Part shown: positions 1-64,000 of the stretch, piece after piece | How the letters are laid out: every line of letters starts with the position of its first letter | Numbering within the stretch: position 1 is the stretch's first letter | Source of the DNA: Acidocella sp. KAb 2-4 | GTDB taxonomy: Bacteria; Pseudomonadota; Alphaproteobacteria; Acetobacterales; Acetobacteraceae | DNA length: 64,000 nt | Reading direction: 5' to 3' | Assembly: GCF_020567705.1 (NCBI RefSeq) | Contig: NZ_JAJDJU010000006.1 | Span: forward strand, 62,001-126,000 | Translations under genes and position numbers: made by a program | The notes under the pieces: model-generated | Told to the model about the DNA's origin: nothing | Database searches by the model: none | The model's input: only the letters and a program-made list of their open reading frames with translations

Positions 1-682
1 TCGCTGGCGATTTGCCACCAAGTTCGAGAGTCACCGGCGTCAACCGATCAGCCGCGGCGCGCATCACCCGCATGCCGGTGGCCGAACTGCCGGTGAGCAC
101 CAGATGATCGAAGGGCAGTGCGCTGAAGGCAGCGGCGGCTCTGGCGTCGCCGCAAACCACCGTCAGTTCGTCCTCGGCAAAAGCGGCCTGCACCGCTTTA
201 CGCAGCGCCTCCGCCGTGCACGGCACAAATTCCGATGGCTTCAGCATCGCCCGGTTACCCGCCGCCAGCACGAAGGCCAGCGGCGCGAGCGTGGTGAACA
301 GCGGTACATTCCAGGTGCCGAGAATACCCACCACCCCTTTCGGCAGATGCTCCACCCGCACCCGCGCGCCGAACAGGCTAAACGGAAACACCCCCTGCCG
401 CCGCTCGGGTTTCATCCAGCGACGCACATGGGCGCGGGCATATTTCACGGAGTTGAACGTCGCCATCACGTCGTTCATCAGCGAGACCTCGCGCGGCCGT
501 CCACCGAAATCCTCGTCCAGCGCGGCGCAGAATTCATCCGCATGCTCCCGCAGTAAGCGCAGCAGCCGTGTCAGGCGATCGATGCGCAATGCCGCCGGCA
601 CCTCGCCGCCCTCAATCTGCGCCACCTGCATACGGGCCAGCAATTGCATCTGCGCGCTGGCAACATCATCAGTTTCACTCAT
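1..682 (-). CDS. Aldehyde dehydrogenase, coniferyl-aldehyde dehydrogenase type (3' part outside window)
   Basis: NAD(P)-dependent oxidation of an aldehyde to the acid. Reading in from the left edge on the minus strand gives 227 residues starting MSETDDVASAQ. Family marks are GTWNVPLF, the cofactor-binding LKPSEF, the LTGSSATG loop and TLELGGKSP, whose Glu is the general base. The catalytic Cys lies beyond the edge, so the gene is cut off by the window and is not shown to be broken. The ATG at 682 follows an AAGGCGAG ribosome site. It sits 30 bases downstream of the GMC oxidoreductase stop, so it probably oxidises the aldehyde that enzyme makes. The coniferyl-aldehyde label is by overall resemblance; the substrate is unknown. 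Confidence 0.85.
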   Translation of the reverse strand, partial: MSETDDVASAQMQLLARMQVAQIEGGEVPAALRIDRLTRLLRLLREHADEFCAALDEDFGGRPREVSLMNDVMATFNSVKYARAHVRRWMKPERRQGVFPFSLFGARVRVEHLPKGVVGILGTWNVPLFTTLAPLAFVLAAGNRAMLKPSEFVPCTAEALRKAVQAAFAEDELTVVCGDARAAAAFSALPFDHLVLTGSSATGMRVMRAAADRLTPVTLELGGKSPA

Positions 683-712
683 CGTCTCGCCTTTCTTGCA
701 GAACGTTCCGTG

Positions 713-2314
713 TCAGCACCCGCCGCGCAGAAACGCCGACGCGCGCTCGCCAATCATAATCGCCGCGGCGTTGGTATTGCCCGAGATCAGCCTGGGCATT
801 ACCGAGGCATCGGCCACGCGCAACCCCGCGACGCCGCGCACCCTCAACCGGCTGTCCACCACCGCCGTGGCATCCTCGCCCATCCGGCAGGTGCCGACCG
901 GATGGTGTCCCGTTGTGCCGTTGGCGCGGGCATAGTCCAACAGCTGGCTGCGGGTTACAGCCGCCGCCCCAGGATAGATCTCCCCCACCATGACCGCCGC
1001 CAGTGCCGGTGCGGCCGCAATCCGCCGCGCCCAATCCATCCCCGCCAGAGTGGTCTCGATGTCATAATCGGTGCTGAGATAATTCATCAGGATGCGCGGC
1101 TTCGCGCTGGGGGCGGGGGAGGCCAGCTCGATCCGCCCACGCGAAGTCGGCCGGCAGACATTCGGCGCCAGTGTAAATCCGGGGAAATGGTGCAGCGCCT
1201 TCTTCTTCCCCTGCAACTCCCCGGAAAGCGGCAAAGCATGAAATTGCAGATCAGGTCTAGAAAGTTCAGGACGGCTACGCAGAAAAACACCGACCTCGGC
1301 GGCGGGCATGGTCATCGCCCCCCGCTTGCGCAGCAGATAATCCAACACCTCGATCATCACGCGCGGCCCAGCCAGCCTCTGGTTCATCGAGGCCATGCCA
1401 TCGCGCAGCCGCCACATCAGCGGCACCACCAAATGATCCTGCAAATTGGCGCCAACGTCCGGCGCCTCGGCTACCACCGGAATCCCGAGCCGCGCCAGCG
1501 CCGCGCCCGGGCCGATACCGGAGCGCATAAGCAATTGCGGTGTCGCCACCGCCCCGGCGCATAGAATTACCTCAGCGCGCGCCCGCGCCTCATGCGCCTC
1601 ACGCCCGAGATTATAGCGTACACCGCACACCCGCCGCTCGGCCATCACCAGATCCGTCACCGCCGCGCCGGTTTTCAGCGCCAGATTGGTCCGCCCCAGC
1701 GCCGGGCGCAGATAGCCATGCGCGGCCGAACAACGGCGTCCGCCCAGCATCGTCGTCTGATAAAATCCAGCACCTTCCTGCGCCACGCCATTGAAATCGC
1801 GCGTGCGCGGAATCCCCGCCTGTTCGGCGGCACGCAGCAGCAAATGCGAGAGCGGCGATGGCGCGGCGAGATCGGAGACGGCGATTGGCCCGTCAGTGCC
1901 ATGCAGCTCATCCGCAATGCCAAAATTGCGCTCCATGCGCTCGAAAAAAGGCGCGACATCCCGCCACCCCCAGCCACGCGCGCCCGCCGCATCCCAATCG
2001 TCATAATCCTCATGCTGGCCGCGAATATACAAGAGCCCGTTAATTGCCGAACTACCGCCCAGCACCTTGCCGCGCGGCAATGGCACGCACCGCCCGCCGA
2101 GGGCGGGTTCGGCTTCCGTCTCATAAGCCCAATTGAAGGTGTTGCGCGGGTCCTGCGTCTTGCCCCAGCCCGCGGGCATGTCGATCAGCAGGCTGTCATC
2201 GCGCCCGCCAGCTTCTAGCAGCAGCACCCGGCACGACGCATCCTCGGAGAGCCGCGCGGCCACCGCGCATCCGGCGCTGCCCGCCCCCACCACAATGTAA
2301 TCAAACGTCTCCAC
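713..2314 (-). CDS. GMC-family FAD-dependent alcohol dehydrogenase/oxidase
   Basis: Oxidises an alcohol with FAD (choline dehydrogenase/glucose-methanol-choline family). The 533-residue protein opens with the dinucleotide fold VVGAGSAGC near residue 8. It has the GMC signature region GGSSAINGLLYIRGQ near residue 80. The C-terminal active-site His is in GHHPVGTCRMG and the Asn in SGNTNAAAI. I chose the GTG at 2314 because GGAGGG lies just upstream and the Rossmann fold starts at once; the open frame runs further up but without family similarity. It sits between a hydroxylase-like membrane protein (22-base gap) and an aldehyde dehydrogenase (30-base gap), which suggests alcohol to aldehyde in a three-step oxidation. 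Length is normal for the family. Confidence 0.9.
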   Translation of the reverse strand: METFDYIVVGAGSAGCAVAARLSEDASCRVLLLEAGGRDDSLLIDMPAGWGKTQDPRNTFNWAYETEAEPALGGRCVPLPRGKVLGGSSAINGLLYIRGQHEDYDDWDAAGARGWGWRDVAPFFERMERNFGIADELHGTDGPIAVSDLAAPSPLSHLLLRAAEQAGIPRTRDFNGVAQEGAGFYQTTMLGGRRCSAAHGYLRPALGRTNLALKTGAAVTDLVMAERRVCGVRYNLGREAHEARARAEVILCAGAVATPQLLMRSGIGPGAALARLGIPVVAEAPDVGANLQDHLVVPLMWRLRDGMASMNQRLAGPRVMIEVLDYLLRKRGAMTMPAAEVGVFLRSRPELSRPDLQFHALPLSGELQGKKKALHHFPGFTLAPNVCRPTSRGRIELASPAPSAKPRILMNYLSTDYDIETTLAGMDWARRIAAAPALAAVMVGEIYPGAAAVTRSQLLDYARANGTTGHHPVGTCRMGEDATAVVDSRLRVRGVAGLRVADASVMPRLISGNTNAAAIMIGERASAFLRGGC

Positions 2315-2336
2315 TTTGTCCCTCCGCCTGTTTTTG

Positions 2337-3164
2337 TCATTCGCTATCAGCCGCCCTGCCCGCGCCGCGCACCAGCGGATAAAAAACCTCCTCGCTCCAA
2401 TGCGGGTTCTTGCCCGGCAGGCCGTAGCGCCAAGGCCGCCCCTGCGGCACATGCAACGTGCCGAACAAGGTATCGAATACCGACAGGATGAAGCCGAAAT
2501 TCCGGTAATTCGCGCCATCCTTGCCGAAACCATGATGCGTGTGGTGGAGACCCGGCGAGACGAATACATGCTCCGCCAAGCGGAACATACGCCCCACCAC
2601 CGGCGCCCGGCGCACCGCGTCATCCCAACGGAAATTGCTGTGCGTGACCACGTTCCACGCATATTCGGTCACCGCCAACAGCGCCGCCGCCATTGGCTGG
2701 CCCATATACAGCGTGACCGCGATGACCCATGCCGGCGGCTGGATCAGCGTCCAGACGGGGTTGATGCGGAACACCAGCAAAGTGGTCATATATTTACCCG
2801 AGTGATGGGTGCGATGCAGCTTCCACAGCCATGTCAGCCATTTCTTATTGCGACCTTGGTGCGACAGGCGGTGGACCCAGTAGAACAGGAACTCATCCAC
2901 CAACAGCATCACGGCGAAGACCACCCACACCGGATCATGCGCCAGCATGTTACGCTGCCCAGGCAGTAGCAAACCAAACCCATTGGCCAGCGCGATGGCC
3001 AGCACAGGCCGTGAGACCGCCGAGCCGATCCCGGCGCAGAGCAAGTTCACCAGCCAGTCGGCCCGCGTGTAAATACCGCGATGGCGGCCCAGGGCGATCT
3101 CCAGCCCCAGCACACTCAGGCCGAAAGCAAGATAGAACATTCCGAACCCTGCATAACTCATCAT
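2337..3164 (-). CDS. Sterol desaturase / fatty acid hydroxylase superfamily membrane protein
   Basis: Integral membrane di-iron enzyme that would hydroxylate or desaturate a lipid. The 275-residue protein has several hydrophobic spans and the superfamily's histidine boxes: HRLSH, HRTHH and HHTHH, with further His residues between. It is the first gene of a minus-strand operon with the GMC oxidoreductase and aldehyde dehydrogenase, and it is divergent from a LysR gene 99 bases away. In this setting it could introduce the hydroxyl group that the next two enzymes oxidise to a carboxylate. That order is inferred; family members act on sterols, carotenoids, fatty acids and ether lipids. Confidence 0.85.
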   Translation of the reverse strand: MMSYAGFGMFYLAFGLSVLGLEIALGRHRGIYTRADWLVNLLCAGIGSAVSRPVLAIALANGFGLLLPGQRNMLAHDPVWVVFAVMLLVDEFLFYWVHRLSHQGRNKKWLTWLWKLHRTHHSGKYMTTLLVFRINPVWTLIQPPAWVIAVTLYMGQPMAAALLAVTEYAWNVVTHSNFRWDDAVRRAPVVGRMFRLAEHVFVSPGLHHTHHGFGKDGANYRNFGFILSVFDTLFGTLHVPQGRPWRYGLPGKNPHWSEEVFYPLVRGAGRAADSE

Positions 3165-3245
3165 CCGTTTTGCCTTTGCGCGTTGTGAAACAAGCAGCCT
3201 AACGCCACGCAGGACTTAAATAAAATGAATTGAATATGCGGTTTG

Positions 3246-3266
3246 CATGTATAAGATTCATACATG
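3246..3266. promoter_or_regulatory. Candidate LysR operator over the LysR start codon
   Basis: Perfect 7-base inverted repeat CATGTAT / ATACATG with a 7-base spacer, containing the T-N11-A pattern of LysR sites. The right arm covers the ATG at 3264 of the LysR gene. It sits in the 99-base divergent gap facing the hydroxylase operon, so binding could both repress the regulator and control the operon. Confidence 0.5.
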
Positions 3267-4172
3267 GACCTAAAACGCTTACAGTATTTCGTGACACTGG
3301 TTGAACACGGCAGCTTCGTGCGCGCCGCGGAAGCCTTGCACATGACCCAATCAGCCCTCAGCCATAGTATCCGCACGCTGGAGGAACAGGTCGGGCTGAC
3401 GCTGCTCGACCGCGGCAAGGCTGGGGTGGAGCCTACGCAGGCGGGCACGCAGTTACTCACCGACGCCACCGCCCTGCTCCGCCAAGCGACCACGCTACGC
3501 ACCAATCTGCGCGCGCTGGCGCGGCTGGAAACCGGCAGGGTGAGCTTCGGCGTGGCCCCACTGCCCGCTTATCTCTGGCTGTCGGCCGCGCTGGCCGCAT
3601 TACTCGCCAATCATCCTGGCGTAATCGCGCACGCTTCGGTCACCGCCATTTCCGAACTCTTCGATCAGTTGCGCCAGGATCGCATCGAATTCTTCATCTC
3701 CGCCCGGGACCCGCTGCCCATGGCTGATTGGTATGAAATCCACCCTCTGACGCGGCTGGAACTGGCGCTGATCACACGCGCCGACCATCCGTTGCAGCAT
3801 CATCCCGCCCCCGCTATGGCCGATCTTGCCCGGTTTCCGCTGGCCTCCGTGGCCACCGATTTCGCCCGCGCCGAACCCGCCGCGCCGCCACCGCCGACAC
3901 CTGACCTCATCGCCGTGGAATGCGCCGACTGCCATGTGCTGTGCGACCTCACGCTGCACTCCGACATCGTCTGGATCACATCGGCGCTGGTGGCGCGGCG
4001 CGATCCCGAACGCCTCGCAGTGCTGCGTATCACCGTGGACGGCATCCCCCCGGCCACCGAAATCGTCATCGTCTCGCATGCCGGACGAACGCTCTCCCCC
4101 GCCGCGAAACTGGTCATCGGGACGATCCGCGCGCAAGCCGGGCGTGACGTATCTGGACCGGCGCAATCCTGA
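3264..4172 (+). CDS. LysR-family transcriptional regulator
   Basis: DNA-binding regulator of 302 residues, the usual LysR length. The N-terminal winged helix is clear: MDLKRLQYFVTLVEHGSF, then AAEALHMTQSALSHSIRTLE. The effector-binding domain starts around residue 90. It is transcribed away from the hydroxylase-GMC-aldehyde dehydrogenase operon and ends 27 bases from the convergent racemase gene. The likely targets are the divergent operon and itself, through the palindrome at 3246-3266. The effector is unknown; an intermediate of the pathway is the natural guess. Confidence 0.9.
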   Translation: MDLKRLQYFVTLVEHGSFVRAAEALHMTQSALSHSIRTLEEQVGLTLLDRGKAGVEPTQAGTQLLTDATALLRQATTLRTNLRALARLETGRVSFGVAPLPAYLWLSAALAALLANHPGVIAHASVTAISELFDQLRQDRIEFFISARDPLPMADWYEIHPLTRLELALITRADHPLQHHPAPAMADLARFPLASVATDFARAEPAAPPPPTPDLIAVECADCHVLCDLTLHSDIVWITSALVARRDPERLAVLRITVDGIPPATEIVIVSHAGRTLSPAAKLVIGTIRAQAGRDVSGPAQS

Positions 4173-4199
4173 GATCACCGCGCCGCCCGCCATGCGCCC

Positions 4200-5321
4200 T
4201 CAGCTCAATATATCGCCGTTATGCGCGCCCAGCACCGGTGGCGGCAGCGTCACCTCAAACGCATAGCCGCTCATGCGGATCGGGTTGGCGTAATGCGTGG
4301 TGGCGGCCTCGCCCTCACCCACCGCCATCACCGTCCCGCGCGCGGCGGCATGGGCGCTGTCCAGACTTTCCGCCAAGCTCAAGACCGGGCTGACGCAGGC
4401 ATCCACATTTGTGAATATCTCCATCCATTCGGCCAGCGTCTTACACGCAATCTCCGCCGCGACCTCGGCCACCGCCGCCGCCAGCTTGGCCCCCATATCC
4501 CAGCCGCGCGCGGCGAGATCGGGCCGCCCAAGCGCCGCGCAGAAATTCCGCCAGAATTTCGGCTCCAGCGCGCCCACTGCCAGATAGCGGTCATCCGCCG
4601 TGCGGTAGGTGCGGTAACAAGGCAGGCCGCCACTCAGAATGTCGCGCCCCGGCACCGGGTTGGGCGCGCCGAACATCGCGCGCGAGGCCAGTGCCGCCAC
4701 ATTCAGCGCCATCGCGCAATCGGTCATGGCAATATCAATATACCGCCCCTGCCCACTGCGCTGCGCATCGAATAACGCGGCGAGAATGCCCGCCGCCGCA
4801 CTCAGCCCGCCGCCCGCGAGATCCGCGATCGGGAAACCGCCCGGCGAGGGCCGGCTGCCATCGACCACATTCTGCCCGAGAATTCCCGCCTCGGCCTGGT
4901 AGTTGATGTCATGCCCCGCCTTCGCCGCCAGCGGGCCGTCCTGACCGTAGCCGGTGATCGCGCAATAGATCAGCGCGGGCCGCAGCGGCTGCAAATCGGC
5001 ATAGCCCAGGCCGAACCGGGCCATCACGCCGGGGCGGAAGCCCTCCACCAGAATATCCGCCCCCGCCACCAGCCGCCGCACCGCCGCCACCGCCTCCGGC
5101 TGCTTCAAATCCAGCACCACCGATTTCTTGTTCCGGTTGGTGAGGTCGAAGATGCCGCCCGGCGGCGCGCCCGCGGGGCCGCGCGCGGCATCGCCGCTGC
5201 CCGGCGGCTCGATCTTGATGACCTCGGCGCCGAGATCGGCCAGATACTGCGTGCACACCGCGCCCGGCAGCAATTGCGTGAAATCGAGAACGCGCAGCCC
5301 GCGCAGCGGGGGGTTTGACAT
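4200..5321 (-). CDS. CaiB/BaiF-family protein, alpha-methylacyl-CoA racemase-like
   Basis: Probably epimerises the alpha-methyl carbon of a branched acyl-CoA so that an S-specific acyl-CoA dehydrogenase can act. The 373-residue protein has the family's CoA-binding start (LRVLDFTQLLPGAVCTQYLADLGAEVIKIE). It also carries the racemase-type GHDINYQ His and the later IADLAGGG Asp; these His/Asp positions match racemases better than CoA transferases. It is the last gene of a minus-strand operon, 3 bases after an acyl-CoA dehydrogenase. A racemase is expected where sterol or isoprenoid side chains are degraded. A CoA-transferase role cannot be excluded. Confidence 0.8.
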   Translation of the reverse strand: MSNPPLRGLRVLDFTQLLPGAVCTQYLADLGAEVIKIEPPGSGDAARGPAGAPPGGIFDLTNRNKKSVVLDLKQPEAVAAVRRLVAGADILVEGFRPGVMARFGLGYADLQPLRPALIYCAITGYGQDGPLAAKAGHDINYQAEAGILGQNVVDGSRPSPGGFPIADLAGGGLSAAAGILAALFDAQRSGQGRYIDIAMTDCAMALNVAALASRAMFGAPNPVPGRDILSGGLPCYRTYRTADDRYLAVGALEPKFWRNFCAALGRPDLAARGWDMGAKLAAAVAEVAAEIACKTLAEWMEIFTNVDACVSPVLSLAESLDSAHAAARGTVMAVGEGEAATTHYANPIRMSGYAFEVTLPPPVLGAHNGDILS

Positions 5322-5324
5322 CGC

Positions 5325-6551
5325 TCAGCCCTCCAGCGCGCGGAAGGGCACGTCGCGGTCGGTGCGGAGTTCACCCGGCAGCCCCAGCACGCGCTCGGCG
5401 ATCGTGTTTTTCTGGATCTCGTCGGTGCCGCCGGCGATGCGCGCGCCCGGCGCGGCCAGCCACAGCAATTGCGGCAGCCGCCATTGCGCGCCCAGCGCCT
5501 CGGCGGCGACCAGCCCTTCCGCCCCGCCCAGCTCGATCGCCAGCGCGCCGCCGGTCTGGAAGGCACGCGCGCCGATCAGCTTCACCGCCGACATTTCCGG
5601 CCCGGGGCTCTGCCCGCGCGAGATCGCGCTCATGCCCCGGCGCACGATCAACTCAACCCCGAACTGGGCGAGATACGTCTCGGCGATGCCCGCGCGCACG
5701 CGCGGATCCTCCAGCGCCGGGCGCTCGCCCCACACCACCTGCTTCGCCAAACCGATGAGCTGCGCGTAAAGATCGCCGGAGAAATTCTCGCCCAGTGAGA
5801 ACCGCTCCTTCATCAGCGCCGACATCATCACCTTCCAGCCGTCATTCTCCGGCCCCAGCCGGTCGGCATCCGCGATCCGCACATCGCTGAAGAACACCTC
5901 GCTGAAATGGTATTCATCGCTGGCTTGGCGGATCGGGCGGACCTCCACGCCCGGCGCCTTCATGTCGAGGATGAACATCGTCAGCCCCTTGGATTTCGGC
6001 TGATCCCAATCGGTGCGCGCGAGCAGAATGCCGTAATCGGCGATATCGGCGTTCGAGGTCCAGACCTTCTGGCCGTTGATCACCCAGCCATCACCGTCGC
6101 GCGCCGCGCGGGTGCGCAGATTGCCGAGATCCGACCCGGCGGACGGCTCGGAGAAGAGCTGGCACCAGATATGCTCGCCCCGGAAGGCGCTGGCCAGATA
6201 TTTGACCTTCTGCGCGGGCGTGCCCCACATCGCCACCGTCGGCAACGCGGTGCCGAGGCTGACCTCGAACACGCGGTCCGGGGTGAGGAATTTCGCCTCC
6301 TCCTGGTTGTAAACGATCTGCTGCGCGGGAGTGCCGCCGAAACCGCCCATCTCCTTGGGCATGACGATGGCGGCATAGCCGGCCGCGGCCTTGCGCGCCT
6401 GCCACGCCTTGGCGGCGGCCAGATATTGTGGCTTGTCCAGCCCGGCGCCGAACTTGTCCTCACGGCCGCGCCGGGGCTGGGCGTTGGCCGCCAGCCAGGC
6501 GCGCACCTCGGCGCGGAACGCCGCTTCCTCGGGGGTATCGTCGAAATTCAT
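5325..6551 (-). CDS. Acyl-CoA dehydrogenase (first half of a pair)
   Basis: FAD enzyme that makes the alpha,beta double bond in an acyl-CoA. The 408-residue protein has the acyl-CoA dehydrogenase core: SEPSAGSDLGNL, GQKVWTSNADIADYG and a C-terminal FAD-contact segment GGTDEIQKNTIAER. The usual EGT glutamate before that segment is replaced (IAGGT), as in subunits of heteromeric steroid-type dehydrogenases. The ATG at 6551 shares its A with the stop of the upstream acyl-CoA dehydrogenase (TGATG). That tight coupling and the pairing of a long and a short paralogue suggest an alpha2-beta2 enzyme like ChsE1-ChsE2 of actinobacteria. The substrate is unknown. Confidence 0.85.
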   Translation of the reverse strand: MNFDDTPEEAAFRAEVRAWLAANAQPRRGREDKFGAGLDKPQYLAAAKAWQARKAAAGYAAIVMPKEMGGFGGTPAQQIVYNQEEAKFLTPDRVFEVSLGTALPTVAMWGTPAQKVKYLASAFRGEHIWCQLFSEPSAGSDLGNLRTRAARDGDGWVINGQKVWTSNADIADYGILLARTDWDQPKSKGLTMFILDMKAPGVEVRPIRQASDEYHFSEVFFSDVRIADADRLGPENDGWKVMMSALMKERFSLGENFSGDLYAQLIGLAKQVVWGERPALEDPRVRAGIAETYLAQFGVELIVRRGMSAISRGQSPGPEMSAVKLIGARAFQTGGALAIELGGAEGLVAAEALGAQWRLPQLLWLAAPGARIAGGTDEIQKNTIAERVLGLPGELRTDRDVPFRALEG

Positions 6552-7639
6552 CAGGCTGCCTCCTCGATTAGCGCCGTTGCCAGCGCATCGCGCCACAGAT
6601 GCTCATTGCCGATGATCTGCCCGAGCCAGCGGGCACGGCGCAGATGCAGGTGGCAATCCATCTCCCAGGTGAAGCCGATGCCGCCATGCAGATGCAGCCC
6701 CTCCTCGGCGGCGAGGGTATAGGCGGCGGTGGCCGCCACGCGCGCGGCGGCGGCGGCGCGCGGCAGTTCCGGCGCATCGCTGGCCAAAGCCCAGGCGGCG
6801 AAATAGGCATGCGCGCGGGCCAATTCGAGCTTCGTGTAGATGTCGGCCAGCTTGTGCTTCACCGCCTGGAAGCCGCCGACCACGCGGCCGAAGGCGCGGC
6901 GCTGCAGCACATAATCGCGGGCCATATAGAGCGCCGCCTCGGCCCCGCCGATCTGCTCGAAGGCGAGCAGCGTGGCCGCGCCGAGCGTGACCGCGCGCGC
7001 GGTGGCGGCGCCATCGCCCGGCAGCCATGTTGCGGGGGCGGCGGCGAACTCGATGCGCGCTAGCGGCCGGCTAGGGTCGAGCGAGGACAGCGCCTGCCGG
7101 GTCACGCCCGGCCCGTTCAATTCCACCAGCGCCAGTTCGCCCCCGGCCAGCACCACGCAGATCTCCGCCGCCATGCCATCGGGCAGCGCGTGCAGCGTGC
7201 CGGTGAGCGCGTCACCCACGCGGCACGGCGGCGGCGCGGTGGAGATGCGATGCGCGGCCGCCGCCAGCGCCGCGGTGCCGATCACCTCGCCACTGGCAAG
7301 GCGCGGCAGCCAGAGCGCCTGTTGCGCCGGGCTGCCCGCGCGGCGCAGCGCCTCGGCGGCCAGATAGACCGAGGAGAGCAGCGGCACCGCCGCCAGCGCC
7401 CGCCCGGCCTCCTCGGCCACCAGGCACAGCTCCAGCAGCCCGAGCCCGACGCCGCCCTGCGCCTCCGGCAGCGCCACCCCGAGCGCGCCCAGCGCCGCCA
7501 GCTGCCGCCAGGTTTCGGCGCAATAGAGCGTGCGCCCCTCCAGCACGGCGCGCACGTTGGGCGAGGTGGAGTAATCCGCCAGCACGCGCCGGACCTCGGC
7601 CTGCAACCGGCGCTGATCTTCAGAAAAATCGAAGTTCAT
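6551..7639 (-). CDS. Acyl-CoA dehydrogenase (second half of a pair)
   Basis: Shorter partner (362 residues) of the neighbouring dehydrogenase. It begins MNFDFSEDQRRLQAEVRRVL and has the helix DYVLQRRAFGRVVGGFQAVKHKLAD. It ends with the C-terminal signature LHLHGGIGFTWEMDCHLHLRRA. The middle domain is weakly conserved, as is usual for the ChsE2/FadE29-like partner. It lies 27 bases downstream of the FadB-like gene and overlaps the next dehydrogenase by one base. The function is inferred as one subunit of a heterotetrameric dehydrogenase acting on a bulky CoA ester. Confidence 0.83.
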   Translation of the reverse strand: MNFDFSEDQRRLQAEVRRVLADYSTSPNVRAVLEGRTLYCAETWRQLAALGALGVALPEAQGGVGLGLLELCLVAEEAGRALAAVPLLSSVYLAAEALRRAGSPAQQALWLPRLASGEVIGTAALAAAAHRISTAPPPCRVGDALTGTLHALPDGMAAEICVVLAGGELALVELNGPGVTRQALSSLDPSRPLARIEFAAAPATWLPGDGAATARAVTLGAATLLAFEQIGGAEAALYMARDYVLQRRAFGRVVGGFQAVKHKLADIYTKLELARAHAYFAAWALASDAPELPRAAAAARVAATAAYTLAAEEGLHLHGGIGFTWEMDCHLHLRRARWLGQIIGNEHLWRDALATALIEEAA

Positions 7640-7666
7640 GGAAAAATCCTTTAGTTCGCCGGAATC

Positions 7667-9841
7667 TCAGGCGGCCTTGCGCAGGCCGGGCGAGGGCGCG
7701 GCGGCGGGGCCATGGAAGGTCTGCCCCGTCTCCGCCATCGCGCGCACCAGTTCGGGGATCGCGTAGAGATCGCCATACAGCCCGCGCAGCCGGTCGCATT
7801 CCGCGATCACCGCCGGCAAGCCGAGCGTGTCCATCGCCGCGAACGGACCACCGAGATAGCTCGGGAAGCCCACCCCCAGCGTGGCGCCCAGATCGCCGTC
7901 GATCACGTCGATCAGCACGCCTTCGGCGAAGCAGCGCGCCCCCTCGGCCAGCTGGGCGTACAGGATGCGCGCCTTCACCTCCTCGATACCAGGCTGCACG
8001 GCCAGTTCGGGCAATAATCCGGCGAGCCCGCTCCACACCCGCTTCTCGCCATCCGGCCCGTAATCGAAGAACCCCTGGCCGGTCTTCAGCCCATAGCGCC
8101 CGGCCTGATACAGCTTCACGATCACGCCCTCGCGCATCGCCCCGCCGCGCTCGCGCGCCTGCGCCTGCCCGGCATGGTAGCTGGTGTCGATGCCGATCGT
8201 GTCCGAGATGCTGAGCGCCCCCATCGGCATGCCCAGCATGCGCGCGCCATTTTCGATCAGCGCCGGCTTCACGCCGCTCTCCACCATGTCCAGGCTGGCG
8301 GTGACGAAGGCGCCGATGAAGCGCGTGGTGAAGAAGCCTGGGCCGTCATTCACGGTGATCGGCGTCTTGCGGATCGCCGCGGCGAAGTCGAGCGCCACGG
8401 CCCAGCTTGTATCGTCGGATGCCTCGCCCTTGATGATCTCGACCAGCGGCATGCGCTCGGCCGGGGAGAAGAAATGCATGCCGATGAAGCGCTCCGGCTC
8501 CGCCGCATAGGCGGCGAGGCTGGTGATCGGTAGGCCGGAGGTGTTGGAGGCGATCACCGTGCCCGGCGCCACCGCGGCGCGGAGCTGCCCGATCACCATT
8601 TTCTTCGCCTCGCGATCCTCGAACACGGTTTCGATCGCCAGTTGCACATCGCCCAGCCCGGCATAATCGGCGCACGGCAGCAGACGGGCCAGAATGGCGT
8701 CGATCTTGGCCTGGGTGCTGCGGCCTTTCTCCAAATCGCGCGCCAGCCGCTTGGCGGCATAGGCCTTGCCGCGCTCGGCGCTGGCGAGGTCGCGGTCGAT
8801 CAGCACCACCTTGATCCCCGCCTTGGCCGCGGCGAAGGCGATGCCCGCCCCCATCGTCCCCGCGCCCACCACGGCAATGCGCCGGAAGCTCTGGCGCGGC
8901 ACGCCGGCCGGGCGCGCGGCCAGGCTGTCGGCCTTGCCCTTGTTGATGAACATGGTGCGGATCAGATTCCCCGCCACCGGGCTTTGCATCAGCTGCGTGA
9001 AATATTTGGCCTCGATGCCCAGCGCCTTGTCCATCGGCAGCACCAGCCCCTCATACAGCGCCGCCAGGATCTTCTCCGGCGCCGGGTAATTGCCGAAGCC
9101 GTTGGCGCGGGTCATCGCGTTGGCGGCGATGAAGGTGTTGCGGAACCCGGGATCGAGCGTGCCCGCCCCGCCCGGCACGCGGAAGCCCTTGCGGTCCCAG
9201 GGCTGCACCGGGTCGCCATGCGCGCGCAGCCAAGCCTTGGCGGTCTCCACCAGCGCGCTGGCCGGCGCCACCGCATGCACCAGCCCCATCTCCAGCGCCT
9301 GGGCGGGGGTCACGTTCTGGCCCTGCATCATGATCGGCAGCGCCTTCTGCAAGCCGACCAGACGCGGCAGGCGCTGCGTGCCGCCGCCGCCGGGCATCAG
9401 CCCGACCATGCTTTCCGGCAGACCGAGCATGAGGCGCGGATCGTCGGCGGCGACGCGGTAATGGCAGGCCATCGCGATCTCCAGCCCGCCGCCCAGCGCC
9501 AAGCCATTGATGGCGCAGGCCACCGGCTTGCCAGCCGTTTCCAGCCAACGCAGCAGGCGAGATAGATAGGAATACACATAGGCCCGTTCAGCCAAGCTCT
9601 TGCCGGAGAGATCCACCCCGCCGCCGCCGATCATCTTGAGATCGCCCCCCGCGACGAAACTCTCCTTGCCCGAGGTGAGGACGATCCCCGTCACCGCCGC
9701 ATCCGCCATGGCCGCGCGCAGCGCCGCCTCCAGCGGGTCGGTGAGCGCGGGGCCCAGCGTGTTCATTTTCCCGCCCGGCAGGTCCATGACGATGGTGCGG
9801 ATGCCGTCGGCATCGGTGGTGCAGGTTACTGCTTCGCTCAT
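7667..9841 (-). CDS. Enoyl-CoA hydratase / 3-hydroxyacyl-CoA dehydrogenase fusion (FadB/FadJ-like)
   Basis: Bifunctional beta-oxidation enzyme of 724 residues. The N-terminal crotonase domain (about 1-190) has GKESFVAGGDLK for the oxyanion hole. Both catalytic glutamates are present: ALGGGLEIAMA and GLPESMVGLMPGGGGTQRLPR. The C-terminal dehydrogenase starts near residue 320 with FRRIAVVGAGTMGAGIA and has the His of IGMHFFSPAERMPLVE. The length and domain order match FadB/FadJ. It is 13 bases downstream of the thiolase gene, the classic pairing for a complete beta-oxidation turn. It probably serves the side-chain module. Confidence 0.93.
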   Translation of the reverse strand: MSEAVTCTTDADGIRTIVMDLPGGKMNTLGPALTDPLEAALRAAMADAAVTGIVLTSGKESFVAGGDLKMIGGGGVDLSGKSLAERAYVYSYLSRLLRWLETAGKPVACAINGLALGGGLEIAMACHYRVAADDPRLMLGLPESMVGLMPGGGGTQRLPRLVGLQKALPIMMQGQNVTPAQALEMGLVHAVAPASALVETAKAWLRAHGDPVQPWDRKGFRVPGGAGTLDPGFRNTFIAANAMTRANGFGNYPAPEKILAALYEGLVLPMDKALGIEAKYFTQLMQSPVAGNLIRTMFINKGKADSLAARPAGVPRQSFRRIAVVGAGTMGAGIAFAAAKAGIKVVLIDRDLASAERGKAYAAKRLARDLEKGRSTQAKIDAILARLLPCADYAGLGDVQLAIETVFEDREAKKMVIGQLRAAVAPGTVIASNTSGLPITSLAAYAAEPERFIGMHFFSPAERMPLVEIIKGEASDDTSWAVALDFAAAIRKTPITVNDGPGFFTTRFIGAFVTASLDMVESGVKPALIENGARMLGMPMGALSISDTIGIDTSYHAGQAQARERGGAMREGVIVKLYQAGRYGLKTGQGFFDYGPDGEKRVWSGLAGLLPELAVQPGIEEVKARILYAQLAEGARCFAEGVLIDVIDGDLGATLGVGFPSYLGGPFAAMDTLGLPAVIAECDRLRGLYGDLYAIPELVRAMAETGQTFHGPAAAPSPGLRKAA

Positions 9842-9854
9842 CTTCCGGTTCCCC

Positions 9855-11069
9855 TCAATTCACCCGTTCCAGCACCATGGCGATGCCCATGCCGCCCGCC
9901 GCGCAGAGCGAGACCATGCCCAGCCCCAGCCCGCGCCGCTCCATCTCATCGAGCAGCGTGCCCGCGATCATCACCCCCGAGGCGCCCAGCGGATGCCCCA
10001 TCGCGATCGCCCCGCCATTCACGTTCATCCGCTCATGCGGGATGTTCATCGTGTCCATCAGGCGCAGCGGCACCGCCGCGAAGGCCTCGTTCAGCTCCCA
10101 CAGCTCGATGTCAGCCGCCGTCAGCCCGGCCGCGGCCAGCGCGCGCTGGCAGGCGGGCGTCGGCCCATCCAGCATCAGCGCCGGTTCGGAGCCGACGGTG
10201 ATGAACGAGCGGATGCGCGCCCGCGGGCGCAGCCCCAAGCGCGCGCCCACCTCGGCCGAGCCCAGCAGCATCAGCCCGGCGCCATCGACGATGCCCGAAC
10301 TGGTCGCGGCGGTATGCACATGCTCGATCCGGTCCACCTGCGGATAACGCTGCATCGCCAGGCTGTCGAAGCCCATGCTCTTGCCCAGCTCGGCGAAGGC
10401 GGGTTTCAGCGCCGTCAGCGCCTCTAGCGAGGCATCGGCGCGGATATGCTCGTCTCTGTCGAGCAGCACCTCGCCGAGCACATCCGTTACCGGCACCACC
10501 GCGCCCGCGAACCAGCCATTGGCCCACGCCGCCGCCGCGCGCTGGTGGCTGGCCAGGGCGTAGGCGTCGAGATCCGCGCGCGAATAGCCGTTCAGCGTGG
10601 CCAGCAGATCGGCGCTCACGCCCTGCATCACGAAGGGCGTATGGCTCGACACGCGCGGGTCGATGCCATGCGGCCCGCCGCCATCCGCGCCCATCGGAAT
10701 ACGCGACATGCTCTCCACACCGCCCGCCATCGCCAGCTCGACCATGCCGCAGCCGATCTTGGCGCCGAGAATGCTCACCGCCTCCAGCGCCGAGGCGCAG
10801 GCGCGGTTGATGTGCAGCCCCGCCGCGCGGTCGGTGAACCCGGCCAGGATCGGCGCGATGCGCGAGAGCGTGGCCCCCTGCTCGCCCGCCGCCGAGACGG
10901 TGCCGAGCACCGCCTCATCCAGACAATCATCGGGCAGATTGCCGCGCGTCTTGAGCGCCACCATCAGCTGGCGGACCAGCTCCACCGGGGTTGCCTCATG
11001 CAGCCCGCCATCGGGCTTGCCGCGCCCGCGGGGGGTGCGCACGTGGTCGTATATGAAAATCTCGCGCAT
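9855..11069 (-). CDS. Acetyl-CoA acyltransferase (thiolase)
   Basis: Cleaves a 3-ketoacyl-CoA with CoA. The 404-residue protein starts MREIFIYDHVRTPRGRG. The nucleophilic Cys is in INRACASALEAVS, the active-site His in NGGAIAMGHPLGASG and the second Cys in SLCAAGGMG. I chose the inner ATG at 11069 because it has GGAACCGGA upstream and matches the family start; an ATG six codons earlier (11087) is possible. It is the first gene of the operon thiolase, FadB-like, dehydrogenase pair, racemase. A palindromic promoter element lies about 35 bases upstream. Confidence 0.92.
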   Translation of the reverse strand: MREIFIYDHVRTPRGRGKPDGGLHEATPVELVRQLMVALKTRGNLPDDCLDEAVLGTVSAAGEQGATLSRIAPILAGFTDRAAGLHINRACASALEAVSILGAKIGCGMVELAMAGGVESMSRIPMGADGGGPHGIDPRVSSHTPFVMQGVSADLLATLNGYSRADLDAYALASHQRAAAAWANGWFAGAVVPVTDVLGEVLLDRDEHIRADASLEALTALKPAFAELGKSMGFDSLAMQRYPQVDRIEHVHTAATSSGIVDGAGLMLLGSAEVGARLGLRPRARIRSFITVGSEPALMLDGPTPACQRALAAAGLTAADIELWELNEAFAAVPLRLMDTMNIPHERMNVNGGAIAMGHPLGASGVMIAGTLLDEMERRGLGLGMVSLCAAGGMGIAMVLERVN

Positions 11070-11101
11070 TCTTGTCCGGTTCCACATTCAGGTCACAAGA
11101 A

Positions 11102-11115
11102 TATAATGCATTATA
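11102..11115 (-). promoter_or_regulatory. Perfect 14-base palindrome at the thiolase operon promoter
   Basis: TATAATGCATTATA is its own reverse complement and includes a consensus -10 hexamer. On the minus strand a TTGACG lies 14 bases before TATAAT, a short spacer. The element may be both promoter and operator. The adjacent TetR gene is the obvious candidate binder. Confidence 0.5.
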
Positions 11116-11200
11116 AGTTTTCGCCAGACCGTCAAGCACTTCCTGCCGCGACGCGCGAAAAATTCACGGTTTGCGTAAAAAGCTGCCGGAAATTTTGGCG

Positions 11201-11872
11201 TTAAACCGGCGTAACCGCGCCGGCGCGCTGCATCAGCGCGGCGAAGCCGGGGCGGTCGGCCTCGGTGAGCAGCGCGGCGCAGACCAGCGCGAAGCTGGCG
11301 CTGAGCTCGGCGCGGAGGCGCTCCATCTCCCAATCCTGGATCGACCATTGCTCGAAAGTCGCGTCGAACACGCGCATCAGCGTCGCCTCCAGCACCTGCA
11401 CTGGAATCACGGATGGCAAATAGCCATCGGCGGCCAAGCTGCGCGCTAGGGGCTGCACCACATGCCCGCTGGGCGGCACCGGAAACCGGCCTTGCTCAAC
11501 CGGCCCGAGGCCGAAAAGCGCCTTGCGGATATTGCGAAAAAAGCGCGGACGGCGAGAAAACGCGTCCACCACCCGGTCCACCACGCCCACCACGCGCTCC
11601 AGCGGCGAGGTGCCCGCCATCCACTCATGCGTCCGGTTGAAGCCGCGTACCTGGCCGTCGAACAACTCCACCAGCACCGCCGCCTTGGAGCCAAACAGAT
11701 TATATGGCGTGGCCAAACTCAACCCGGCGCGCTTGGCCAGCTCGGGCATGGAAAAAATGCCGTCGTCGCGCTCCTCGATCAGCTCGCCGGCCGCGCGCAG
11801 CAGCCGCTTGCGGCGCTCGGCGATGCCCTGTTGGAGCCGTCCGATCTTCCCCTCTGTGGCTTCGCTCGCCAA
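11201..11872 (-). CDS. TetR-family transcriptional regulator
   Basis: Regulator of 223 residues. The N-terminal TetR helix-turn-helix is seen in RKRLLRAAGELIEE and MPELAKRAGLSLATPYNLFG. A larger helical ligand domain follows, with no recognisable specific subfamily. It lies between the thiolase operon and the divergent acyl-CoA synthetase and is read in the same direction as the operon. The same TATAATGC core occurs in front of the thiolase operon, in the divergent gap to the synthetase and before the acyl-CoA dehydrogenase operon at 17,109. By position it is the likely regulator of the side-chain module, with an acyl-CoA as probable ligand (inference). Confidence 0.88.
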   Translation of the reverse strand: MASEATEGKIGRLQQGIAERRKRLLRAAGELIEERDDGIFSMPELAKRAGLSLATPYNLFGSKAAVLVELFDGQVRGFNRTHEWMAGTSPLERVVGVVDRVVDAFSRRPRFFRNIRKALFGLGPVEQGRFPVPPSGHVVQPLARSLAADGYLPSVIPVQVLEATLMRVFDATFEQWSIQDWEMERLRAELSASFALVCAALLTEADRPGFAALMQRAGAVTPV

Positions 11873-11951
11873 TCAGCTTCCCCCGATCTCAGTCTTGGCG
11901 GCTTTACCGGACCTCTCCAAGCCGCGGCAAGGCTGGAGCCCATACAAACTT

Positions 11952-11959
11952 TATAATGC
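11952..11959 (+). promoter_or_regulatory. TATAATGC promoter element before the acyl-CoA synthetase
   Basis: TATAAT followed by GC on the plus strand, in an AT-rich stretch of the TetR/synthetase divergent gap, 105 bases before the start at 12064. No good -35 hexamer is seen, which suggests activator-dependent or regulated transcription. It repeats the left half of the palindrome at 11102. Confidence 0.4.
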
Positions 11960-12063
11960 CTTTTAATTTTTTAAATTGTGGATTATCACACCTTCCAACG
12001 CCCCCGAGAGGGCAAAACACGAGACCGTGCCGGCAGTTACCGGCCCCAGCGAAACGAGCATCC

Positions 12064-13659
12064 ATGGCCCATCAATTCCATCTCGCCGATCTGTTCGAAA
12101 CCGTGGCCGCCACAGTGCCCGCGCGCATCGCGATCGAATCCGACTCGCTGACCCTCACCTTCGCCGAGCTGAACGCCCGCGCCAGCCGCCTCGCCTCGGG
12201 CATGGCGGCGCGTGGCATCGGACGGGGCGACACGGTGGGGCTGTATCTGATGAACCGGGCCGAGCATCTCGAAGCCTTCATCGCCAGCATCAAGCTCGGC
12301 GCGGTGCCGTTCAACATCAATTACCGCTACCGCGCGGAGGAGCTGACCTACCTGCTCACCAACGCGCAAACGGCGGTGCTGATCCACGGCGCGGAGTTCG
12401 GCCCCATCGTCGAAGAGCTGAGGCCGCATCTGCCGGGCTTGAAACTCTCGGTGGCCGTGGCGGATGGTTCGGGCATCGCACTCGGCAACTCGGCGGATTA
12501 CGCGGAACTGCTCGCCAGCCCCGATACCGGCCCCTGGCCGCGCGCGGAATCGGACATCATTCTCACCTATACCGGCGGCACCACCGGCATGCCCAAGGGC
12601 GTGATGTGGCCGCATAAGGCCTTCGTCTTCGCCTGCGCGGGCGCCGCTGGCTATTTCAACCCAGCGGGCCCGATCAAGGTTCCCGAAGATATCGCCGACC
12701 GCGCCGCCAAAGGTTACCCGCTCAAAATGTTCCCCGTCGCCCCGTTGATGCATGCGGCGGCGCTGTGGGCGGTATGGTCGGCCCTGCTCAACGGCCTCAC
12801 CATCGTCCTCGACGAACATAAGCATTTTGATCCCATCCACATCTGGGACAAATGCGCCGCGCTTGGCGTCAACATCCTCCAGGTGGTGGGCGACGCCATG
12901 GCCATTCCGCTGCGCGATGCATTACGCGCCAACCCGGACCGCTGGCAACTGGGCGCGATGGTCAATTTCGGCTCCGGCGGCGCGATGTTTTCGCAGCACG
13001 TGAAGGACGATCTGCGCACCCTGCTGCCGCCCAACGCCACCATCACCGATGGTCTAGGCTCCTCGGAAACCGGCTATAGCGGCCAGGCCCTGGCCAGCAA
13101 CGCGGGCATGATGCAGCTCAAAACCAGCCCGGAACAACAGATCATCATCGATGACCGCATCGCCATCCCGGGTGAGACCGGACTGATCGCCCGCAGCGGC
13201 TTCACCCCGGTCGGCTATTTCGGCGACCCGGTGAAAACCGCCGAAGTGTTCCGCACCATCAATGGCCGCCTCTGGGTGGTGAGCGGCGATGCTGGGCGGT
13301 TGGAGGAAAATGGCACGATCACCGTGTTCGGCCGCGGCTCCACCTGCATCAACAGCGGTGGCGAGAAGATCTTTCCCGAGGAGGTGGAGGAAGCGCTGCG
13401 CGCGCATCCGGCGGTCAAGGATGTCGTGGTTGCCGGGCAGCCCGATCCGCGCTGGGGCGAGCGCGTGGTCGCCATCGCCTCGCCGCGCATCCCCGGCGCG
13501 CACCCGCCGCTGGCCGAGCTGCGCGGCTTTCTGGCGCAACATCTGGCCGGCTACAAAATACCGAAGGCGGTGGTCTGGGTCAGCGAGGTGCAGCGCTCCC
13601 CCGCCGGCAAGCAGGATTACCGCTGGGCCAAATCAATGGCCGCGCAAGCGCCGTTCTGA
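12064..13659 (+). CDS. Acyl-CoA synthetase, FadD19-like
   Basis: Activates a carboxylic acid to its CoA ester with ATP. The 531-residue adenylate-forming protein carries the P-loop-like motif YTGGTTGMPKGVMW and the GLGSSETGYSG region. Further marks are SGDAGRLEENG, the hinge INSGGEKIFPEEVEEAL and the C-terminal lysine segment RSPAGKQDYRWAK. The TGMPKGVMW and GKQDYRWAK stretches recall actinobacterial FadD19-type steroid-carboxylate synthetases. The frame is open far upstream, but homology starts at the ATG at 12064. It is divergent from TetR. It probably activates the side-chain acid made by the hydroxylase, GMC and aldehyde dehydrogenase route. Confidence 0.88.
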   Translation: MAHQFHLADLFETVAATVPARIAIESDSLTLTFAELNARASRLASGMAARGIGRGDTVGLYLMNRAEHLEAFIASIKLGAVPFNINYRYRAEELTYLLTNAQTAVLIHGAEFGPIVEELRPHLPGLKLSVAVADGSGIALGNSADYAELLASPDTGPWPRAESDIILTYTGGTTGMPKGVMWPHKAFVFACAGAAGYFNPAGPIKVPEDIADRAAKGYPLKMFPVAPLMHAAALWAVWSALLNGLTIVLDEHKHFDPIHIWDKCAALGVNILQVVGDAMAIPLRDALRANPDRWQLGAMVNFGSGGAMFSQHVKDDLRTLLPPNATITDGLGSSETGYSGQALASNAGMMQLKTSPEQQIIIDDRIAIPGETGLIARSGFTPVGYFGDPVKTAEVFRTINGRLWVVSGDAGRLEENGTITVFGRGSTCINSGGEKIFPEEVEEALRAHPAVKDVVVAGQPDPRWGERVVAIASPRIPGAHPPLAELRGFLAQHLAGYKIPKAVVWVSEVQRSPAGKQDYRWAKSMAAQAPF

Positions 13660-13665
13660 ACCACG

Positions 13666-13697
13666 AAAAAAATGCGGCGGGAGTCGCCTCCCGCCGC
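13666..13697 (-). terminator. Intrinsic terminator between convergent genes
   Basis: A 10-base perfect stem GCGGCGGGAG / CTCCCGCCGC with a TCGC loop, preceded on the plus strand by seven A residues. That gives a U tract for minus-strand transcripts of the dehydrogenase-MaoC-NTF2 operon. It lies in the 78-base gap after the synthetase stop and may stop both directions. Confidence 0.7.
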
Positions 13698-13737
13698 CTG
13701 TTATCCGGGCCGCACGCCCAATCGCCCCGATGGCGTG

Positions 13738-14391
13738 TTAATCGGCCCGGACCTTGACCTTCGGCGCGGATGCGCCCCGGCGCATCGCGGCCAGAAACCC
13801 TTCCAGCGGCGCGGGCTCGGCCACTGGCCCGCCATGGTCGCCCTGACGCGCCCAGAATTCCTCGTAGCTCGGGAACAGCTTGTGGAAATTGCCCTCCACC
13901 CATTCCGTGCCCGGCCAGCGCATCTTGCGCGCGCCGATCGGTGGCTTGTTGAGGTCCGTCGCGTACCAGTAAAGGGGCAGCCGCCGTGCGAAATACCAGC
14001 GCGGTCCGTCCGGCCCAGGCGCGCGGATGTAGTCATCCACATACATCATCTGCATGATGACCCATTCATCGCCGGTCTCGTGCTCGTTCTTCGAATATAC
14101 CACGCCATGCGCATGGTCGGGATCGTCGAACTCGATGACATGCCCGCCAATGTGATGCGAGGTACCGGTGAAGGGCGAGCGCAGCGTGCGGTCCATATAG
14201 CCGCGCAGAGCCAGGCGGCCCGAGGTCTCGCGCCCCACGCGCACATCCTCAGGAAATAGCGAGACCATGGCGTCCATGTCTCGCATGTCCAGCGCCAGCG
14301 CGTATTTGGCCGGAAGCTGGCGGATCTGCTCCAGCGCTTCCAGCCGGTCGATCCGCCGCGCGAGGCTGGCGAAGGCGGGGTCCTGGCTCAT
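13738..14391 (-). CDS. NTF2/SnoaL-like protein
   Basis: A 217-residue protein of the SnoaL-like/NTF2 cone fold: LARRIDRLEALEQIRQLPAKYALALDMRD, then the strand segment TSHHIGGHVIEFDD. The fold is shared by ketosteroid isomerases, scytalone dehydratases and many proteins without activity, so the role is open. The start at 14391 overlaps the MaoC stop by four bases (ATGA), making it the last gene of the four-gene operon dehydrogenase, dehydrogenase, MaoC, NTF2. A second, shorter NTF2-like gene lies in the ring-degradation operon at 38,416. Confidence 0.75.
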   Translation of the reverse strand: MSQDPAFASLARRIDRLEALEQIRQLPAKYALALDMRDMDAMVSLFPEDVRVGRETSGRLALRGYMDRTLRSPFTGTSHHIGGHVIEFDDPDHAHGVVYSKNEHETGDEWVIMQMMYVDDYIRAPGPDGPRWYFARRLPLYWYATDLNKPPIGARKMRWPGTEWVEGNFHKLFPSYEEFWARQGDHGGPVAEPAPLEGFLAAMRRGASAPKVKVRAD

Positions 14392-14879
14392 GCGTCGTTC
14401 CTTCCGTTGTCCTGTGGAAAGCTGCGGGTCACCATGTCGAGCACACAAGCCGGTTTGTCCCCGCCCTCGATCTCGATGGTCACCCTGATCACCGTCTGAA
14501 TGCCGCCCTTGTTTTCTTCAACCTTCACGATTTCGCCCAATGCCCGCAGCCGCGCCCCGGCCCGCACCGGTGCGAGAAAGCGCAGCCTGTCCAGCCCCAC
14601 ATTCACGCCCCAGGCCACGTTATCAACGGCCAGCATCTGCGGCAGGAAATAAGCGGCCAGGCTCATCGTCAGGTAGCCATGCGCAATGGTGCCGCCGAAC
14701 GGCCCCGTCCTGGCCCGTTCGACATCGACATGAATCCATTGATAATCTTCCGTCGCCTCGGCGAAACGGTCGATCCGCTCCTGCTCGATGCGCAGCCACG
14801 GCGTGGGGCCGAGGGACATGCCCTCGCGCCCCAGCAATTCGCGCGGGTTGTTAAAACGACGGACGGCTTCTTGGCTCAC
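14388..14879 (-). CDS. MaoC-family enoyl-CoA hydratase
   Basis: Single hot-dog domain hydratase of 163 residues that would hydrate the enoyl-CoA made by the adjacent dehydrogenases. The catalytic region reads QWIHVDVERA, then GPFGGTIAHGYLTMSL, giving the Asp/His pair of R-specific hydratases. The start is GTG at 14879, overlapping the dehydrogenase stop (GTGA); this gives the family length, whereas the upstream extension is not conserved. It is a clear paralogue of the MaoC gene at 40,556. The operon position between the dehydrogenase pair and the NTF2-like gene suggests dedicated work on one CoA intermediate. Confidence 0.88.
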   Translation of the reverse strand: MSQEAVRRFNNPRELLGREGMSLGPTPWLRIEQERIDRFAEATEDYQWIHVDVERARTGPFGGTIAHGYLTMSLAAYFLPQMLAVDNVAWGVNVGLDRLRFLAPVRAGARLRALGEIVKVEENKGGIQTVIRVTIEIEGGDKPACVLDMVTRSFPQDNGRNDA

Positions 14880-16054
14880 GCATCGCCTCGCGGCTCGCGC
14901 GGCAGGCCCAGCCCGCGCTCGGCGATAAGGTTGCGCTGGATCTGGTTGGTGCCACCGTAAATCGTATCGGCGCGCGAATACAGGAATAGATTGGGCAGCA
15001 CGGACCATTCATAGGCCTCGCCCTCGGCCACTTCACCGGCCTGGCCGAGTATATCCATCGCCAACTCGCCAAGGCCGCGCCGCCAGCTCGCCCACTGGAT
15101 CTTATAGGTCAAGGCCGCGCCATCGATCTTCGAATGATCGCTGTTGGAGAGCATGCGCAGCGCGCCGTAACGCATCAGCCGCAAACCGATCTCGGCCTTG
15201 GCGATCCGCTGGCGGATCAGCGGGTCCTTCGCCGCACCATTCGCCTTCGCCGCGGCGATGATCTCATCGAGCTCGTTACGGAACCCCATCTGCTGGCCTA
15301 GCGTGGAAACCCCACGCTCGAACGCGAGCAGCCCCATGGCGATGCGCCAGCCATCACCGGGCGCGCCGATCAGGCTGTCAGCCGGGCAGCGCGCATCGGT
15401 GAAGAAGGTCTCGTTGAATTCCGCATCGCCATTGATCTGCTTGATGCCGCGCACCTCGATGCCCGGCTGGCGCAGCTCCATCATCAGGAAGGTCAGCCCC
15501 TTCGGGCCTTTCGAGCCCTTCTCGCTGCGCGACACCACGAAAATCCAGTCGGAGATATGGGCGAGGCTGGTCCAGATCTTCTGGCCGTTCACCACCCATT
15601 CATCGCCGTCCAGCCGCGCCGCGGTGCGCACGCTGGCGAGGTCCGAGCCGGCGTTCGGCTCCGAGAAGCCCTGGCAGAAAATCGTCTTGCCCTGGGCGAT
15701 GCCGGGCAGGAAGCGCTGCTTCTGCTCGGGCGTGCCGAAGGTGAGGATCGTCGGCCCCGCCAGCTCGATACCGATATGGTTCACGCGTCCGGGCACGCCG
15801 GCGCGCGCATATTCCTCGGCGAAGATCACCTGCTGCGCCAGCGTCGCGCCGCGCCCGCCCCATTCCACCGGCCAGCCGATGCAGCCCCAGCGCGCCTCAC
15901 CCAGGCGCTGCTCCCACTCCTTGCGCCGCTCCGGGCTTTCGGTGAGCTTGGTGATGCCCTTGATGTCCTTGAACTCGCCCGCCATCTGGCCGTTCAGCCA
16001 ATCGGCGCATTCCTGCCGGAACAATTCGTCTGCGGGGGAAAAACCGAGCTTCAT
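14876..16054 (-). CDS. Acyl-CoA dehydrogenase, FadE-type (pair 2, long subunit)
   Basis: A 392-residue acyl-CoA dehydrogenase with QGFSEPNAGSDLASVRT, NGQKIWTSLAHISDWIF and the C-terminal TIYGGTNQIQRNLIAERGLGLPREP. The usual catalytic Glu before GGT is Gly, so the base must be elsewhere or on the partner. I chose the ATG at 16054, which overlaps the stop of the upstream dehydrogenase (ATGA). It forms the second long/short dehydrogenase pair of this window. Similar proteins in actinobacteria oxidise steroid side-chain CoA esters; the exact substrate is not known. Confidence 0.86.
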   Translation of the reverse strand: MKLGFSPADELFRQECADWLNGQMAGEFKDIKGITKLTESPERRKEWEQRLGEARWGCIGWPVEWGGRGATLAQQVIFAEEYARAGVPGRVNHIGIELAGPTILTFGTPEQKQRFLPGIAQGKTIFCQGFSEPNAGSDLASVRTAARLDGDEWVVNGQKIWTSLAHISDWIFVVSRSEKGSKGPKGLTFLMMELRQPGIEVRGIKQINGDAEFNETFFTDARCPADSLIGAPGDGWRIAMGLLAFERGVSTLGQQMGFRNELDEIIAAAKANGAAKDPLIRQRIAKAEIGLRLMRYGALRMLSNSDHSKIDGAALTYKIQWASWRRGLGELAMDILGQAGEVAEGEAYEWSVLPNLFLYSRADTIYGGTNQIQRNLIAERGLGLPREPRGDA

Positions 16055-17109
16055 GCCACGTCTCCGAGAATCATGCTGGCCACGCATTCGCGGTGCCAGG
16101 TGCCGTTGCCCAAGATGGTTTGCAGGGCGCGGGCGCGTTTGAAGAAGAGATGAGCGTCATGCTCCCAGGTGAAGCCGATGCCGCCATGCAACTGGATCAT
16201 GTTGCCCGCGCACATGAAGTAGGTGTCAGCCGCGAAGCTCTTGGCCGCATGGCCAGCAAGCTCAGCCTCCTCCGCGCCTTCATCCACCGCGCAGGCCGCC
16301 CAATACACCGCCGAGCGCGCCTGCTCGATCTCGATCATCATATCGGCCAAGCGGTGCTTATAGGCCTGGAACGAGCCGATCGGCCGCCCGAACTGGATGC
16401 GGTCCTTGGCATAGGCCACGGTGCGGTCGAGGCATGCCTGGGCGCCGCCCAGCGCCTCCGCCGCCGCCACCACGAAGCCGGCGCGATGCGCGGCGGCAAT
16501 CGCCTGCGCGGGCTGCGCCAGAGGCTCGCCCACCGCGCCGGAGAGCGTCACGCGGGCATAGGGGCGGGTCTGGTCCATTGTCGTCAGCCCGGCGATTTGC
16601 ACGCCCGGCGCATCCGCGCGCACCAGCCAGGCGCCACGATCATTCGCGACCACAAACACAGCCGCGCTGGCGCCATGCGCGACAAATCCGGCCTCGCCGG
16701 TGAGTACATCGCCTGCGGCGGTCAGCGTCGCGGCATGCGCGTAAGCCGCGATCGTCTCGCCCGAGATCAGCTCCGGCAGCCAGTCCTGCTGCTGCGCGGC
16801 GCTGCCGCCCGCGGCGATCGCCTGGGCGCACAGCGCCAGCGAGCCCAGCATCGGCAATGCCGCGACCTGCGCACCGGCCGCCTCGGCGATGATCGCCATC
16901 TCCACCAACCCCAGCCCAGCGCCGCCCAATTCTTCGGGCAACCCAATGCCGGAGAAGCCAAGCTCCTGACAAAACGCCGCCCACAAAGCGCGGTCGATCC
17001 CGTCGCCCGCCATTGCCCGGCGGGTTCGTTCGCTGGTCGCATTTTCCGCGAAAAAACTCCGCGCCGTATCGGCGATCATTTGCTGTTCGCTCGTAAAGGC
17101 GAATTCCAT
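16051..17109 (-). CDS. Acyl-CoA dehydrogenase (pair 2, short subunit)
   Basis: A 352-residue dehydrogenase starting MEFAFTSEQQMIADTARSFF. It has YAKDRIQFGRPIGSFQAYKHRLADM and the end signature IQLHGGIGFTWEHDAHLFFKRARAL. A strong GGGGGAG site sits 8 bases before the ATG at 17109; the longer open frame upstream crosses the AT-rich promoter region and is not coding. It is the first gene of the operon down to 13,738. It is interpreted as the partner of the next gene in a heteromeric enzyme. Confidence 0.86.
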   Translation of the reverse strand: MEFAFTSEQQMIADTARSFFAENATSERTRRAMAGDGIDRALWAAFCQELGFSGIGLPEELGGAGLGLVEMAIIAEAAGAQVAALPMLGSLALCAQAIAAGGSAAQQQDWLPELISGETIAAYAHAATLTAAGDVLTGEAGFVAHGASAAVFVVANDRGAWLVRADAPGVQIAGLTTMDQTRPYARVTLSGAVGEPLAQPAQAIAAAHRAGFVVAAAEALGGAQACLDRTVAYAKDRIQFGRPIGSFQAYKHRLADMMIEIEQARSAVYWAACAVDEGAEEAELAGHAAKSFAADTYFMCAGNMIQLHGGIGFTWEHDAHLFFKRARALQTILGNGTWHRECVASMILGDVA

Positions 17110-17202
17110 GAGCAGCTCCCCCTCTCGCACCATGCGTTCCGTTGCTCCGGAGCGACGCGCAGCCGCGCCCGACCAGCAACAAAACAACGACGTTAAACGT
17201 GC

Positions 17203-17229
17203 ATTATATAAAATAAAACCGCAAATCAA
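17203..17229 (-). promoter_or_regulatory. Candidate promoter of the dehydrogenase-MaoC-NTF2 operon
   Basis: On the minus strand TTGATT (17229-17224) is followed after 15 bases by TATAAT (17208-17203) and then GC. It lies about 95 bases before the start at 17109. The TATAATGC core matches those at 11,102 and 11,952. Confidence 0.5.
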
Positions 17230-17502
17230 CATCGTTTTGCGTATTTTTGAAATGTGTTTTCTTCGCTTTATTCCCGACGCCCCTCCCTTCTCCCGGCGCT
17301 CCCGCGCCGCGCGGAGCACCGCTGCAACGACGCATCGCTTTCTATGCGCATATTTTTATACTTTATACGACGCATATTTGAATTGTATTCGCTGATATAT
17401 ATGCGTAATTCGCATTACACCCAAATCAAAAATCCAGGCCCATTGACGCCTCATCCGCCCCGGCGCAAGCCTCGGGCCATAAATTAGAGAGGAGATCCGC
17501 GC
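17230..17502. other. AT-rich divergent intergenic region
   Basis: No gene seen. It holds promoter-like and operator-like sequence between the operon at 17,109 and the flavoprotein at 17,559. Visible are TTTTGCGTATTTTTG at 17235-17249, GCGCATATTTTTATA at 17346-17360 and CGCATATTTG at 17371. There is also a near-palindrome ATGCGTAATTCGCAT at 17401-17415. Similar CGCAT plus T-run elements recur before other catabolic genes. A GC-rich stretch around 17,280-17,335 separates two AT-rich parts. Confidence 0.5.
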
Positions 17503-17562
17503 ATGATCCGCAAATCCGTTAACCGCCGGCCCCGGGCCGCTGGCCAAGAGGCCGCCGCATGA
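17503..17562 (+). CDS. 19-residue leader ORF coupled to the flavin oxidoreductase
   Basis: ATG at 17503 preceded by a strong AGAGAGGAGA site. It encodes MIRKSVNRRPRAAGQEAAA and ends in a TGA that overlaps the ATG of the next gene (ATGA at 17559-17562). The downstream gene has no good ribosome site of its own, so translation of the short basic peptide probably delivers ribosomes to it. Whether the peptide itself does anything is unknown; it has Arg residues but no codon run that would point to attenuation. Confidence 0.55.
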   Translation: MIRKSVNRRPRAAGQEAAA

Positions 17563-19679
17563 GCCGCTACAGCCATCTCCTTGCTCCTGGCCGCATTGGC
17601 ACGCTGGAAACCCGCAACCGCATCGTCGTCGCCGCCATGGGCGTCAGCCTGTCAGAAGCCGACGGCACGGTGGGCGAGCGGCTGATCGCCTATCACGAGG
17701 AACAGGCCCGGGGCGGCGCCGGTCTGATCACCTCCGGCGTGATGGGCGTGGCCTGGCCGGTGGGGGCCGTGCAGCCCAATCAGACCGCCATCTCGGATGA
17801 CCGCTTCATCCCCGGCTTGCAGGCCCTGACGGAGCGGGTCCACCGCCACGGCGCCAAAATCGCCGCGCAGTTGCATCATGGCGGGCTGGTCGCCGGGTAT
17901 TCGGCGGACGCGTTCGGCGAGTCGCTCTGGGCGCCCTGCGTGCCGCCGGTGCTGACCGGCGATTTCACCGATTACTTCCTGCCCGAGGAGTTGGCCGGCT
18001 TCTCCGGCAAACCGCCGCAGCTCAAAATTCTCGCACAGGCGGATATAGACCAAGTGGTGCGCTGGTTCGCCACCGCCGCCGCGCGGGTCGTGAAAGCCGG
18101 GTTCGACGGCATCGAGCTGCATGCCGGCCACGGCTATCTGCTGTCATCCTTCCTCTCGCCCAAGACCAACACGCGCACCGACCATTACGGCGGCCCCCTG
18201 GAAAACCGCGCGCGGCTGCTGCTGGAGGTGATCGCCGCGGTGCGCGCCGAGATCGGGCCGGATTTCCCGCTCTGGTGCAAGCTGGATTCCCGGGAGTTCG
18301 GCAAGGAGGGCGGCATCACCGTGGAGCATGCCATCGCCACCGCCCGGTTGGTGGAAGACGCGGGCGCCGATGCCATCACCGTCTCCGCCTACCACAATGC
18401 CGGCATCGCCAAGCTGCATTCGGGCTCCAACATCCCGCATGAACCGGAAACCAATATCCCCGCCGCCGCGGCGATCAAGGCGGCAATCGGCATTCCGGTG
18501 CTGGCCTCGGGGCGCGTGGAACCGGCGGCGGCTGACGCGCAGATCGGCGCCGGCACTTATGATTTCATCGGCATGGGGCGGAAAATCCTGGCCGATCCGG
18601 CGCTGCCGAACAAGCTCGCCGCCGGGCAGGAATCCGCCATCCGCCCCTGCATTTATTGCTATACCTGCGTCAGCGCCGCCTATGTGCGCGAGCCGGTGCG
18701 CTGCGCCGTGAATCCAGAAACCGGCTTTGAATTTGAGCGTCCTTCCGCGTCATCGGCGGGGGGCAAGCGCATCGCCGTGATCGGCGGCGGCCCCGCGGGC
18801 ATCGAGGCCGCGTGCCGGCTCGCCGCATCCGGGCATCGTGTCACGCTGCTGGAAAAAAGCAAACTCCTCGGCGGGACCTTGCGCTTCGCCGCCCTCGCCT
18901 ATCCGGCCAATGAGCGCCTGCTCAACTGGCTGCAAGCCCGCCTCGCCACATCCGGCGTTGATGTGCGACTGGGCACCGAAGCCTCACCGGCGCTGCTGCG
19001 CAGCCTGGCGCCGGATGCCGTGATCGTCGCCACCGGCGCGCGGCGCGACATGCCCGCCCTGCCCGGCAGCGATCTGGCGCATGTGTTCAGCGGCGACGAC
19101 ATGCGTAACCTGCTGCTCGGCCAGAGCGCGGCACAGCTCAAGCGCAAGACCAGCCTGGCCACGCGACTGGCCATGCAGGCCGGCGCCACCACGGGGCTGA
19201 CCGCGAAGCTCGATTTCATCCGCAACGCCAGCCATCGCTGGATGCCGCTGGGGCGCAACATCGTCATCATCGGCGGCGAGCTCGTGGGAGTGGAACTGGC
19301 CGAGTTCCTGCATGAGCGCGGACGCAAGGTGACCGTTTTGGAGCCAGCGCCGCGCTTGGGCAAGGGGCTGCTGCTGGTGCGGCGCATGCGGTTGCTGGCC
19401 GAACTGAAGGAGCATGGCGTCAACATGCAAGGCGGCGTCAGGGACATCGCCATTACCCCTGCCGCCGTCAGTTTCCAGAACGCGGCTGGCGAGGCGTGCT
19501 CGGTTCCGGCGGATCACGTCATCGTCGCCATGGGGGCGAGCGGCGACACCGCGCTGGCCGAGCGGCTGCGCCAGGAGGGCTTCAGCACGCTGACGGTCGG
19601 CGACTGCAACGGCGTCAGCTACATTGAAGGCGCGATCCGCGGCGCCGCCAAGGCAGTCGCGGACATCAACGGGCTGTAA
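17559..19679 (+). CDS. NADH:flavin oxidoreductase / 2,4-dienoyl-CoA reductase-like Fe-S flavoprotein
   Basis: A 706-residue protein with an old-yellow-enzyme FMN barrel (about 1-350): LLAPGRIGTLETRNRIVVAAMG, and KIAAQLHHGG. A cysteine cluster CIYCYTC...C follows with C-x2-C-x2-C-x11-C spacing, as in trimethylamine dehydrogenase. Last comes an FAD/NAD domain (IAVIGGGPAGIEAACRLAA and NIVIIGGELVGVELAEFL). The family includes FadH and the bile-acid BaiCD/BaiH reductases, so it may reduce a steroid enone or a dienoyl-CoA. Its start overlaps a leader ORF and it ends at a strong terminator, so it is a separate unit. Confidence 0.88.
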   Translation: MSRYSHLLAPGRIGTLETRNRIVVAAMGVSLSEADGTVGERLIAYHEEQARGGAGLITSGVMGVAWPVGAVQPNQTAISDDRFIPGLQALTERVHRHGAKIAAQLHHGGLVAGYSADAFGESLWAPCVPPVLTGDFTDYFLPEELAGFSGKPPQLKILAQADIDQVVRWFATAAARVVKAGFDGIELHAGHGYLLSSFLSPKTNTRTDHYGGPLENRARLLLEVIAAVRAEIGPDFPLWCKLDSREFGKEGGITVEHAIATARLVEDAGADAITVSAYHNAGIAKLHSGSNIPHEPETNIPAAAAIKAAIGIPVLASGRVEPAAADAQIGAGTYDFIGMGRKILADPALPNKLAAGQESAIRPCIYCYTCVSAAYVREPVRCAVNPETGFEFERPSASSAGGKRIAVIGGGPAGIEAACRLAASGHRVTLLEKSKLLGGTLRFAALAYPANERLLNWLQARLATSGVDVRLGTEASPALLRSLAPDAVIVATGARRDMPALPGSDLAHVFSGDDMRNLLLGQSAAQLKRKTSLATRLAMQAGATTGLTAKLDFIRNASHRWMPLGRNIVIIGGELVGVELAEFLHERGRKVTVLEPAPRLGKGLLLVRRMRLLAELKEHGVNMQGGVRDIAITPAAVSFQNAAGEACSVPADHVIVAMGASGDTALAERLRQEGFSTLTVGDCNGVSYIEGAIRGAAKAVADINGL

Positions 19680-19683
19680 ACAG

Positions 19684-19719
19684 AAAAAGCCTGGCTGGAT
19701 CGCTCCAGCCAGGCTTTTT
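19684..19719. terminator. Bidirectional intrinsic terminator
   Basis: A 16-base perfect inverted repeat made of AAAAAGCC TGGCTGGA and its complement around a TCGC loop. The T tract on one strand and the A tract on the other make it work for both the flavoprotein gene and the convergent RND operon. Confidence 0.9.
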
Positions 19720-19754
19720 CATACATAGCGCCCCTCGGCACCACCCAGGATTGT

Positions 19755-22154
19755 TTAACCGGCCACGCGCCTTGGCTGCTGATGCGGCAGCAGGAAATAG
19801 GCCAGCGCCGGCAGCAGCACGAGCGCGCCGATCATGTTCCACAGGAACATGAAGCAGAGCAGCAAGCCCATATCCGCCTGAAACTTGATGGGCGCGAAGA
19901 TCCAGGTCGCCACCCCCGCGGCCAGCGTGAAGCCTGTGAGCAGCACGACCTTGCCGGTGAAGAGCAGCGTCCGATAATAGGCATCCGACAGGCTCGCCCC
20001 GTCTTTGAGCTGTTTGAGGACCACGCTGAGCACATATAGCGCGTAGTCCACGCCGATGCCCACGCCAAGCGCCACGACCGGCAACGTCGCCACCTTGATG
20101 CCGATGCCCAGCCACACCATCAGCGCCTGCCCCAGCAGCGAGGTGATGCCCAGCGGGATGAGCGTGCAAACCACCGCGCGCCAGGAGCGGAAGGTGATGA
20201 AGCAGAACACCAGCACGGAGGCATAAACCAGCGCCATGATCTGGATGTTCGACTCCTCGATGGCGATATTCGTGGCCGCCTCAATCCCGGCATTGCCGCC
20301 CGCGAGTTCGATCTTGAAATGCGGCCCCTGATTCACCGGATTAGCGGCGAAATCTTGCACGGTTTTCACCATCAGGTTCAGCGTCGCCGCCTTATGATCG
20401 GTCAGCGACACATAAATCGGCGTGAACGAACAATCATTGTTCTTCAGGTTCTCCGTACCGTCATTGGAATGATCATCGATCACCTGCTGATTCGGAACAA
20501 AGGTGAACCATTTTGGCGATCCCTCCGTGAGCAGCATGTTCAATTCGGCGCTTATCGAGGCCAGCGAGTTCGTCGACAAAACCTGAGGCAATTGCCTCAG
20601 CCGCCACTCCAGATTATCAATCGTCTGCAAGGTCTGCACATTCTGGCAATAACCGGGATCGGTGGTGACCAGCACCACGAAATTATCCGAGCCCGTGGCA
20701 TAATGGCTGACGATATAGTTGTTGTCGCGGTTGTACTGCGACGTCTGCCGAAACTCCGGCGCGCCGGGCGAGAGGTCGCCCACCTGAACATGACGCCCGA
20801 TATACCAGCCAAAAAACGCAAAAATCGCAGCGCCAATAATCGCCATTTTGGCATAGCGGCGCTGGGTGAACAGGTCCAGAAAATGCCACAGGAAGAATTT
20901 TTCGCCCGACTCCGCCGTCTCGTGCCGTACGCTGCGCAGGGCCGTCTTCTTGCTCACACCGGTGTAGCTGAGCAGGATCGGCAGCATGATCAGATTCGTG
21001 AAAATCAAAATCACCACGCCGATGGACGCGATCACCGCGAGATCCTGAATCGCCTTGATCCGGATCGTGAACAGCACGGCGAACGACACCGCGTCGCAGG
21101 TCAGCGCCGCAAACCCCGCCAGGAACAGGCGCCGGAAGGTATAGCGCGCGGCGATCAGCGGATGCGTCCCCCGGCCGATATCCTGCATCACGCCGTTCAT
21201 TTTCTGCGCGCCGTGACTCATCCCGATCGCGAAAATAAGGAAGGGCACAAGCACGGAATAAGGGTTGAGGTCTTTCCCCAACAGCGTGAAGATACCAAGC
21301 TGCCAGATGACCGCCGTCACCGAGGCTGTCACCACCAGCAAGGTGGAGCGCACGCATCTGGTGTACCAATAAAGAATGGCGATGGCGATCACGACTGAAA
21401 TGGCGAAGAACGTAAGCACCCGGTTGATGCCGTTGATGAGATCACCCACCACCATCGCGAAACCAACGACGTGCAGCTTCACGCCTTTCGCATCATATGC
21501 CGTGCGCAGCGCGTCGAGCCGGCGGGCCAGATCGGCATAATCGAGGGGTTCGCCCGTCAGATTATTGTGCTGCATCAGCGGCACGTAGATCATGCTGGAG
21601 TGAAAATCATTGGCGACAATGCTGCCGACGATCCCCGCCTTCAGGATGTTCTGCTGGACCACCGCAAGCTGTTGCGGACTGCCATCATAGGCCGCGCCAA
21701 TCACGGGGCCGGCCTTGAAACCGTCGGGCGTCACCATCATCCAACGCACTGCGGGCGTCCACAACGACGTCATGAAAGGACGATCGACTCCCGGCAGCAG
21801 GTAAACTTGGTCGTTTAAATGCTGCAACGTCGTCAGATATTGCGGATCGATGATCGACCCGCCATCCTTATTTTCAACGTCAATGCGGATGGCATTACCC
21901 TGCCCCTGCAGGACATCGTAATGCTTGAAGTAGTTCATGATGAACGGCTGATAGGTCGGCAGCATCTCGTTATAGCTGGCGCTGATTCTTACATGCAACG
22001 CGGAATAGCCAAACAAGATCGTCGCCATCAGGCACAGAAACAGAATAACAGGACGGTTATTGAAGATCAGCCGCTCCACGAGCGAACCGGATCGCCGGTC
22101 GAAGTTAGCAATATCCGTAATCGGCATATGCTCGGATGATTGCGTGTAGTGCAC
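19755..22154 (-). CDS. RND/MMPL-superfamily membrane transporter
   Basis: A 799-residue permease. One N-terminal membrane span (PVILFLCLMATILFGYSAL) is followed by a large periplasmic domain, a block of spans around residues 240-400, a second periplasmic domain and a second block near 630-790. This is the two-fold RND layout. It resembles the predicted RND exporters that travel with DUF1302, DUF1329 and YCF48-like genes, and is the last gene of that operon. The GTG at 22154 has GGAGAG five bases before it; an ATG nine codons later is less well placed. It probably moves a hydrophobic substrate or lipid across the envelope, but direction and cargo are unknown. Confidence 0.85.
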   Translation of the reverse strand: MHYTQSSEHMPITDIANFDRRSGSLVERLIFNNRPVILFLCLMATILFGYSALHVRISASYNEMLPTYQPFIMNYFKHYDVLQGQGNAIRIDVENKDGGSIIDPQYLTTLQHLNDQVYLLPGVDRPFMTSLWTPAVRWMMVTPDGFKAGPVIGAAYDGSPQQLAVVQQNILKAGIVGSIVANDFHSSMIYVPLMQHNNLTGEPLDYADLARRLDALRTAYDAKGVKLHVVGFAMVVGDLINGINRVLTFFAISVVIAIAILYWYTRCVRSTLLVVTASVTAVIWQLGIFTLLGKDLNPYSVLVPFLIFAIGMSHGAQKMNGVMQDIGRGTHPLIAARYTFRRLFLAGFAALTCDAVSFAVLFTIRIKAIQDLAVIASIGVVILIFTNLIMLPILLSYTGVSKKTALRSVRHETAESGEKFFLWHFLDLFTQRRYAKMAIIGAAIFAFFGWYIGRHVQVGDLSPGAPEFRQTSQYNRDNNYIVSHYATGSDNFVVLVTTDPGYCQNVQTLQTIDNLEWRLRQLPQVLSTNSLASISAELNMLLTEGSPKWFTFVPNQQVIDDHSNDGTENLKNNDCSFTPIYVSLTDHKAATLNLMVKTVQDFAANPVNQGPHFKIELAGGNAGIEAATNIAIEESNIQIMALVYASVLVFCFITFRSWRAVVCTLIPLGITSLLGQALMVWLGIGIKVATLPVVALGVGIGVDYALYVLSVVLKQLKDGASLSDAYYRTLLFTGKVVLLTGFTLAAGVATWIFAPIKFQADMGLLLCFMFLWNMIGALVLLPALAYFLLPHQQPRRVAG

Positions 22155-22171
22155 TCGGTCTCTCCGGTTTA

Positions 22172-23284
22172 TTAGGGCTTTTTGAAATCTGATTCGGGGA
22201 GAATTCTGACGCCGCTCGAACCGGTTACCACCACATTGCCATCCGCCATCTGCGCGAGATTGGTCAGGAGCATGGGAATCGTCTGCGAAAACTGTTGGAA
22301 GCTTTGTCCATTATCATAGCTGACAAACAAATTTCCCGTTTCGCTGGCCAGCACAATAACCCCGGATTTGAGCAGCAACCCGGCGGTGATGTCGGAGTTC
22401 GTTCCGACATTGATGGTTTGCCAGGTTTTTCCCTGATCATGGCTGAGATAGGCCGCTCCGGCGACGCCATAGGCGAACACGGAACCATCCGCCGTGGGAA
22501 CAACGCCGAATAACGTGGCATCTCCTGTCGGGGTTAGTTGCGGGAAGTTGCATCCATCATCTGTCGAGCTAAAGGCAACGCCGGTTTCCGCGCCGATGAA
22601 AATCAAATTCCCGATTTGGGTAATGCCATAAAGATTATGGCTCAACGGATCGAGAATATTCAGGCTGATATCGTCCCAGGTCTTGCCGCCATCCGTGGTG
22701 CGCAGCGCCATACGGTAGGCCCCGACCACAATTGCCTGTTGCGGCGTTTGCGCCAGCACGGCAAGAAACGGCCGATCCGGGCCCATATTTTCGAAAACTT
22801 CGGCCCGCCGCGCCGCCAAGGCCGCCGTGGGCAGAGCGGGATCGGCGGTTTGTGCGGCGGCGACTTCAAGATCATCCACCTGCCGGCCATCGATTTGTTT
22901 CTGCCAGGTCTCGCCGCCATCAATGGTGTGCAAGACGACACCCATATGCCCCACGGCCCAGCCATCCTTGGCATTGGCGAACGCAACCGCGGTCAGCAAG
23001 ACATCAACCGGCACTTTCGCCTGATGCCACGTTTTCCCCTCGTCATCTGAGTAAGCGATAAGGCCGTGCTGCCCAGTAATAACGATTCTGTTTCCGGCGA
23101 TCGCCAAACCGTCGACGAAGTTCTGGCTGGGCGTTCTCACGGCAATCGCTGGCAATGTCAGATCGGTGATGCTCGTTTGCGCAAACGCGGCCGGCGCGAC
23201 CGCGACAGACAGCGTCAGCAAAGCGCCTCTTAACGCAACCGCAATGCCCGCCTTTGGTCTGCGCCCTTTGAACATCCGCTTCAT
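22172..23284 (-). CDS. YCF48/BNR-repeat beta-propeller, secreted
   Basis: A 370-residue periplasmic protein with a signal peptide (MKRMFKGRRPKAGIAVALRG, then a hydrophobic run ending APAAFAQ). Repeats of the sialidase/HCF136 type follow, such as SDDEGKTWHQAKV, TIDGGETWQKQI, TTDGGKTWDDIS, SHDQGKTWQTINV and SYDNGQSFQQFS. The ATG at 23284 is chosen because the signal peptide starts there. It is 17 bases before the RND gene. In similar operons such propellers accompany MMPL permeases, presumably as a periplasmic partner; no catalytic role is evident. Confidence 0.85.
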   Translation of the reverse strand: MKRMFKGRRPKAGIAVALRGALLTLSVAVAPAAFAQTSITDLTLPAIAVRTPSQNFVDGLAIAGNRIVITGQHGLIAYSDDEGKTWHQAKVPVDVLLTAVAFANAKDGWAVGHMGVVLHTIDGGETWQKQIDGRQVDDLEVAAAQTADPALPTAALAARRAEVFENMGPDRPFLAVLAQTPQQAIVVGAYRMALRTTDGGKTWDDISLNILDPLSHNLYGITQIGNLIFIGAETGVAFSSTDDGCNFPQLTPTGDATLFGVVPTADGSVFAYGVAGAAYLSHDQGKTWQTINVGTNSDITAGLLLKSGVIVLASETGNLFVSYDNGQSFQQFSQTIPMLLTNLAQMADGNVVVTGSSGVRILPESDFKKP

Positions 23285-23357
23285 CTTCAATCCATATTCA
23301 GCTTTACGCGATAGAGATGGCGCGGAGTATCGCCGTGCCATCTCTACCCAATTTCCT

Positions 23358-24758
23358 TCAGAACTGAGCCTGTGCCGCCAGATTACGCGGATCGAACAAC
23401 TGCACCGGCGGCGATCCAAGCAACATCGGCTGGTTATACGGGCTTTCGTTCCAAACACCTGTGGACGAGAGATAGTGATTCGCCTGCAAATCGGCAGTAA
23501 CGGTCGTTGAGATCAACGCGCCCGCCGGGATATCCGGCCGGTTCTCCATGGTGGTGATGCCGTAATGCCAGTAATTGCCCTGCGCATCCCAGGTGTCACC
23601 CAGCAGGATCGTCCAGGTATCCTCATCCACATAAAGCCGGCGCTTCGCCATCACATTGCGCTTGCCCGGCGCCAGCGTGGCCTCGACCACCCAAACGCGG
23701 TGCAGTTCCCAGCGCAGATAATCTGGGTTGATGAAGTGCTGGCCGTGCCCCTGGCGCGCCGTCGCCTGATACAACTTGTTGTTGTTATAAGGGACGTAGA
23801 TCTCCTTCTTACCAATGAGCTTCCAGTCATAGCGGTCCATCGCGCCCCGGAAAATATCATACTCGTCCTGGTTGATATAACCGGAAAGACCGGGCGCCGG
23901 AGTATCGTACGTCATATCCGGCTCCTGGCGCACGCGGCCCTGGCCCGGCATGTACGCCCAAATCCGTTCCGGATCGGCATACATATTCGTCGGCTGATAA
24001 TCCAGGAACTCCTGCCCCATGTTGTTGGCGGGCGCCAAATACTTGGTATAGGACTGAATATACAACCCGTCATAATTGGCGGCTGAACCATCTGGCTGAT
24101 AATACGGATAACGTACAAACTGCCGCTGCCCGGCGGAGAGAGACAGTGTACCGTTGCTGTCCACCGAGTAATTGGCTTCGTTACGCGTCCACGCCACGCC
24201 CTGCCAGCGCGTCTGATGGTTCCAGATGATCTGCGCACCCGCAATGTTCGGGTCCGGGTCCAGAATCGGGAACGGTGTGCCGCCATAGGCGCCGGTAAAG
24301 CCATACTTGGCGCCGTTCGCGTTCATCTGCGCGCTGGTGGCGTTTTTGTAGGTGTTGTCATACACCCATTGCGGCGCCGCGGCGGTGCGGTGAGTCGGAT
24401 ACACATCGATGCGGAAGCCGTATTTGGTCATCATCTGCATCGTGCCGATGCTCAGACGGTCCTGATACTGCGCCATGTTGCTCGCATCGATGCTCACCAC
24501 CTTGGCATCGCTGGCGAAGAAATCCGGCATCAGGCCATTCTGGTTCGGATCCCAGCCCGGCGGCATCTCGGTCAAGCCGCCGGTCCAGGCCGGAATGCTG
24601 CCATCGGCATTCGCCGCACGCTCGCCGCCCAGCGGCATCAACGTCGTCTTCAGCTGGTCCGGATCCACAGCCGCCAAAGCCGGCCGGATATTATTCATAT
24701 ACGCCGCAAGGGCCCCGAGGCTGCTTGCGCCGACAATTCCAAATTTACGCCGGTTCAT
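23358..24758 (-). CDS. DUF1329 family protein, exported
   Basis: A 466-residue exported protein of the DUF1329 family. It opens MNRRKFGIVGASSLGALAAY, a twin-arginine-like signal, cut after ALAA. The body has ERAANADGSIPAWTGGL, the common opening of this family, and many Tyr/Trp residues. The start at 24758 has AAGGGA six bases upstream; an in-frame ATG two codons earlier is too close to that site. It follows the DUF1302 gene by 13 bases. The fold is thought to resemble outer-membrane lipoprotein carriers such as LolB, so a role in shuttling a hydrophobic compound across the periplasm is plausible, not shown. Confidence 0.88.
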   Translation of the reverse strand: MNRRKFGIVGASSLGALAAYMNNIRPALAAVDPDQLKTTLMPLGGERAANADGSIPAWTGGLTEMPPGWDPNQNGLMPDFFASDAKVVSIDASNMAQYQDRLSIGTMQMMTKYGFRIDVYPTHRTAAAPQWVYDNTYKNATSAQMNANGAKYGFTGAYGGTPFPILDPDPNIAGAQIIWNHQTRWQGVAWTRNEANYSVDSNGTLSLSAGQRQFVRYPYYQPDGSAANYDGLYIQSYTKYLAPANNMGQEFLDYQPTNMYADPERIWAYMPGQGRVRQEPDMTYDTPAPGLSGYINQDEYDIFRGAMDRYDWKLIGKKEIYVPYNNNKLYQATARQGHGQHFINPDYLRWELHRVWVVEATLAPGKRNVMAKRRLYVDEDTWTILLGDTWDAQGNYWHYGITTMENRPDIPAGALISTTVTADLQANHYLSSTGVWNESPYNQPMLLGSPPVQLFDPRNLAAQAQF

Positions 24759-24771
24759 TTCCATTCCCTTT

Positions 24772-26460
24772 TTAGAACGCACGCTGGATGCTAAATGCGA
24801 CATAACCACGGTCGGCGAGCGGATTCAAAGTCGGATCGGGCCGGCCGAAATAATCCTGATAGGTCAGCGACGCCTTCCACACCGTCCGGTAGGTGGCGGA
24901 CACGCCCACGTTGAAGAAGCCAGTTCCGCGATTCATCGTGGAGTCAACCTGGGAGCGCCCCAGGAAATTATACTTAAACCCAATCGGGAACGTCATATCA
25001 ACGCTGGGAAGAACGCTATCATAGGTGGGAATCACCTCAAACTGGAAGGCGGCCGCCGTGGCATCGCGCCCTGGCTTCAGCGCGCTTCGGTTCTGATCCA
25101 CCGAGACCACATGGTTCATCGCGAGCTCGCTGAGGACCGTGACCCCCGCCGGATCGAAAGAGAGGCTCGGACTCACCCAGATTTCGGAAACCTGCGCGGC
25201 GACCGTGCTGCCCACCGCATAAAGCGGCGAACCGCTCGCATTGCCGGGATAGGATGAGAAGATCGGCCCGCCAGTGACCAGCGGCATGTTCCGGCGGCCG
25301 GAGACTTCGCCGGCGATGCTCACGCCATCATAAACCGTGTTGAACGACGCGCCGTAAACCTGAATGTCGCGCGGATACACGACCCAGTAATTATTCGGTG
25401 CATAATATTGTGGTGGCGCACCAGGGAAAGGAGCCGTCGGCGTCGCCAGATAAACCGTGCCCGGCGCGTGGTCGTCGTAGCGCAGCGCATAAATACCCAG
25501 ATCCCAAGCGCCAACGGCGCCCTGCACCGAGAAGCCAAACTGGCCATTATTGATGGGCGGCCGCAGATCTTTCACGCGCGGAATGCCGTAGCCCGGTGCA
25601 AACAGCAAGCGCTGGCCGCCCTTATCCAGAATATCGGTGGTGCTGAAATAGGACCCCACGCCTTCCAGCGTATCCGGCTCCCATTCGAACTGGTAGTAAC
25701 CCTGGAAGCTCAGATTCGGATTCGGCGCATACGTCACCACCGCCTGGCCCACGGGCAGGAAGATCTGCTGCGCCTGGGCGTTGGGCAGATTCTCCGCCTT
25801 GATCACGTCGATCGGCGCCTGTCCGGCCGAGATGCCGTTATTGGCGAAGAACAAACTCTGCCCCCACAGCAATGTCTGGCGGCCGAATTTCACGGTGAAG
25901 GATTGCTGACCGTTAGCACCAAAATACTGGGTATCATAGGCATACGCATCGAGCAGCACGGCATTTTGGCCGTTCACGTTGCGCGTGGCGCTGGTGAAAT
26001 GCTGGTAGTTCGCGCTCAGCGGATTATAGGTCAGCGGCGAATCATTCTGCGTGCGGCCGAGATATGGCGTGTCGATATACGCCTCGCCGCTCACATGCAC
26101 GCCCATATTGCCATAGCGCAGATCGAACACCGGCAGCACGTCGAACGTATTGTCAACCAGCCCGTGCTGGAAGTTCAGGTCGCCGTCATTCCCGTTGATG
26201 GAATTGGTCAGAACCTTCGACGGCGAATTCACGCGGAATATGTTGGAATATTCGACGGTGGTGTCGAGGTTGATCTCAAGGCTCTGGCCGTTCACCACGC
26301 CGGTGTACATGTTCCACGCCTTGGCCGGGTGAACGCCCGCCAGCGTCAACATCGACACAGCGCCCAGCGCCACGCGCCAATACCCAGCCCCCAGAACAGA
26401 AACGCTCCCAGACGCCAAGCGACGCCGACACGACTGATACGTTCGAGAATCGCAAACCAT
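24772..26460 (-). CDS. DUF1302 family outer-membrane-type protein
   Basis: A 562-residue protein with a long N-terminal signal ending at VHPAKA. A beta-rich body follows, rich in Tyr, Asn and Gly, and ends in a C-terminal aromatic residue (VAFSIQRAF) as outer-membrane barrels do. Family marks are LEINLDTTVEYSNIFRV near residue 62 and KFGRQTLLWGQSLFFANNGIS. A perfect GGAGGAACG site precedes the ATG at 26460. It is the first gene of the DUF1302, DUF1329, YCF48, RND operon. It probably forms the outer-membrane pore of an envelope transport system for the catabolic substrate or a waste product (inference). Confidence 0.87.
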   Translation of the reverse strand: MVCDSRTYQSCRRRLASGSVSVLGAGYWRVALGAVSMLTLAGVHPAKAWNMYTGVVNGQSLEINLDTTVEYSNIFRVNSPSKVLTNSINGNDGDLNFQHGLVDNTFDVLPVFDLRYGNMGVHVSGEAYIDTPYLGRTQNDSPLTYNPLSANYQHFTSATRNVNGQNAVLLDAYAYDTQYFGANGQQSFTVKFGRQTLLWGQSLFFANNGISAGQAPIDVIKAENLPNAQAQQIFLPVGQAVVTYAPNPNLSFQGYYQFEWEPDTLEGVGSYFSTTDILDKGGQRLLFAPGYGIPRVKDLRPPINNGQFGFSVQGAVGAWDLGIYALRYDDHAPGTVYLATPTAPFPGAPPQYYAPNNYWVVYPRDIQVYGASFNTVYDGVSIAGEVSGRRNMPLVTGGPIFSSYPGNASGSPLYAVGSTVAAQVSEIWVSPSLSFDPAGVTVLSELAMNHVVSVDQNRSALKPGRDATAAAFQFEVIPTYDSVLPSVDMTFPIGFKYNFLGRSQVDSTMNRGTGFFNVGVSATYRTVWKASLTYQDYFGRPDPTLNPLADRGYVAFSIQRAF

Positions 26461-26572
26461 CGTTCCTCCGTAGATTTTATGTTTATCGTTTTAGCTCTGT
26501 CGCACACCAGAACCCGCAAAGCGGCAGCCAGCCGGCGATAGCGCTTCATTTTATGCTTCTAATAGGCAAAAA

Positions 26573-26599
26573 GTCAACGCATTTGGAAAGCAATTTGAC
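26573..26599. promoter_or_regulatory. Inverted repeat GTCAA...TTGAC upstream of the DUF1302 operon
   Basis: Arms GTCAA (26573-26577) and TTGAC (26595-26599) flank a CGCATTT element, about 110 bases before the operon start, in the 207-base AT-rich gap 26,461-26,667. A related repeat is at 27,498. Confidence 0.35.
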
Positions 26600-26667
26600 C
26601 GCCACACCCATTAACTCGTACATTTTCGTAAAAAAAACGCCGAGTTTTGCTGGTCACAGCCCCGCGG

Positions 26668-27429
26668 TCAGTCGAAATTCGCCTGCCCGCCATCCAGCGG
26701 AATCGTCGCGCCCGTCACATAGGCCAGCTCCGGGCCGCACAGCGCCACCACAGCGCGGCCGACATCTTCCTCCAGCCGCCCGACCCGCCCGAGCGGGATC
26801 GTCCGGAAAAACGCCTCGGCTTCCTGGGGGTTATGCTGCATCCAGCGCTTCAGCCCCGGCGATTCGGCATGCGGTGCGATCGACAGCGCCCGGATGCCGT
26901 CCCGCCCCCATTCCGCCGCCGCCGCGCGCGTCAGCACGCGCATCGCCTGCTTCACGGCCCCGTAAGCGCCATAGCCCGTCATGTCCCAGCGCACCGCCGC
27001 CGAGGAGACCAAGTTGATCATCACGCCGCCGCCACGCGCGACCATGTGCGGATGCACAAGCTTCATCAGCCTGAGACATGCCAACGGCCCGGATTCAAAG
27101 CCCGCGAGGAACGCCTCATCGGTTACGTCCAGCAGCTTTCCGGCGGGGACTTCCTGCGCGTTATTCACCAGAATATCGACGCCGCCGCCCCATTGCGCCA
27201 CTTGCGCAACCATCGCCGAGAGGTCATCGGGACTCTTCACATTGCCCTGCACCGGCAGCGCCTCGCCGCCGCGCTCGGCAACCAGGGCGCAGCTTTCCTC
27301 CAGCTTGGCCAGCGTGCGCCCGGTCACCGCCACGCGCGCGCCCGCCGCGGCTAGCGCCAGCGCGATTCCCTGGCCGACACCTTGCCCGCCGCCCGTTATC
27401 AATGCCACCTTGCCGGATAGATCCGCCAT
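26668..27429 (-). CDS. Short-chain dehydrogenase/reductase
   Basis: A classical SDR of 253 residues: cofactor motif TGGGQGVGQGIA, NNAQ, catalytic Ser in INLVSSAAVRW and Tyr-Lys in YGAYGAVKQA. It ends with the PLDGGQANFD tail. It would interconvert a hydroxyl and a keto group with NAD(P). I prefer the ATG at 27429 over the GTG one codon earlier because of the spacing to GGGGGAG. It is divergent from a second SDR/KstD operon across a 158-base gap with an inverted repeat. The substrate is unknown; a hydroxysteroid or 3-hydroxyacyl-CoA is possible. Confidence 0.85.
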   Translation of the reverse strand: MADLSGKVALITGGGQGVGQGIALALAAAGARVAVTGRTLAKLEESCALVAERGGEALPVQGNVKSPDDLSAMVAQVAQWGGGVDILVNNAQEVPAGKLLDVTDEAFLAGFESGPLACLRLMKLVHPHMVARGGGVMINLVSSAAVRWDMTGYGAYGAVKQAMRVLTRAAAAEWGRDGIRALSIAPHAESPGLKRWMQHNPQEAEAFFRTIPLGRVGRLEEDVGRAVVALCGPELAYVTGATIPLDGGQANFD

Positions 27430-27497
27430 CACTCCCCCTAGCCCACGCTTTGATGAGCTTTATTCGTAATATAAAAACTTATTTTCTGCGCATATAA

Positions 27498-27526
27498 GTT
27501 GACATATATGGTTTTATTTTGTCAAC
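27498..27526. promoter_or_regulatory. Inverted repeat GTTGACA...TGTCAAC in divergent promoter region
   Basis: Perfect 7-base arms at 27498-27504 and 27520-27526 with a 15-base AT-rich spacer. It is midway between the SDR at 27,429 (minus) and the SDR-KstD operon at 27,588 (plus). A position that serves both promoters suggests an operator. Confidence 0.5.
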
Positions 27527-27587
27527 TGCGCTTTATAATCCAGCAATTTCAGCTCGCCCGCACAGGCGGGCAACCAGGGGAACCGTC

Positions 27588-28361
27588 ATGAGCCAGGATT
27601 TCAACGGACGCGTCGCGATCATCACCGGCGGCAGCGATGGCATCGGCCTCGCCACGGCGGCGCTGCTCGCCCGCCGCGGCGCGCAGGTCGTCATCTGCGG
27701 CCGGCGGCGGGAAATGCTCGACAAGGCCGCCGCCCAGATCGCCGCCGAGGGCGGCAAGGTTGAAGCCGTGCAGCTCGATGTCACCGATTTCGACGCCTTG
27801 GCCGCGATGATCGCGGATGTCGCCAACCGCCACGGCCGGCTCGACATGTTGGTGAACAACGCTATGTCCACCCATTACGCGCCCATCAGCCGGCTCTCGC
27901 TTGAGCATTGGCGCAAGGATTTCGCGGTGAACGCCGAGGCGGTGTTCATCTCCACCAAGGCGGCGATGGGCATCATGGCTCAGGCCGGCAAGGGCTCGAT
28001 CGTCAACATCGCCTCCACCTGCGGCCTGCGCGCGGCGCCGCTGATGTCCAGCTATTCGGCCTCCAAGGCGGCGATGATCCAGTTCACGGCGGTCGCGGCG
28101 ATGGAGGGGGCGCGCATCGGCGTGCGCGTCAACGCCATCGTGCCCGGCCAGGTGCAGACGGCCAGCACCGAGGATTTCGCGACCAAGGTGCCCGAGATCG
28201 CCGCCAAGACCACCAACGCGATCCCCATGGGCCGCGGCGGACGGCCGGAGGAACTGGCCGAGGCCATCGCCTTCATGCTGTCGGACGCCGCCAGCTACAT
28301 CACCGGCACCGCCCTGCCGGTCGATGGTGGCAAGGCCGCTCAGCTCTACCTCCCCTCGTAA
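27588..28361 (+). CDS. Short-chain dehydrogenase/reductase
   Basis: A classical SDR of 257 residues with TGGSDGIGLATAALLA, NNAMSTHYA, catalytic IASTCGL, YSASKAA and the tail LPVDGGKAAQLYLPS. The open frame begins upstream, but the ATG at 27588 follows GGGGAA and matches the family start. It is the first gene of a plus-strand operon with the KstD-like dehydrogenase (14-base gap) and a third SDR. A hydroxysteroid dehydrogenase role fits this context but is not proven by sequence. Confidence 0.86.
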   Translation: MSQDFNGRVAIITGGSDGIGLATAALLARRGAQVVICGRRREMLDKAAAQIAAEGGKVEAVQLDVTDFDALAAMIADVANRHGRLDMLVNNAMSTHYAPISRLSLEHWRKDFAVNAEAVFISTKAAMGIMAQAGKGSIVNIASTCGLRAAPLMSSYSASKAAMIQFTAVAAMEGARIGVRVNAIVPGQVQTASTEDFATKVPEIAAKTTNAIPMGRGGRPEELAEAIAFMLSDAASYITGTALPVDGGKAAQLYLPS

Positions 28362-28375
28362 AGAAAGCCGCGGCC

Positions 28376-30070
28376 ATGCCAGGGAATTGGGACAAGGAAC
28401 TCGATGTGCTGGTGGTCGGTTCGGGCGCGGGCGGCATGCTCGCCGCCCTGGTCGCGGCGAGCCGCGGAGCCGGGACGTTGCTGATCGAGAAGGAGCCGCT
28501 CTGGGGCGGCACCTCGGCCACCTCGGGTGGCGGCATCTGGATTCCGGGCAGCGACCAGGCCAAGGCCGCCGGGTTCAACGACAACGAAGACGACGCCTTC
28601 ACCTATGTGCGCAAACTCTCCGCCCCCAACGTGCCGGACGAGACTATCCGCGCCTATGTCCATAACGCGGCGCTGATGCTGCGCTGGCTCACCGCCAATA
28701 CCGAAATCGATTATCAGGCCTTCCCCTACCCCGATTACCATGCCGAGAACCCCGGCGGCTCGCCCACCGGCTACCGCACGCACATGCCTCTGCCGCTGGA
28801 TGGCCGCCGCCTGGGCGATGATGTCCGCACGCTGCGCTTCGCCTCGCCGGCGGCCTCGCTGTTCGGCTATCTGAACTGGCATTTCGACGAAACCTATATG
28901 CTGCTGTTCCGCGCCCCGGGCTGGTGGCGGCATCTGGCCAAGAGCCTGGCGCGATACTGGCTGGACCTGCCCTTCCGCCTCACCTCGCGCAAGGACCGGC
29001 GGCTGACGCTGGGCAACGCGCTGGCCGGCGGGCTGCGCCTGGCGCTGAACAAGCGGGGCGTGCCGCTCTGGCTCGACAGCCCGATGCGCGAGCTGGTGGT
29101 GGAGGACGGCAAGGTGACCGGCGCCGTGGTGCATCACCAGGGGCGCGATCTGCGCATTCGCGCCCGCAAGGGGGTGGTGCTTGCGGCTGGCGGGTTCGAC
29201 AAGAACGAGGCGATGCGCAAGCTGCACGCGCCGCTCTACCCCAGCGCGGCGCGCTCGGGCGGCACCAGCGGCGATACCGGCGATGGCCTAACAGCGGGCG
29301 AGAAAGTCGGCGCGGATGTGATGAACCTGCATTCCGCCTGGGCCGCCCCGGTGTTTTACGTGCCCGGCGAGGATCGCGGCCGCCTCTGCACCATCGAGCG
29401 CGCGCTGCCCGGCTGCATCATGGTCGCGCAGGATGGCAAGCGCTATCTGAACGAAGCCGCCTCCTACCACATCGTCGGCCAGCAGATGGCGCGGCGCCAG
29501 GCCGAGCGCGGCGATGCCAGCCCGAGCTGGTTCGTGTTCGACCATCGCTACCGGCACTCCTACCCGGTTGGCCCGCTCTACCCGCTCATGCCGGACTGGC
29601 TGCACAACAAGGCGGTCCGCTCGATCTTGCGCAAGGGCCGGACGCTGGCCGAACTCGCCCAGGCCATGGGCGTGCCGCCCGCCACCCTGCGCGAGACGGT
29701 GGAACGCTTCAACGCCAATGCCGCGCAGGGCATGGACCCGGAATTCCACCGTGGCGAGGCCGCCTATGACAAGATGTATGGCGATGCGCGGGTGACGCCG
29801 AATCCCTGCCTGCGCCCCATCGACCAGGGGCCGTTTTACGCCATGCCGATCTATCCAGGCGATATCGGCACCAATGGCGGCCTGCGCACCGATGCGCTAG
29901 CGCGCGTCATCGACTCGCATGGCCAGCCGATCGCGGGTCTCTACGCCATCGGCAACACCGCCGCATCGGCGATGGGCGAGAGTTATCCGGGGGCGGGCGT
30001 CACCATCGGCCCCGCCCTCACCTTTGGCTATATCGCCGCCAACCACATGACCGGAGGCAACGCGGAATGA
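28376..30070 (+). CDS. kstD: 3-ketosteroid delta1-dehydrogenase (KstD-like)
   Basis: Flavoprotein that would introduce the 1,2 double bond in a 3-keto-4-ene steroid, the step that primes ring B opening. The 564-residue protein has the FAD fold VLVVGSGAGGMLAA (residues 11-24) and GGTSATSGGGIWIP. The aromatic loop FPYPDYHAENPGG (Tyr118/Tyr121) is present, as is the C-terminal ESYPGAGVTIGPALTFGY. Tyr537 and Gly541 keep the four-residue spacing of the catalytic Tyr487/Gly491 of Rhodococcus KstD1. The ATG at 28376 is where homology begins. It sits between two SDR genes. A related 4-ene-dehydrogenase or fumarate-reductase-like activity is less likely. Confidence 0.87.
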   Translation: MPGNWDKELDVLVVGSGAGGMLAALVAASRGAGTLLIEKEPLWGGTSATSGGGIWIPGSDQAKAAGFNDNEDDAFTYVRKLSAPNVPDETIRAYVHNAALMLRWLTANTEIDYQAFPYPDYHAENPGGSPTGYRTHMPLPLDGRRLGDDVRTLRFASPAASLFGYLNWHFDETYMLLFRAPGWWRHLAKSLARYWLDLPFRLTSRKDRRLTLGNALAGGLRLALNKRGVPLWLDSPMRELVVEDGKVTGAVVHHQGRDLRIRARKGVVLAAGGFDKNEAMRKLHAPLYPSAARSGGTSGDTGDGLTAGEKVGADVMNLHSAWAAPVFYVPGEDRGRLCTIERALPGCIMVAQDGKRYLNEAASYHIVGQQMARRQAERGDASPSWFVFDHRYRHSYPVGPLYPLMPDWLHNKAVRSILRKGRTLAELAQAMGVPPATLRETVERFNANAAQGMDPEFHRGEAAYDKMYGDARVTPNPCLRPIDQGPFYAMPIYPGDIGTNGGLRTDALARVIDSHGQPIAGLYAIGNTAASAMGESYPGAGVTIGPALTFGYIAANHMTGGNAE

Positions 30071-30879
30071 GCAAAAGGCTACAAGACCGCGTCGCCGTGG
30101 TCACCGGGGCGGCGCAGGGCATCGGCAAGGCCATCGTCACCCGGCTGGCGGCCGAGGGCGCGCGGGTCGTCGCGCTCGACCTCGCCGCCCCCGCCACCAG
30201 CGAGACCGGCGCCGCGCTTGGCCTGGCTTGCGATGTCGCTAATTCCGCCTCGGTCGCCGCCGCGCTCGCGCACGTGCGCGAGGCTCTGGGGCGGCTGGAT
30301 ATCGTGGTCAATAATGCGGGCATCGGCCGTGCCCCCGGCGACGGGTCCGAGGCGTTCTACCAGGCGATGGCGGCGCGCAACGCCGAACTCGCGGCCCAGG
30401 GCGCCTCGGAGATCCATGTCGACCAGCTCATCCACATGGAGGATGCGGGCTGGGCGGCGGTGATGGCCGTCAACATCAACGGCCCGTTCTACACGGCGCG
30501 CGAATTCACCCGCATTCTCGCACGGGATGGTAATCCCGGCACCATCGTCAACATCAGTTCCACCAGCGCGCAATCGGGCGAAGGCAGCCCGCATTATGTG
30601 ACCAGCAAGGCCGCCATCATCGGCCTCACCCGGCAATTGGCGCGTGAGCTGGCGCCGCGCCGCATCCGGGTGAATGCCGTGGCGCCAGGGCCGACCCAGA
30701 CCCCGGTGATGCAGGGCATTCCGGCGGAATGGATCAAGTCGATGGAGACATCGGTGCCGCTTGGCCGCATGGCGGAGCCGGGGGAGATCGCCGCCGCGGT
30801 GGCGTTTTTGGCCAGCGACGATGCGAGCTACGTGACCGGCTCCGTGCTCGTCACCAATGGCGGCAGCTATTTCTTCTAG
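30067..30879 (+). CDS. Short-chain dehydrogenase/reductase
   Basis: An SDR of 270 residues with TGAAQGIGKAIV, NNAGIGRAPG, ISSTSAQSG, the catalytic HYVTSKAA and GSVLVTNGGSYFF at the end. An insertion of about 25 residues after NNAG (YQAMAARNAELAAQG) is unusual for the size class. Its start overlaps the KstD stop (ATGA), so the two are translated together. That makes a steroid alcohol or ketone the likely substrate. It overlaps the convergent sulfotransferase gene by four bases at the 3' end. Confidence 0.86.
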   Translation: MSKRLQDRVAVVTGAAQGIGKAIVTRLAAEGARVVALDLAAPATSETGAALGLACDVANSASVAAALAHVREALGRLDIVVNNAGIGRAPGDGSEAFYQAMAARNAELAAQGASEIHVDQLIHMEDAGWAAVMAVNINGPFYTAREFTRILARDGNPGTIVNISSTSAQSGEGSPHYVTSKAAIIGLTRQLARELAPRRIRVNAVAPGPTQTPVMQGIPAEWIKSMETSVPLGRMAEPGEIAAAVAFLASDDASYVTGSVLVTNGGSYFF

Positions 30880-32138
30880 CCGGCGGCCAATTCCGGCGGG
30901 AGATGGGTGGCATAATGCCGCCAGCGCCCGCTGGAGCTTTGGTAGAGCGGCTGCCGCACCTGCGACCAGCTCGCCGTGCGCACCTCACGCTTCGTCTTGT
31001 GGAAATCGAGACAGGCAGCCTCCCACTCTAGCCCTAGAAACTCGATGAGCCGACGGCTTTCCGCCTCGGGATTCTGCAACAGGGCCTCGTAGGATAGCGT
31101 CATCTGCCGCAGGGGCAGCGCCGCGCGCCAGTGCGCGACCAGGCGCTCCAACTCGGCCATGCGGAAGGCACAATCGGCAAGATCTGTGTCGAAGCCGAGC
31201 GGCGCAGCGAAATGCTGGAAGAAGCAGGAGATGGCGACATCGCGCTTGTCGCGGACACAGAAAATCACCCGCGCCTTGGGAAACAGATGCGCAATCAGGC
31301 CGAGCTGGAAGATGTTATCCGGCATCTTGTCGATCATCCGCGCCGCCCCCCGCGCCTGCCGCGCGATCGGCGCCAGATAGGCCCGCGCCGCCTCCTTGAG
31401 GGCCTGCGGCGTCCAGCGCGGATTGGGCGACCAGCCGAGCTGAGCGGCAATGCGGCCGATGCCATCCTGCTCTCCGGCGCCAAACACCTTGGAGTGGCTG
31501 GCGGCGATCTGCTCGACCAGCGAGGAACCGGCGCGGGGCATGCCGACGATGAACACCGGGGCCTCCGTGGGGTCCGCCCCGGCGCCGAAGCCCCCGGCCG
31601 GAAAGGCGGCGGCAATGCGGCCAATGTCGCGGTGCAGCCGGGCGCGGTCGAACCCCCGCCCGGCCGCCGCCAGCGCAGCGCGCACTATGCCATTGGCCTC
31701 GCGGGCGGCGGCGAAGGCGGGGTCATACGCACCTTGCGCCTCCTGCTGGCGGGCCAGGGCGAATAGCAACTCCACCCGCTCGGGCGCGGGCAAATTCGGG
31801 GTGGCGAGCGCGGCCTGCAAGGCGGGGATATTCGCGGCCTGACGGCGTAGGGCGGCGAGGTGGCGCTGCGCCTCGCCAAAGCCGGGGGCCAGCGCCACCG
31901 CCCGCGTCAACGCCGCCTCCGCGCCCGCCAGATCGCCGGTAATCGCCAAAGACAGGCCGAGCTCCTTCCAGGGCAAAGGCGCATCGGGCCGCGCCTGGGT
32001 GGCGGCGCGGAACGCCGCCGCGGCTTCCGCCTCGCGCCCGGCTTGGCGCAGGGCTAGCCCCTGCTCATGGCGCGCCGCCGCCATATCCGCCGCCGGGATG
32101 GCGGTTTTGGCGTGCTGGCGGCGCTCGTGCCGGTTCAT
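30876..32138 (-). CDS. TPR-repeat sulfotransferase family protein
   Basis: A 420-residue protein. The N-terminal part (about 15-130) has tetratricopeptide-like helices (HEQGLALRQAGREAEAAAAF, ELGLSLAITGDLAGAEAALT). A sulfotransferase domain follows with the PAPS 5'-phosphosulfate loop VFIVGMPRAGSSLVEQIAASH and the later KARVIFCVRDKRDVAISCFF. It would move sulfate from PAPS to a hydroxyl or tyrosine. The ATG at 32138 overlaps the SDR stop (ATGA). Such TPR-sulfotransferases are common in alphaproteobacteria with unknown acceptors. Lying inside a steroid cluster, a sterol hydroxyl is a tempting acceptor but only inference. Confidence 0.83.
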   Translation of the reverse strand: MNRHERRQHAKTAIPAADMAAARHEQGLALRQAGREAEAAAAFRAATQARPDAPLPWKELGLSLAITGDLAGAEAALTRAVALAPGFGEAQRHLAALRRQAANIPALQAALATPNLPAPERVELLFALARQQEAQGAYDPAFAAAREANGIVRAALAAAGRGFDRARLHRDIGRIAAAFPAGGFGAGADPTEAPVFIVGMPRAGSSLVEQIAASHSKVFGAGEQDGIGRIAAQLGWSPNPRWTPQALKEAARAYLAPIARQARGAARMIDKMPDNIFQLGLIAHLFPKARVIFCVRDKRDVAISCFFQHFAAPLGFDTDLADCAFRMAELERLVAHWRAALPLRQMTLSYEALLQNPEAESRRLIEFLGLEWEAACLDFHKTKREVRTASWSQVRQPLYQSSSGRWRHYATHLPPELAAG

Positions 32139-32884
32139 CCCTCGCCTTTGACGATGTCGAGGAAGGGCGGACGCTCGCCGCCGCCATGCACGGCCAGTTC
32201 GGCTCCGGTGATATAAGACGCGCCGGACGAACACAGGAACAGCACGGCGTCCGCCACCTCCTCAGCCCTGCCCAGCCGCCCGGCGGCGATGTTTTTGCCG
32301 ATGGCCGCCTGTTTCTCGGCATCGCCATAGGTGGCATCGGTGGCTTCCGTTTCGATATAGCCGAGAATGAGCGTGTTGACGCGGATTTCCGGCCCCCATT
32401 CATGTGCCAAGCTGCGCGACAGGCCGAGCAATCCGGCCTTGGCGGCGGCATATACCGAGGTGCCGGGCGAGGGCCGCACGGCGGAGACCGAGGCGATGTT
32501 GATGATCGCCCCGCGCCGCGCCTTGAGCTGCGCATAGGCGGCCTGGGCGACGTAAAGCGGCGCCAGCAGGTTGAGCGCCACCACGCGCTCGGAAAAGCGC
32601 GCCGAGGCCGTCGCCGCCTCAGCCGGGGGCGACCCGCCGGCATTGTTCACAACGAAATCAAGCCCGCCTTGCTCCACCACGATCTGCGCCACCATCGCCT
32701 TCACCGCCTCGGGGTCTCGCACGTCGCAGGCAATGAAGGCAAACTCCGCCGGCAGATCGCCCGGCATACGCCCGCACACCACCACCTTCGCCCCGGCCGC
32801 CGCCAGCTTCTGCGCGATCGCACGGCCAATGCCCCGCGTCCCGCCGGTGACCAGGGCCACCTTGCCTACCAACTCCACCGCCAA
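32135..32884 (-). CDS. Short-chain dehydrogenase/reductase with TTG start
   Basis: A 249-residue SDR: TGGTRGIGRAIA, NNAGGSPP, ASVSAVRPSPG, catalytic VYAAAKAG, tail LAVHGGGERPPF. No in-frame ATG lies near the conserved start. The TTG at 32884 has GGAGGG seven bases upstream, and an out-of-frame ATG lies between, so TTG is the best choice (GTG at 32878 is the alternative). It is translationally coupled to the TPR-sulfotransferase. Keto/hydroxyl conversion of a pathway intermediate is likely. Confidence 0.84.
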   Translation of the reverse strand: MAVELVGKVALVTGGTRGIGRAIAQKLAAAGAKVVVCGRMPGDLPAEFAFIACDVRDPEAVKAMVAQIVVEQGGLDFVVNNAGGSPPAEAATASARFSERVVALNLLAPLYVAQAAYAQLKARRGAIINIASVSAVRPSPGTSVYAAAKAGLLGLSRSLAHEWGPEIRVNTLILGYIETEATDATYGDAEKQAAIGKNIAAGRLGRAEEVADAVLFLCSSGASYITGAELAVHGGGERPPFLDIVKGEG

Positions 32885-32911
32885 AACATTTCCCTCCAGC
32901 TATATTCGCAT

Positions 32912-33092
32912 CGCATTTTATTGCATCAATAGGTTAATGTCGATGATTTGCGTATTTTTGCAAGCGCAACAGCGCTGGCCTGAAGCATGAATCAACACCC
33001 TTTACATTGCGTTATCCGAGTGGCGTTCGCACCATTATTATCGCGACCAGCGATCCAATACTTGATATTTTGCGTATTTGCTACCATATATA
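32912..33092. promoter_or_regulatory. AT-rich divergent region with repeated elements and a candidate hsaA promoter
   Basis: The gap 32,885-33,161 has no gene. It contains CGCATTTTATTGCA at 32912-32925, TTTGCGTATTTTTG at 32947-32960 and TTTTGCGTATTTG at 33068-33080. The last overlaps TTGATA (33062-33067) and precedes TATATA (33087-33092) with a long 19-base spacer. The GCGTATTT element is shared with 17,235. Confidence 0.35.
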
Positions 33093-33161
33093 CTCTACGA
33101 ACAACACAAGCGAGGCCACAGCTGTAGCGCCGCGCTGCGAATGTCATGGGGATGTGACGCG

Positions 33162-34367
33162 ATGACCAATATCCAGAAAGTCGTGATCGACACGGCACCC
33201 GCGCCCGAAGAGCTGATCGCCCGCGCCCGGGCGATGATCCCGGCGCTGAAAGCGCGCGCCAAACGCACCACCGCCGAGCGCAAAATCCCCGATGAAACCA
33301 TCGCCGAAATGCAGGCGGCCGGGTTCTTCCGCGTGCTGCAGCCCAAGCGCTGGGGCGGCTATGAGATGCACCCCAACGTGTTCTTCGAGATCCAAAAACT
33401 GCTGGCCGAGGGCTGCATGTCCACCGGCTGGGTGTATGGCGTCGTCGGCGGCCACCCTTATGAGTTGGCCCTATTCCACGACCAGGCGCAGCGCGAGGTC
33501 TGGGCCGAGGACGACTCCATCCTGGTCTCTTCCTCCTACCAACCCGTCGGCAAGGTCGAGCGCGCCGAGGGTGGCTTCTACCTCTCCGGCCGCTGGGGGT
33601 TCTCCTCCGGCAGCGAGCATTGCCAATGGGTGCTGCTCGGCGCCATGGTGCCGCCGCTGAACGCGGACGAGCCGCCGGATATGCGCACCTTCCTGGTGCC
33701 GCGCGCCGATTATCAGATCGACCAGACCTGGGACACGTTCGGCCTGCAAGGCACGGGCAGTCACGACATCGTCGTCGAACGCGCCTTCGTGCCCGAATAC
33801 CGCACCCATAAGGCCATCGACGGCTTCCTCTGCCAAAACCCCGGCCAGGCCGAAAACAGCGCGCCGCTGTTCCGCATGCCCTGGGCCCAGCTCTTCCTCC
33901 GCCTCGTCTCCACCGCCGCCCTCGGCGGCACCCGCGCCGCCATCAACGCCGCACTCGAGATCGCGCAATCGCGCATCTCCACCAACACCGGCAAGGTGTC
34001 AAAATCCGATCCGATCCTGCTCAACGCCATCGCCACCGCCTATGCCCAGCTCGACGAAATGGAAGCCGTGCTGCGGCGCAATTTCGACGACCTCGTCGCC
34101 ATCGTCGAAGCCGGCGAGGAAATCCCCATGGCCAAGCGCCAGCTCTACCGGTTCCAATCCTCCTCCGTCGCCCGCCGCTGCGCCGATCTCGTCGATAACC
34201 TGCTGCCCCTGCTCGGCGGCCGCGCCATCTACATGCACAGCCCCATCATCCAGCCCTGGCTCGACCTCAACGCCGCGCGCGCCCATGTCGCCAACGACCC
34301 CAACAACATGGGGCCAGACCTCGCAAACGGACTCATGGGAATCCCACTCGCATTCCCCTTCCTGTAA
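33162..34367 (+). CDS. hsaA: HsaA-like flavin-dependent monooxygenase, oxygenase component
   Basis: Class D flavin monooxygenase with the acyl-CoA dehydrogenase fold. HsaA hydroxylates the aromatised ring A of the 9,10-secosteroid (3-HSA) to a catechol. The 401-residue protein has the typical KIPDETIAEMQAAGFFRVLQP, the GCMSTGWVYGVVGGHPY segment and GRWGFSSGSEHCQW. The end contains the YMHSPIIQPWLDLNAARAH signature. Length is close to known HsaA. The ATG at 33162 follows GGGGA. The partner reductase HsaB is not in the window. The extradiol dioxygenase gene follows after 156 bases. Other class D hydroxylases of aromatic acids are the alternative. Confidence 0.85.
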   Translation: MTNIQKVVIDTAPAPEELIARARAMIPALKARAKRTTAERKIPDETIAEMQAAGFFRVLQPKRWGGYEMHPNVFFEIQKLLAEGCMSTGWVYGVVGGHPYELALFHDQAQREVWAEDDSILVSSSYQPVGKVERAEGGFYLSGRWGFSSGSEHCQWVLLGAMVPPLNADEPPDMRTFLVPRADYQIDQTWDTFGLQGTGSHDIVVERAFVPEYRTHKAIDGFLCQNPGQAENSAPLFRMPWAQLFLRLVSTAALGGTRAAINAALEIAQSRISTNTGKVSKSDPILLNAIATAYAQLDEMEAVLRRNFDDLVAIVEAGEEIPMAKRQLYRFQSSSVARRCADLVDNLLPLLGGRAIYMHSPIIQPWLDLNAARAHVANDPNNMGPDLANGLMGIPLAFPFL

Positions 34368-34438
34368 GGCGACCCACGTGAACGCAAAGCCGGAAGCTGC
34401 CGTTTTGAATTTCAATATTCGTTTTATTTAAGCTTATT

Positions 34439-34457
34439 GACAACGCATTTTTATGTC
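34439..34457. promoter_or_regulatory. Repeat GACA...TGTC before the dioxygenase gene
   Basis: GACA (34439-34442) and TGTC (34454-34457) flank an ACGCATTTTTA core in the 156-base AT-rich gap upstream of the extradiol dioxygenase. TTGACA at 34437 could be a -35 element, but no good -10 is seen at the right distance. Confidence 0.3.
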
Positions 34458-34523
34458 TTTAACCATTATTCGTAAATAAACACGTACACGCGACACAAGT
34501 ATGCGCGAGGGAGTATTTAACAT

Positions 34524-35435
34524 ATGGCGGTCGCATCTTTGGGCTACATCATCGCCAAAACGCGAGATCTGTCATCTTGGGCAGCCTTCGCCACCAATGT
34601 GCTTGGCGTGATGCCGGCCCCCTCTGGCCGCGACGATGTGTTGCTGTTCCGCATCGATGATCGGCCGTTCCGGATTTGGGTCGAGCAAGGCGATGCCGAT
34701 GCCTTCGTGATGCCGGGCTGGGAATTTCAGACCGAGGCGGAAATGGATGCCGCGATCGCGCGGCTGCGCGACGCCGGGCATCCGGTTGAGATGTTGGATG
34801 TGATGACCACGCGGGCACGCCATGTTGCCAAGCTCGCGCGCGCTATGGACCCGCAGGGCCATCCGTTCGAGATCTTTTATGGCCGCTTCCTGGACTACGT
34901 CCCGTTTGTATCGCCTGCCGGCGTAAGCGGTTTCGTGACCGGATTGAACGGCGAAATGGGGCTTGGGCATGTCGTGCTAACCGCCCCGAGTTTCGAGGAA
35001 ACCTACAGGTTTTACAAAGAGCTTCTCGGATTCGGCGACACCGATTTCGGGCGCTTCTACCTCGCGGGCGGCGGGCCGGAGGATAAGGGGGTGAGCTTCG
35101 CCTTCCTGCATGCGCAAAATGCCCGCCACCACAGCCTGGCGCTGGGGGAATTGCCGGAGAGCCCGAATGGCGCCGTGCATATCATGCTTGAAGTCAATAA
35201 TATCGACGATGTCGGGCGTGCCTTTGACCGCGCGAAGAAACATGGCGCGCATATATCGGCCTCGATGGGCAAGCATGTGAACGACAAGATGATCTCTTTC
35301 TATGTCCGCTCGCCCAGTGGTTTCGATATTGAATATGGCTGCCAGGGCCTGCAGCTTGACCCTGCGACCTGGGTGCCGACGACCAGCATCGCGGTGAGCG
35401 ACTGGGGCCATGTATGGAGCCATGCGCAGGAATGA
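34524..35435 (+). CDS. hsaC: HsaC-like extradiol dioxygenase
   Basis: Type I extradiol ring-cleavage dioxygenase (Fe(II), meta-cleavage) of 303 residues. It has an N-terminal vicinal-oxygen-chelate domain and a catalytic C-terminal domain. The iron ligands are visible as His149 (MGLGHVVL), His203 (ARHHSLALG) and Glu270 (GFDIEYG), with Tyr260 and His196 as the usual second-shell residues. Following an HsaA-like gene, it should open the catechol of the secosteroid (DHSA). BphC-type enzymes for biaryl catechols share the motifs, so assignment rests on context. No HsaD hydrolase gene was found nearby. Confidence 0.87.
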   Translation: MAVASLGYIIAKTRDLSSWAAFATNVLGVMPAPSGRDDVLLFRIDDRPFRIWVEQGDADAFVMPGWEFQTEAEMDAAIARLRDAGHPVEMLDVMTTRARHVAKLARAMDPQGHPFEIFYGRFLDYVPFVSPAGVSGFVTGLNGEMGLGHVVLTAPSFEETYRFYKELLGFGDTDFGRFYLAGGGPEDKGVSFAFLHAQNARHHSLALGELPESPNGAVHIMLEVNNIDDVGRAFDRAKKHGAHISASMGKHVNDKMISFYVRSPSGFDIEYGCQGLQLDPATWVPTTSIAVSDWGHVWSHAQE

Positions 35436-35443
35436 TCCGGACC

Positions 35444-35473
35444 CCGCGCCCTCTTGGTAGCGCCTGGGCGCGG
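35444..35473 (+). terminator. GC-rich hairpin after hsaC
   Basis: Arms CCGCGCCC and GGGCGCGG with a 14-base loop, 9 bases after the dioxygenase stop and without a T tract. It may slow or partly end transcription before the dehydrogenase operon. Confidence 0.35.
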
Positions 35474-35565
35474 TCACTTCCGGCGCGGCGGCACAGCACT
35501 CCCCTGTGTCCGCCGCGCCGGCTTTTCCATTTCCTCCCTTCTCCGCGACAGCTGAGCCGACTGCC

Positions 35566-36723
35566 ATGCCCCTGACCTATACGACCTCGCAACAGACATT
35601 CCGCCAGGAGGCGCGAGCTTGGCTGGCCGCGCATATGCCCCCTGCCCCGCTGCCCCATTTCGATGCGACGCGCGACGGCTTTGAGGCGCATCGCGCCTGG
35701 GAGCGCACATTGCATGCAGGTGGCTGGAGCGTGGTGAGCTGGCCGAAAGAGTATGGCGGGCGCGGGCTCGACTTGATCGAGTGGCTGATCTTCGAGGAGG
35801 AATATTACCGCGCCGGGGCCCCAGGGCGGGTGAACCAAAACGGAATCTGCCTGCTGGCGCCAACGATGATGGAATACGGTACGGCGGAACAGAAGGCCCG
35901 CTTTCTGCCGCCAATGGCCTCGGGTGAGGAAATCTGGGCGCAGGCATGGTCGGAGCCGCAGGCCGGCAGCGATCTCGCGCATATCCGCGCCACCGTGACG
36001 CAGGAAGGCGACGAGCTCGTGCTGAACGGGCACAAGATCTGGTCGTCGCGCGCGGTGTTCGCCGATTGGGCCTTCGGACTGTTCCGCACGCCAGGCAGCG
36101 AGCGGCATCGGGGCATGTCTCTGGTGTTCTTCCCGCTCAACGCGCCGGGCGTAACGGTGAACGCAATCCGCAAGATGGACGGGCATGTCGGCTTCGCGGA
36201 ACTCTTTCTTGAAAATGTGCGCGTGCCTGTCTTCAACCGTTTGGGCGAGGATGGACAGGGCTGGCATATCTGCATGGCCACGGCGGGGTTTGAGCGCGGC
36301 TTGCTGCTGCGCTCGCCGGCCCGCTACCAGCAGGCGGCGGCCAGGCTCGTGGCGTTGTATCATGCGCAGGGCGCGGCGGCTGACCCGGTGTTGGGCCAGG
36401 AGGTGGCGCGCGCCTGGATGAATGCCGAGGCCTATATGCTCGCCATCTACGCCATGTGCTCGCGCCTGCTGGCGGGCGGCAAGATCGGCCCCGAAGCCAG
36501 CACCAACAAGATTTTTTGGTCGGAGCTGGACATCCATCTGCATCGCACGGCGCTCGCGCTGCTCGGCCCGCGCGCTGAACTGCTGCCGGACGCGCCCGAG
36601 GCCGCGCATGACCATGATTGGCTGGATGGCTATGTGTTCTCGCTGGCCGGGCCGATTTATGCCGGGTCCAATGAGATCCAGCGCAACATCATCGCCGAGC
36701 GCATGCTTGGCCTGCCCCGCTGA
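35566..36723 (+). CDS. Acyl-CoA dehydrogenase (pair 3, long subunit)
   Basis: A 385-residue dehydrogenase with AQAWSEPQAGSDLAHIRAT, NGHKIWSSRAVFADWAF and the end PIYAGSNEIQRNIIAERMLGLPR. The usual catalytic Glu position is Ala (YAGS). I chose the ATG at 35566 where homology begins; the ribosome site is weak. It starts the nine-gene operon that runs to 43,831, followed after 10 bases by its short partner. By neighbours it resembles the FadE30-33 group that acts on the last steroid rings as CoA thioesters (inference). Confidence 0.85.
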   Translation: MPLTYTTSQQTFRQEARAWLAAHMPPAPLPHFDATRDGFEAHRAWERTLHAGGWSVVSWPKEYGGRGLDLIEWLIFEEEYYRAGAPGRVNQNGICLLAPTMMEYGTAEQKARFLPPMASGEEIWAQAWSEPQAGSDLAHIRATVTQEGDELVLNGHKIWSSRAVFADWAFGLFRTPGSERHRGMSLVFFPLNAPGVTVNAIRKMDGHVGFAELFLENVRVPVFNRLGEDGQGWHICMATAGFERGLLLRSPARYQQAAARLVALYHAQGAAADPVLGQEVARAWMNAEAYMLAIYAMCSRLLAGGKIGPEASTNKIFWSELDIHLHRTALALLGPRAELLPDAPEAAHDHDWLDGYVFSLAGPIYAGSNEIQRNIIAERMLGLPR

Positions 36724-36733
36724 AGGTGCCGCG

Positions 36734-37768
36734 ATGGATTTCCGCTTTACCGAAGACCAGTTGATGATGGCGGAGACGGCGCGCAAGCTGCTCGCCGATA
36801 CCGCCACCTCCGCCCAGCTGCGCACCATGCTCGCCAACGGCATGGCCCGGGATGACGCGCGCTGGACGAAGATCGTCGAGACCGGACTGACGCTGACCAT
36901 GCTGCCCGAGGATGCCGGCGGGCTGGGCCTTACCGAAGCTGATTTCGTACTGATTGCGGAAGCGGCTGGTTACGCCGCGCTGCCCGAACCGCTGGTGGAG
37001 AGCGCGGGCATCGCCGCGCCACTGCTCGCCGCCATTGCCCCCGCGCATGAGGTGCTGGGCGACCCCGCCGCCACGATCGCCATTGGCCATGCCATCAACC
37101 CCTATGTGGCGGATGCCGACACCGCCGCCGCGCTGCTGCTGCACCATGATGGCGCCACGTATCTGCGCCGCCCGGATGAAGTGCGGCTGATCCGGGAGGA
37201 GAGTCTCGATCCGTTCCGCCGGCTGTTCAAGGTGGAATGGGAGCCAAGCGGAGAGCCGCTCTCGGCCGCCCCGGATTTGTGGAGCGATGCGTTGGACCGG
37301 GGCGCGCTGTTTATGGCCGCGCAATGCGCCGGGCTGGCGCAACGGGCCATCGACATCGCGGTGGATTACGCGAAGACCCGCGAGCAATTCGGCAAGCCGA
37401 TCGGCGCTTATCAGGCGGTGAAACATCTGCTTGCCACCGCGCAGGTGCAGGTGGAATTCGCCAAACCCGTGGTGCATGCGGCGGCCATCGGGCTGGCGCA
37501 GCGCGACGTGTTCTCCCGCGCGCGCATCAGCCACGCCAAGATCGTGGCCGCTGAAGCCGCGGATCTCGCGACGCGCACGGCGCTGCAGGTGCATGGGGCG
37601 ATGGGGTATTCGTGGGAGGTTGACGTGCATTTCCTGCTCAAGCGGGCGCTGGCGCTGAACACCGCCTGGGGTGGCCCTGGCTTTCACCGTGAGCGTGTGC
37701 TGGCGCGGCTGCGCGCCGCCCCCGCCGGGCCCGAGTACGGCTTTGCCCACGCCGGCATGGAGGCCTGA
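36734..37768 (+). CDS. Acyl-CoA dehydrogenase (pair 3, short subunit)
   Basis: A 344-residue dehydrogenase that starts MDFRFTEDQLMMAETARKLL. It has YAKTREQFGKPIGAYQAVKHLLATA and ends with LQVHGAMGYSWEVDVHFLLKRALAL. The middle domain is reduced, as in the short halves of the other two pairs here. Only 10 bases separate it from the long subunit and one base from the next gene. It probably forms a heteromer with its neighbour, like FadE31-FadE32/33 of actinobacteria. Confidence 0.84.
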   Translation: MDFRFTEDQLMMAETARKLLADTATSAQLRTMLANGMARDDARWTKIVETGLTLTMLPEDAGGLGLTEADFVLIAEAAGYAALPEPLVESAGIAAPLLAAIAPAHEVLGDPAATIAIGHAINPYVADADTAAALLLHHDGATYLRRPDEVRLIREESLDPFRRLFKVEWEPSGEPLSAAPDLWSDALDRGALFMAAQCAGLAQRAIDIAVDYAKTREQFGKPIGAYQAVKHLLATAQVQVEFAKPVVHAAAIGLAQRDVFSRARISHAKIVAAEAADLATRTALQVHGAMGYSWEVDVHFLLKRALALNTAWGGPGFHRERVLARLRAAPAGPEYGFAHAGMEA

Positions 37769-37769
37769 T

Positions 37770-38423
37770 TTGCCCTGCTATTCCCTGCAAGGCGTAGTTC
37801 CGGTCGTGCATCCTGGCAGCTTCGTGCATCCGCTCGCGTCGCTGATCGGCGATGTCATCGTCGGGCCGGGCTGCTTTATCGCGCCGGGCGCCTCGCTGCG
37901 CGGCGATTTCGGCCGGATCATCGTGGAGGGCGATAGTTCGATCCAGGATAATTGCGTGCTGCATTCGTCGCCGGGCGCCGATTGCATCGTTAAACGCGGG
38001 GCCACCGTGGGGCATGGCGCGGTGCTGCATGGCTGTGTTGTGGAAGAACATGCGCTGATCGGGATCTCCGCCGTGGTGCTGGACCATGCCGTAATCGGCG
38101 CGGAATCTCTGGTGGCGGCGTTGACGCTCGTGAAAAACGATCTGATCGTGCCGCCGCGCAGCCTCGTCGCCGGCAACCCGGCACGGATCGTCAAGCAATT
38201 CACCGCGGCGCAGATCACTTGGCGCAATGACGGCGATAGCGAATATCAGCGCCTGGCGCGTGAGATGCTGGCCGAATGCGTAGAAGTTGCGCCGCTGGCC
38301 GAGATGGCGCCGGACCGTCCGCGCATGCGCTCCACCGCGATTCCGGTGCGGCTGCGCGGCCCCGCAGCGCACGAGCGCGAGCGCCGCGTGGCGGCCAGAA
38401 TGGAGGCGCCGGGCCATGAGTGA
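37770..38423 (+). CDS. PaaY-like hexapeptide-repeat protein (gamma-carbonic anhydrase family), TTG start
   Basis: A left-handed beta-helix protein of 217 residues: CYSLQGVVPVVHPGSFVHP, then GDVIVGPGCFIAPGASLRGDFG, QDNCVLHSSPG and GHGAVLHGCVVEEHALIG. The three metal-binding His positions of gamma-carbonic-anhydrase-type folds are suggested by VLHS, GHGAVLHG and the neighbouring repeats. PaaY is a thioesterase that rescues CoA in phenylacetate catabolism, and an analogous housekeeping role is plausible. There is no ATG at the family start. TTG at 37770 has GGAGG six bases upstream inside the previous gene. It overlaps the next gene by eight bases. Confidence 0.82.
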   Translation: MPCYSLQGVVPVVHPGSFVHPLASLIGDVIVGPGCFIAPGASLRGDFGRIIVEGDSSIQDNCVLHSSPGADCIVKRGATVGHGAVLHGCVVEEHALIGISAVVLDHAVIGAESLVAALTLVKNDLIVPPRSLVAGNPARIVKQFTAAQITWRNDGDSEYQRLAREMLAECVEVAPLAEMAPDRPRMRSTAIPVRLRGPAAHERERRVAARMEAPGHE

Positions 38424-38868
38424 CGCCGCCATCGCTATTCCGAATTTGCTTTATAGCTACGCGGATTTCATCGACGCGGGAGATTTTGCCGGGGCCGCGC
38501 GGCTGTTCCGGCATGGCGCCGTGGTGACTGGCAACCAGCGCATCGCAGGTGAAGCTGAAATCGCCGCGCTCTGGCGCGGTTGGGTGAAGCTCTACCCTGA
38601 CGGCACGCCGCGGACACGGCATCTGATCAGCAACCCTATCATCACATTGGCACCGGAAGGTGACGCGGCCAGTTGCCGCTCGCAATGGACTGTTCTGCAA
38701 GCGGCTGAAGGGTTTCCGTTGCAGGTGATCGCCACCGGCCGGTATGAGGACGAGTTTCGGCGCATCAACGGCGAATGGCAATTTACCGAGCGGCGCTATG
38801 CCGGGGTGGATCTGACCGGCGACATGAGCGCTCATATCAAGAAGCATTTAGAAAACCGGAGGGCATGA
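38416..38868 (+). CDS. NTF2/SnoaL-like protein
   Basis: A 150-residue NTF2-fold protein (LLYSYADFIDAGDFAGAARLFRHG, RTRHLISNPIITL, WQFTERRYAGVDLTGDMS). The fold covers ketosteroid isomerases, dehydratases and non-catalytic proteins. A conserved family pattern with Tyr and Asp at the cone opening is seen, but the catalytic set cannot be assigned by eye. It overlaps the PaaY-like gene and is one base before an SDR, so it is a full operon member. A small isomerase or hydratase step in ring degradation is one idea. Confidence 0.72.
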   Translation: MSDAAIAIPNLLYSYADFIDAGDFAGAARLFRHGAVVTGNQRIAGEAEIAALWRGWVKLYPDGTPRTRHLISNPIITLAPEGDAASCRSQWTVLQAAEGFPLQVIATGRYEDEFRRINGEWQFTERRYAGVDLTGDMSAHIKKHLENRRA

Positions 38869-38869
38869 C

Positions 38870-39775
38870 ATGGGAGTTTGCGAAGGCCGCGTGGTGATCG
38901 TGACCGGCGCTGGCAATGGCCTGGGCCGCGCCTATGCGCTGGGTCTGGCCGCCGAAGGCGCGAAGGTGGTGGTAAATGATCTCGGCGTTGGCACTCATGG
39001 CGAGGCAGGGCTGACCAAAGGCGCCGCAGAGAAGGTGGTGGATGAGATCCGCGCCATGGGCGGTGAGGCCGTCGCCAATACCGACGACGTGGCGGATTGG
39101 GAAGCGGGCGGACGCATTGTGAAAACCGCTCTGGACACCTTTGGCGATCTGCATGCCGTGGTCAACAATGCTGGCTTCGTGCGCGACCGCATGTTCGTCT
39201 CCTGCACGCCGGAGGAATGGGATGCGGTGATCCGCGTGCATCTGCGCGGGCATTTCTGCACCGCGCGCCATGCCGTCGATTATTGGCGCGCGCAGCAGAA
39301 AGCGGGCAAGACCGTGGATGCGCGCATCATCAACACCTCCTCCGGCGCGGGGCTGCAAGGCTCCATCGGGCAAAGCGCGTATTCAGCGGCGAAGGGGGGC
39401 ATCGCCTCGCTCACGCTGGTGCAGGCGGCGGAGTTGGCGCGCTATGGCATCACCGCCAACGCGCTGGCGCCGAATGCGCGCACGCGGATGACGCAGGAAG
39501 CCTTTGGCGAGCGCATGAGCCAGGCTGAGAACAGCTTCGATGTTTACGCGCCGGAGAATACCGCGCCGCTGGTGACCTGGCTGTGTAGCACGCAATCGGC
39601 GTTTGTCACCGGTCAGGTGTTCGAGTTGCAGGGCGGGAAGATCTTCCTCTCCGAAGGCTGGACCGACAGCCCGGCCGAAGACAAAGGCGCGCGCTGGCAT
39701 GCGGGCGAGTTGACGCCGGTGGTGCAGCGATTGATCGCCGCGCGCCACCCCGCCAAACCGGTTTATGGAGCGTAA
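38870..39775 (+). CDS. Short-chain dehydrogenase, MFE-2/17-beta-HSD type 4-like
   Basis: A 301-residue SDR with the peroxisomal-MFE-like opening VVIVTGAGNGLGRAYALGLAAEGAKVVVNDLG, read here in parts. NNAGFVRDRM, the catalytic SSGAGLQGSIGQSAYSAAKGG and a longer C-terminal tail follow. Proteins of this type oxidise 3-hydroxyacyl-CoA or 17-beta-hydroxysteroids. Rv3548c of the mycobacterial HIP gene set is of similar type and length. GGAGG precedes the ATG at 38870 by seven bases. It probably oxidises a hydroxyacyl-CoA from the MaoC hydratase in this operon. Confidence 0.84.
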   Translation: MGVCEGRVVIVTGAGNGLGRAYALGLAAEGAKVVVNDLGVGTHGEAGLTKGAAEKVVDEIRAMGGEAVANTDDVADWEAGGRIVKTALDTFGDLHAVVNNAGFVRDRMFVSCTPEEWDAVIRVHLRGHFCTARHAVDYWRAQQKAGKTVDARIINTSSGAGLQGSIGQSAYSAAKGGIASLTLVQAAELARYGITANALAPNARTRMTQEAFGERMSQAENSFDVYAPENTAPLVTWLCSTQSAFVTGQVFELQGGKIFLSEGWTDSPAEDKGARWHAGELTPVVQRLIAARHPAKPVYGA

Positions 39776-39779
39776 GGCG

Positions 39780-40556
39780 ATGAACAGCCCCGCCTATCCC
39801 GAGCCGCGCGGTTTGCTGAAGGGCAAGACCGTCGTCATCACCGCCGCCGCCGGCACCGGCATCGGGTTTTCCGCCGCCCTGCGCGCCGCTGAGGAAGGCG
39901 CTACCGTGCTGCTCTCCGACTTCCACGAGCGCCGGTTGAACGAATCCGCTGACCACATCGCCGAGAAGCTCGGCATCCGCCCGGAAATTTGCGTGTGCGA
40001 TGTAACGAACGAGGCGCAGGTGCAAGCTCTGCGTGACACGGCGCTGGCCAAGCTTGGCCGTGTCGATGTGCTGATCAACAATGCCGGGCTGGGCGGGGAA
40101 GTTCCCGTCGTCGACATGACGGATGAACAATGGAGCCGGGTGCTGGATGTCACTCTCACCTCGTTATTCCGCATGACCCGCGCTTTTCTGCCCGCGATGT
40201 ATGCCGCGAAATCCGGTGTGATGGTTAACAACGCTTCGGTGCTGGGTTGGCGCGCGCAGAAGGGCCAAGCGCATTACGCCGCCGCCAAGGCCGGGGTGAT
40301 GGCGTTCACCCGCTGCGCCGCGATGGAAGCCGCTGAGCATGGCGTGCGCATCAATGCCGTCAGCCCCAGCCTCGCCATGCATCCGTTTCTTGCCAAGGTG
40401 ACGACCGACGAGACGCTGGCCGAGTTGGTGAAGCGCGAGGCGTTTGGCCGCCCGGCCGAAGTGTGGGAAGTGGCGAATGTGATGATGTTCCTCGCTTCCG
40501 ATCTGTCTTCGTATCTGACGGGCGAGGTGATTTCCTGTTCGAGCCAGAGGGCCTGA
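39780..40556 (+). CDS. ipdF: IpdF-like short-chain dehydrogenase
   Basis: A 258-residue SDR with the distinctive cofactor loop TAAAGTGIG instead of TGxxxGxG. It also has SDFHERRLNE, NNAGLGGEVPV, NNASVLGWRAQKGQ, HYAAAKAGVMAFTRCAAMEA and the ending YLTGEVISCSSQ. These stretches closely match my recollection of mycobacterial IpdF (Rv3559c). IpdF oxidises the 5-hydroxyl of the HIP-CoA series during degradation of steroid rings C and D. The start at 39780 is four bases after the previous stop, and the next gene shares its A. This is one of the strongest links to steroid catabolism here. Confidence 0.88.
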   Translation: MNSPAYPEPRGLLKGKTVVITAAAGTGIGFSAALRAAEEGATVLLSDFHERRLNESADHIAEKLGIRPEICVCDVTNEAQVQALRDTALAKLGRVDVLINNAGLGGEVPVVDMTDEQWSRVLDVTLTSLFRMTRAFLPAMYAAKSGVMVNNASVLGWRAQKGQAHYAAAKAGVMAFTRCAAMEAAEHGVRINAVSPSLAMHPFLAKVTTDETLAELVKREAFGRPAEVWEVANVMMFLASDLSSYLTGEVISCSSQRA

Positions 40557-41020
40557 TGTCGACGATTTTCGAAACACCGCGGGCGCTGCTGGGCGCAGAA
40601 GGCACGTTGCTTGGCCCGACGGCGTGGCTGCGCATCGATCAGGCGCGCATTGATGCTTTTGCCGCCTGCACGGGCGATGATCAGTGGATTCACGTGGACC
40701 CGGTGCGCGCTAAAAGCGGGCCGTTTGGCACCACCATCGCGCATGGCTATCTCACGCTCAGCCTTGTTAACATGTTTCTGCCTCAGATGCTGGAGGTTCG
40801 GAATTTTTCCTCCGGCGTGAATGTGGGGCTGGACCGGGTGCGTTTTCTTGCGCCGGTGCCATGCGGGGCGCGTATCCGCGGCGCAGGAGAGATCATCAAA
40901 GTCGAAGAGGTGAAGGGCGGCGCCATCCAATCCACCGTGCGCGTCACCGTTGAGATTGAAGGCGCCAATAAGCCCGCCTGCATCGCCGACACCATCAGCC
41001 GTTATTTTTCGGAGTCCTGA
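40556..41020 (+). CDS. MaoC-family enoyl-CoA hydratase
   Basis: A single-domain MaoC hydratase of 154 residues: AACTGDDQWIHVDPVRA, then SGPFGTTIAHGYLTLSL supply the catalytic Asp and His. The rest (NVGLDRVRFLAPVPCGARIRG, IKVEE) closely parallels the MaoC gene at 14,388, so the two are paralogues assigned to different modules. It starts with the TGATG overlap to the IpdF-like gene and ends three bases before the thiolase. It probably hydrates the enoyl-CoA formed by the dehydrogenase pair of this operon. Confidence 0.88.
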   Translation: MSTIFETPRALLGAEGTLLGPTAWLRIDQARIDAFAACTGDDQWIHVDPVRAKSGPFGTTIAHGYLTLSLVNMFLPQMLEVRNFSSGVNVGLDRVRFLAPVPCGARIRGAGEIIKVEEVKGGAIQSTVRVTVEIEGANKPACIADTISRYFSES

Positions 41021-41023
41021 CCC

Positions 41024-42226
<1,203 letters not shown>

Positions 42227-42235
42227 GGAACAGCC

Positions 42236-43831
42236 ATGCAACTCGCCATCGCGCCAGATCCATCGCCGCTGCGGGCGCTGGATGAGCGCCTCTCCGGCCC
42301 GATCACGATACCCGCCGCCGTGGAGGCCGCCGCCGCGGTGTTCCACGGCGCGCCCGCGATTGTGGAGCATGGGGAAAGCTGGAGCTATGCCGAGCTATGG
42401 GCGCGCGCGCGCCAGACCGCCGCGGCGTTTTTGGCGGCGGGGCTGCGCAAAGGCGAGGCCGTGGGTATTTGGGCGCCGAATTGCCGCGAATGGATTCTCG
42501 CCACGCTGGGCGCGCAAATCTGCGGCGCGCGCATCGTGCCGCTGAACACGCGCTATAAGGGGCGCGAGGCGGGGGATATTCTGCGCCGGGCGCATGCGGC
42601 GATGCTGTGCATGAGCGGGAACTTCCTGGGCACTGACTACGCGGCGCTGCTGCGTGATGAAGCTCTGCCCAACCTGCGCCGGCGCATCGTGTTTGGCGGC
42701 GGCGGTTCCGAGGGGTGGGAGACGTTCCTCGCCGCCGGTGCGGACGTGCCGGCCGCGGCGGTGGACAGCGCGCTGGCCTCGGTGGCGCCGGATGATATTT
42801 GCGATATTCTGTTCACCTCCGGCACCACCGGAGCGCCGAAGGGCGCGCTCACCGCGCATGGGCAGGTCATCCAGCTCTTTTACAACTGGGCCAAACGGAT
42901 GACGCTCGCGGCGGGCGATCAGTTTCTCATCGTCAATCCGTTTTTCCATACCTTTGGCTACAAGGCGGGCTGGCTGCCCGCGCTGCTGCGTGGCGCCACC
43001 GTGGTGCCGATGCCGGTTTATGATCCGGCCGGCGCGGCGGCGCTGATCGAGGCGCAGAAAATCTCGTTCCTGCCCGGCCCGCCGACGATCTATCAGACAT
43101 TACTCGCCGAGCAGACCAAGACAAAACGCGACTTCTCCTCGCTACGCGTCGCGGTGACGGGCGCCGCGGTGGTGCCGCCGGTGTTGATCGAGCGCATGTA
43201 TAAGGAGCTGGGTATCCGCCTCGTATTTAGCGGTTATGGCATGACCGAGTGCGGCGTGATCGCGATGACGCAGGCGGGGGATTCGGTGGAGACCGTGTGT
43301 GGCACTTGTGGGTGCGCGGTCACGGGCATCGAGATCAAATGCGTTGACGATGAAGGCCGCACGCTGGGGGTTGGCGAAGCTGGCGAGATTCTGGTGCGGG
43401 GTGTGGGTGTAATGCAGGGCTATCTGGATGATCCCGAAGCCACGGCGGCGGCGATCGATGCGCAGGGCTGGCTGCATACCGGCGATGTCGGCACGCTCGA
43501 TGAGCGCGGTTATCTGCGCATCACCGACCGGAAGAAGGATATGTACATCACCGGCGGGTTCAACTGCTACCCGGCGGAGATTGAGAAAATCCTGTGCGAA
43601 AACCCAAAGGTCGAAATGGCGGCGGTGGTGGGGATGCCCGATGAGCGGCTGGGCGAAGTCGGCAAGGCGTTTCTGGTGCTGCGGCCGGGGCAGAGCGCGA
43701 CCGAGGCCGAAATCATTGCGTGGGCGCGCGACAACATGGCGAATTTCAAGGTGCCGCGCAGTGTGGAATTCCGCGTTGAATTGCCGAGAAACGCCGCTGG
43801 CAAGGTGGTGAGGATGGATCTGCGGCAATAA
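42236..43831 (+). CDS. fadD3: Acyl-CoA ligase, FadD3-like
   Basis: An adenylate-forming CoA ligase of 531 residues: LFTSGTTGAPKGALTAHGQ, NPFFHTFGYKAGWLPALL, SGYGMTECGV, HTGDVGTLDERGYLRITDRKKDMYITGGFN (read in parts) and PRNAAGKVVR with the catalytic Lys. The FFHTFGYKAG stretch and the neighbours fit FadD3, which activates HIP, the propionate left after rings A and B are removed. It closes the nine-gene operon. A second, distinct ligase at 12,064 appears to serve the side chain, so the window has one ligase per module. Confidence 0.87.
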   Translation: MQLAIAPDPSPLRALDERLSGPITIPAAVEAAAAVFHGAPAIVEHGESWSYAELWARARQTAAAFLAAGLRKGEAVGIWAPNCREWILATLGAQICGARIVPLNTRYKGREAGDILRRAHAAMLCMSGNFLGTDYAALLRDEALPNLRRRIVFGGGGSEGWETFLAAGADVPAAAVDSALASVAPDDICDILFTSGTTGAPKGALTAHGQVIQLFYNWAKRMTLAAGDQFLIVNPFFHTFGYKAGWLPALLRGATVVPMPVYDPAGAAALIEAQKISFLPGPPTIYQTLLAEQTKTKRDFSSLRVAVTGAAVVPPVLIERMYKELGIRLVFSGYGMTECGVIAMTQAGDSVETVCGTCGCAVTGIEIKCVDDEGRTLGVGEAGEILVRGVGVMQGYLDDPEATAAAIDAQGWLHTGDVGTLDERGYLRITDRKKDMYITGGFNCYPAEIEKILCENPKVEMAAVVGMPDERLGEVGKAFLVLRPGQSATEAEIIAWARDNMANFKVPRSVEFRVELPRNAAGKVVRMDLRQ

Positions 43832-44016
43832 TCCGGGGAGATGCGTGACGGAGGATGCGGTGCGGCCTTTGCGCCCGGCCCTAGCGGGCGAGCGGTCCGG
43901 CCCAGCATCCAGGCCAACAAGCCCGAGCCTCACGGTATTCCGGCAATCTCCCGTGACGTATTTTCCTGGCCGTCTCCAGGCTGTACGATCAGCCACGTGC
44001 ACGGGACGATTGAAGA

Positions 44017-44688
44017 ATGCAGCTTCTGCTGGCTGAGGACGAACGCAAGACGATTGACTACCTTACCAAAGGACTAGGTGAGGAAGGCCATGCCGTGGAC
44101 GCGGTGGGCAATGGCACCGACGCGCTGGCATTGGCGCTGGCCGGTGAGTTCGACGCGATTATTCTGGACGTGATGTTGCCTGGGCTGGACGGCTGGGAGG
44201 TGCTCAAACGCCTGCGCGCGGCCGGGAAGACCACACCTGTCCTGTTTCTGACCGCGCGCGACCATGTCGAAGACCGTGTGCGCGGGCTGGATCTCGGCGC
44301 CAATGACTATCTCATCAAACCCTTCGCCTTCGCGGAGCTGCTGGCCCGGTTGCGCAACCTGGCGCGGTTGCCCAGGGCCGTGCCTGGCTCGGGCCTGATG
44401 ATGGTGGGGGATTTGGAGATCGACACGCTGCGCCACCGGGTCACCCGCGCCGGGCGGCTCTTGCACCTGACCGCCAAGGAGTACGCGCTGCTGCTGCTGC
44501 TGGCGCGAAACCAGGGGCGGGTGCTCTCGCGTACCCTGATCGCCGAGGCGATCTGGGGGCTGTTCCACGACCAGCAATCCAATGCGGTGGACGCGCTGGT
44601 GCGCCGCCTGCGCGCCAAGCTGGACACACCGTTTGCAACCGCCTTGCTGCACACCATCCGCGGCACGGGCTACGTACTGGATATATGA
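44017..44688 (+). CDS. OmpR-family response regulator, CusR/CopR-like
   Basis: A 223-residue regulator with receiver acidic residues near the start (LLAEDER), phospho-acceptor Asp51 (IILDVMLPGLDGW), Thr/Lys switch residues (LTARD, IKPF) and a C-terminal winged helix ending IRGTGYVLDI. It is translationally coupled to the sensor kinase (ATGA). A CusR-type box lies immediately after the kinase gene in front of the RND genes, which supports a copper or silver response. A 185-base gap before it, after the steroid operon, shows no clear regulatory site. Confidence 0.92.
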   Translation: MQLLLAEDERKTIDYLTKGLGEEGHAVDAVGNGTDALALALAGEFDAIILDVMLPGLDGWEVLKRLRAAGKTTPVLFLTARDHVEDRVRGLDLGANDYLIKPFAFAELLARLRNLARLPRAVPGSGLMMVGDLEIDTLRHRVTRAGRLLHLTAKEYALLLLLARNQGRVLSRTLIAEAIWGLFHDQQSNAVDALVRRLRAKLDTPFATALLHTIRGTGYVLDI

Positions 44689-46100
44689 AGCTCTCCTCCC
44701 TTCGCCCCGCCTCGATCAGCGGACGTTTGGCGATGCTCTACACGCTGGGCGCGCTGCTGGCGGTGGGGCTGTTCGCGCTGCTGGCCAATTGGAAGCTGGA
44801 GGCGAATTTCACCGCCGCGCACCGGGAATTTCTTCAGGCCAAGGCGGCGGAATTTCAGGATGATCTGAATGAAGGCGGCGGCGAGCCAAGCTTGCTCATC
44901 AATGAGATATTGAAAGAAACGGACGGCGCCCGGCTGCGCTCCTATGAGGCCAGGGTGCTGGTAAGCGGCAGCCAGGCGGGTGAGACGCCGGGCATGGGCG
45001 CGTTGCTGCCCGCGCGCCTGTTTCCCGCCGCGCGCGGCGTGCCGAGCCTGACCCTCAGCCCGTATCAAACCGGCGATCATTCCTGGCTGCTCACCAGCCT
45101 GCCCTTGCAAGGCCCTCCGGGGGCCCAAGCCGTGGTACTGCAAATCGCGCTCGATATCACGCGAGACAATGCCCTGCTCACCGATTTCCATCGCGCCCTG
45201 GCCGTGTTCTTTCTGCTCATGGTGCCGCTATTGCTGGGGGCCGGGCGGCTTGCGGCGGCACATGCGCTGGCGCCGGTGGCGCGCATCGCCAAGGTGGCGC
45301 AAAGCATCACCCCCGCCCAACTTTCCCGCCGCATCCCGCTGGACCCGCCCTGGCCGCGCGAACTCACCGGGCTGGTGCAGGTGTTCAACCAGATGCTGGA
45401 TAATCTTGAGTCCAATTTCGAGCGCCTCTCGCGCTTCTCGGCTGACATCGCGCATGAATTGCGCACCCCGCTCTCCACCCTCACGGGCAGTCTGGATGTC
45501 TGCCTCACCCGCCCGCGCGGCGAAGCGGAATACCGCGCCGCCATCGCCTCCGCCCTGGAGGATGGCCAGCGGCTGACCGGGTTGATTGAGAATCTGCTGT
45601 TCCTGGCGCGAGTGGAAAATCCGGCCCACGCGCTGCGCGTTGAGCGCTGTGAGGTCAGCGAGATCTGCACCGGGGTGGTGGCGCAATATGAGACGCAGTC
45701 CCGGCCCAAGGGGCTGCATCTGCGCATTGCCGGCGCCGCCACGCTGTATGCGGATACGTTGCTCCTCCGTCAGGCGGTGGGCAATGTGGTGGCGAACGCG
45801 GTGCGCCATGCGCCGCCGGGTTCGGAGATTGTGCTGGCCATTGCGGGCGGCCCGGCCAGCGGAGTGGAGATTGCGGTTTCCGACCAGGGGCCGGGCATCG
45901 CGCCCACGCATCTGCCCCGGCTGTTCGACCGTTTCTACCAAACCGACCCGGCGCGCGGCCATCAGGCGGCGCAAGGCTCGGGGCTGGGGTTGTCCATCGT
46001 GCGCTCGATCATGGAATTGCATGGCGGCTGGGCGGCGATCGACAGCGAGCAGGGGCGAGGCACGCGGGTCACGCTGCGTTTTCCGCCCATGGCGGCATGA
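44685..46100 (+). CDS. Heavy-metal-type sensor histidine kinase, CusS-like
   Basis: A 471-residue membrane kinase with two spans (residues about 15-35 and 170-190) around a periplasmic sensor domain. A HAMP region follows, then the H-box DIAHELRTPLSTLTG with His257, the N-box VGNVVANAVRHA and G-boxes DQGPGIAP and GSGLGLSIV. The layout and gene order match CusS/CopS kinases. The ATG overlaps the regulator stop. No long metal-binding cysteine cluster is seen in the sensor domain, so the ligand is inferred from the box and neighbours. Confidence 0.9.
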   Translation: MKLSSLRPASISGRLAMLYTLGALLAVGLFALLANWKLEANFTAAHREFLQAKAAEFQDDLNEGGGEPSLLINEILKETDGARLRSYEARVLVSGSQAGETPGMGALLPARLFPAARGVPSLTLSPYQTGDHSWLLTSLPLQGPPGAQAVVLQIALDITRDNALLTDFHRALAVFFLLMVPLLLGAGRLAAAHALAPVARIAKVAQSITPAQLSRRIPLDPPWPRELTGLVQVFNQMLDNLESNFERLSRFSADIAHELRTPLSTLTGSLDVCLTRPRGEAEYRAAIASALEDGQRLTGLIENLLFLARVENPAHALRVERCEVSEICTGVVAQYETQSRPKGLHLRIAGAATLYADTLLLRQAVGNVVANAVRHAPPGSEIVLAIAGGPASGVEIAVSDQGPGIAPTHLPRLFDRFYQTDPARGHQAAQGSGLGLSIVRSIMELHGGWAAIDSEQGRGTRVTLRFPPMAA

Positions 46101-46121
46101 AAATGATAAAATTGTCATCGA
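46100..46121. promoter_or_regulatory. CusR/CopR-type operator upstream of the RND efflux genes
   Basis: Half-sites ATGATAA (46103-46109) and TTGTCAT (46112-46118) with a two-base AA spacer and an extra AAA before the first. The E. coli CusR box is ATGACAA-N2-TTGTCAT with AAA/TTT flanks, so one inner base of the half-sites and the right flank differ. It starts at the kinase stop codon and is 43 bases before the adaptor gene. Confidence 0.75.
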
Positions 46122-46163
46122 AATAGCGCCGTTCTGCCCGGCACGGGTCTCTATCAAGAGGGG

Positions 46164-47138
46164 ATGATTCGACACTCAAATCAGGCGCCGCGCTGGCTTT
46201 TATGGGCCGCCTTGGCGCTCACCGCCCAGGCCCCAGCCGGCTGGGTCACGGTGCGGGCCACGGAGCAGTCTCCGAGGCTTTCGGGTTTTGCCAGCGTGCA
46301 GCCGGGCACGCCTGTCACGATTACCGCCCTGCAAGCGGGGGTGCTCGCCAGCCTCGCCGTGGCGCCGGGCGATACTGTGCAGCCGGGGCAAACCATAGGG
46401 CGGCTTGGCGGACCGCAGATCGCGGCGGCACTGGCCACGGCGCAAGGGGCGAGCGACGCCGCCAATGCCGCCCTGGCGGCGGAGCGGGGGAAATTCGCCG
46501 ATCATCTCTCCACGACAGCCGCGGTGGCGCAGGCCGAGGCGGCGGCGGCGGCGGCGCATGCTGATCTTGCGGCGCTGCGCGCGGCCTCCAACCTGCAAAG
46601 CCCGGTGGCGGGGCAGGTGCAAAGCCTCGCCGCCGGGCCGGGGGCCGCCTTGCAGCCGGGCCAGCCCGTGGCGGTGGTGCAGCCCGCTGCCGGGGCCTGG
46701 GTCAGGGCCGTGCTCTATGACGCGCCGGCGGCCGGGCTTTCCCCCGGCATGGCGGCACGGTTCATCCCCGCCAATGGCGCACCCGCTGTTTCCGTCACGC
46801 TGCGCGGCGTGCAGGGCAACCTGGCCGATGGCGGGCTCGCGCTCGCCTTCTCCGGTGCTGGCCTGCCGCCGGGCGAAGCCGGAACGCTCAGCCTATCCTT
46901 GCCGCCCCGCCCTGTACTGCTGGTGCCCAGCGAGGCGCTGGTGCTGGATGACGGGCGTTGGTGGGTGATGCTGCATGACGCGCAAGGCGACCATGCGGTG
47001 GAGGTGGTGCCGGGTGCGGCCGAAGGCGCGCAAACGCCCATTCTCTCGGGCCTTGCCGCCGGGGCGCGGGTCATCGTCCAGGATGCGGCATTGCTCTATC
47101 ATCGCGACATCGCCGCTCAGTATCAGCCGCCGGATTAG
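46164..47138 (+). CDS. RND efflux periplasmic adaptor (membrane fusion protein)
   Basis: A 324-residue adaptor with an N-terminal hydrophobic signal (WLLWAALALTAQAPA). It has a lipoyl half-motif (ITALQAGVLASLAVAPGDTVQPGQTIGRL), an Ala-rich helical hairpin (about 95-150) and the second lipoyl half (LQSPVAGQVQSLAAGPGAAL). The beta-barrel domain follows. It is shorter than CusB and lacks visible Met clusters for copper binding. The permease follows after 3 bases. It bridges permease and outer-membrane channel. Confidence 0.88.
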   Translation: MIRHSNQAPRWLLWAALALTAQAPAGWVTVRATEQSPRLSGFASVQPGTPVTITALQAGVLASLAVAPGDTVQPGQTIGRLGGPQIAAALATAQGASDAANAALAAERGKFADHLSTTAAVAQAEAAAAAAHADLAALRAASNLQSPVAGQVQSLAAGPGAALQPGQPVAVVQPAAGAWVRAVLYDAPAAGLSPGMAARFIPANGAPAVSVTLRGVQGNLADGGLALAFSGAGLPPGEAGTLSLSLPPRPVLLVPSEALVLDDGRWWVMLHDAQGDHAVEVVPGAAEGAQTPILSGLAAGARVIVQDAALLYHRDIAAQYQPPD

Positions 47139-47141
47139 GCC

Positions 47142-50100
47142 ATGGCAGAGGCTGTTCTCCGCCTGCTTGGCCGCCCGGCTTTGTGGCTGATGATCTACGC
47201 CGCCTTGCTCGGCTACGGGTTGTTCGCGCTGTTCAATATTCCCGAAGAGGTGCTGCCCGCCTTCAACTACCCCGAGGTGAGCGTGACAGTGCACCTGCCC
47301 GGCACCACCGCCACGGATATGGAGGCGATGGTCGCCACCCCGCTGGAGGGGGTGCTGCTCGGCCTGCCGGGTGTATCCAATGTCCGCAGCACCATCAGCG
47401 ACGGGCTGGTCGAGACCGATCTGCGTTTTGCCGCGGCGACCAGCGCCCAGGCGGATTTGCAGGCGGTGAATGGCGCCGTCGAGCGGGCCCAGGCCAGCCT
47501 GCCGCCAGGCGCGCGGCCTTTCACCGAGATCATGGGCAATGCCATTAACGAGGTCGCCGATTACGCCGTGCGCTTTGCCCCCGGCACCTCGCAGGCGGAC
47601 GTGGCGCGGGCGGTGGCGATGCGGCTGGTGCCGGCCCTGCGCGCGGTGCCGGGCGTGCAGCTTGTCACCACCGCCGGGCTGGGGGGCGAAGCGCTCTGGG
47701 TGCAGCCCGATCTCACCGCCATGGCGCAGGCCGCGGTTTCGGTGCAGGCTTTGCAACAGGCTCTGGCCGGGCAGGCGATGCTGGTGCCGGGGGGCTCGCT
47801 CAGCCTTGGCCATACCGATGCCCTCATGACCTTTGGCAACACCCCGAATGCCGCCGCGCTGGCGCAAATGCCGGTGATGGGGCCGCACGGCCCCGTGCCG
47901 CTCGGGGCGCTGGCGCGCATTGTCCACAGCACCACGCCGGTGCATCAGCGCGAATTGCTGGATGGCGAACCCGCGATCGCGCTGGTTGTGTTCAAGCAAC
48001 AGGGCGCCTCCACCGTGCCGGTGACGCGCGCATTGGCGGCGGCCATCAAATCCGTGGCGCTGCCCGATGGCGTTGCCGTGGTGCGGATCTACGACCAGGG
48101 CCATCTGGTCGGGGCGACGAGCGATGATTTGCGCCGCAACCTGCTCATTGGCGGGGTGCTGGCCATCGCCGGGTTGCTTGCCGTGCTGGGGGCGGGCAGC
48201 GGCGCCTGGCTGCTGGCCTTGTCGTTACCGGCCTCGCTGCTGTTGGGCATTGCCGGGCTCTATGCCACGGGGCAGAGCCTCAATCTGCTCACCTTCGGGG
48301 CCATTATCGTGGCGCTGGGGCTGGTGGCGGATGACGCCATCATCGTGCTGGAGAGCATTTTCCATCGCTGGGAAGCGGGTGATGGCACCTGGCCCGGCAT
48401 CTGGCGAGGCGTGCGGGAGATCATGGCGCCGGACATCATCGGCACGCTCACCACCGCGCTGGTTTTCGTGCCGCTGCTCTTCACCGGCGGGCTGGCGGGG
48501 CTGTTTTGCGTGCCCTTCGCGCTGGGTATGATCTTCGCGCTCGGCGCCTCCCTGCTGGTGTCGCTCACACTCATCCCGCTGGGGTTGGGGCTGCTGCCGC
48601 GCCATGCCGTGCGCCCGCCGCGCGCGGCCCAAACGCTGCTCACGCGGCTGATGGGCTGGAATCGACGTTTGTTCCGCTTGGCGCTGGCCTATCCCAGGCG
48701 CGCCGTACTCGCCTGCGTGGCGCTGCTGCTGAGCAGCCTCGGGGCGATGAGCCTGGTTTCGGTGAATGTGCTGCCCTTGCCCAATGAAGGCGTGTTGCTG
48801 GAATCCTTCACCCTGGCCCCCGGCACCTCGCTGGCCGATACGGATGCGCTGATGCGCCGCCTCTCAGCCCGGCTGGCGCAAGATCCGGCGGTTGAGCATG
48901 TGCTGGCCCGCATCGGCTCGGCCGCCGATTCCGCCTATACGGAACCCGCCTATGCGGGGGAGATCACCATCCGCCTCAAGCCCAAGGTGGGGGGCGCCAG
49001 CCTGGACGCGATCGCCGCCCGGGTACAGGCGGAGACACAATTCCCCTCGCTGCAAACCGGCATCGACACGCCGACCATCGAACGGCTGGGCGAGAGCCTG
49101 AACGGCCTGCCCCAGCCCTTCGCGCTGGATTTATACGGCGATGATCTCAGCCAGATGACGCAAACCGCCCAGGCCATCGCCCAGCGGTTGAGCGGCGTGC
49201 CGGGCTTGAGCGATTTGTTCAACGACCAGGGCTACCCGGAAACGCAGATCCGCATCACCCCCCGCCCAGCGGCGCTGGCCGCCGCGGGAATCACGCCCGC
49301 GGCGTTGAGCGGCGATGTTTCCGCCCTGATCGCCGGACAGATCGTGGCCGAGCTGCCCGATGGCGCCGCGCCGCTGCCGCTGTATTTGCGGTTGCCGGAT
49401 GCCGCCCTGCTCTCGCTGCAGGGGTTGAAGGCCCTGCCCGTGGGCAGCGCCAGCGCCACGCCTTTGGGGACGCTGGCGGATATTTCCCTCGCCACCAGCC
49501 CGAACCAGTTCATGCATATCGACGGCGCCCGCGCGCTGGAGATTTTGGCGACCCCCACCACCGCCCCCAACCTCGCCATCGCCCAGGCCAAGCGCGCTTT
49601 GGCGGGGCTGACGCTGCCACCGGATGAGCGGATCGCTTTTGGCGGACTGTACCCGATGCTGGAACACGCCGCTCTCGCGCTGGGCATCGCGGCCATCGCC
49701 GCGGTTTCGGCCTTGGCCTGGGTGTTGTTCTTGCGCTTCTCGGGCAAGCGCGCCCCGCTCTTGCTGCTCGCGCAGATCCCGCTGGCGATGACCGGCGGCG
49801 GGCTCGCCCTGGCGGTGAGCGGGCTGGGGCTGAACGGCATCGGGCTGATCGGCTTTCTGGCGCTGGCCGGGGTGAGCTTGAACCACGGCGTGGTGCTGCT
49901 GGACCGCGCCCAACGTAACGAGGCGGCGGGCATGAGCCCGGAAGCCGCCATGGACGAGGCGCTGAATGTACGCTTCCGCCCCATCTTCCTGACTACCGCC
50001 GTCGCGATTTTGGGCATGCTGCCCACCGCCCTGGGCTTTGGCGCCGGCGCCGCGCCGGAGCAGGGGCTGGCGGTGGTGATCGGCGGCGGCATTCTCTGGA

Positions 50101-50180
50101 GCGCACTGCTCTCCACCAACCTGCTGCCCGCGCTGTATCTGGCCGGGCGGGGCGGGCAAACCCCGGAGAACCCGGCATGA
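47142..50180 (+). CDS. RND efflux permease
   Basis: Inner-membrane proton-driven pump of 1012 residues with the usual twelve spans and two large periplasmic loops. The PGVSNVRSTISDGLVETDLRF porter region is present, as is the TM4 proton-relay pair Asp397-Asp398 in LGLVADDAIIVLESI. It does not show the Met ladder of CusA and could be a broader HAE/CzcA-type pump. The link to metals rests on the CusRS-like system and the box upstream. It overlaps the outer-membrane gene (ATGA). Confidence 0.92.
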   Translation: MAEAVLRLLGRPALWLMIYAALLGYGLFALFNIPEEVLPAFNYPEVSVTVHLPGTTATDMEAMVATPLEGVLLGLPGVSNVRSTISDGLVETDLRFAAATSAQADLQAVNGAVERAQASLPPGARPFTEIMGNAINEVADYAVRFAPGTSQADVARAVAMRLVPALRAVPGVQLVTTAGLGGEALWVQPDLTAMAQAAVSVQALQQALAGQAMLVPGGSLSLGHTDALMTFGNTPNAAALAQMPVMGPHGPVPLGALARIVHSTTPVHQRELLDGEPAIALVVFKQQGASTVPVTRALAAAIKSVALPDGVAVVRIYDQGHLVGATSDDLRRNLLIGGVLAIAGLLAVLGAGSGAWLLALSLPASLLLGIAGLYATGQSLNLLTFGAIIVALGLVADDAIIVLESIFHRWEAGDGTWPGIWRGVREIMAPDIIGTLTTALVFVPLLFTGGLAGLFCVPFALGMIFALGASLLVSLTLIPLGLGLLPRHAVRPPRAAQTLLTRLMGWNRRLFRLALAYPRRAVLACVALLLSSLGAMSLVSVNVLPLPNEGVLLESFTLAPGTSLADTDALMRRLSARLAQDPAVEHVLARIGSAADSAYTEPAYAGEITIRLKPKVGGASLDAIAARVQAETQFPSLQTGIDTPTIERLGESLNGLPQPFALDLYGDDLSQMTQTAQAIAQRLSGVPGLSDLFNDQGYPETQIRITPRPAALAAAGITPAALSGDVSALIAGQIVAELPDGAAPLPLYLRLPDAALLSLQGLKALPVGSASATPLGTLADISLATSPNQFMHIDGARALEILATPTTAPNLAIAQAKRALAGLTLPPDERIAFGGLYPMLEHAALALGIAAIAAVSALAWVLFLRFSGKRAPLLLLAQIPLAMTGGGLALAVSGLGLNGIGLIGFLALAGVSLNHGVVLLDRAQRNEAAGMSPEAAMDEALNVRFRPIFLTTAVAILGMLPTALGFGAGAAPEQGLAVVIGGGILWSALLSTNLLPALYLAGRGGQTPENPA

Positions 50181-51448
50181 AGCGCGCCATTGTGCTGGCT
50201 TTGGCCGCGCTTTCGGGCTGCGCCACCTATCATCCCGCCCCATTGGCGGACACCGCAATGGCCGCCGCACCGCTGCCAGGCACGCAAGCTTTGACACTCG
50301 CCCAGCTTGGCGCCCTGGCCGTGCAGCGGGACCCGGAATTGACCGCCGCGCGAGCGCAGGCCGGGATCGCCCAGGCGGAATTGCTGACCGCCGGAACACC
50401 GCCCGATCCCTCGCTCTCGATCGGGGTCGAGGCGCTGCTGGGCGGCCCGGCCTCCATGTCGTCGATTGCGGGCAGTTTGGTGGAGGATGTGTCGTCGCTC
50501 CTCACCCGCTCAGCCACGGTAAATGCCGCCAAGGCGCATCTGTTGCAGGTGAATGCCGGTATTCTTTGGCAGGAATGGCAGACGGCGGCACAGGCGGAAC
50601 AGCTTGGCGTGGCGCTCAGCGGCGAAGCCGCCCAGCTTGCCAGCCTGCGCCAGGACGCGCACGGCCTCGCTGCGCTGGCGCAGGAGGTGCAGGCGCAGAT
50701 TGCGGCGGGCAACCTTACCCAGCAGGACGCATCCGCCGCGCAAACCGCTCTGGCCACGCTCCGCACCGCTTTGGATGGCGAAGAACAGGCCCAGGCCCGC
50801 GACGGAGCCCAGCTCGACGCGCTGCTGGCGCTGCCCCCCGGCACGCCAGTGCGGTTGGCGCCCCCAGATGTGGCAGTGATTCCGGCGGCGCGGGCGCGGC
50901 AGGCCCTCGCCACGCTGGCGCAGCGCCGGCCGGATTTGATGGCGCTGCGCTACGGCTACACCGAAGCCGATGAAAAGCTCCGCGCCGCCATCCGCAGCCA
51001 GTTCCTGCCGATCAGTCTCGGCGCGCAAGGCGGGCGCGATACTTCGGGTGTCATCAGCGCCGGGCCGCAGGTCATGCTCTCCTTGCCGTTGTTCAACCGC
51101 AACCGCCCGGCGATTGCAGCCGCGGACGCCACGCGCTCCGCCCTGCGGGCGCAATATGCGGCGAGCCTGGCCTCGGCTCAGAGCGACGCCGAGGCGCTGG
51201 GGCAGAGCATCGCGCTCTTGCAGCGCCAATCCGCGCAGGCGGACCAGGCCGCCGCGCAGGCCGCCGCCATCGCGGCCGATGCACGGCACGCTTTTGCCGC
51301 GGGCGGGCTGGATGCGCGGGTGGAGACTGACCTCACCACGGCGGCGGGGGAGCGTGCGCGTACGGCGATCCTGCTGCGCACGCAATTGCAAACGGCGGAA
51401 CTTTCCCTCGCGGCGCTGCTGGGCTTTGGCTTGCCCTTTCCCGCATGA
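50177..51448 (+). CDS. RND outer-membrane efflux lipoprotein, TolC/CusC family
   Basis: A 423-residue outer-membrane channel subunit with a lipoprotein signal: MKRAIVLALAALSGC, lipobox LSGC at 12-15. Two long Ala/Gln-rich coiled-coil segments follow, of the TolC type (about 50-200 and 260-410), with QRRPDLMALRYGYTEADEKL between. It is translationally coupled to the permease and completes the tripartite pump. Confidence 0.9.
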   Translation: MKRAIVLALAALSGCATYHPAPLADTAMAAAPLPGTQALTLAQLGALAVQRDPELTAARAQAGIAQAELLTAGTPPDPSLSIGVEALLGGPASMSSIAGSLVEDVSSLLTRSATVNAAKAHLLQVNAGILWQEWQTAAQAEQLGVALSGEAAQLASLRQDAHGLAALAQEVQAQIAAGNLTQQDASAAQTALATLRTALDGEEQAQARDGAQLDALLALPPGTPVRLAPPDVAVIPAARARQALATLAQRRPDLMALRYGYTEADEKLRAAIRSQFLPISLGAQGGRDTSGVISAGPQVMLSLPLFNRNRPAIAAADATRSALRAQYAASLASAQSDAEALGQSIALLQRQSAQADQAAAQAAAIAADARHAFAAGGLDARVETDLTTAAGERARTAILLRTQLQTAELSLAALLGFGLPFPA

Positions 51449-51585
51449 CGCCGGCGCTCTTGGCGCGGCGGGCCGACTGGCGCCCCCGGCAGGCGGGCAA
51501 GGCGCCCGCGCTTGCGAGATCATCCTGGGTTGGCGATGATGCAGCCGAGCTGCTGTTGCGGAAGGAAGAGCTGTTGGGCGCCGGT

Positions 51586-52401
51586 ATGACCTGGATGCAG
51601 AAAAGCTTGCGATGGGCCGCGGCGCCTGTCTGGCGGCTGGCTTACGGCCTGTATGAGCGCCAGCTTGAAAAACAGGTGCGGGCATTGCCGGTGCCGCGCC
51701 ATGTCGGCATCATTCTCGATGGCAACCGCCGGCATGCGCGCGTGGCTGGGGTGGAGGACCCCGAGAGCATCTACCGGCTGGGTGCGGCGAAGCTCGATGA
51801 TATCCTGACCTGGAGCGCCGGCCTCGGTGTGCGCATGGTCACGCTCTGGGTGTTTTCGCCGGATAATCTACGCCGCAGCGAAGCGGAGATCGGGGGGATT
51901 TTCGGCGCGGTCGAGGCCAAGATGCGCGCTCTCGCCGCCGATCCGCATATCCGCCACAAAGGCGTGCATATCGCGGCAATCGGCCGGCGCGATCTGCTGC
52001 CGCCAACTTTGCTGGACGCAATCGACGCGGCGGAGGCGGCGACACGCGGCAATGACCAGCTTACCGTGACCTTGGCGATCGGTTATGGCGGGCGCGAGGA
52101 AATCGCCGATGCCGTCCGCGCGCTATTGGAAGATTATGCGGCGCAAGGGCTTTCCACCGCGCAGGCCGCCGCCCTGGTGACGCCCGAAACGATCCGGCAG
52201 CATCTTTATTTGGGCGATGTGCCGGACCCCGATTTGATCATCCGCACCAGCGGCGAGACGCGACTCTCCGGCTTCATGCTCTGGCAGAGCGTGCATAGCG
52301 AGCTGTATTTCTGCGACGTGAACTGGCCGGTAATGCGCCACATAGATTATTTGCGCGCCATTCGCTCCTACCAGCGCCGTGAGCGGCGTTTCGGCGCCTG
52401 A
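51586..52401 (+). CDS. Cis-prenyltransferase (undecaprenyl diphosphate synthase family)
   Basis: Builds a Z-polyprenyl diphosphate from IPP. From the ATG at 51586 the protein has 271 residues, the family size. The catalytic Asp45 is in GIILDGNRRHAR, with TLWVFSPDNLRR and the C-terminal IIRTSGETRLSGFMLWQSVHSELYF. The DGNRRHAR variant, instead of the common DGNGRWA, suggests a specialised second copy and not the housekeeping UppS. An in-frame ATG at 51445 overlaps the pump gene stop, but the extra 47 residues look unlike the family. It is followed after 7 bases by a DedA-PAP2 fusion that would use its product. Confidence 0.87.
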   Translation: MTWMQKSLRWAAAPVWRLAYGLYERQLEKQVRALPVPRHVGIILDGNRRHARVAGVEDPESIYRLGAAKLDDILTWSAGLGVRMVTLWVFSPDNLRRSEAEIGGIFGAVEAKMRALAADPHIRHKGVHIAAIGRRDLLPPTLLDAIDAAEAATRGNDQLTVTLAIGYGGREEIADAVRALLEDYAAQGLSTAQAAALVTPETIRQHLYLGDVPDPDLIIRTSGETRLSGFMLWQSVHSELYFCDVNWPVMRHIDYLRAIRSYQRRERRFGA

Positions 52402-52408
52402 AACAGCC

Positions 52409-54430
52409 ATGGACCTCATACACAGCCTCGTCTCCGCCCTCATCGCCTTTGCGGGCGCGCATCGCCTGCTGGCTTACGGGCTGGCCTTGCTGCTGGCCGC
52501 TGCCGAGGCGCTTCCGGTGGCCGGCGCGCTGGTGCCTGGCACGGCGGTCATCGTTGGGTTGGGCGCGCTGGTGCCGGGCGGCGCGCTGGTGATGTGGCCG
52601 CTGATCGGATTCACGGCCCTCGGCGCCCTGACCGGTGACGGCCTCTCCTATCTGTTCGGCCGCCACTACAAGCAACGCGCCATGGGGCTGTGGCCGCTCC
52701 GCGCGCGGCCGGGCCTGCTGGCGGCGGGGGAGGCCTTCTTCGCCCGCCACGGCAGCAAGGCCGTGCTGATTTCCCGGTTTTTGCCTGGGGTGCGGGCGGC
52801 CATCCCCATGGTGGCGGGCATGGCGGGCATGTCCGCCGTCAGGTTTTATCTGGTGGATATTTGCGCTGCCGCTCTGTTCGCGCTGGCGCATATCTGGTTC
52901 GGCATGGCGATTGGCGCCTCGCTGACCATTTTGCATGCCATCGCCGGACGGCTGGTGGTGCTGGCATTGCTTCTGGCTGGCGCGCTGGGGCTGGTGGCGT
53001 GGCTGACGCCACGGATCATCCGGCAATCTATCGCGCTGCTGGCGCGCTTGCGCGGGCCGGTGCGGCAATGGGCCGCCGCCGGAGATGGCTGGGCGCGGCG
53101 GCTGCTCGGCTCGGCGCTCGACCCCGAACGGCCGGAAACATTGGGACTGCTTGTGCTGGCCGCCGCCCTCATCGGCGGCGTGTGGATGTTCTTTGGCGTG
53201 CTGCAGGATGTTGTCGCCGGGGATCCGCTGGTGCGGGCCGATGCGGCGATCTTCCATTTTCTGCAATCGCTGCGCACGCCGGGGATCGATCAGGTGATGG
53301 TCGCCATTACCGAACTGGGTGACGCGGCCACCGTCATCCCGGTGCTGGTGGTGGCGGTGACCTGGCTCGCGTGGCGGCGTGCCTGGCGCGCGGCCTTTTA
53401 CGGGATTGCCGCGGTGGCCGGGGCCAGCCTGTTTGCGTTTCTGATGAAAATCAGCTTGCAGCACGCCAGGCCCGCCAGCGGATTTACGGGATGGGATGCC
53501 TATTCCTTCCCGAGTGGCCACGCCACGGCCAGCACGGCCCTGTATGGATTTCTGGTGGTGCTGATTTGCAGAGAGACCGGCAACCGCGCCCGCGTGCTGG
53601 TGACCTTGGCCGCGACCCTGCTGGTGGGGGCGATCGCCTTCTCGCGGCTTTATCTCGGCGCGCACTGGCTCTCCGACGTGACGGCGGGACTGGCATTCGG
53701 CGTGGCCTGGGTGGCGCTGCTGGGAATCGTCTATATGCAGCATGCGCGCAGGGACGTCCGTGCGTTTGGGCTTACGGCCTCGGGGCTGGGCGCGCTGGTG
53801 GTGGCGGGGGGCCTGCACATTGCCACCGCGCATGCCAGGGATATGCAGCGTTATGCGCTCGCCCTGCCCGTGCGGCAAATGACCTTAGCCGATTGGCGCG
53901 GCGGCGGCTGGGCCAGTTTGCCAGCGCGGCGTGTCGACCTCACCGGCGATTACGAGGAGCCGTTTGTTCTGCAATGGGCCGGGCCCCTGGCGCCGCTGCA
54001 AGCCGCCTTGCTGGCCCAGGGCTGGCGGATGCCGGTGCCGTGGGATGTATCCTCGGCGGTGGAATGGCTATTGCCCGATGCCAAGCCCGACGCGCTGCCC
54101 GTGTTGCCGCATCTCGATAATGGCCGCGCCGAGGCGCTGGTGATGATTAAAACCGGCGGCACCGTGCCGCAGGGGCAGCGGCTGATTTTAAGAGTTTGGC
54201 CTTCTGGCACGGTGCTGAGCCATGCAGGGCAGACGCAACCGCTGTGGATTGGCACCGTGGTTGCGGAGAAGGTGGCGCATCTGAAGCCGTTCGCCAGCCT
54301 TGTCGATGAGCGGGATGACGTGAACAGCGCGATGCAAACCCTTCGCGCCGCCCTGCCGGGAATAAAACCAGAAAATCGCGCCCCGGCGGGGGCGGAATGG
54401 AATGGAGAGGTTTTGCTCGGGCCGTCTTGA
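52409..54430 (+). CDS. DedA-PAP2-LssY fusion membrane protein
   Basis: A 673-residue three-part protein. Residues about 20-175 are a DedA/SNARE-associated domain (EALPVAGALVPGTAVIVGLGAL, FFARHGSKAVLISRFLPGVRAAIP). Residues about 240-450 are a PAP2 phosphatase with all three motifs: KISLQHARP near 346, FPSGHATAS near 368 and SRLYLGAHWLSD near 411-421. The last 200 residues resemble LssY C-terminal domains. DedA proteins flip polyprenyl phosphate and PAP2 enzymes remove phosphate from polyprenyl diphosphate. Next to a cis-prenyltransferase this looks like a lipid-carrier recycling unit. The ATG at 52409 is 7 bases after the preceding stop. Confidence 0.87.
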   Translation: MDLIHSLVSALIAFAGAHRLLAYGLALLLAAAEALPVAGALVPGTAVIVGLGALVPGGALVMWPLIGFTALGALTGDGLSYLFGRHYKQRAMGLWPLRARPGLLAAGEAFFARHGSKAVLISRFLPGVRAAIPMVAGMAGMSAVRFYLVDICAAALFALAHIWFGMAIGASLTILHAIAGRLVVLALLLAGALGLVAWLTPRIIRQSIALLARLRGPVRQWAAAGDGWARRLLGSALDPERPETLGLLVLAAALIGGVWMFFGVLQDVVAGDPLVRADAAIFHFLQSLRTPGIDQVMVAITELGDAATVIPVLVVAVTWLAWRRAWRAAFYGIAAVAGASLFAFLMKISLQHARPASGFTGWDAYSFPSGHATASTALYGFLVVLICRETGNRARVLVTLAATLLVGAIAFSRLYLGAHWLSDVTAGLAFGVAWVALLGIVYMQHARRDVRAFGLTASGLGALVVAGGLHIATAHARDMQRYALALPVRQMTLADWRGGGWASLPARRVDLTGDYEEPFVLQWAGPLAPLQAALLAQGWRMPVPWDVSSAVEWLLPDAKPDALPVLPHLDNGRAEALVMIKTGGTVPQGQRLILRVWPSGTVLSHAGQTQPLWIGTVVAEKVAHLKPFASLVDERDDVNSAMQTLRAALPGIKPENRAPAGAEWNGEVLLGPS

Positions 54431-54435
54431 AATGC

Positions 54436-55209
54436 TCAACTGAGCCGTTGCGGGGCTGGATGCAGCCCGGCGCGTTGCGGCAGCACCACGATCAGCAGGG
54501 CCATGGCGCCAATGAGCGCGACGGAGGCGCCCATCCGGCTCAATTCAAGCCCGCCTTGAGCCAGCGGCTTGTCGAGCAGGTCGCCAACCGTGGCACCCAG
54601 CGGCCGGGTGAGGATGAAGGCTGCCCAGAACAGCGCGACATGTGAGAGGCGCGTGACGTAATACGCAGCCGCGATCAGGATGATCGCCGCACCGAACACC
54701 AGGGCGCCGCCGCCAAAGCCAAGGCCGTTGCTATCCGCCATCCAATCGCCCAGCGCCGTCCCCAGAGTTTGAGAGAATAGGATCGTCGTCCAGTAGAAGG
54801 TTTCCGTGCGCGGCGTCGCCACGCGATTCACCGACACGCTGCCCTCGGTCCACCGCCACACCGCGAGCGAGGCAGCCAAAAGCAGGGCCAGGATCGTCGT
54901 GCCACCGGCATAGCCGATGCCGAGCGAGCGGTCCGCGAAATCAGCCATGGTCGTGCCCAGCGTGGTGGTGGCCACGATGGTCAGCCAGTAGATGTGGGGG
55001 GTGAAGCGCCGGGCGCGCATCTGTCCGATCACCGCCGCCATGAAAACCGCCGCGAAAATCAGCGTGCCGGTGGCGTAGCCAAGGTGCATGGACATCGTCA
55101 CCGCGTCGCCGCCTGTTTCGCCGAGCGTGGTGGCAAGAATCTTGATTATCCAGAATCCCAGGACGATTTCCGGAACCTTGCTGAACCCCCGCTGCACTGC
55201 GCTGGTCAT
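54436..55209 (-). CDS. COG4705-type repeat membrane protein
   Basis: A 257-residue integral membrane protein built from four similar units. Each carries a polar motif inside hydrophobic stretches: KILATTLGETGGD, TTTLGTTMADF, SQTLGTALGDW and TRPLGATVGDLLDKP. Such proteins (COG4705 family) are linked in many proteobacteria to PepSY genes and two-component systems; their activity is not known. GAGGAGGG precedes the ATG at 55209. It lies downstream of the PepSY gene, separated by a hairpin, and its end is five bases from the convergent DedA fusion. Confidence 0.8.
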   Translation of the reverse strand: MTSAVQRGFSKVPEIVLGFWIIKILATTLGETGGDAVTMSMHLGYATGTLIFAAVFMAAVIGQMRARRFTPHIYWLTIVATTTLGTTMADFADRSLGIGYAGGTTILALLLAASLAVWRWTEGSVSVNRVATPRTETFYWTTILFSQTLGTALGDWMADSNGLGFGGGALVFGAAIILIAAAYYVTRLSHVALFWAAFILTRPLGATVGDLLDKPLAQGGLELSRMGASVALIGAMALLIVVLPQRAGLHPAPQRLS

Positions 55210-55237
55210 AACGCCCTCCTCTTTCACGCATGAGACC

Positions 55238-55265
55238 GCCTGCCCCAATGAGCATCGGGGCAGGC
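55238..55265 (-). terminator. Hairpin between the PepSY and COG4705 genes
   Basis: Nine-base arms GCCTGCCCC / GGGGCAGGC with a 10-base loop in the 75-base gap. There is no T tract, so it may be a processing site or partial terminator that sets the ratio of the two products. Confidence 0.4.
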
Positions 55266-55284
55266 GCCTGGTTGTCAGGATTGG

Positions 55285-55596
55285 TTAGTCGGCGTTGGGG
55301 CCTTCAACACTATTTTCCAGCACGGCCCCGGTCACGGCATCGATACCGACCTCATGCGTATCCGCGCCGGATTTGATGTCGAACGAGTAGCGCAGGCCGC
55401 TGCCGCCGGATTCCTTCTCCAGCTCTTCATCGGCCACATTGCCCGGCTGCGCCTTGAGCGCGATGCTCCGTGCCGCATCGATCGTGATCTTGGCGCCGCC
55501 AGCCAGATCCTGGCCGGTATAGGCGAGCGCCGGGGCAGCCAACCCGGCCAGGATCGTGAGCGCGCCAAGGGTGCGGGCGGGGTACAAAAACTTCAT
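55285..55596 (-). CDS. Exported PepSY-domain protein
   Basis: A 103-residue protein with a signal peptide (MKFLYPARTLGALTILAGLA ending PALA). One PepSY domain follows: AKITIDAARSIALKAQPGNVADEELEKE, SGLRYSFDIKSGADTHEVGIDAVTGAVLEN (read in parts). PepSY proteins are periplasmic and often sit next to two-component systems, as modulators or targets. The ATG at 55596 is chosen because GGAGA is six bases before it; an ATG two codons earlier touches that site. It lies 86 bases after the kinase gene, with repeated CTTAG elements in between. Confidence 0.85.
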   Translation of the reverse strand: MKFLYPARTLGALTILAGLAAPALAYTGQDLAGGAKITIDAARSIALKAQPGNVADEELEKESGGSGLRYSFDIKSGADTHEVGIDAVTGAVLENSVEGPNAD

Positions 55597-55670
55597 CGTC
55601 ATTCTCCGTGGATCGTTCAATCACGGCGCCCGTCTCGCCGGGTGCCTGAACGCCTTATTGCCGGAGAAAA

Positions 55671-55687
55671 CTTAGGTGAAACTTAGC
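55671..55687. promoter_or_regulatory. Direct CTTAG repeats upstream of the PepSY gene
   Basis: CTTAGG (55671-55676) and CTTAGC (55682-55687), 11 bases apart, at the end of the kinase gene; a weaker CTTATT is at 55654. The hexamer-N5-hexamer layout is that of PmrA/QseB-type regulator sites. The neighbouring regulator is of that class. Confidence 0.45.
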
Positions 55688-56993
55688 TCCCAATGCCGGG
55701 CATGGTCACCCGTGCCGAAACGCCGCTGGCGCCATCCGTGCGGTTGCGGATCTCAAGCCCAAAACCGTGGCGATCGGCGATGCGGCGGGCGATGGCAAGG
55801 CCCAGCCCCGTCCCCTCCGCCGCCGCGGGCGTGGCGCGGTAGAAGCGCTCGAAAATATGCGCCTCGGCGCCCGAGGGAAAACCAGGGCCGGTATCCAGCA
55901 CTTCGGCGGAAAATCCACTCGGGGTCCGGCGCAGGGACACATCGACCTTACCGCCCGCCGGCGTGTAGGTCAGCGCATTTTCGATGAGATTGGCGAACAG
56001 CGTGCGCACCTCATCCTCGGCGCCGGTGATCATCGCCGGCGGGGTCATGTCCGCCCCGAGATCGATGCCTTTACGAGCGGCGAGGACGGCTTGATCGGCC
56101 ACGCAGTCGAGCAACAAGGCGGCGGCATCAAACACGGTCGCGGGCGGAGGTTGCGGTTCCTCAAGCCGGGCGAGACGCAGGAGCTGGTCCACCAGCTGAG
56201 CCGCCCGGCGCGCGCCAGTTGCCAACGCCTCCAGCCGCGCGCGCGGCGGCGGCGCGGCGGCGGTGAGGTTGCCGATCTCGATTTGCATCGCGGCGACCGG
56301 CGTGCGCAGCGTATGGGCCGCGTCGGCGAGGAAGCGCCGCTGCGCCGCAAGCGCGTCATGCAGCCTCACGATCAGGCTATTCATGCCGGTCACCAGCGAT
56401 GCCAATTCGGTGGGGATATCCTTGATTGGCAAGGGCTCGTTGGCCGTGATGCCGCGCGTGGCGAGGTCGGTCGCCAGGGCATCGAGCCGCCGCAAGGTTC
56501 GATGCAAAGTCAGCCCTACCATGATCCAGGAGAACGGAATCAGAAGCAAAACCGGCAGGGCCGCGCCGATCGCGGCATTGCCGGCGATTTCATCGCGCAC
56601 GGTCATGCGCTGCGCCACCTGGACCGTCTGGGTGGAACCGCGCAGCGTGTAAACCCGCCAAGCTTCGCCATTGATCTGCGCGGTGGAAAATCCGGATGAT
56701 GGCGCAATGGGAATGGCCACGCCGCGCAGGGATTGGCGGACGATCTGCCCTCCGGCCCAGATGGTCACGGCAAAGCGATCCTCGGGGTCCTGATCGGGGG
56801 CGGCGGGGGCGCTGGCCACCGCGGGTTGCGGCCCGGCGTTCAGGGCAATCTGGCGAAGCTGGCCATCGAGAAAATCGGAAGTCTCGCTTTGGCTGTACAG
56901 ATACGCCACACTGGCGGCGATCAGCCCGGCAACCGCGAGGAGCAGGGTGACCCAGATCAGGGCGGTTCGGCGCAAGGACGGGGCGGCGCTCAT
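55683..56993 (-). CDS. Sensor histidine kinase, QseC/TctE-like
   Basis: A 436-residue membrane kinase with N-terminal span (ALIWVTLLLAVAGLIAASVA), a periplasmic part and a second span near residue 150. A HAMP linker follows, then the H-box FLADAAHTLRTPVAAMQ, N-box FANLIENALTYTP and G-boxes DTGPGFPSG and GTGLGLAIAR. The H-box has HTLRTP in place of the common HELRTP, a variation seen in this subfamily. Its start overlaps the regulator stop (ATGA). It may sense membrane stress or metals; the copper ATPase gene just upstream is read in the same direction. Confidence 0.9.
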   Translation of the reverse strand: MSAAPSLRRTALIWVTLLLAVAGLIAASVAYLYSQSETSDFLDGQLRQIALNAGPQPAVASAPAAPDQDPEDRFAVTIWAGGQIVRQSLRGVAIPIAPSSGFSTAQINGEAWRVYTLRGSTQTVQVAQRMTVRDEIAGNAAIGAALPVLLLIPFSWIMVGLTLHRTLRRLDALATDLATRGITANEPLPIKDIPTELASLVTGMNSLIVRLHDALAAQRRFLADAAHTLRTPVAAMQIEIGNLTAAAPPPRARLEALATGARRAAQLVDQLLRLARLEEPQPPPATVFDAAALLLDCVADQAVLAARKGIDLGADMTPPAMITGAEDEVRTLFANLIENALTYTPAGGKVDVSLRRTPSGFSAEVLDTGPGFPSGAEAHIFERFYRATPAAAEGTGLGLAIARRIADRHGFGLEIRNRTDGASGVSARVTMPGIGS

Positions 56994-57646
56994 TTTGGCA
57001 CCATCCAGCCAGCCCCCCGGATGTTGAGAATGGCGCCCTTGCCGAATTTGCGGCGGACGGAATGGATCAGCACTTCCACCGCATTACTCTCCACCTCTTC
57101 GCCCCACCCGTAGAGGCGCTCTTCGATTTGCGCGCGTGAGAGGATGTGTCCGGGCCGCGCCATCAGGGCCTGCATCAGCGCGTATTCCCGGGCGGGCAGG
57201 CGCTCGGTGCGGCCGCCACAGGAGAATTCATGTGTGCCTGTATCGAGAGCCGCTTCTGTTGTTTCCAGCCGCGCTGTCGCTTGCCCCGCGCGGCGGCGCG
57301 TGAGTGCCCGCATGCGCGCCAGCAGCTCCGGCACCTCGAACGGCTTCACCAGGTAATCATCGGCGCCCAGGTCCAGCCCGGCGACCCTGTCGCCAAGCGC
57401 ATCGCGCGCCGTGATCACGAGCACCGGCGTCGTCACCCCCCGCTGCCTCGCCGCTTTCAGCACGGCCATGCCATCCATGCCGGGCAGGCCGAGATCAAGC
57501 AGTGCGATGGCATAGGCGGTGTCGCGTAGCGCCTCCTGCGCGGCGAGACCGTCACGCACCCAATCAACCGTCATGCTGGCGGATTTCAGCGCGGCGACCA
57601 AGCCGTTGCCGATTAACGCATCATCCTCGATCAGCAGCACGCGCAT
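56990..57646 (-). CDS. OmpR-family response regulator, QseB/PmrA-like
   Basis: A 218-residue regulator: MRVLLIEDDALIGNGL, Asp51 in IALLDLGLPGMDGM, ITARD, VKPFEVPELLARMRALTRR and a winged helix ending RGAGWMVPK. I chose the ATG at 57646; the longer frame begins with TTG. It is coupled to the kinase gene and probably acts on the CTTAG repeats before the PepSY gene. It lies 87 bases downstream of the copper ATPase stop, so read-through from that gene is possible. Confidence 0.9.
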   Translation of the reverse strand: MRVLLIEDDALIGNGLVAALKSASMTVDWVRDGLAAQEALRDTAYAIALLDLGLPGMDGMAVLKAARQRGVTTPVLVITARDALGDRVAGLDLGADDYLVKPFEVPELLARMRALTRRRAGQATARLETTEAALDTGTHEFSCGGRTERLPAREYALMQALMARPGHILSRAQIEERLYGWGEEVESNAVEVLIHSVRRKFGKGAILNIRGAGWMVPK

Positions 57647-57733
57647 GCGCCAAGATTGTGCCAAGGCGGCGAGCAGGACAAGAGGGGCTTCTCTCGAACG
57701 CCGCTGAGCGCGCAGGCCGAGACATAGTTCCGC

Positions 57734-60073
57734 TCACAGCCGCAACCGGCGCAGGCGCAGGGCGTTGGTCACCACCGACACGGAGCTGAACGACATCGCA
57801 AGGGCGCCGATGATCGGGCTTAGCAGAATGCCGAACCACGGATACAGCACGCCAGCCGCCACAGGTACGCCGGCCGCGTTATAGAGAAACGCAAAGGCCA
57901 AATTCTGGCGGATGTTGCGCATCACCGCACGGCTCAAACGCCGGGCGCGGACGATGCCGCTCAAATCGCCCTTCACCAGCGTCACCCCGGCGCTCTGCAT
58001 CGCCACATCCGTGCCCGTGCCCATGGCGATGCCGATATCGGCCGCCGCCAAGGCTGGCGCGTCATTCACCCCGTCACCGGCCATCGCCACCACGCGCCCG
58101 GCCTCGCGCAGGCGGTGAATGACCGCGTGTTTCTGCGCGGGCAACACCTCCGCCTCAATATCGGTAATGCCAAGTTGGCGCGCCACGGCTTCGGCGGTCC
58201 GGCGGCTGTCGCCGGTGAGCATCACGATCCGCACGCCTTCCGCGCGCAGCGCCTCCAGCGCCGGTTTCGTGCTGGCCTTCACCGGATCGGCAATGGCAAT
58301 CACCCCCGCAGGCCGCCCGTCTATCGCCACGAACAGGGCCGTGGCGCCGTTGGCGCGCAATTCATCGGCTTGTTGCGTGAGCATCCCCAGATCGATGGCC
58401 CCCAGCAGCGCCGCGTTGCCCGCGCGTACCTGCCGCCCCTCCACCACCCCGCCAACGCCCTGGCCAGTCGTGGATGCGAAATTTTCCGGCGCGGCGACTG
58501 GCAGCTGGCGTAGCTCCGCCTCACGGATGATCGCCGCCGCGAGCGGGTGCTCGCTGCCGCGCTCCACCCCCGCGGCAAGCCGCAGCACCTCGTCCTCGGC
58601 AAAGTCCGGCGCGGCGACAATCTTGGTGACGCGCGGCCTGCCCTCGGTCAGGGTACCGGTCTTGTCCACGACCAGCGTGTCGATTTTTTCCATCCGCTCC
58701 AGCGCTTCGGCGGATTTGATCAGCACGCCCGCCGCCGCGCCCTTGCCAACGCCCACCTGCACCGACATCGGCGTTGCCAAGCCCAGCGCGCAAGGGCAGG
58801 CGATGATCAGCACCGACACCGCCGCCAGCAGCCCATAGCTGAGCGAGGGCACGGGGCCCCAGATGGCCCAGCCAATGAAGGCCAGCCCCGCCACCGCGAT
58901 GACCGCCGGGACGAAATATCCGGCGACGATATCGGCCAGGCGCTGAATTGGCGCGCGGGAGCGCTGCGCCTGGCTGACCATGGCGACGATCTGCGCCAGC
59001 ATGGTCTCCGCCCCTACCTTTTCGGCCCGCATGACCAGCGTGCCGGTGCCGTTCACCGTGCCGCCGATCAGCGCCGCGCCGGCCGCCTTCGCCACCGGCA
59101 TCGCCTCGCCCGTGACCATCGCTTCGTCGAGCTGGCTGCTGCCTTCGAGCACGACGCCATCCACCGGCACCGCCTCGCCGGGGCGGATGCGCAAACGGTC
59201 CCCTTTCATCACCTGTTCGACCGCGACTTCCTCGTCGCTGCCATCCGCGCGCAGGCGCCGCGTGGTCTTGGGGGCCAGCCTGAGCAGGGCGCGGATCGCC
59301 CCGCCCGTTTGTGCCCGGGCGCGCAACTCCAGCACCTGACCAAGCAGGACGAGGACGGTGATCAGGGAAGCCGCCTCGAAATAGGTGGCCACCGAGCCAT
59401 CGGCGGCGCGGAAGCCCGCGGGAAAGATGCCCGGCGCCAACACGGCGGCAACGCTGTAGAGATAAGCCGTGCCCGTGCCCATGGCGATCAGGGTGAACAT
59501 GTTGAGGCTGCGCCGGCGCACGGAATGCCAGCCGCGCACGAAGAACACCGAGCCCGCCCACAGCACGACCGGGGTCGCGAGCAGAAGCTGGATCAGCTCA
59601 GAGCCCCTGGGCGGGAGGGCGCGCGCCAGCGCCGGCCCCAGGCCGAGAACCAGATCGCTCATCGCCAGCACCACCACCGGCAGGGCCAACACCACTGACG
59701 CCCAAAAACGGCGTGTCATGTCGCGTAATTCAGTGTTGTCAGCGGCTTCGGCCACGGGCGCCACAGGCTCAAGCGCCATGCCGCAGATCGGGCAGGACCC
59801 GGGGTGGTCCTGCCGCACCTGCGGATGCATCGGGCAGGTGTAAACGGTGCCGCGGGGAGCGGGCGCAGGTTCCGCTTTGGGGGCCAGATAGCGCATGGGG
59901 TCAGCGGTGAATTTCTCGCGGCAGCCGTTTGAGCAGAAATGGAAAACCCGCCCCTGATGCGTGGCCTGATATTTAGACGCGGCGGGGTCGACGATCATAC
60001 CGCAGACCGGATCCTTTTCGCCTCCCGCGACCGGTGAGGCGTGATGATGGGTGTGGTGCTGATGGTCGGACAT
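57734..60073 (-). CDS. copA: Copper-exporting P1B-type ATPase with YHS and heavy-metal-binding domains
   Basis: ATP-driven export of Cu(I) from the cytoplasm; 779 residues. The His-rich start [11 protein letters not shown] is followed by a YHS domain ([18 protein letters not shown]; about 21-64). A Cys/Met domain follows ([20 protein letters not shown]; about 80-105), in place of the usual HMA domain. The ATPase core has TGEAMP, the metal-site CPC in [12 protein letters not shown], the phosphorylation [15 protein letters not shown] and [10 protein letters not shown]. The ATG at 60073 is preferred over the TTG two codons earlier. It is divergent from CsoR with a palindrome between. Silver is a possible alternative substrate. 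Confidence 0.93.
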
Positions 60074-60140
60074 GGGCAACGCTCCCGTCTTGGCCGTGCG
60101 CGCCTGCGAAGCGCTTGCCGGCGGCTCGAGGATTTGCTAT

Positions 60141-60157
60141 ATACCCACCATGGGTAT
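60141..60157. promoter_or_regulatory. CsoR-type palindrome between copA and csoR
   Basis: ATACCC and GGGTAT with a 5-base spacer ACCAT, in the 104-base divergent gap. GC-centred TACCC/GGGTA repeats are typical CsoR operators. The site is placed to repress both genes until Cu(I) binds CsoR. Confidence 0.75.
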
Positions 60158-60177
60158 GGTATCAAGAGCGAAACCCG

Positions 60178-60453
60178 ATGCATAACGCGACACGGCAGAA
60201 AGTAACTCAGCGGCTGAAACGGATTGAAGGCCAAGTCGGCGGCGTGCTGCGCATGGTCGAGGAAGACCGCTACTGCATCGATCTGCTCACGCAAATCAGC
60301 GCCGTGCGTGCCGCCCTGCACAAGGTCGAGGAGGAAATCCTGCGTGACCATCTCAACCATTGCGTCGCCAATGCGTTTACCTCTGGCGATGCCACCGACC
60401 AGCGCCAGAAAGTCGAGGAACTGGTGCACACCCTGGCGCGGATGACCAGATGA
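60178..60453 (+). CDS. csoR: CsoR-family copper-sensing repressor
   Basis: A 91-residue all-helical repressor: KVTQRLKRIEGQVGGVLRMVEEDRYCIDLL, then RDHLNHCVANAF. The Cu(I) ligands of CsoR (Cys, then His-x3-Cys) are present in YCIDLL and HLNHC. The family also holds RcnR and FrmR, but the C-H-C ligand set and divergent copA point to copper. The ATG at 60178 gives the standard length. It overlaps the next gene (ATGA). Confidence 0.9.
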   Translation: MHNATRQKVTQRLKRIEGQVGGVLRMVEEDRYCIDLLTQISAVRAALHKVEEEILRDHLNHCVANAFTSGDATDQRQKVEELVHTLARMTR

Positions 60454-60833
60454 GCCGCGCGCGCAGGGCACGGCCCGGGCAGCAAGGGCGGCGGGGCGGC
60501 TGGCTCAAACTGGCCCTCGCGCTGATGTTTCTGCTTGGCCTCTCCACCGCGGAGGCCGCCACGCCCTGCGCCGCCCTGCCCCATGCGCAGACCATGACGA
60601 TAACGGCCGGCATGACGCCCTCCCACGCCAAGCCCGCGCGACCCTGCCCCTGCTGCCCCGATCAGGGGGCTTGCTGCACATTCGCCGCCACGATGGTCGG
60701 TATTCCACCTGCGGCTTTGACGAGGCTGCCCGCCGTATTTGCGCTCAGCGGCAGCTATCCGCTTCCTGTCACATCCTTCCTGCCTGGCCGCACGATACGC
60801 CCCGCCGCGCCGCCGCCGCGGCGCATCGCATAA
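60450..60833 (+). CDS. Small Cys-rich secreted protein, function unknown
   Basis: A 127-residue protein with a basic start and a hydrophobic signal segment (LKLALALMFLLGLSTAEA). It has a cluster PCPCCPDQGACC near residues 70-81, preceded by His and Met residues (ALPHAQTMTITAGMTPSHAK). The stop-start overlap with csoR means it is made together with the repressor. The cysteine cluster and context suggest a periplasmic copper binder or chaperone. I do not recognise a named family. The Pro/Arg-rich C-terminus looks disordered. Confidence 0.65.
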   Translation: MSRARRARPGQQGRRGGWLKLALALMFLLGLSTAEAATPCAALPHAQTMTITAGMTPSHAKPARPCPCCPDQGACCTFAATMVGIPPAALTRLPAVFALSGSYPLPVTSFLPGRTIRPAAPPPRRIA

Positions 60834-60912
60834 CCTTTGGCGGGCTGCCCCGCCTTGTCTTTCGGGGCCTTGGGCTCTGAACAATATCAGACCATTTTGA
60901 AGGTTATTGACG

Positions 60913-62316
60913 ATGACGATATCTTTTTCACGCCGGCAGATTCTGTCGGCGGGGGCGGCTACGGGGGCGCTTGGCTTTTTGCCGCCGGCAACCTCGTTCG
61001 CGGCGCCGGCCCGCCATCTGCGCGCGGTTAAACGCGCGATCGAGGTGAACGGCAAAGCCGCTTCCATGTATGCGATCGAGGGCGATGACGGCCTCGACGG
61101 GGCCAGGCTGGCGCCGGGTGAGCGCTTTGCGTTTTCTTTGCAAAATAGCTGTGGCACGCCGACGATCATCCACTGGCATGGGCAGACGCCGCCCGTCGCT
61201 CAGGATGGCGTGACCGCCACCGGCTATGAGCAGCCCATCGCCTCTGGCGCGGCCGCCGCGTATGATTATGCGCCACGCCCCGGCACACATTGGATGCATT
61301 CGCATTTCGGCCTGCAAGAGCAGCAGCTCATGGCCGCGCCATTGATCGTGCATACGGCGGAGGATCTGCGCGCCGATACCCAGGAGGTGACGCTGCTGCT
61401 GCATGATTTCACCTTCAAGGATCCGGCGGAGATACTGTCCAGCCTTACCACGGCGAGCGCCCCAGGCGGCATGGGAATGATGGGCGGCATGTCGATGGGC
61501 AACGGCCCGGACCTCAATGACGTCGATTTCGACGCCTATCTCGCCAATGGGCGCACGCTGGATGATCCGCAGATCGTGCAGGTCGAACGCGGTGGGCAGA
61601 TGCGCTTGCGGCTGATCAATGGGGCCACCGCCACCGCCTTCTGGATCGACACGGGCGGGGTGCCCACAAAGCTGCTCGCCGTGGATGGCGATGCGGTGCA
61701 ACCGCTCGACATCTCCGCGCCGATGCCCGTGGCGCAGGGCCAGCGTTTGGACTTACTCTTGGCGCTGCCCGCTGGCGAAGGCGCCTATCCGGTCCTCGCG
61801 CAGCGCGAAGGCGATGTTGCGCGCACGGGCCTGATTCTCGCCACGCCAGCCGCCAAAATTCTCAAACTGAGCCTGCAGGCCGACAGGCCGGCGGGGGCGT
61901 GCGGTGTCTCACTGGAAGCCTATTTGCAGGCGCAGGCGCCACTCGGCAACCGACCCATCGACCGTGTGCATCGGGTGGTGCTGGCCGGCAGCATGGCGGC
62001 GTATGATTGGACGATTAACGGCAAAACCTGGAAAAATCACGATCCCTTGCTGGTAAAGCAAGGTGAGCGCGTGGCTCTTGATATCTTCAACCACAGCATG
62101 ATGGCGCATCCGATGCATCTGCACGGCCATCATTTCCAGGTTCTCGCCATCAATGGGCATCCGCTCTCGGGCGCCATGCGCGATACCGTATTGGTGCCGC
62201 CCATGGCCCTGATGCGCATCGCGTTCGATGCCAACAATCCGGGGCGCTGGCTGTTCCACTGCCATAATCTCTACCACATGGCGGCCGGCATGATGACGGA
62301 GCTGCGCTATGTTTGA
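60913..62316 (+). CDS. Multicopper oxidase with Tat signal
   Basis: Periplasmic oxidase of 467 residues, probably turning Cu(I) to Cu(II) as CueO/CopA do. The Tat signal has SRRQILSAG, then a hydrophobic run. All copper motifs are visible: IHWHGQ, HWMHSHFG, AHPMHLHGHHFQV and WLFHCHNLYHMAAGMM, the last holding the type 1 ligands. A Met-rich insert GGMGMMGGMSMGN near residue 195 recalls the Cu(I)-binding loop of CueO. The ATG at 60913 is preferred over a TTG two codons upstream. A GAAGG site precedes it. Confidence 0.92.
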   Translation: MTISFSRRQILSAGAATGALGFLPPATSFAAPARHLRAVKRAIEVNGKAASMYAIEGDDGLDGARLAPGERFAFSLQNSCGTPTIIHWHGQTPPVAQDGVTATGYEQPIASGAAAAYDYAPRPGTHWMHSHFGLQEQQLMAAPLIVHTAEDLRADTQEVTLLLHDFTFKDPAEILSSLTTASAPGGMGMMGGMSMGNGPDLNDVDFDAYLANGRTLDDPQIVQVERGGQMRLRLINGATATAFWIDTGGVPTKLLAVDGDAVQPLDISAPMPVAQGQRLDLLLALPAGEGAYPVLAQREGDVARTGLILATPAAKILKLSLQADRPAGACGVSLEAYLQAQAPLGNRPIDRVHRVVLAGSMAAYDWTINGKTWKNHDPLLVKQGERVALDIFNHSMMAHPMHLHGHHFQVLAINGHPLSGAMRDTVLVPPMALMRIAFDANNPGRWLFHCHNLYHMAAGMMTELRYV

Positions 62317-62359
62317 AATGAGGCCGGCTAAATCATTAGCAAAAGCAAGGAGCGATTTC

Positions 62360-62788
62360 ATGAAAGCGACGTTTCGCAAGATCACCGCCGCCACCTTGGC
62401 ATTGGCGGCCACGGCGACGGCGGCGTTGGCCGATTCATCCACCTCCCCCGCCGCCGTGACCGGGCCGGGTAATTTTTCGGGCCCCGGCTGGGGCGGTTAC
62501 GGTCCGGGCCCGTGGATGATGGGCGGCTGGGGCGGCGGCCCCATGATGGGATATGGCGGTTATGGCGGAGGCGGTTGGATCATGATGATTTTCGGTTTGA
62601 TTATTGTCGTCGCGCTTCTGGTGTTCCTGTTCCGCGCATCGACATGGACGGCGCACCCGCCACACCAGCCAATGCCGCATAACCGGACGAACTCGACGGG
62701 GCTGCATGCGCTCGATGAGCGTTATGCCCGCGGCGAGATCAACCGTGAGGAGTATCTGCAGAAGAAGCGTGATATCCTCGAAGGATAG
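62360..62788 (+). CDS. Exported SHOCT-domain membrane protein
   Basis: A 142-residue protein with a signal sequence, then a Gly/Trp/Met-rich stretch (GPWMMGGWGGGPMMGYGGYG) and one membrane span (WIMMIFGLIIVVALLVFLF). A C-terminal SHOCT motif follows (LDERYARGEINREEYLQKK). Such proteins are common in copper and mercury islands; a role in binding metal at the membrane is possible but unproven. AGGAG lies eight bases before the ATG at 62360. It is 43 bases after the multicopper oxidase. Confidence 0.8.
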   Translation: MKATFRKITAATLALAATATAALADSSTSPAAVTGPGNFSGPGWGGYGPGPWMMGGWGGGPMMGYGGYGGGGWIMMIFGLIIVVALLVFLFRASTWTAHPPHQPMPHNRTNSTGLHALDERYARGEINREEYLQKKRDILEG

Positions 62789-62801
62789 GATATAACACCC
62801 G

Positions 62802-62826
62802 GCTGCCGCCCGGCCTGGGCGGCAGC
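62802..62826. terminator. Strong hairpin after the SHOCT gene
   Basis: Ten-base perfect stem GCTGCCGCCC / GGGCGGCAGC with a five-base loop, 13 bases after the stop and without a T tract. It is a likely transcript 3' end or processing point before the GDCCVxC gene. Confidence 0.5.
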
Positions 62827-62854
62827 GCCACGGCGATAATCAGGAGACCGTCAT

Positions 62855-63088
62855 ATGAGCGCGTCGCTCGAGCTTCATTCCGAGATCACCTGCCCTCACT
62901 GTGGCCACCGCAAGACTGAGGTGATGCCGACCAACGCTTGTCAATTTTTCTACGAATGCGAAGGCTGCGGCACGCTGCTTCGTCCAAAGCCTGGAGATTG
63001 CTGTGTGTTCTGCTCCTACGGATCAGTCCCCTGCCCGCCACTCCAGCTTGAGCGCCAAGGCCAAGGCAAGGGTTGCTGTCACGATTAG
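62855..63088 (+). CDS. GDCCVxC-domain protein
   Basis: A 77-residue cytoplasmic protein with two CxxC pairs (ITCPHCGHR, CEGCGT) and the hallmark GDCCVFCSYGSVPCPP. A Cys pair lies near the C-terminus (GKGCCHD). This family is known from metal-resistance islands, and in some bacteria one cysteine is selenocysteine; here it is Cys. The many thiols suggest metal handling or redox work. A GGAGA site precedes the ATG at 62855. Confidence 0.82.
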   Translation: MSASLELHSEITCPHCGHRKTEVMPTNACQFFYECEGCGTLLRPKPGDCCVFCSYGSVPCPPLQLERQGQGKGCCHD

Positions 63089-63311
63089 CCGCGGAGCTTC
63101 CGGATACCGAACCCATTTCATGATGGATTTGTATGAATCTGACATGAAAATTAGAGCGGTTCAAACCTCATTGACCGCCACCGGGGCGCAAAATTTCGGG
63201 GCTATCCAGCGCTCGTCCCCTGAGGCTGTCGTTCAGCCCGGTCGGATCTCGCGTGCAACATCGCGGCTGCTGAGATAAAACATGCATACGCAGAGAGAAG
63301 GAGATGCGCCC

Positions 63312-63716
63312 ATGACCTATCATTTTTCGGTCACCATACCGATGCCCTTTGAAGAGGCTTTGGAACAAACCAAAGCTGTATTGAAGCAACATGGCTTTGG
63401 TGTGCTCACGACCATCGACGTACAAAAGACGATGAAAGAAAAACTCGGTGTCGAGTTCAGACCGTACTTCATTCTTGGGGCGTGCAATCCGCAAATGGCC
63501 TATAAGGCGCTGCAGGCCGAGGATAAAATCGGCACAATGCTGCCCTGTAACGTCATCATACAGGACCGCGGACGCGGCATGGTCGAGATATCGGCGGTTG
63601 ATCCGGTCGCCTCGATGAAGGCCATTGAAAATCCAGCCCTTGCTGAGGTTGCGCAAAACGTGAGAGGACAGTTGAAAGCGGTGATCGCCGACATGGCCGC
63701 CATCGCGAGGACTTGA
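63312..63716 (+). CDS. DUF302 family protein
   Basis: A 134-residue DUF302 protein (FSVTIPMPFEEALEQTKAVLKQHGFGVLTTIDVQKTMKEKLG, read in parts; ILGACNPQMAYKAL; LPCNVIIQD; ISAVDPVASM). These small proteins are frequent beside copper and other metal genes; no activity is established. AAGGAG lies nine bases before the ATG at 63312, better than the upstream ATG at 63282. The 223 bases before it (63,089-63,311) hold no gene I can support. Confidence 0.85.
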   Translation: MTYHFSVTIPMPFEEALEQTKAVLKQHGFGVLTTIDVQKTMKEKLGVEFRPYFILGACNPQMAYKALQAEDKIGTMLPCNVIIQDRGRGMVEISAVDPVASMKAIENPALAEVAQNVRGQLKAVIADMAAIART

Positions 63717-63777
63717 TCTTCGTGAGGCCGCTCGGCTTGCGTCACCGCGGGTTTGACGGCGATCAAGGTCAAACCTC

Positions 63778-64000
63778 ATGTCTTGTGATGTGATGGCCAA
63801 CATGTTCAAGCATCGCCTCCTCTCCATTCGGCTCAGCACTGTCATGGCGGCTACGCTCTTTGCAGGGGTGGCCGCGGCTCAACCTTCGCCGGGCTTGGGG
63901 ATACGGCATGGGTGGCGGCATGATGAGTGGGACCATGATGAGTGGGGCCATGGGGAATTACCCCGTCACGCCCGGCTGGGGCGGTAAGGTTCTCGACTAT
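63778..64000 (+). pseudogene. Met/Gly-rich exported protein, apparent frameshift, runs off the window
   Basis: The frame from 63778 gives a signal peptide (RLSTVMAATLFAGVAAAQ) and then Gly-Leu-Gly. At the GGGG run 63897-63900 it turns into a His/Asp-rich sequence that stops at 63987. One frame over, the same DNA reads GYGMGGGMMSGTMMSGAMGN and stays open to the window end. That is the Met-rich style of exported metal-island proteins. Dropping one G would join the signal peptide to this reading. It could be a real mutation, an assembly error in the G run, or two unrelated frames. The ATG at 63793 or 63802 may be the true start. Confidence 0.5.

What the first reader, a model, noticed from the sequence alone, without database searches (positions are those of the whole stretch)
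28376..43831. Steroid ring-degradation gene set (KstD, HsaA, HsaC, IpdF, FadA6, FadD3 types) in a probable alphaproteobacterium
The KstD-like protein keeps the Tyr/Gly catalytic spacing, and the extradiol enzyme has its three iron ligands. The IpdF-like SDR has the rare TAAAGTGIG loop. Together with the thiolase/ligase pair they outline the 9,10-seco pathway down to rings C and D. KshAB, HsaB, HsaD and IpdABC are not in the window, so the pathway is either split over loci or uses substitutes.
Basis: partly seen in the sequence, partly recalled or inferred. Interest (0 to 1): 0.7.

Follow-up and report, generated by a model that had tools for sequence, protein, structure and literature searches.

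The report
Steroid-eating gene cluster in Acidocella
The genes are a real steroid-breakdown set, most of the pieces that seemed to be missing lie on the same stretch of DNA just outside the window, and the owner is a relative of Acidocella aquatica, from a genus of acid-loving bacteria for which our searches turned up no published report of this ability.

Summary
One label changes: the thiolase at 41024-42226 is the HIP-thiolase type (Comamonas ORF33); the FadA6/ScdF orthologue lies upstream. The pathway is mostly not split over distant loci: the window is the middle of contig C56, and KshA, an HsaB-like reductase, TesD/HsaD, IpdA, IpdB, IpdC, EchA20, a second KstD, a second HsaC and two further HsaA genes lie 5-38 kb upstream of the window on that contig. 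Of 31 named Comamonas testosteroni steroid genes, 27 have a match on C56; TesE, TesF, TesG and KshB do not (TesF homologues with TesG-like neighbours are on other contigs; no close KshB was found). The genome is inferred to be an Acidocella: A. aquatica has a compact block of the same genes (63-91% identity). Candidate 12-hydroxyl enzymes and a 5-beta-type Old Yellow Enzyme point to bile-acid-type steroids; this is inference. The trait is rare in the genus (IpdA in 3 of 38 genomes). Known pathway, unusual host; no growth data.

The parts
713..2314 (-). GMC oxidoreductase; reciprocal best hit (RBH) of a gene (ct_035) in the C. testosteroni steroid hot spot
   Evidence: Pfam PF00732; 45.7% RBH
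4200..11069 (-). Putative side-chain / beta-oxidation block: CoA-transferase III, acyl-CoA dehydrogenase pair, FadB-like multifunctional protein, thiolase
   Evidence: Pfam; RBHs of hot-spot genes ct_030, ct_036 (a fused pair there), ct_033, ct_032; none of the 48 gene calls on the A. aquatica contig has one of these as best hit
12064..13659 (+). Acyl-CoA synthetase of the PRK07798 subfamily
   Evidence: NCBIfam NF005863 587 bits, cut-off 543; RBH ct_038
13738..14391 (-). SnoaL/NTF2-like protein, counterpart of Comamonas ORF7 / Hsh1 (12-beta-hydroxysteroid dehydratase)
   Evidence: PF13577; 62.6% RBH; name by gene order from PMC8399759 Table 1
14876..17133 (-). Acyl-CoA dehydrogenase pair: 14876-16054 is the ScdC2 counterpart; 16051-17133 is its partner (ScdC1 position)
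   Evidence: Pfam; ScdC2 52.9% RBH; the ScdC1 link is 35% and not reciprocal
17559..19679 (+). Old Yellow Enzyme + pyridine-nucleotide oxidoreductase, candidate 5-beta-Delta4-3-ketosteroid dehydrogenase
   Evidence: PF00724 + PF07992; 44.2% RBH of hot-spot gene ct_048; family link read in passages of PMC8044976
19755..26352 (-). Transporter cassette: MMPL-type RND protein, YCF48/BNR protein, DUF1329, DUF1302
   Evidence: Pfam; the four genes are RBHs of four genes of the C. testosteroni hot spot; resembles the AmeABCD exporter (passages)
27588..28361 (+). SDR, SteB counterpart (12-keto-steroid reduction)
   Evidence: 47.8% RBH; name by gene order from PMC8399759 Table 1
28376..30070 (+). KstD, 3-ketosteroid Delta1-dehydrogenase
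   Evidence: PDB 7p18 480 bits against 157 for the best chain not named a 3-ketosteroid dehydrogenase; catalytic residues kept; TesH 40%, but the RBH of TesH is the upstream copy at 42%; NCBIfam below cut-off
30067..30879 (+). SDR, SteA counterpart (12-alpha-hydroxysteroid dehydrogenase)
   Evidence: 46.3% RBH
33162..34367 (+). HsaA/TesA2-type 3-HSA hydroxylase oxygenase; near-identical second copy upstream at C56:55550-56755
   Evidence: PDB 2rfq 280 bits against 155 for 2jbr, a p-hydroxyphenylacetate hydroxylase; NF045629 371.5 bits, cut-off 450; repeat 99.78% over 1338 bp
34524..35435 (+). HsaC/TesB-type extradiol dioxygenase of the alphaproteobacterial group
   Evidence: PDB 2zi8 204 bits against BphC 1han 182; tree; Fe ligands
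35566..37768 (+). Acyl-CoA dehydrogenase pair, Comamonas ORF21/ORF22 (FadE31/FadE32 type)
   Evidence: 57.9% and 40.1% RBH
38416..38868 (+). Short protein kept next to the ScdE counterpart in A. aquatica and B. terrae; function not assigned (SnoaL-like by eye)
38870..39775 (+). SDR, ScdE counterpart
   Evidence: 55% RBH; NF005861 457 bits, cut-off 373
39780..40556 (+). SDR, ScdG/IpdF counterpart with TAAAGTGIG
   Evidence: 63% RBH; NF005880 438 bits, cut-off 336
40556..41020 (+). MaoC-type hydratase, ScdD counterpart
   Evidence: PF01575; 47% RBH
41024..42226 (+). Thiolase, ORF33 / HIP-thiolase type (not FadA6)
   Evidence: 59.6% RBH
42236..43831 (+). FadD3/ScdA-type HIP-CoA ligase
   Evidence: NF005801 688 bits, cut-off 657; ScdA 50% RBH

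Best explanation
The window is the middle of a cluster of about 80 kb (C56:23.8-105.8 kb) for aerobic steroid breakdown by the 9,10-seco pathway in an Acidocella species. Proposed order: an amidase and a CasG/SclA-like ligase prepare conjugated or acidic side chains (inferred); an Old Yellow Enzyme and a TesI-like enzyme make the 3-keto-Delta4 ring (inferred); KstD adds the Delta1 bond; SteA/SteB-like SDRs invert a 12-hydroxyl (inferred); KshA hydroxylates C9 and ring B opens; HsaA with a flavin reductase, HsaC and TesD open and cut ring A; FadD3/ScdA activates the remaining C/D-ring acid (HIP), and ScdC/ScdD/ScdE/ORF33, IpdF, IpdC, EchA20, IpdAB, FadE31/32 and FadA6/ScdF finish it. TesE/F/G-type steps are probably supplied by genes on other contigs shared with aromatic meta-cleavage. 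Shown by sequence: which families the genes belong to and that they lie together. Inferred: every activity, the substrate and growth.
For: 27 of 31 named C. testosteroni steroid genes have a tblastn match (E<=1e-10) on C56; for 12 the better match is in the window and for 15 it is upstream. Of these 27, 26 are reciprocal best hits between my gene calls (compared with C56, and also part of C45, not with the whole genome). Best PDB chains fit steroid enzymes for KstD, HsaC, HsaA, KshA and IpdA (that 2zi8 is M. tuberculosis HsaC and 6co6 is IpdA is recalled, the PDB names them BphC and CoA-transferase). KshA_C domain on C56:48153-49232, 194 bits, cut-off 23. HsaC groups with A. aquatica and Brevundimonas, apart from the genome's own two extradiol enzymes on contig C45. 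A. aquatica contig 8 carries the same genes in one block. The genome is given as 100% complete with 0.21% contamination.
Against: KstD, HsaA and HsaC score below their NCBIfam cut-offs. HsaC beats BphC only narrowly in the PDB (204 against 182 bits) and by NCBIfam is a near tie (268 HsaC, 272 BphC). The TesD counterpart matches BphD (153 bits) better than HsaD (114 bits) in the PDB. The HsaB/TesA1 link is weak (30%, 55-62 bits). No close KshB (best 35% over 200 residues). The hot-spot gene ct_063, which I take to be Sal2 from gene order, has no match on C56, so the side-chain route is unclear. Comamonas names were transferred by gene order from strain CNB-2 (Table 1 of PMC8399759) to strain NFYY023. 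No expression or growth data.
Confidence: 0.92

Rival explanations
1. The set serves another polycyclic substrate (diterpenoid, triterpenoid/hopanoid or biphenyl-like) with steroid-like enzymes.
For: HsaC and TesD scores are close to or below BphC/BphD. The DUF1302/DUF1329/RND cassette is known from monoterpene export (passages), and a DUF1329-like gene also lies in the aromatic cluster on C45. An acid-habitat bacterium might more often meet plant terpenoids (opinion).
Against: IpdA, IpdB, IpdC, EchA20, IpdF and ScdN counterparts for rings C/D are present and match Comamonas genes reciprocally; KstD and KshA best hits are steroid enzymes by wide margins. The two C45 extradiol enzymes form a separate group.
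Confidence: 0.06
2. The cluster is for steroids in general (androgens, plant or fungal sterol products) rather than bile acids.
For: SDR and Old Yellow Enzyme specificities are not predictable at 44-48% identity; PMC8044976 reports homologues of its enzyme that lacked the activity (passages). A. aquatica lacks the SteA-like gene on the contig held. A second ACAD pair, FadB-like and thiolase set may suggest longer side chains.
Against: SteB-, Hsh1- and Sor1-like genes are kept in both species, SteA only here; CasG is the best steroid-named model for the ligase C56:43605-45272 at 377 bits, though far below its cut-off of 750 and level with a general ligase model; an amidase counterpart is present.
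Confidence: 0.35
3. The two HsaA/HsaC modules (C56:52.4-54.5 kb, TesB type; window 33.2-35.4 kb, alphaproteobacterial type) are redundant results of cluster mixing, not a functional division of labour.
For: A. aquatica has only the window type, and genus member G018 only the TesB type apart from a C45-like copy (whole-genome search at E<=1e-40; types); the genome here has both.
Against: Both HsaC genes and all three HsaA genes are open reading frames and the H149 and E270 ligand positions are kept in both HsaC proteins.
Confidence: 0.4

Closest known systems
Comamonas testosteroni steroid hot spot (tes/scd/ste genes)
   Same: 27 of 31 named genes have matches on C56; SteA, SteB, ORF7, ORF6, TesB, ScdL1, ScdL2, ScdN, ScdK, ScdY, ORF21, ORF22, ScdF, KshA, ScdA, TesH, TesI, TesD, TesA2 and the transporter cassette have reciprocal counterparts.
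   Different: Genes reordered; KshB and TesE/F/G not on the contig; two HsaC and three HsaA genes; the putative Sal2 gene has no match on C56.
Acidocella aquatica NBRC 112502, contig NZ_BSOS01000008.1
   Same: 46 of 48 gene calls on the contig (6.5-58.5 kb) have their best hit on C56 at 63-91% identity.
   Different: One steroid HsaC (window type) and one close HsaA. On this contig, which ends inside the cluster, there is no counterpart of the SteA-like SDR, the TPR-sulfotransferase, the second KstD, the TesI-like gene, the TesB-type module or the CoA-transferase/FadB block.
Sphingobium sp. Chol11 / Caenibius tardaugens bile-salt genes (PMC8399759, PMC12882949; one section of each and passages read)
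   Same: Alphaproteobacterial 9,10-seco set, for Chol11 reported without KshB and without most known side-chain genes.
   Different: [quoted passage not shown] here one contig carries nearly all. No direct sequence comparison was made.
Actinobacterial cholesterol/cholate pathway (hsa, ipd, fadD3)
   Same: Same chemistry (established knowledge); best PDB chains for HsaC, HsaA, KshA and IpdA are actinobacterial (organisms recalled).
   Different: 38-41% identity for HsaC in the loci kept; in the one Rhodococcus locus examined, few other C56 genes match well (L051).

Membership tests
Aerobic 9,10-seco steroid pathway | 3-ketosteroid Delta1-dehydrogenase (KstD) with its catalytic residues | tested here: met
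   below the NCBIfam cut-off
Aerobic 9,10-seco steroid pathway | 3-ketosteroid 9-alpha-hydroxylase oxygenase KshA | tested here: met
   C56:48153-49232: PF19298 194 bits, PDB 4qdc 172 against 74 bits, Comamonas KshA 51.5% RBH
Aerobic 9,10-seco steroid pathway | KshB reductase | tested here: not met
   Comamonas ORF17 has no close match in the genome (best 35% over 200 residues); a small ferredoxin-like gene at C56:38728-39069 (by eye) is a possible stand-in; PMC8399759 Table 1 lists KshB as absent in Chol11 too
Aerobic 9,10-seco steroid pathway | HsaA oxygenase and HsaC extradiol dioxygenase | tested here: met
   both below NCBIfam cut-offs
Aerobic 9,10-seco steroid pathway | HsaD/TesD hydrolase | tested here: inconclusive
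   C56:32587-33420 is the RBH of TesD at 41.5%, but BphD scores higher than HsaD in the PDB (153 against 114 bits)
Aerobic 9,10-seco steroid pathway | HsaB / TesA1 flavin reductase | tested here: inconclusive
   C56:39259-39753, RBH of TesA1 at 30%; RutF model 198 bits, cut-off 255
Aerobic 9,10-seco steroid pathway | HsaE/F/G (TesE/F/G) | tested here: inconclusive
   not on C56; TesF homologues at C71 (64%) and C23 (59%; the one TGA counted is the stop codon of the 344-aa ORF called there), each with a TesG-like neighbour and, on C23, a hydratase-like gene by eye; TesE and TesG were not searched as queries over the genome
Rings C/D (HIP) degradation | IpdA, IpdB, IpdC, EchA20, IpdF, FadD3, FadE31/32, FadA6 counterparts | tested here: met
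Bile-acid (12-hydroxy) degradation | SteA, SteB, Hsh1, Sor1 set | tested here: inconclusive
   all four have RBH counterparts at 46-63%, spread over C56 rather than in one sub-cluster; activity not tested
Bile-acid side-chain degradation (Sal1/Sal2 aldolases) | steroid aldolases | tested here: inconclusive
   hot-spot gene ct_063, taken as Sal2 by gene order, has no match on C56; the rest of the genome was not searched
Growth on steroids | mineralisation of a steroid as carbon source | not testable with these tools
   needs culture

The most novel reading that the evidence does not exclude
An acidophilic Acidocella mineralises 5-beta, 12-hydroxylated steroids (bile-acid type) at low pH, using two evolutionarily distinct A-ring cleavage modules (one shared with other alphaproteobacteria, one next to the Comamonas TesB branch) and without a KshB reductase, as a rare accessory trait of the genus.
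Probability: 0.4. Interest if true: 0.6.

Novelty: new member of a known kind. Interest (0 to 1): 0.42.

Why it matters
It extends a well-studied pathway to an acidophilic genus for which the searches made here found no report of steroid degradation (listings, in a library of openly licensed papers only; the main texts of the two surveys PMC5790920 and PMC4810484 have no occurrence of Acetobacter*, Acidocella or Rhodospirill*, though both report unclassified Alphaproteobacteria and the first a peat-soil alphaproteobacterial bin, and their supplements were not seen). It names a type strain, A. aquatica NBRC 112502, in which to test it, and a genome with two steroid HsaC types in one cluster, useful for asking why steroid degraders keep several ring-cleavage enzymes.

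Tried and rejected
Considered and rejected: a biphenyl or other aromatic pathway for the window genes (the C45 extradiol enzymes lie beside a ring-hydroxylating dioxygenase set that reads by eye as hca/mhp-like, and group apart); contamination (C56 also carries queC/D/E-like genes on the left and a nitrate-reductase-like set on the right, both by eye, and a methylenetetrahydrofolate reductase, Pfam; genome contamination 0.21%); collapse or artefact for the hsaA repeat (the copies differ at 3 of 1338 positions and have unrelated flanks; long reads would still be needed).

Led nowhere: literature searches for Acidocella, Acetobacteraceae or acidophil* with steroid terms listed no paper whose listing reports steroid degradation by such bacteria (1, 8, 2, 6 and 16 papers, of the last 15 listed); one search lists two on a thermophilic actinobacterium. 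Of these papers only PMC8357290 was opened, for passages; it lists an Acidocella bin and a Steroidobacter-type taxon. One search (survey terms) found 0 papers. (DUF1302/DUF1329) led to PMC6394551. One search printed nothing (an import trial).

Papers: PMC8399759 section 6 read whole and passages elsewhere; PMC12882949 section 17 read whole and passages; PMC12175502, PMC8044976, PMC6394551, PMC5790920, PMC4810484 and PMC8357290 passages only. The Feller 2021 AEM paper (10.1128/AEM.00987-21) is not held and was not read. KstD residue numbers and the identity of PDB entries 2zi8 and 6co6 are recalled.
Full report
Where the window lies. The window is C56:62001-126000 of a 3.1 Mb, 71-contig genome, given as 100% complete with 0.21% contamination. 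Contig C56 is 136,701 bp. Among the 80 loci kept (of 191 confirmed relatives) from genome contigs, the best match of the window HsaC is Acidocella aquatica (85%), then Brevundimonas terrae (63%), a Rhodospirillales bin (55%) and Rhizorhabdus histidinilytica (49%); beta- and gammaproteobacterial loci such as Comamonas are at 41-45% and Nocardia/Rhodococcus loci at 38-41%. A same-genus genome, G002, carries the A. aquatica locus: same contig number and place as in the A. aquatica genome G038, and the same ORF score. The genus is therefore inferred to be Acidocella.

The observation. Each named gene is an intact ORF. Pfam and NCBIfam give the expected families. FadD3 (688 bits, cut-off 657), the SDR model PRK07831 for the IpdF-like protein (438, cut-off 336) and PRK07791 for the ScdE-like protein (457, cut-off 373) pass their cut-offs; KstD (522 of 789), HsaA (371.5 of 450), HsaC (268 of 450; BphC model 272 of 366) and the thiolase (537 of 615) do not. 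PDB searches favour steroid enzymes: KstD 480 bits against 157 for the best chain not named a 3-ketosteroid dehydrogenase, HsaA 280 against 155 for p-hydroxyphenylacetate hydroxylase, with two chains named only hydroxylase in between, HsaC 204 against 182 (2zi8 bears the name BphC in the PDB, that it is M. tuberculosis HsaC is recalled). KstD catalytic positions and HsaC iron ligands are kept.

The missing genes. PDB: KshA 172 against 74 bits; IpdA 250 against 88 (that 6co6 is IpdA is recalled). The TesD counterpart gives BphD 153 and HsaD 114, which is against the reading.

Comparison with Comamonas. With the C. testosteroni NFYY023 hot spot, named by gene order from Table 1 of PMC8399759 (strain CNB-2), 27 of 31 named genes match C56 at E<=1e-10; for 12 the better match is in the window and for 15 upstream; TesE, TesF, TesG and KshB have none. 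Of the 27, 26 are reciprocal best hits between gene calls of the two regions; ScdC1 is not. These are reciprocal within the regions held, not whole genomes. TesB, TesA2 and TesH pair with the upstream copies (50%, 48%, 42%) rather than with the window copies (42%, 41%, 40%).

Two ring-cleavage modules. In a tree of 36 rows picked by hand from the loci held, the window HsaC groups with A. aquatica (100/97) and B. terrae (99/99), inside an alphaproteobacterial group (91/95, with a long Rhizorhabdus branch), while the upstream HsaC groups with genus member G018 (100/100) beside the Comamonas/Alteromonadales TesB branch (96/93) (rooted at the midpoint, some long branches flagged). At E<=1e-40 the A. 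aquatica genome (G002) has one HsaC homologue, of the window type, and G018 has two, one of the upstream type and one of the C45 type. The genome's own two C45 extradiol enzymes group apart.

Substrate. Counterparts of SteA (window 30067-30879), SteB (27588-28361), Hsh1/ORF7 (13738-14391) and Sor1/ORF6 are present. PMC8399759 describes these as acting on the 12-hydroxyl during bile-acid degradation (passages). An Old Yellow Enzyme (17559-19679) pairs with a hot-spot gene of the family to which 5-beta-Delta4-ketosteroid dehydrogenase belongs (that paper also reports homologues without the activity). CasG is the best steroid-named model for the ligase at 377 bits, but its cut-off is 750 and a general ligase model scores the same. 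Bile-acid-type substrates are the favoured but unproven reading.

Gaps. TesF homologues lie on C71 (64%) and C23 (59%), each beside a TesG-like gene by eye. No close KshB was found in the genome. The side-chain route is not settled: a hot-spot gene taken as Sal2 has no match on C56, as reported for Sphingomonadaceae in PMC8399759.

Distribution. With IpdA as probe: 3 of 38 same-genus genomes (E<=1e-30), 2 of 299 sampled family genomes (E<=1e-50; the sample cannot have held G002 or G018, which would have matched), 10 of 386 sampled class genomes (E<=1e-60); own genome counted in each. With the window HsaC, 5 of 38 same-genus genomes at E<=1e-40, some only with C45-type copies. The trait is sporadic; horizontal transfer is plausible but was not tested beyond the HsaC tree.

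Judgement. A confirmed, nearly complete steroid cluster of a known kind in an unusual host. The novelty is the host and the mixture of ring-cleavage modules, not the chemistry.

Noticed in passing
window 33058-34395 and C56:55446-56783 (upstream of the window): hsaA with about 104 bp upstream and 28 bp downstream is duplicated as a direct repeat (1338 bp, 3 mismatches) 39.6 kb apart; in A. aquatica the single close hsaA sits between the left neighbour of one copy and the right neighbour of the other.
   Followed up: partly
window 30876-32138 (-): TPR + Sulfotransfer_3 protein inside the steroid block, with no counterpart on the A. aquatica contig.
   Followed up: no
window 44017-63716: Apparent metal-resistance region: two-component systems, AcrB-type efflux set, heavy-metal P-type ATPase, CsoR-like regulator (by eye) and multicopper oxidase; a nitrate-reductase-like set follows at C56:127550-134158 (by eye).
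   Followed up: no
G000:C45:119740-148705 (L100-L101): Aromatic cluster that reads by eye as hca/mhp-like, with two extradiol dioxygenases, an HsaA-like oxygenase (34%) and a DUF1329-like gene.
   Followed up: partly
C56:4276-6889 and 11221-14784 (L081): P450-like gene, a ferredoxin/oxidoreductase-like gene and a 1187-aa AMP-binding-like protein, all by eye, left of the steroid cluster.
   Followed up: no
window 2337-3140 (-): Fatty-acid-hydroxylase (PF04116) protein at the edge of the putative side-chain block.
   Followed up: no
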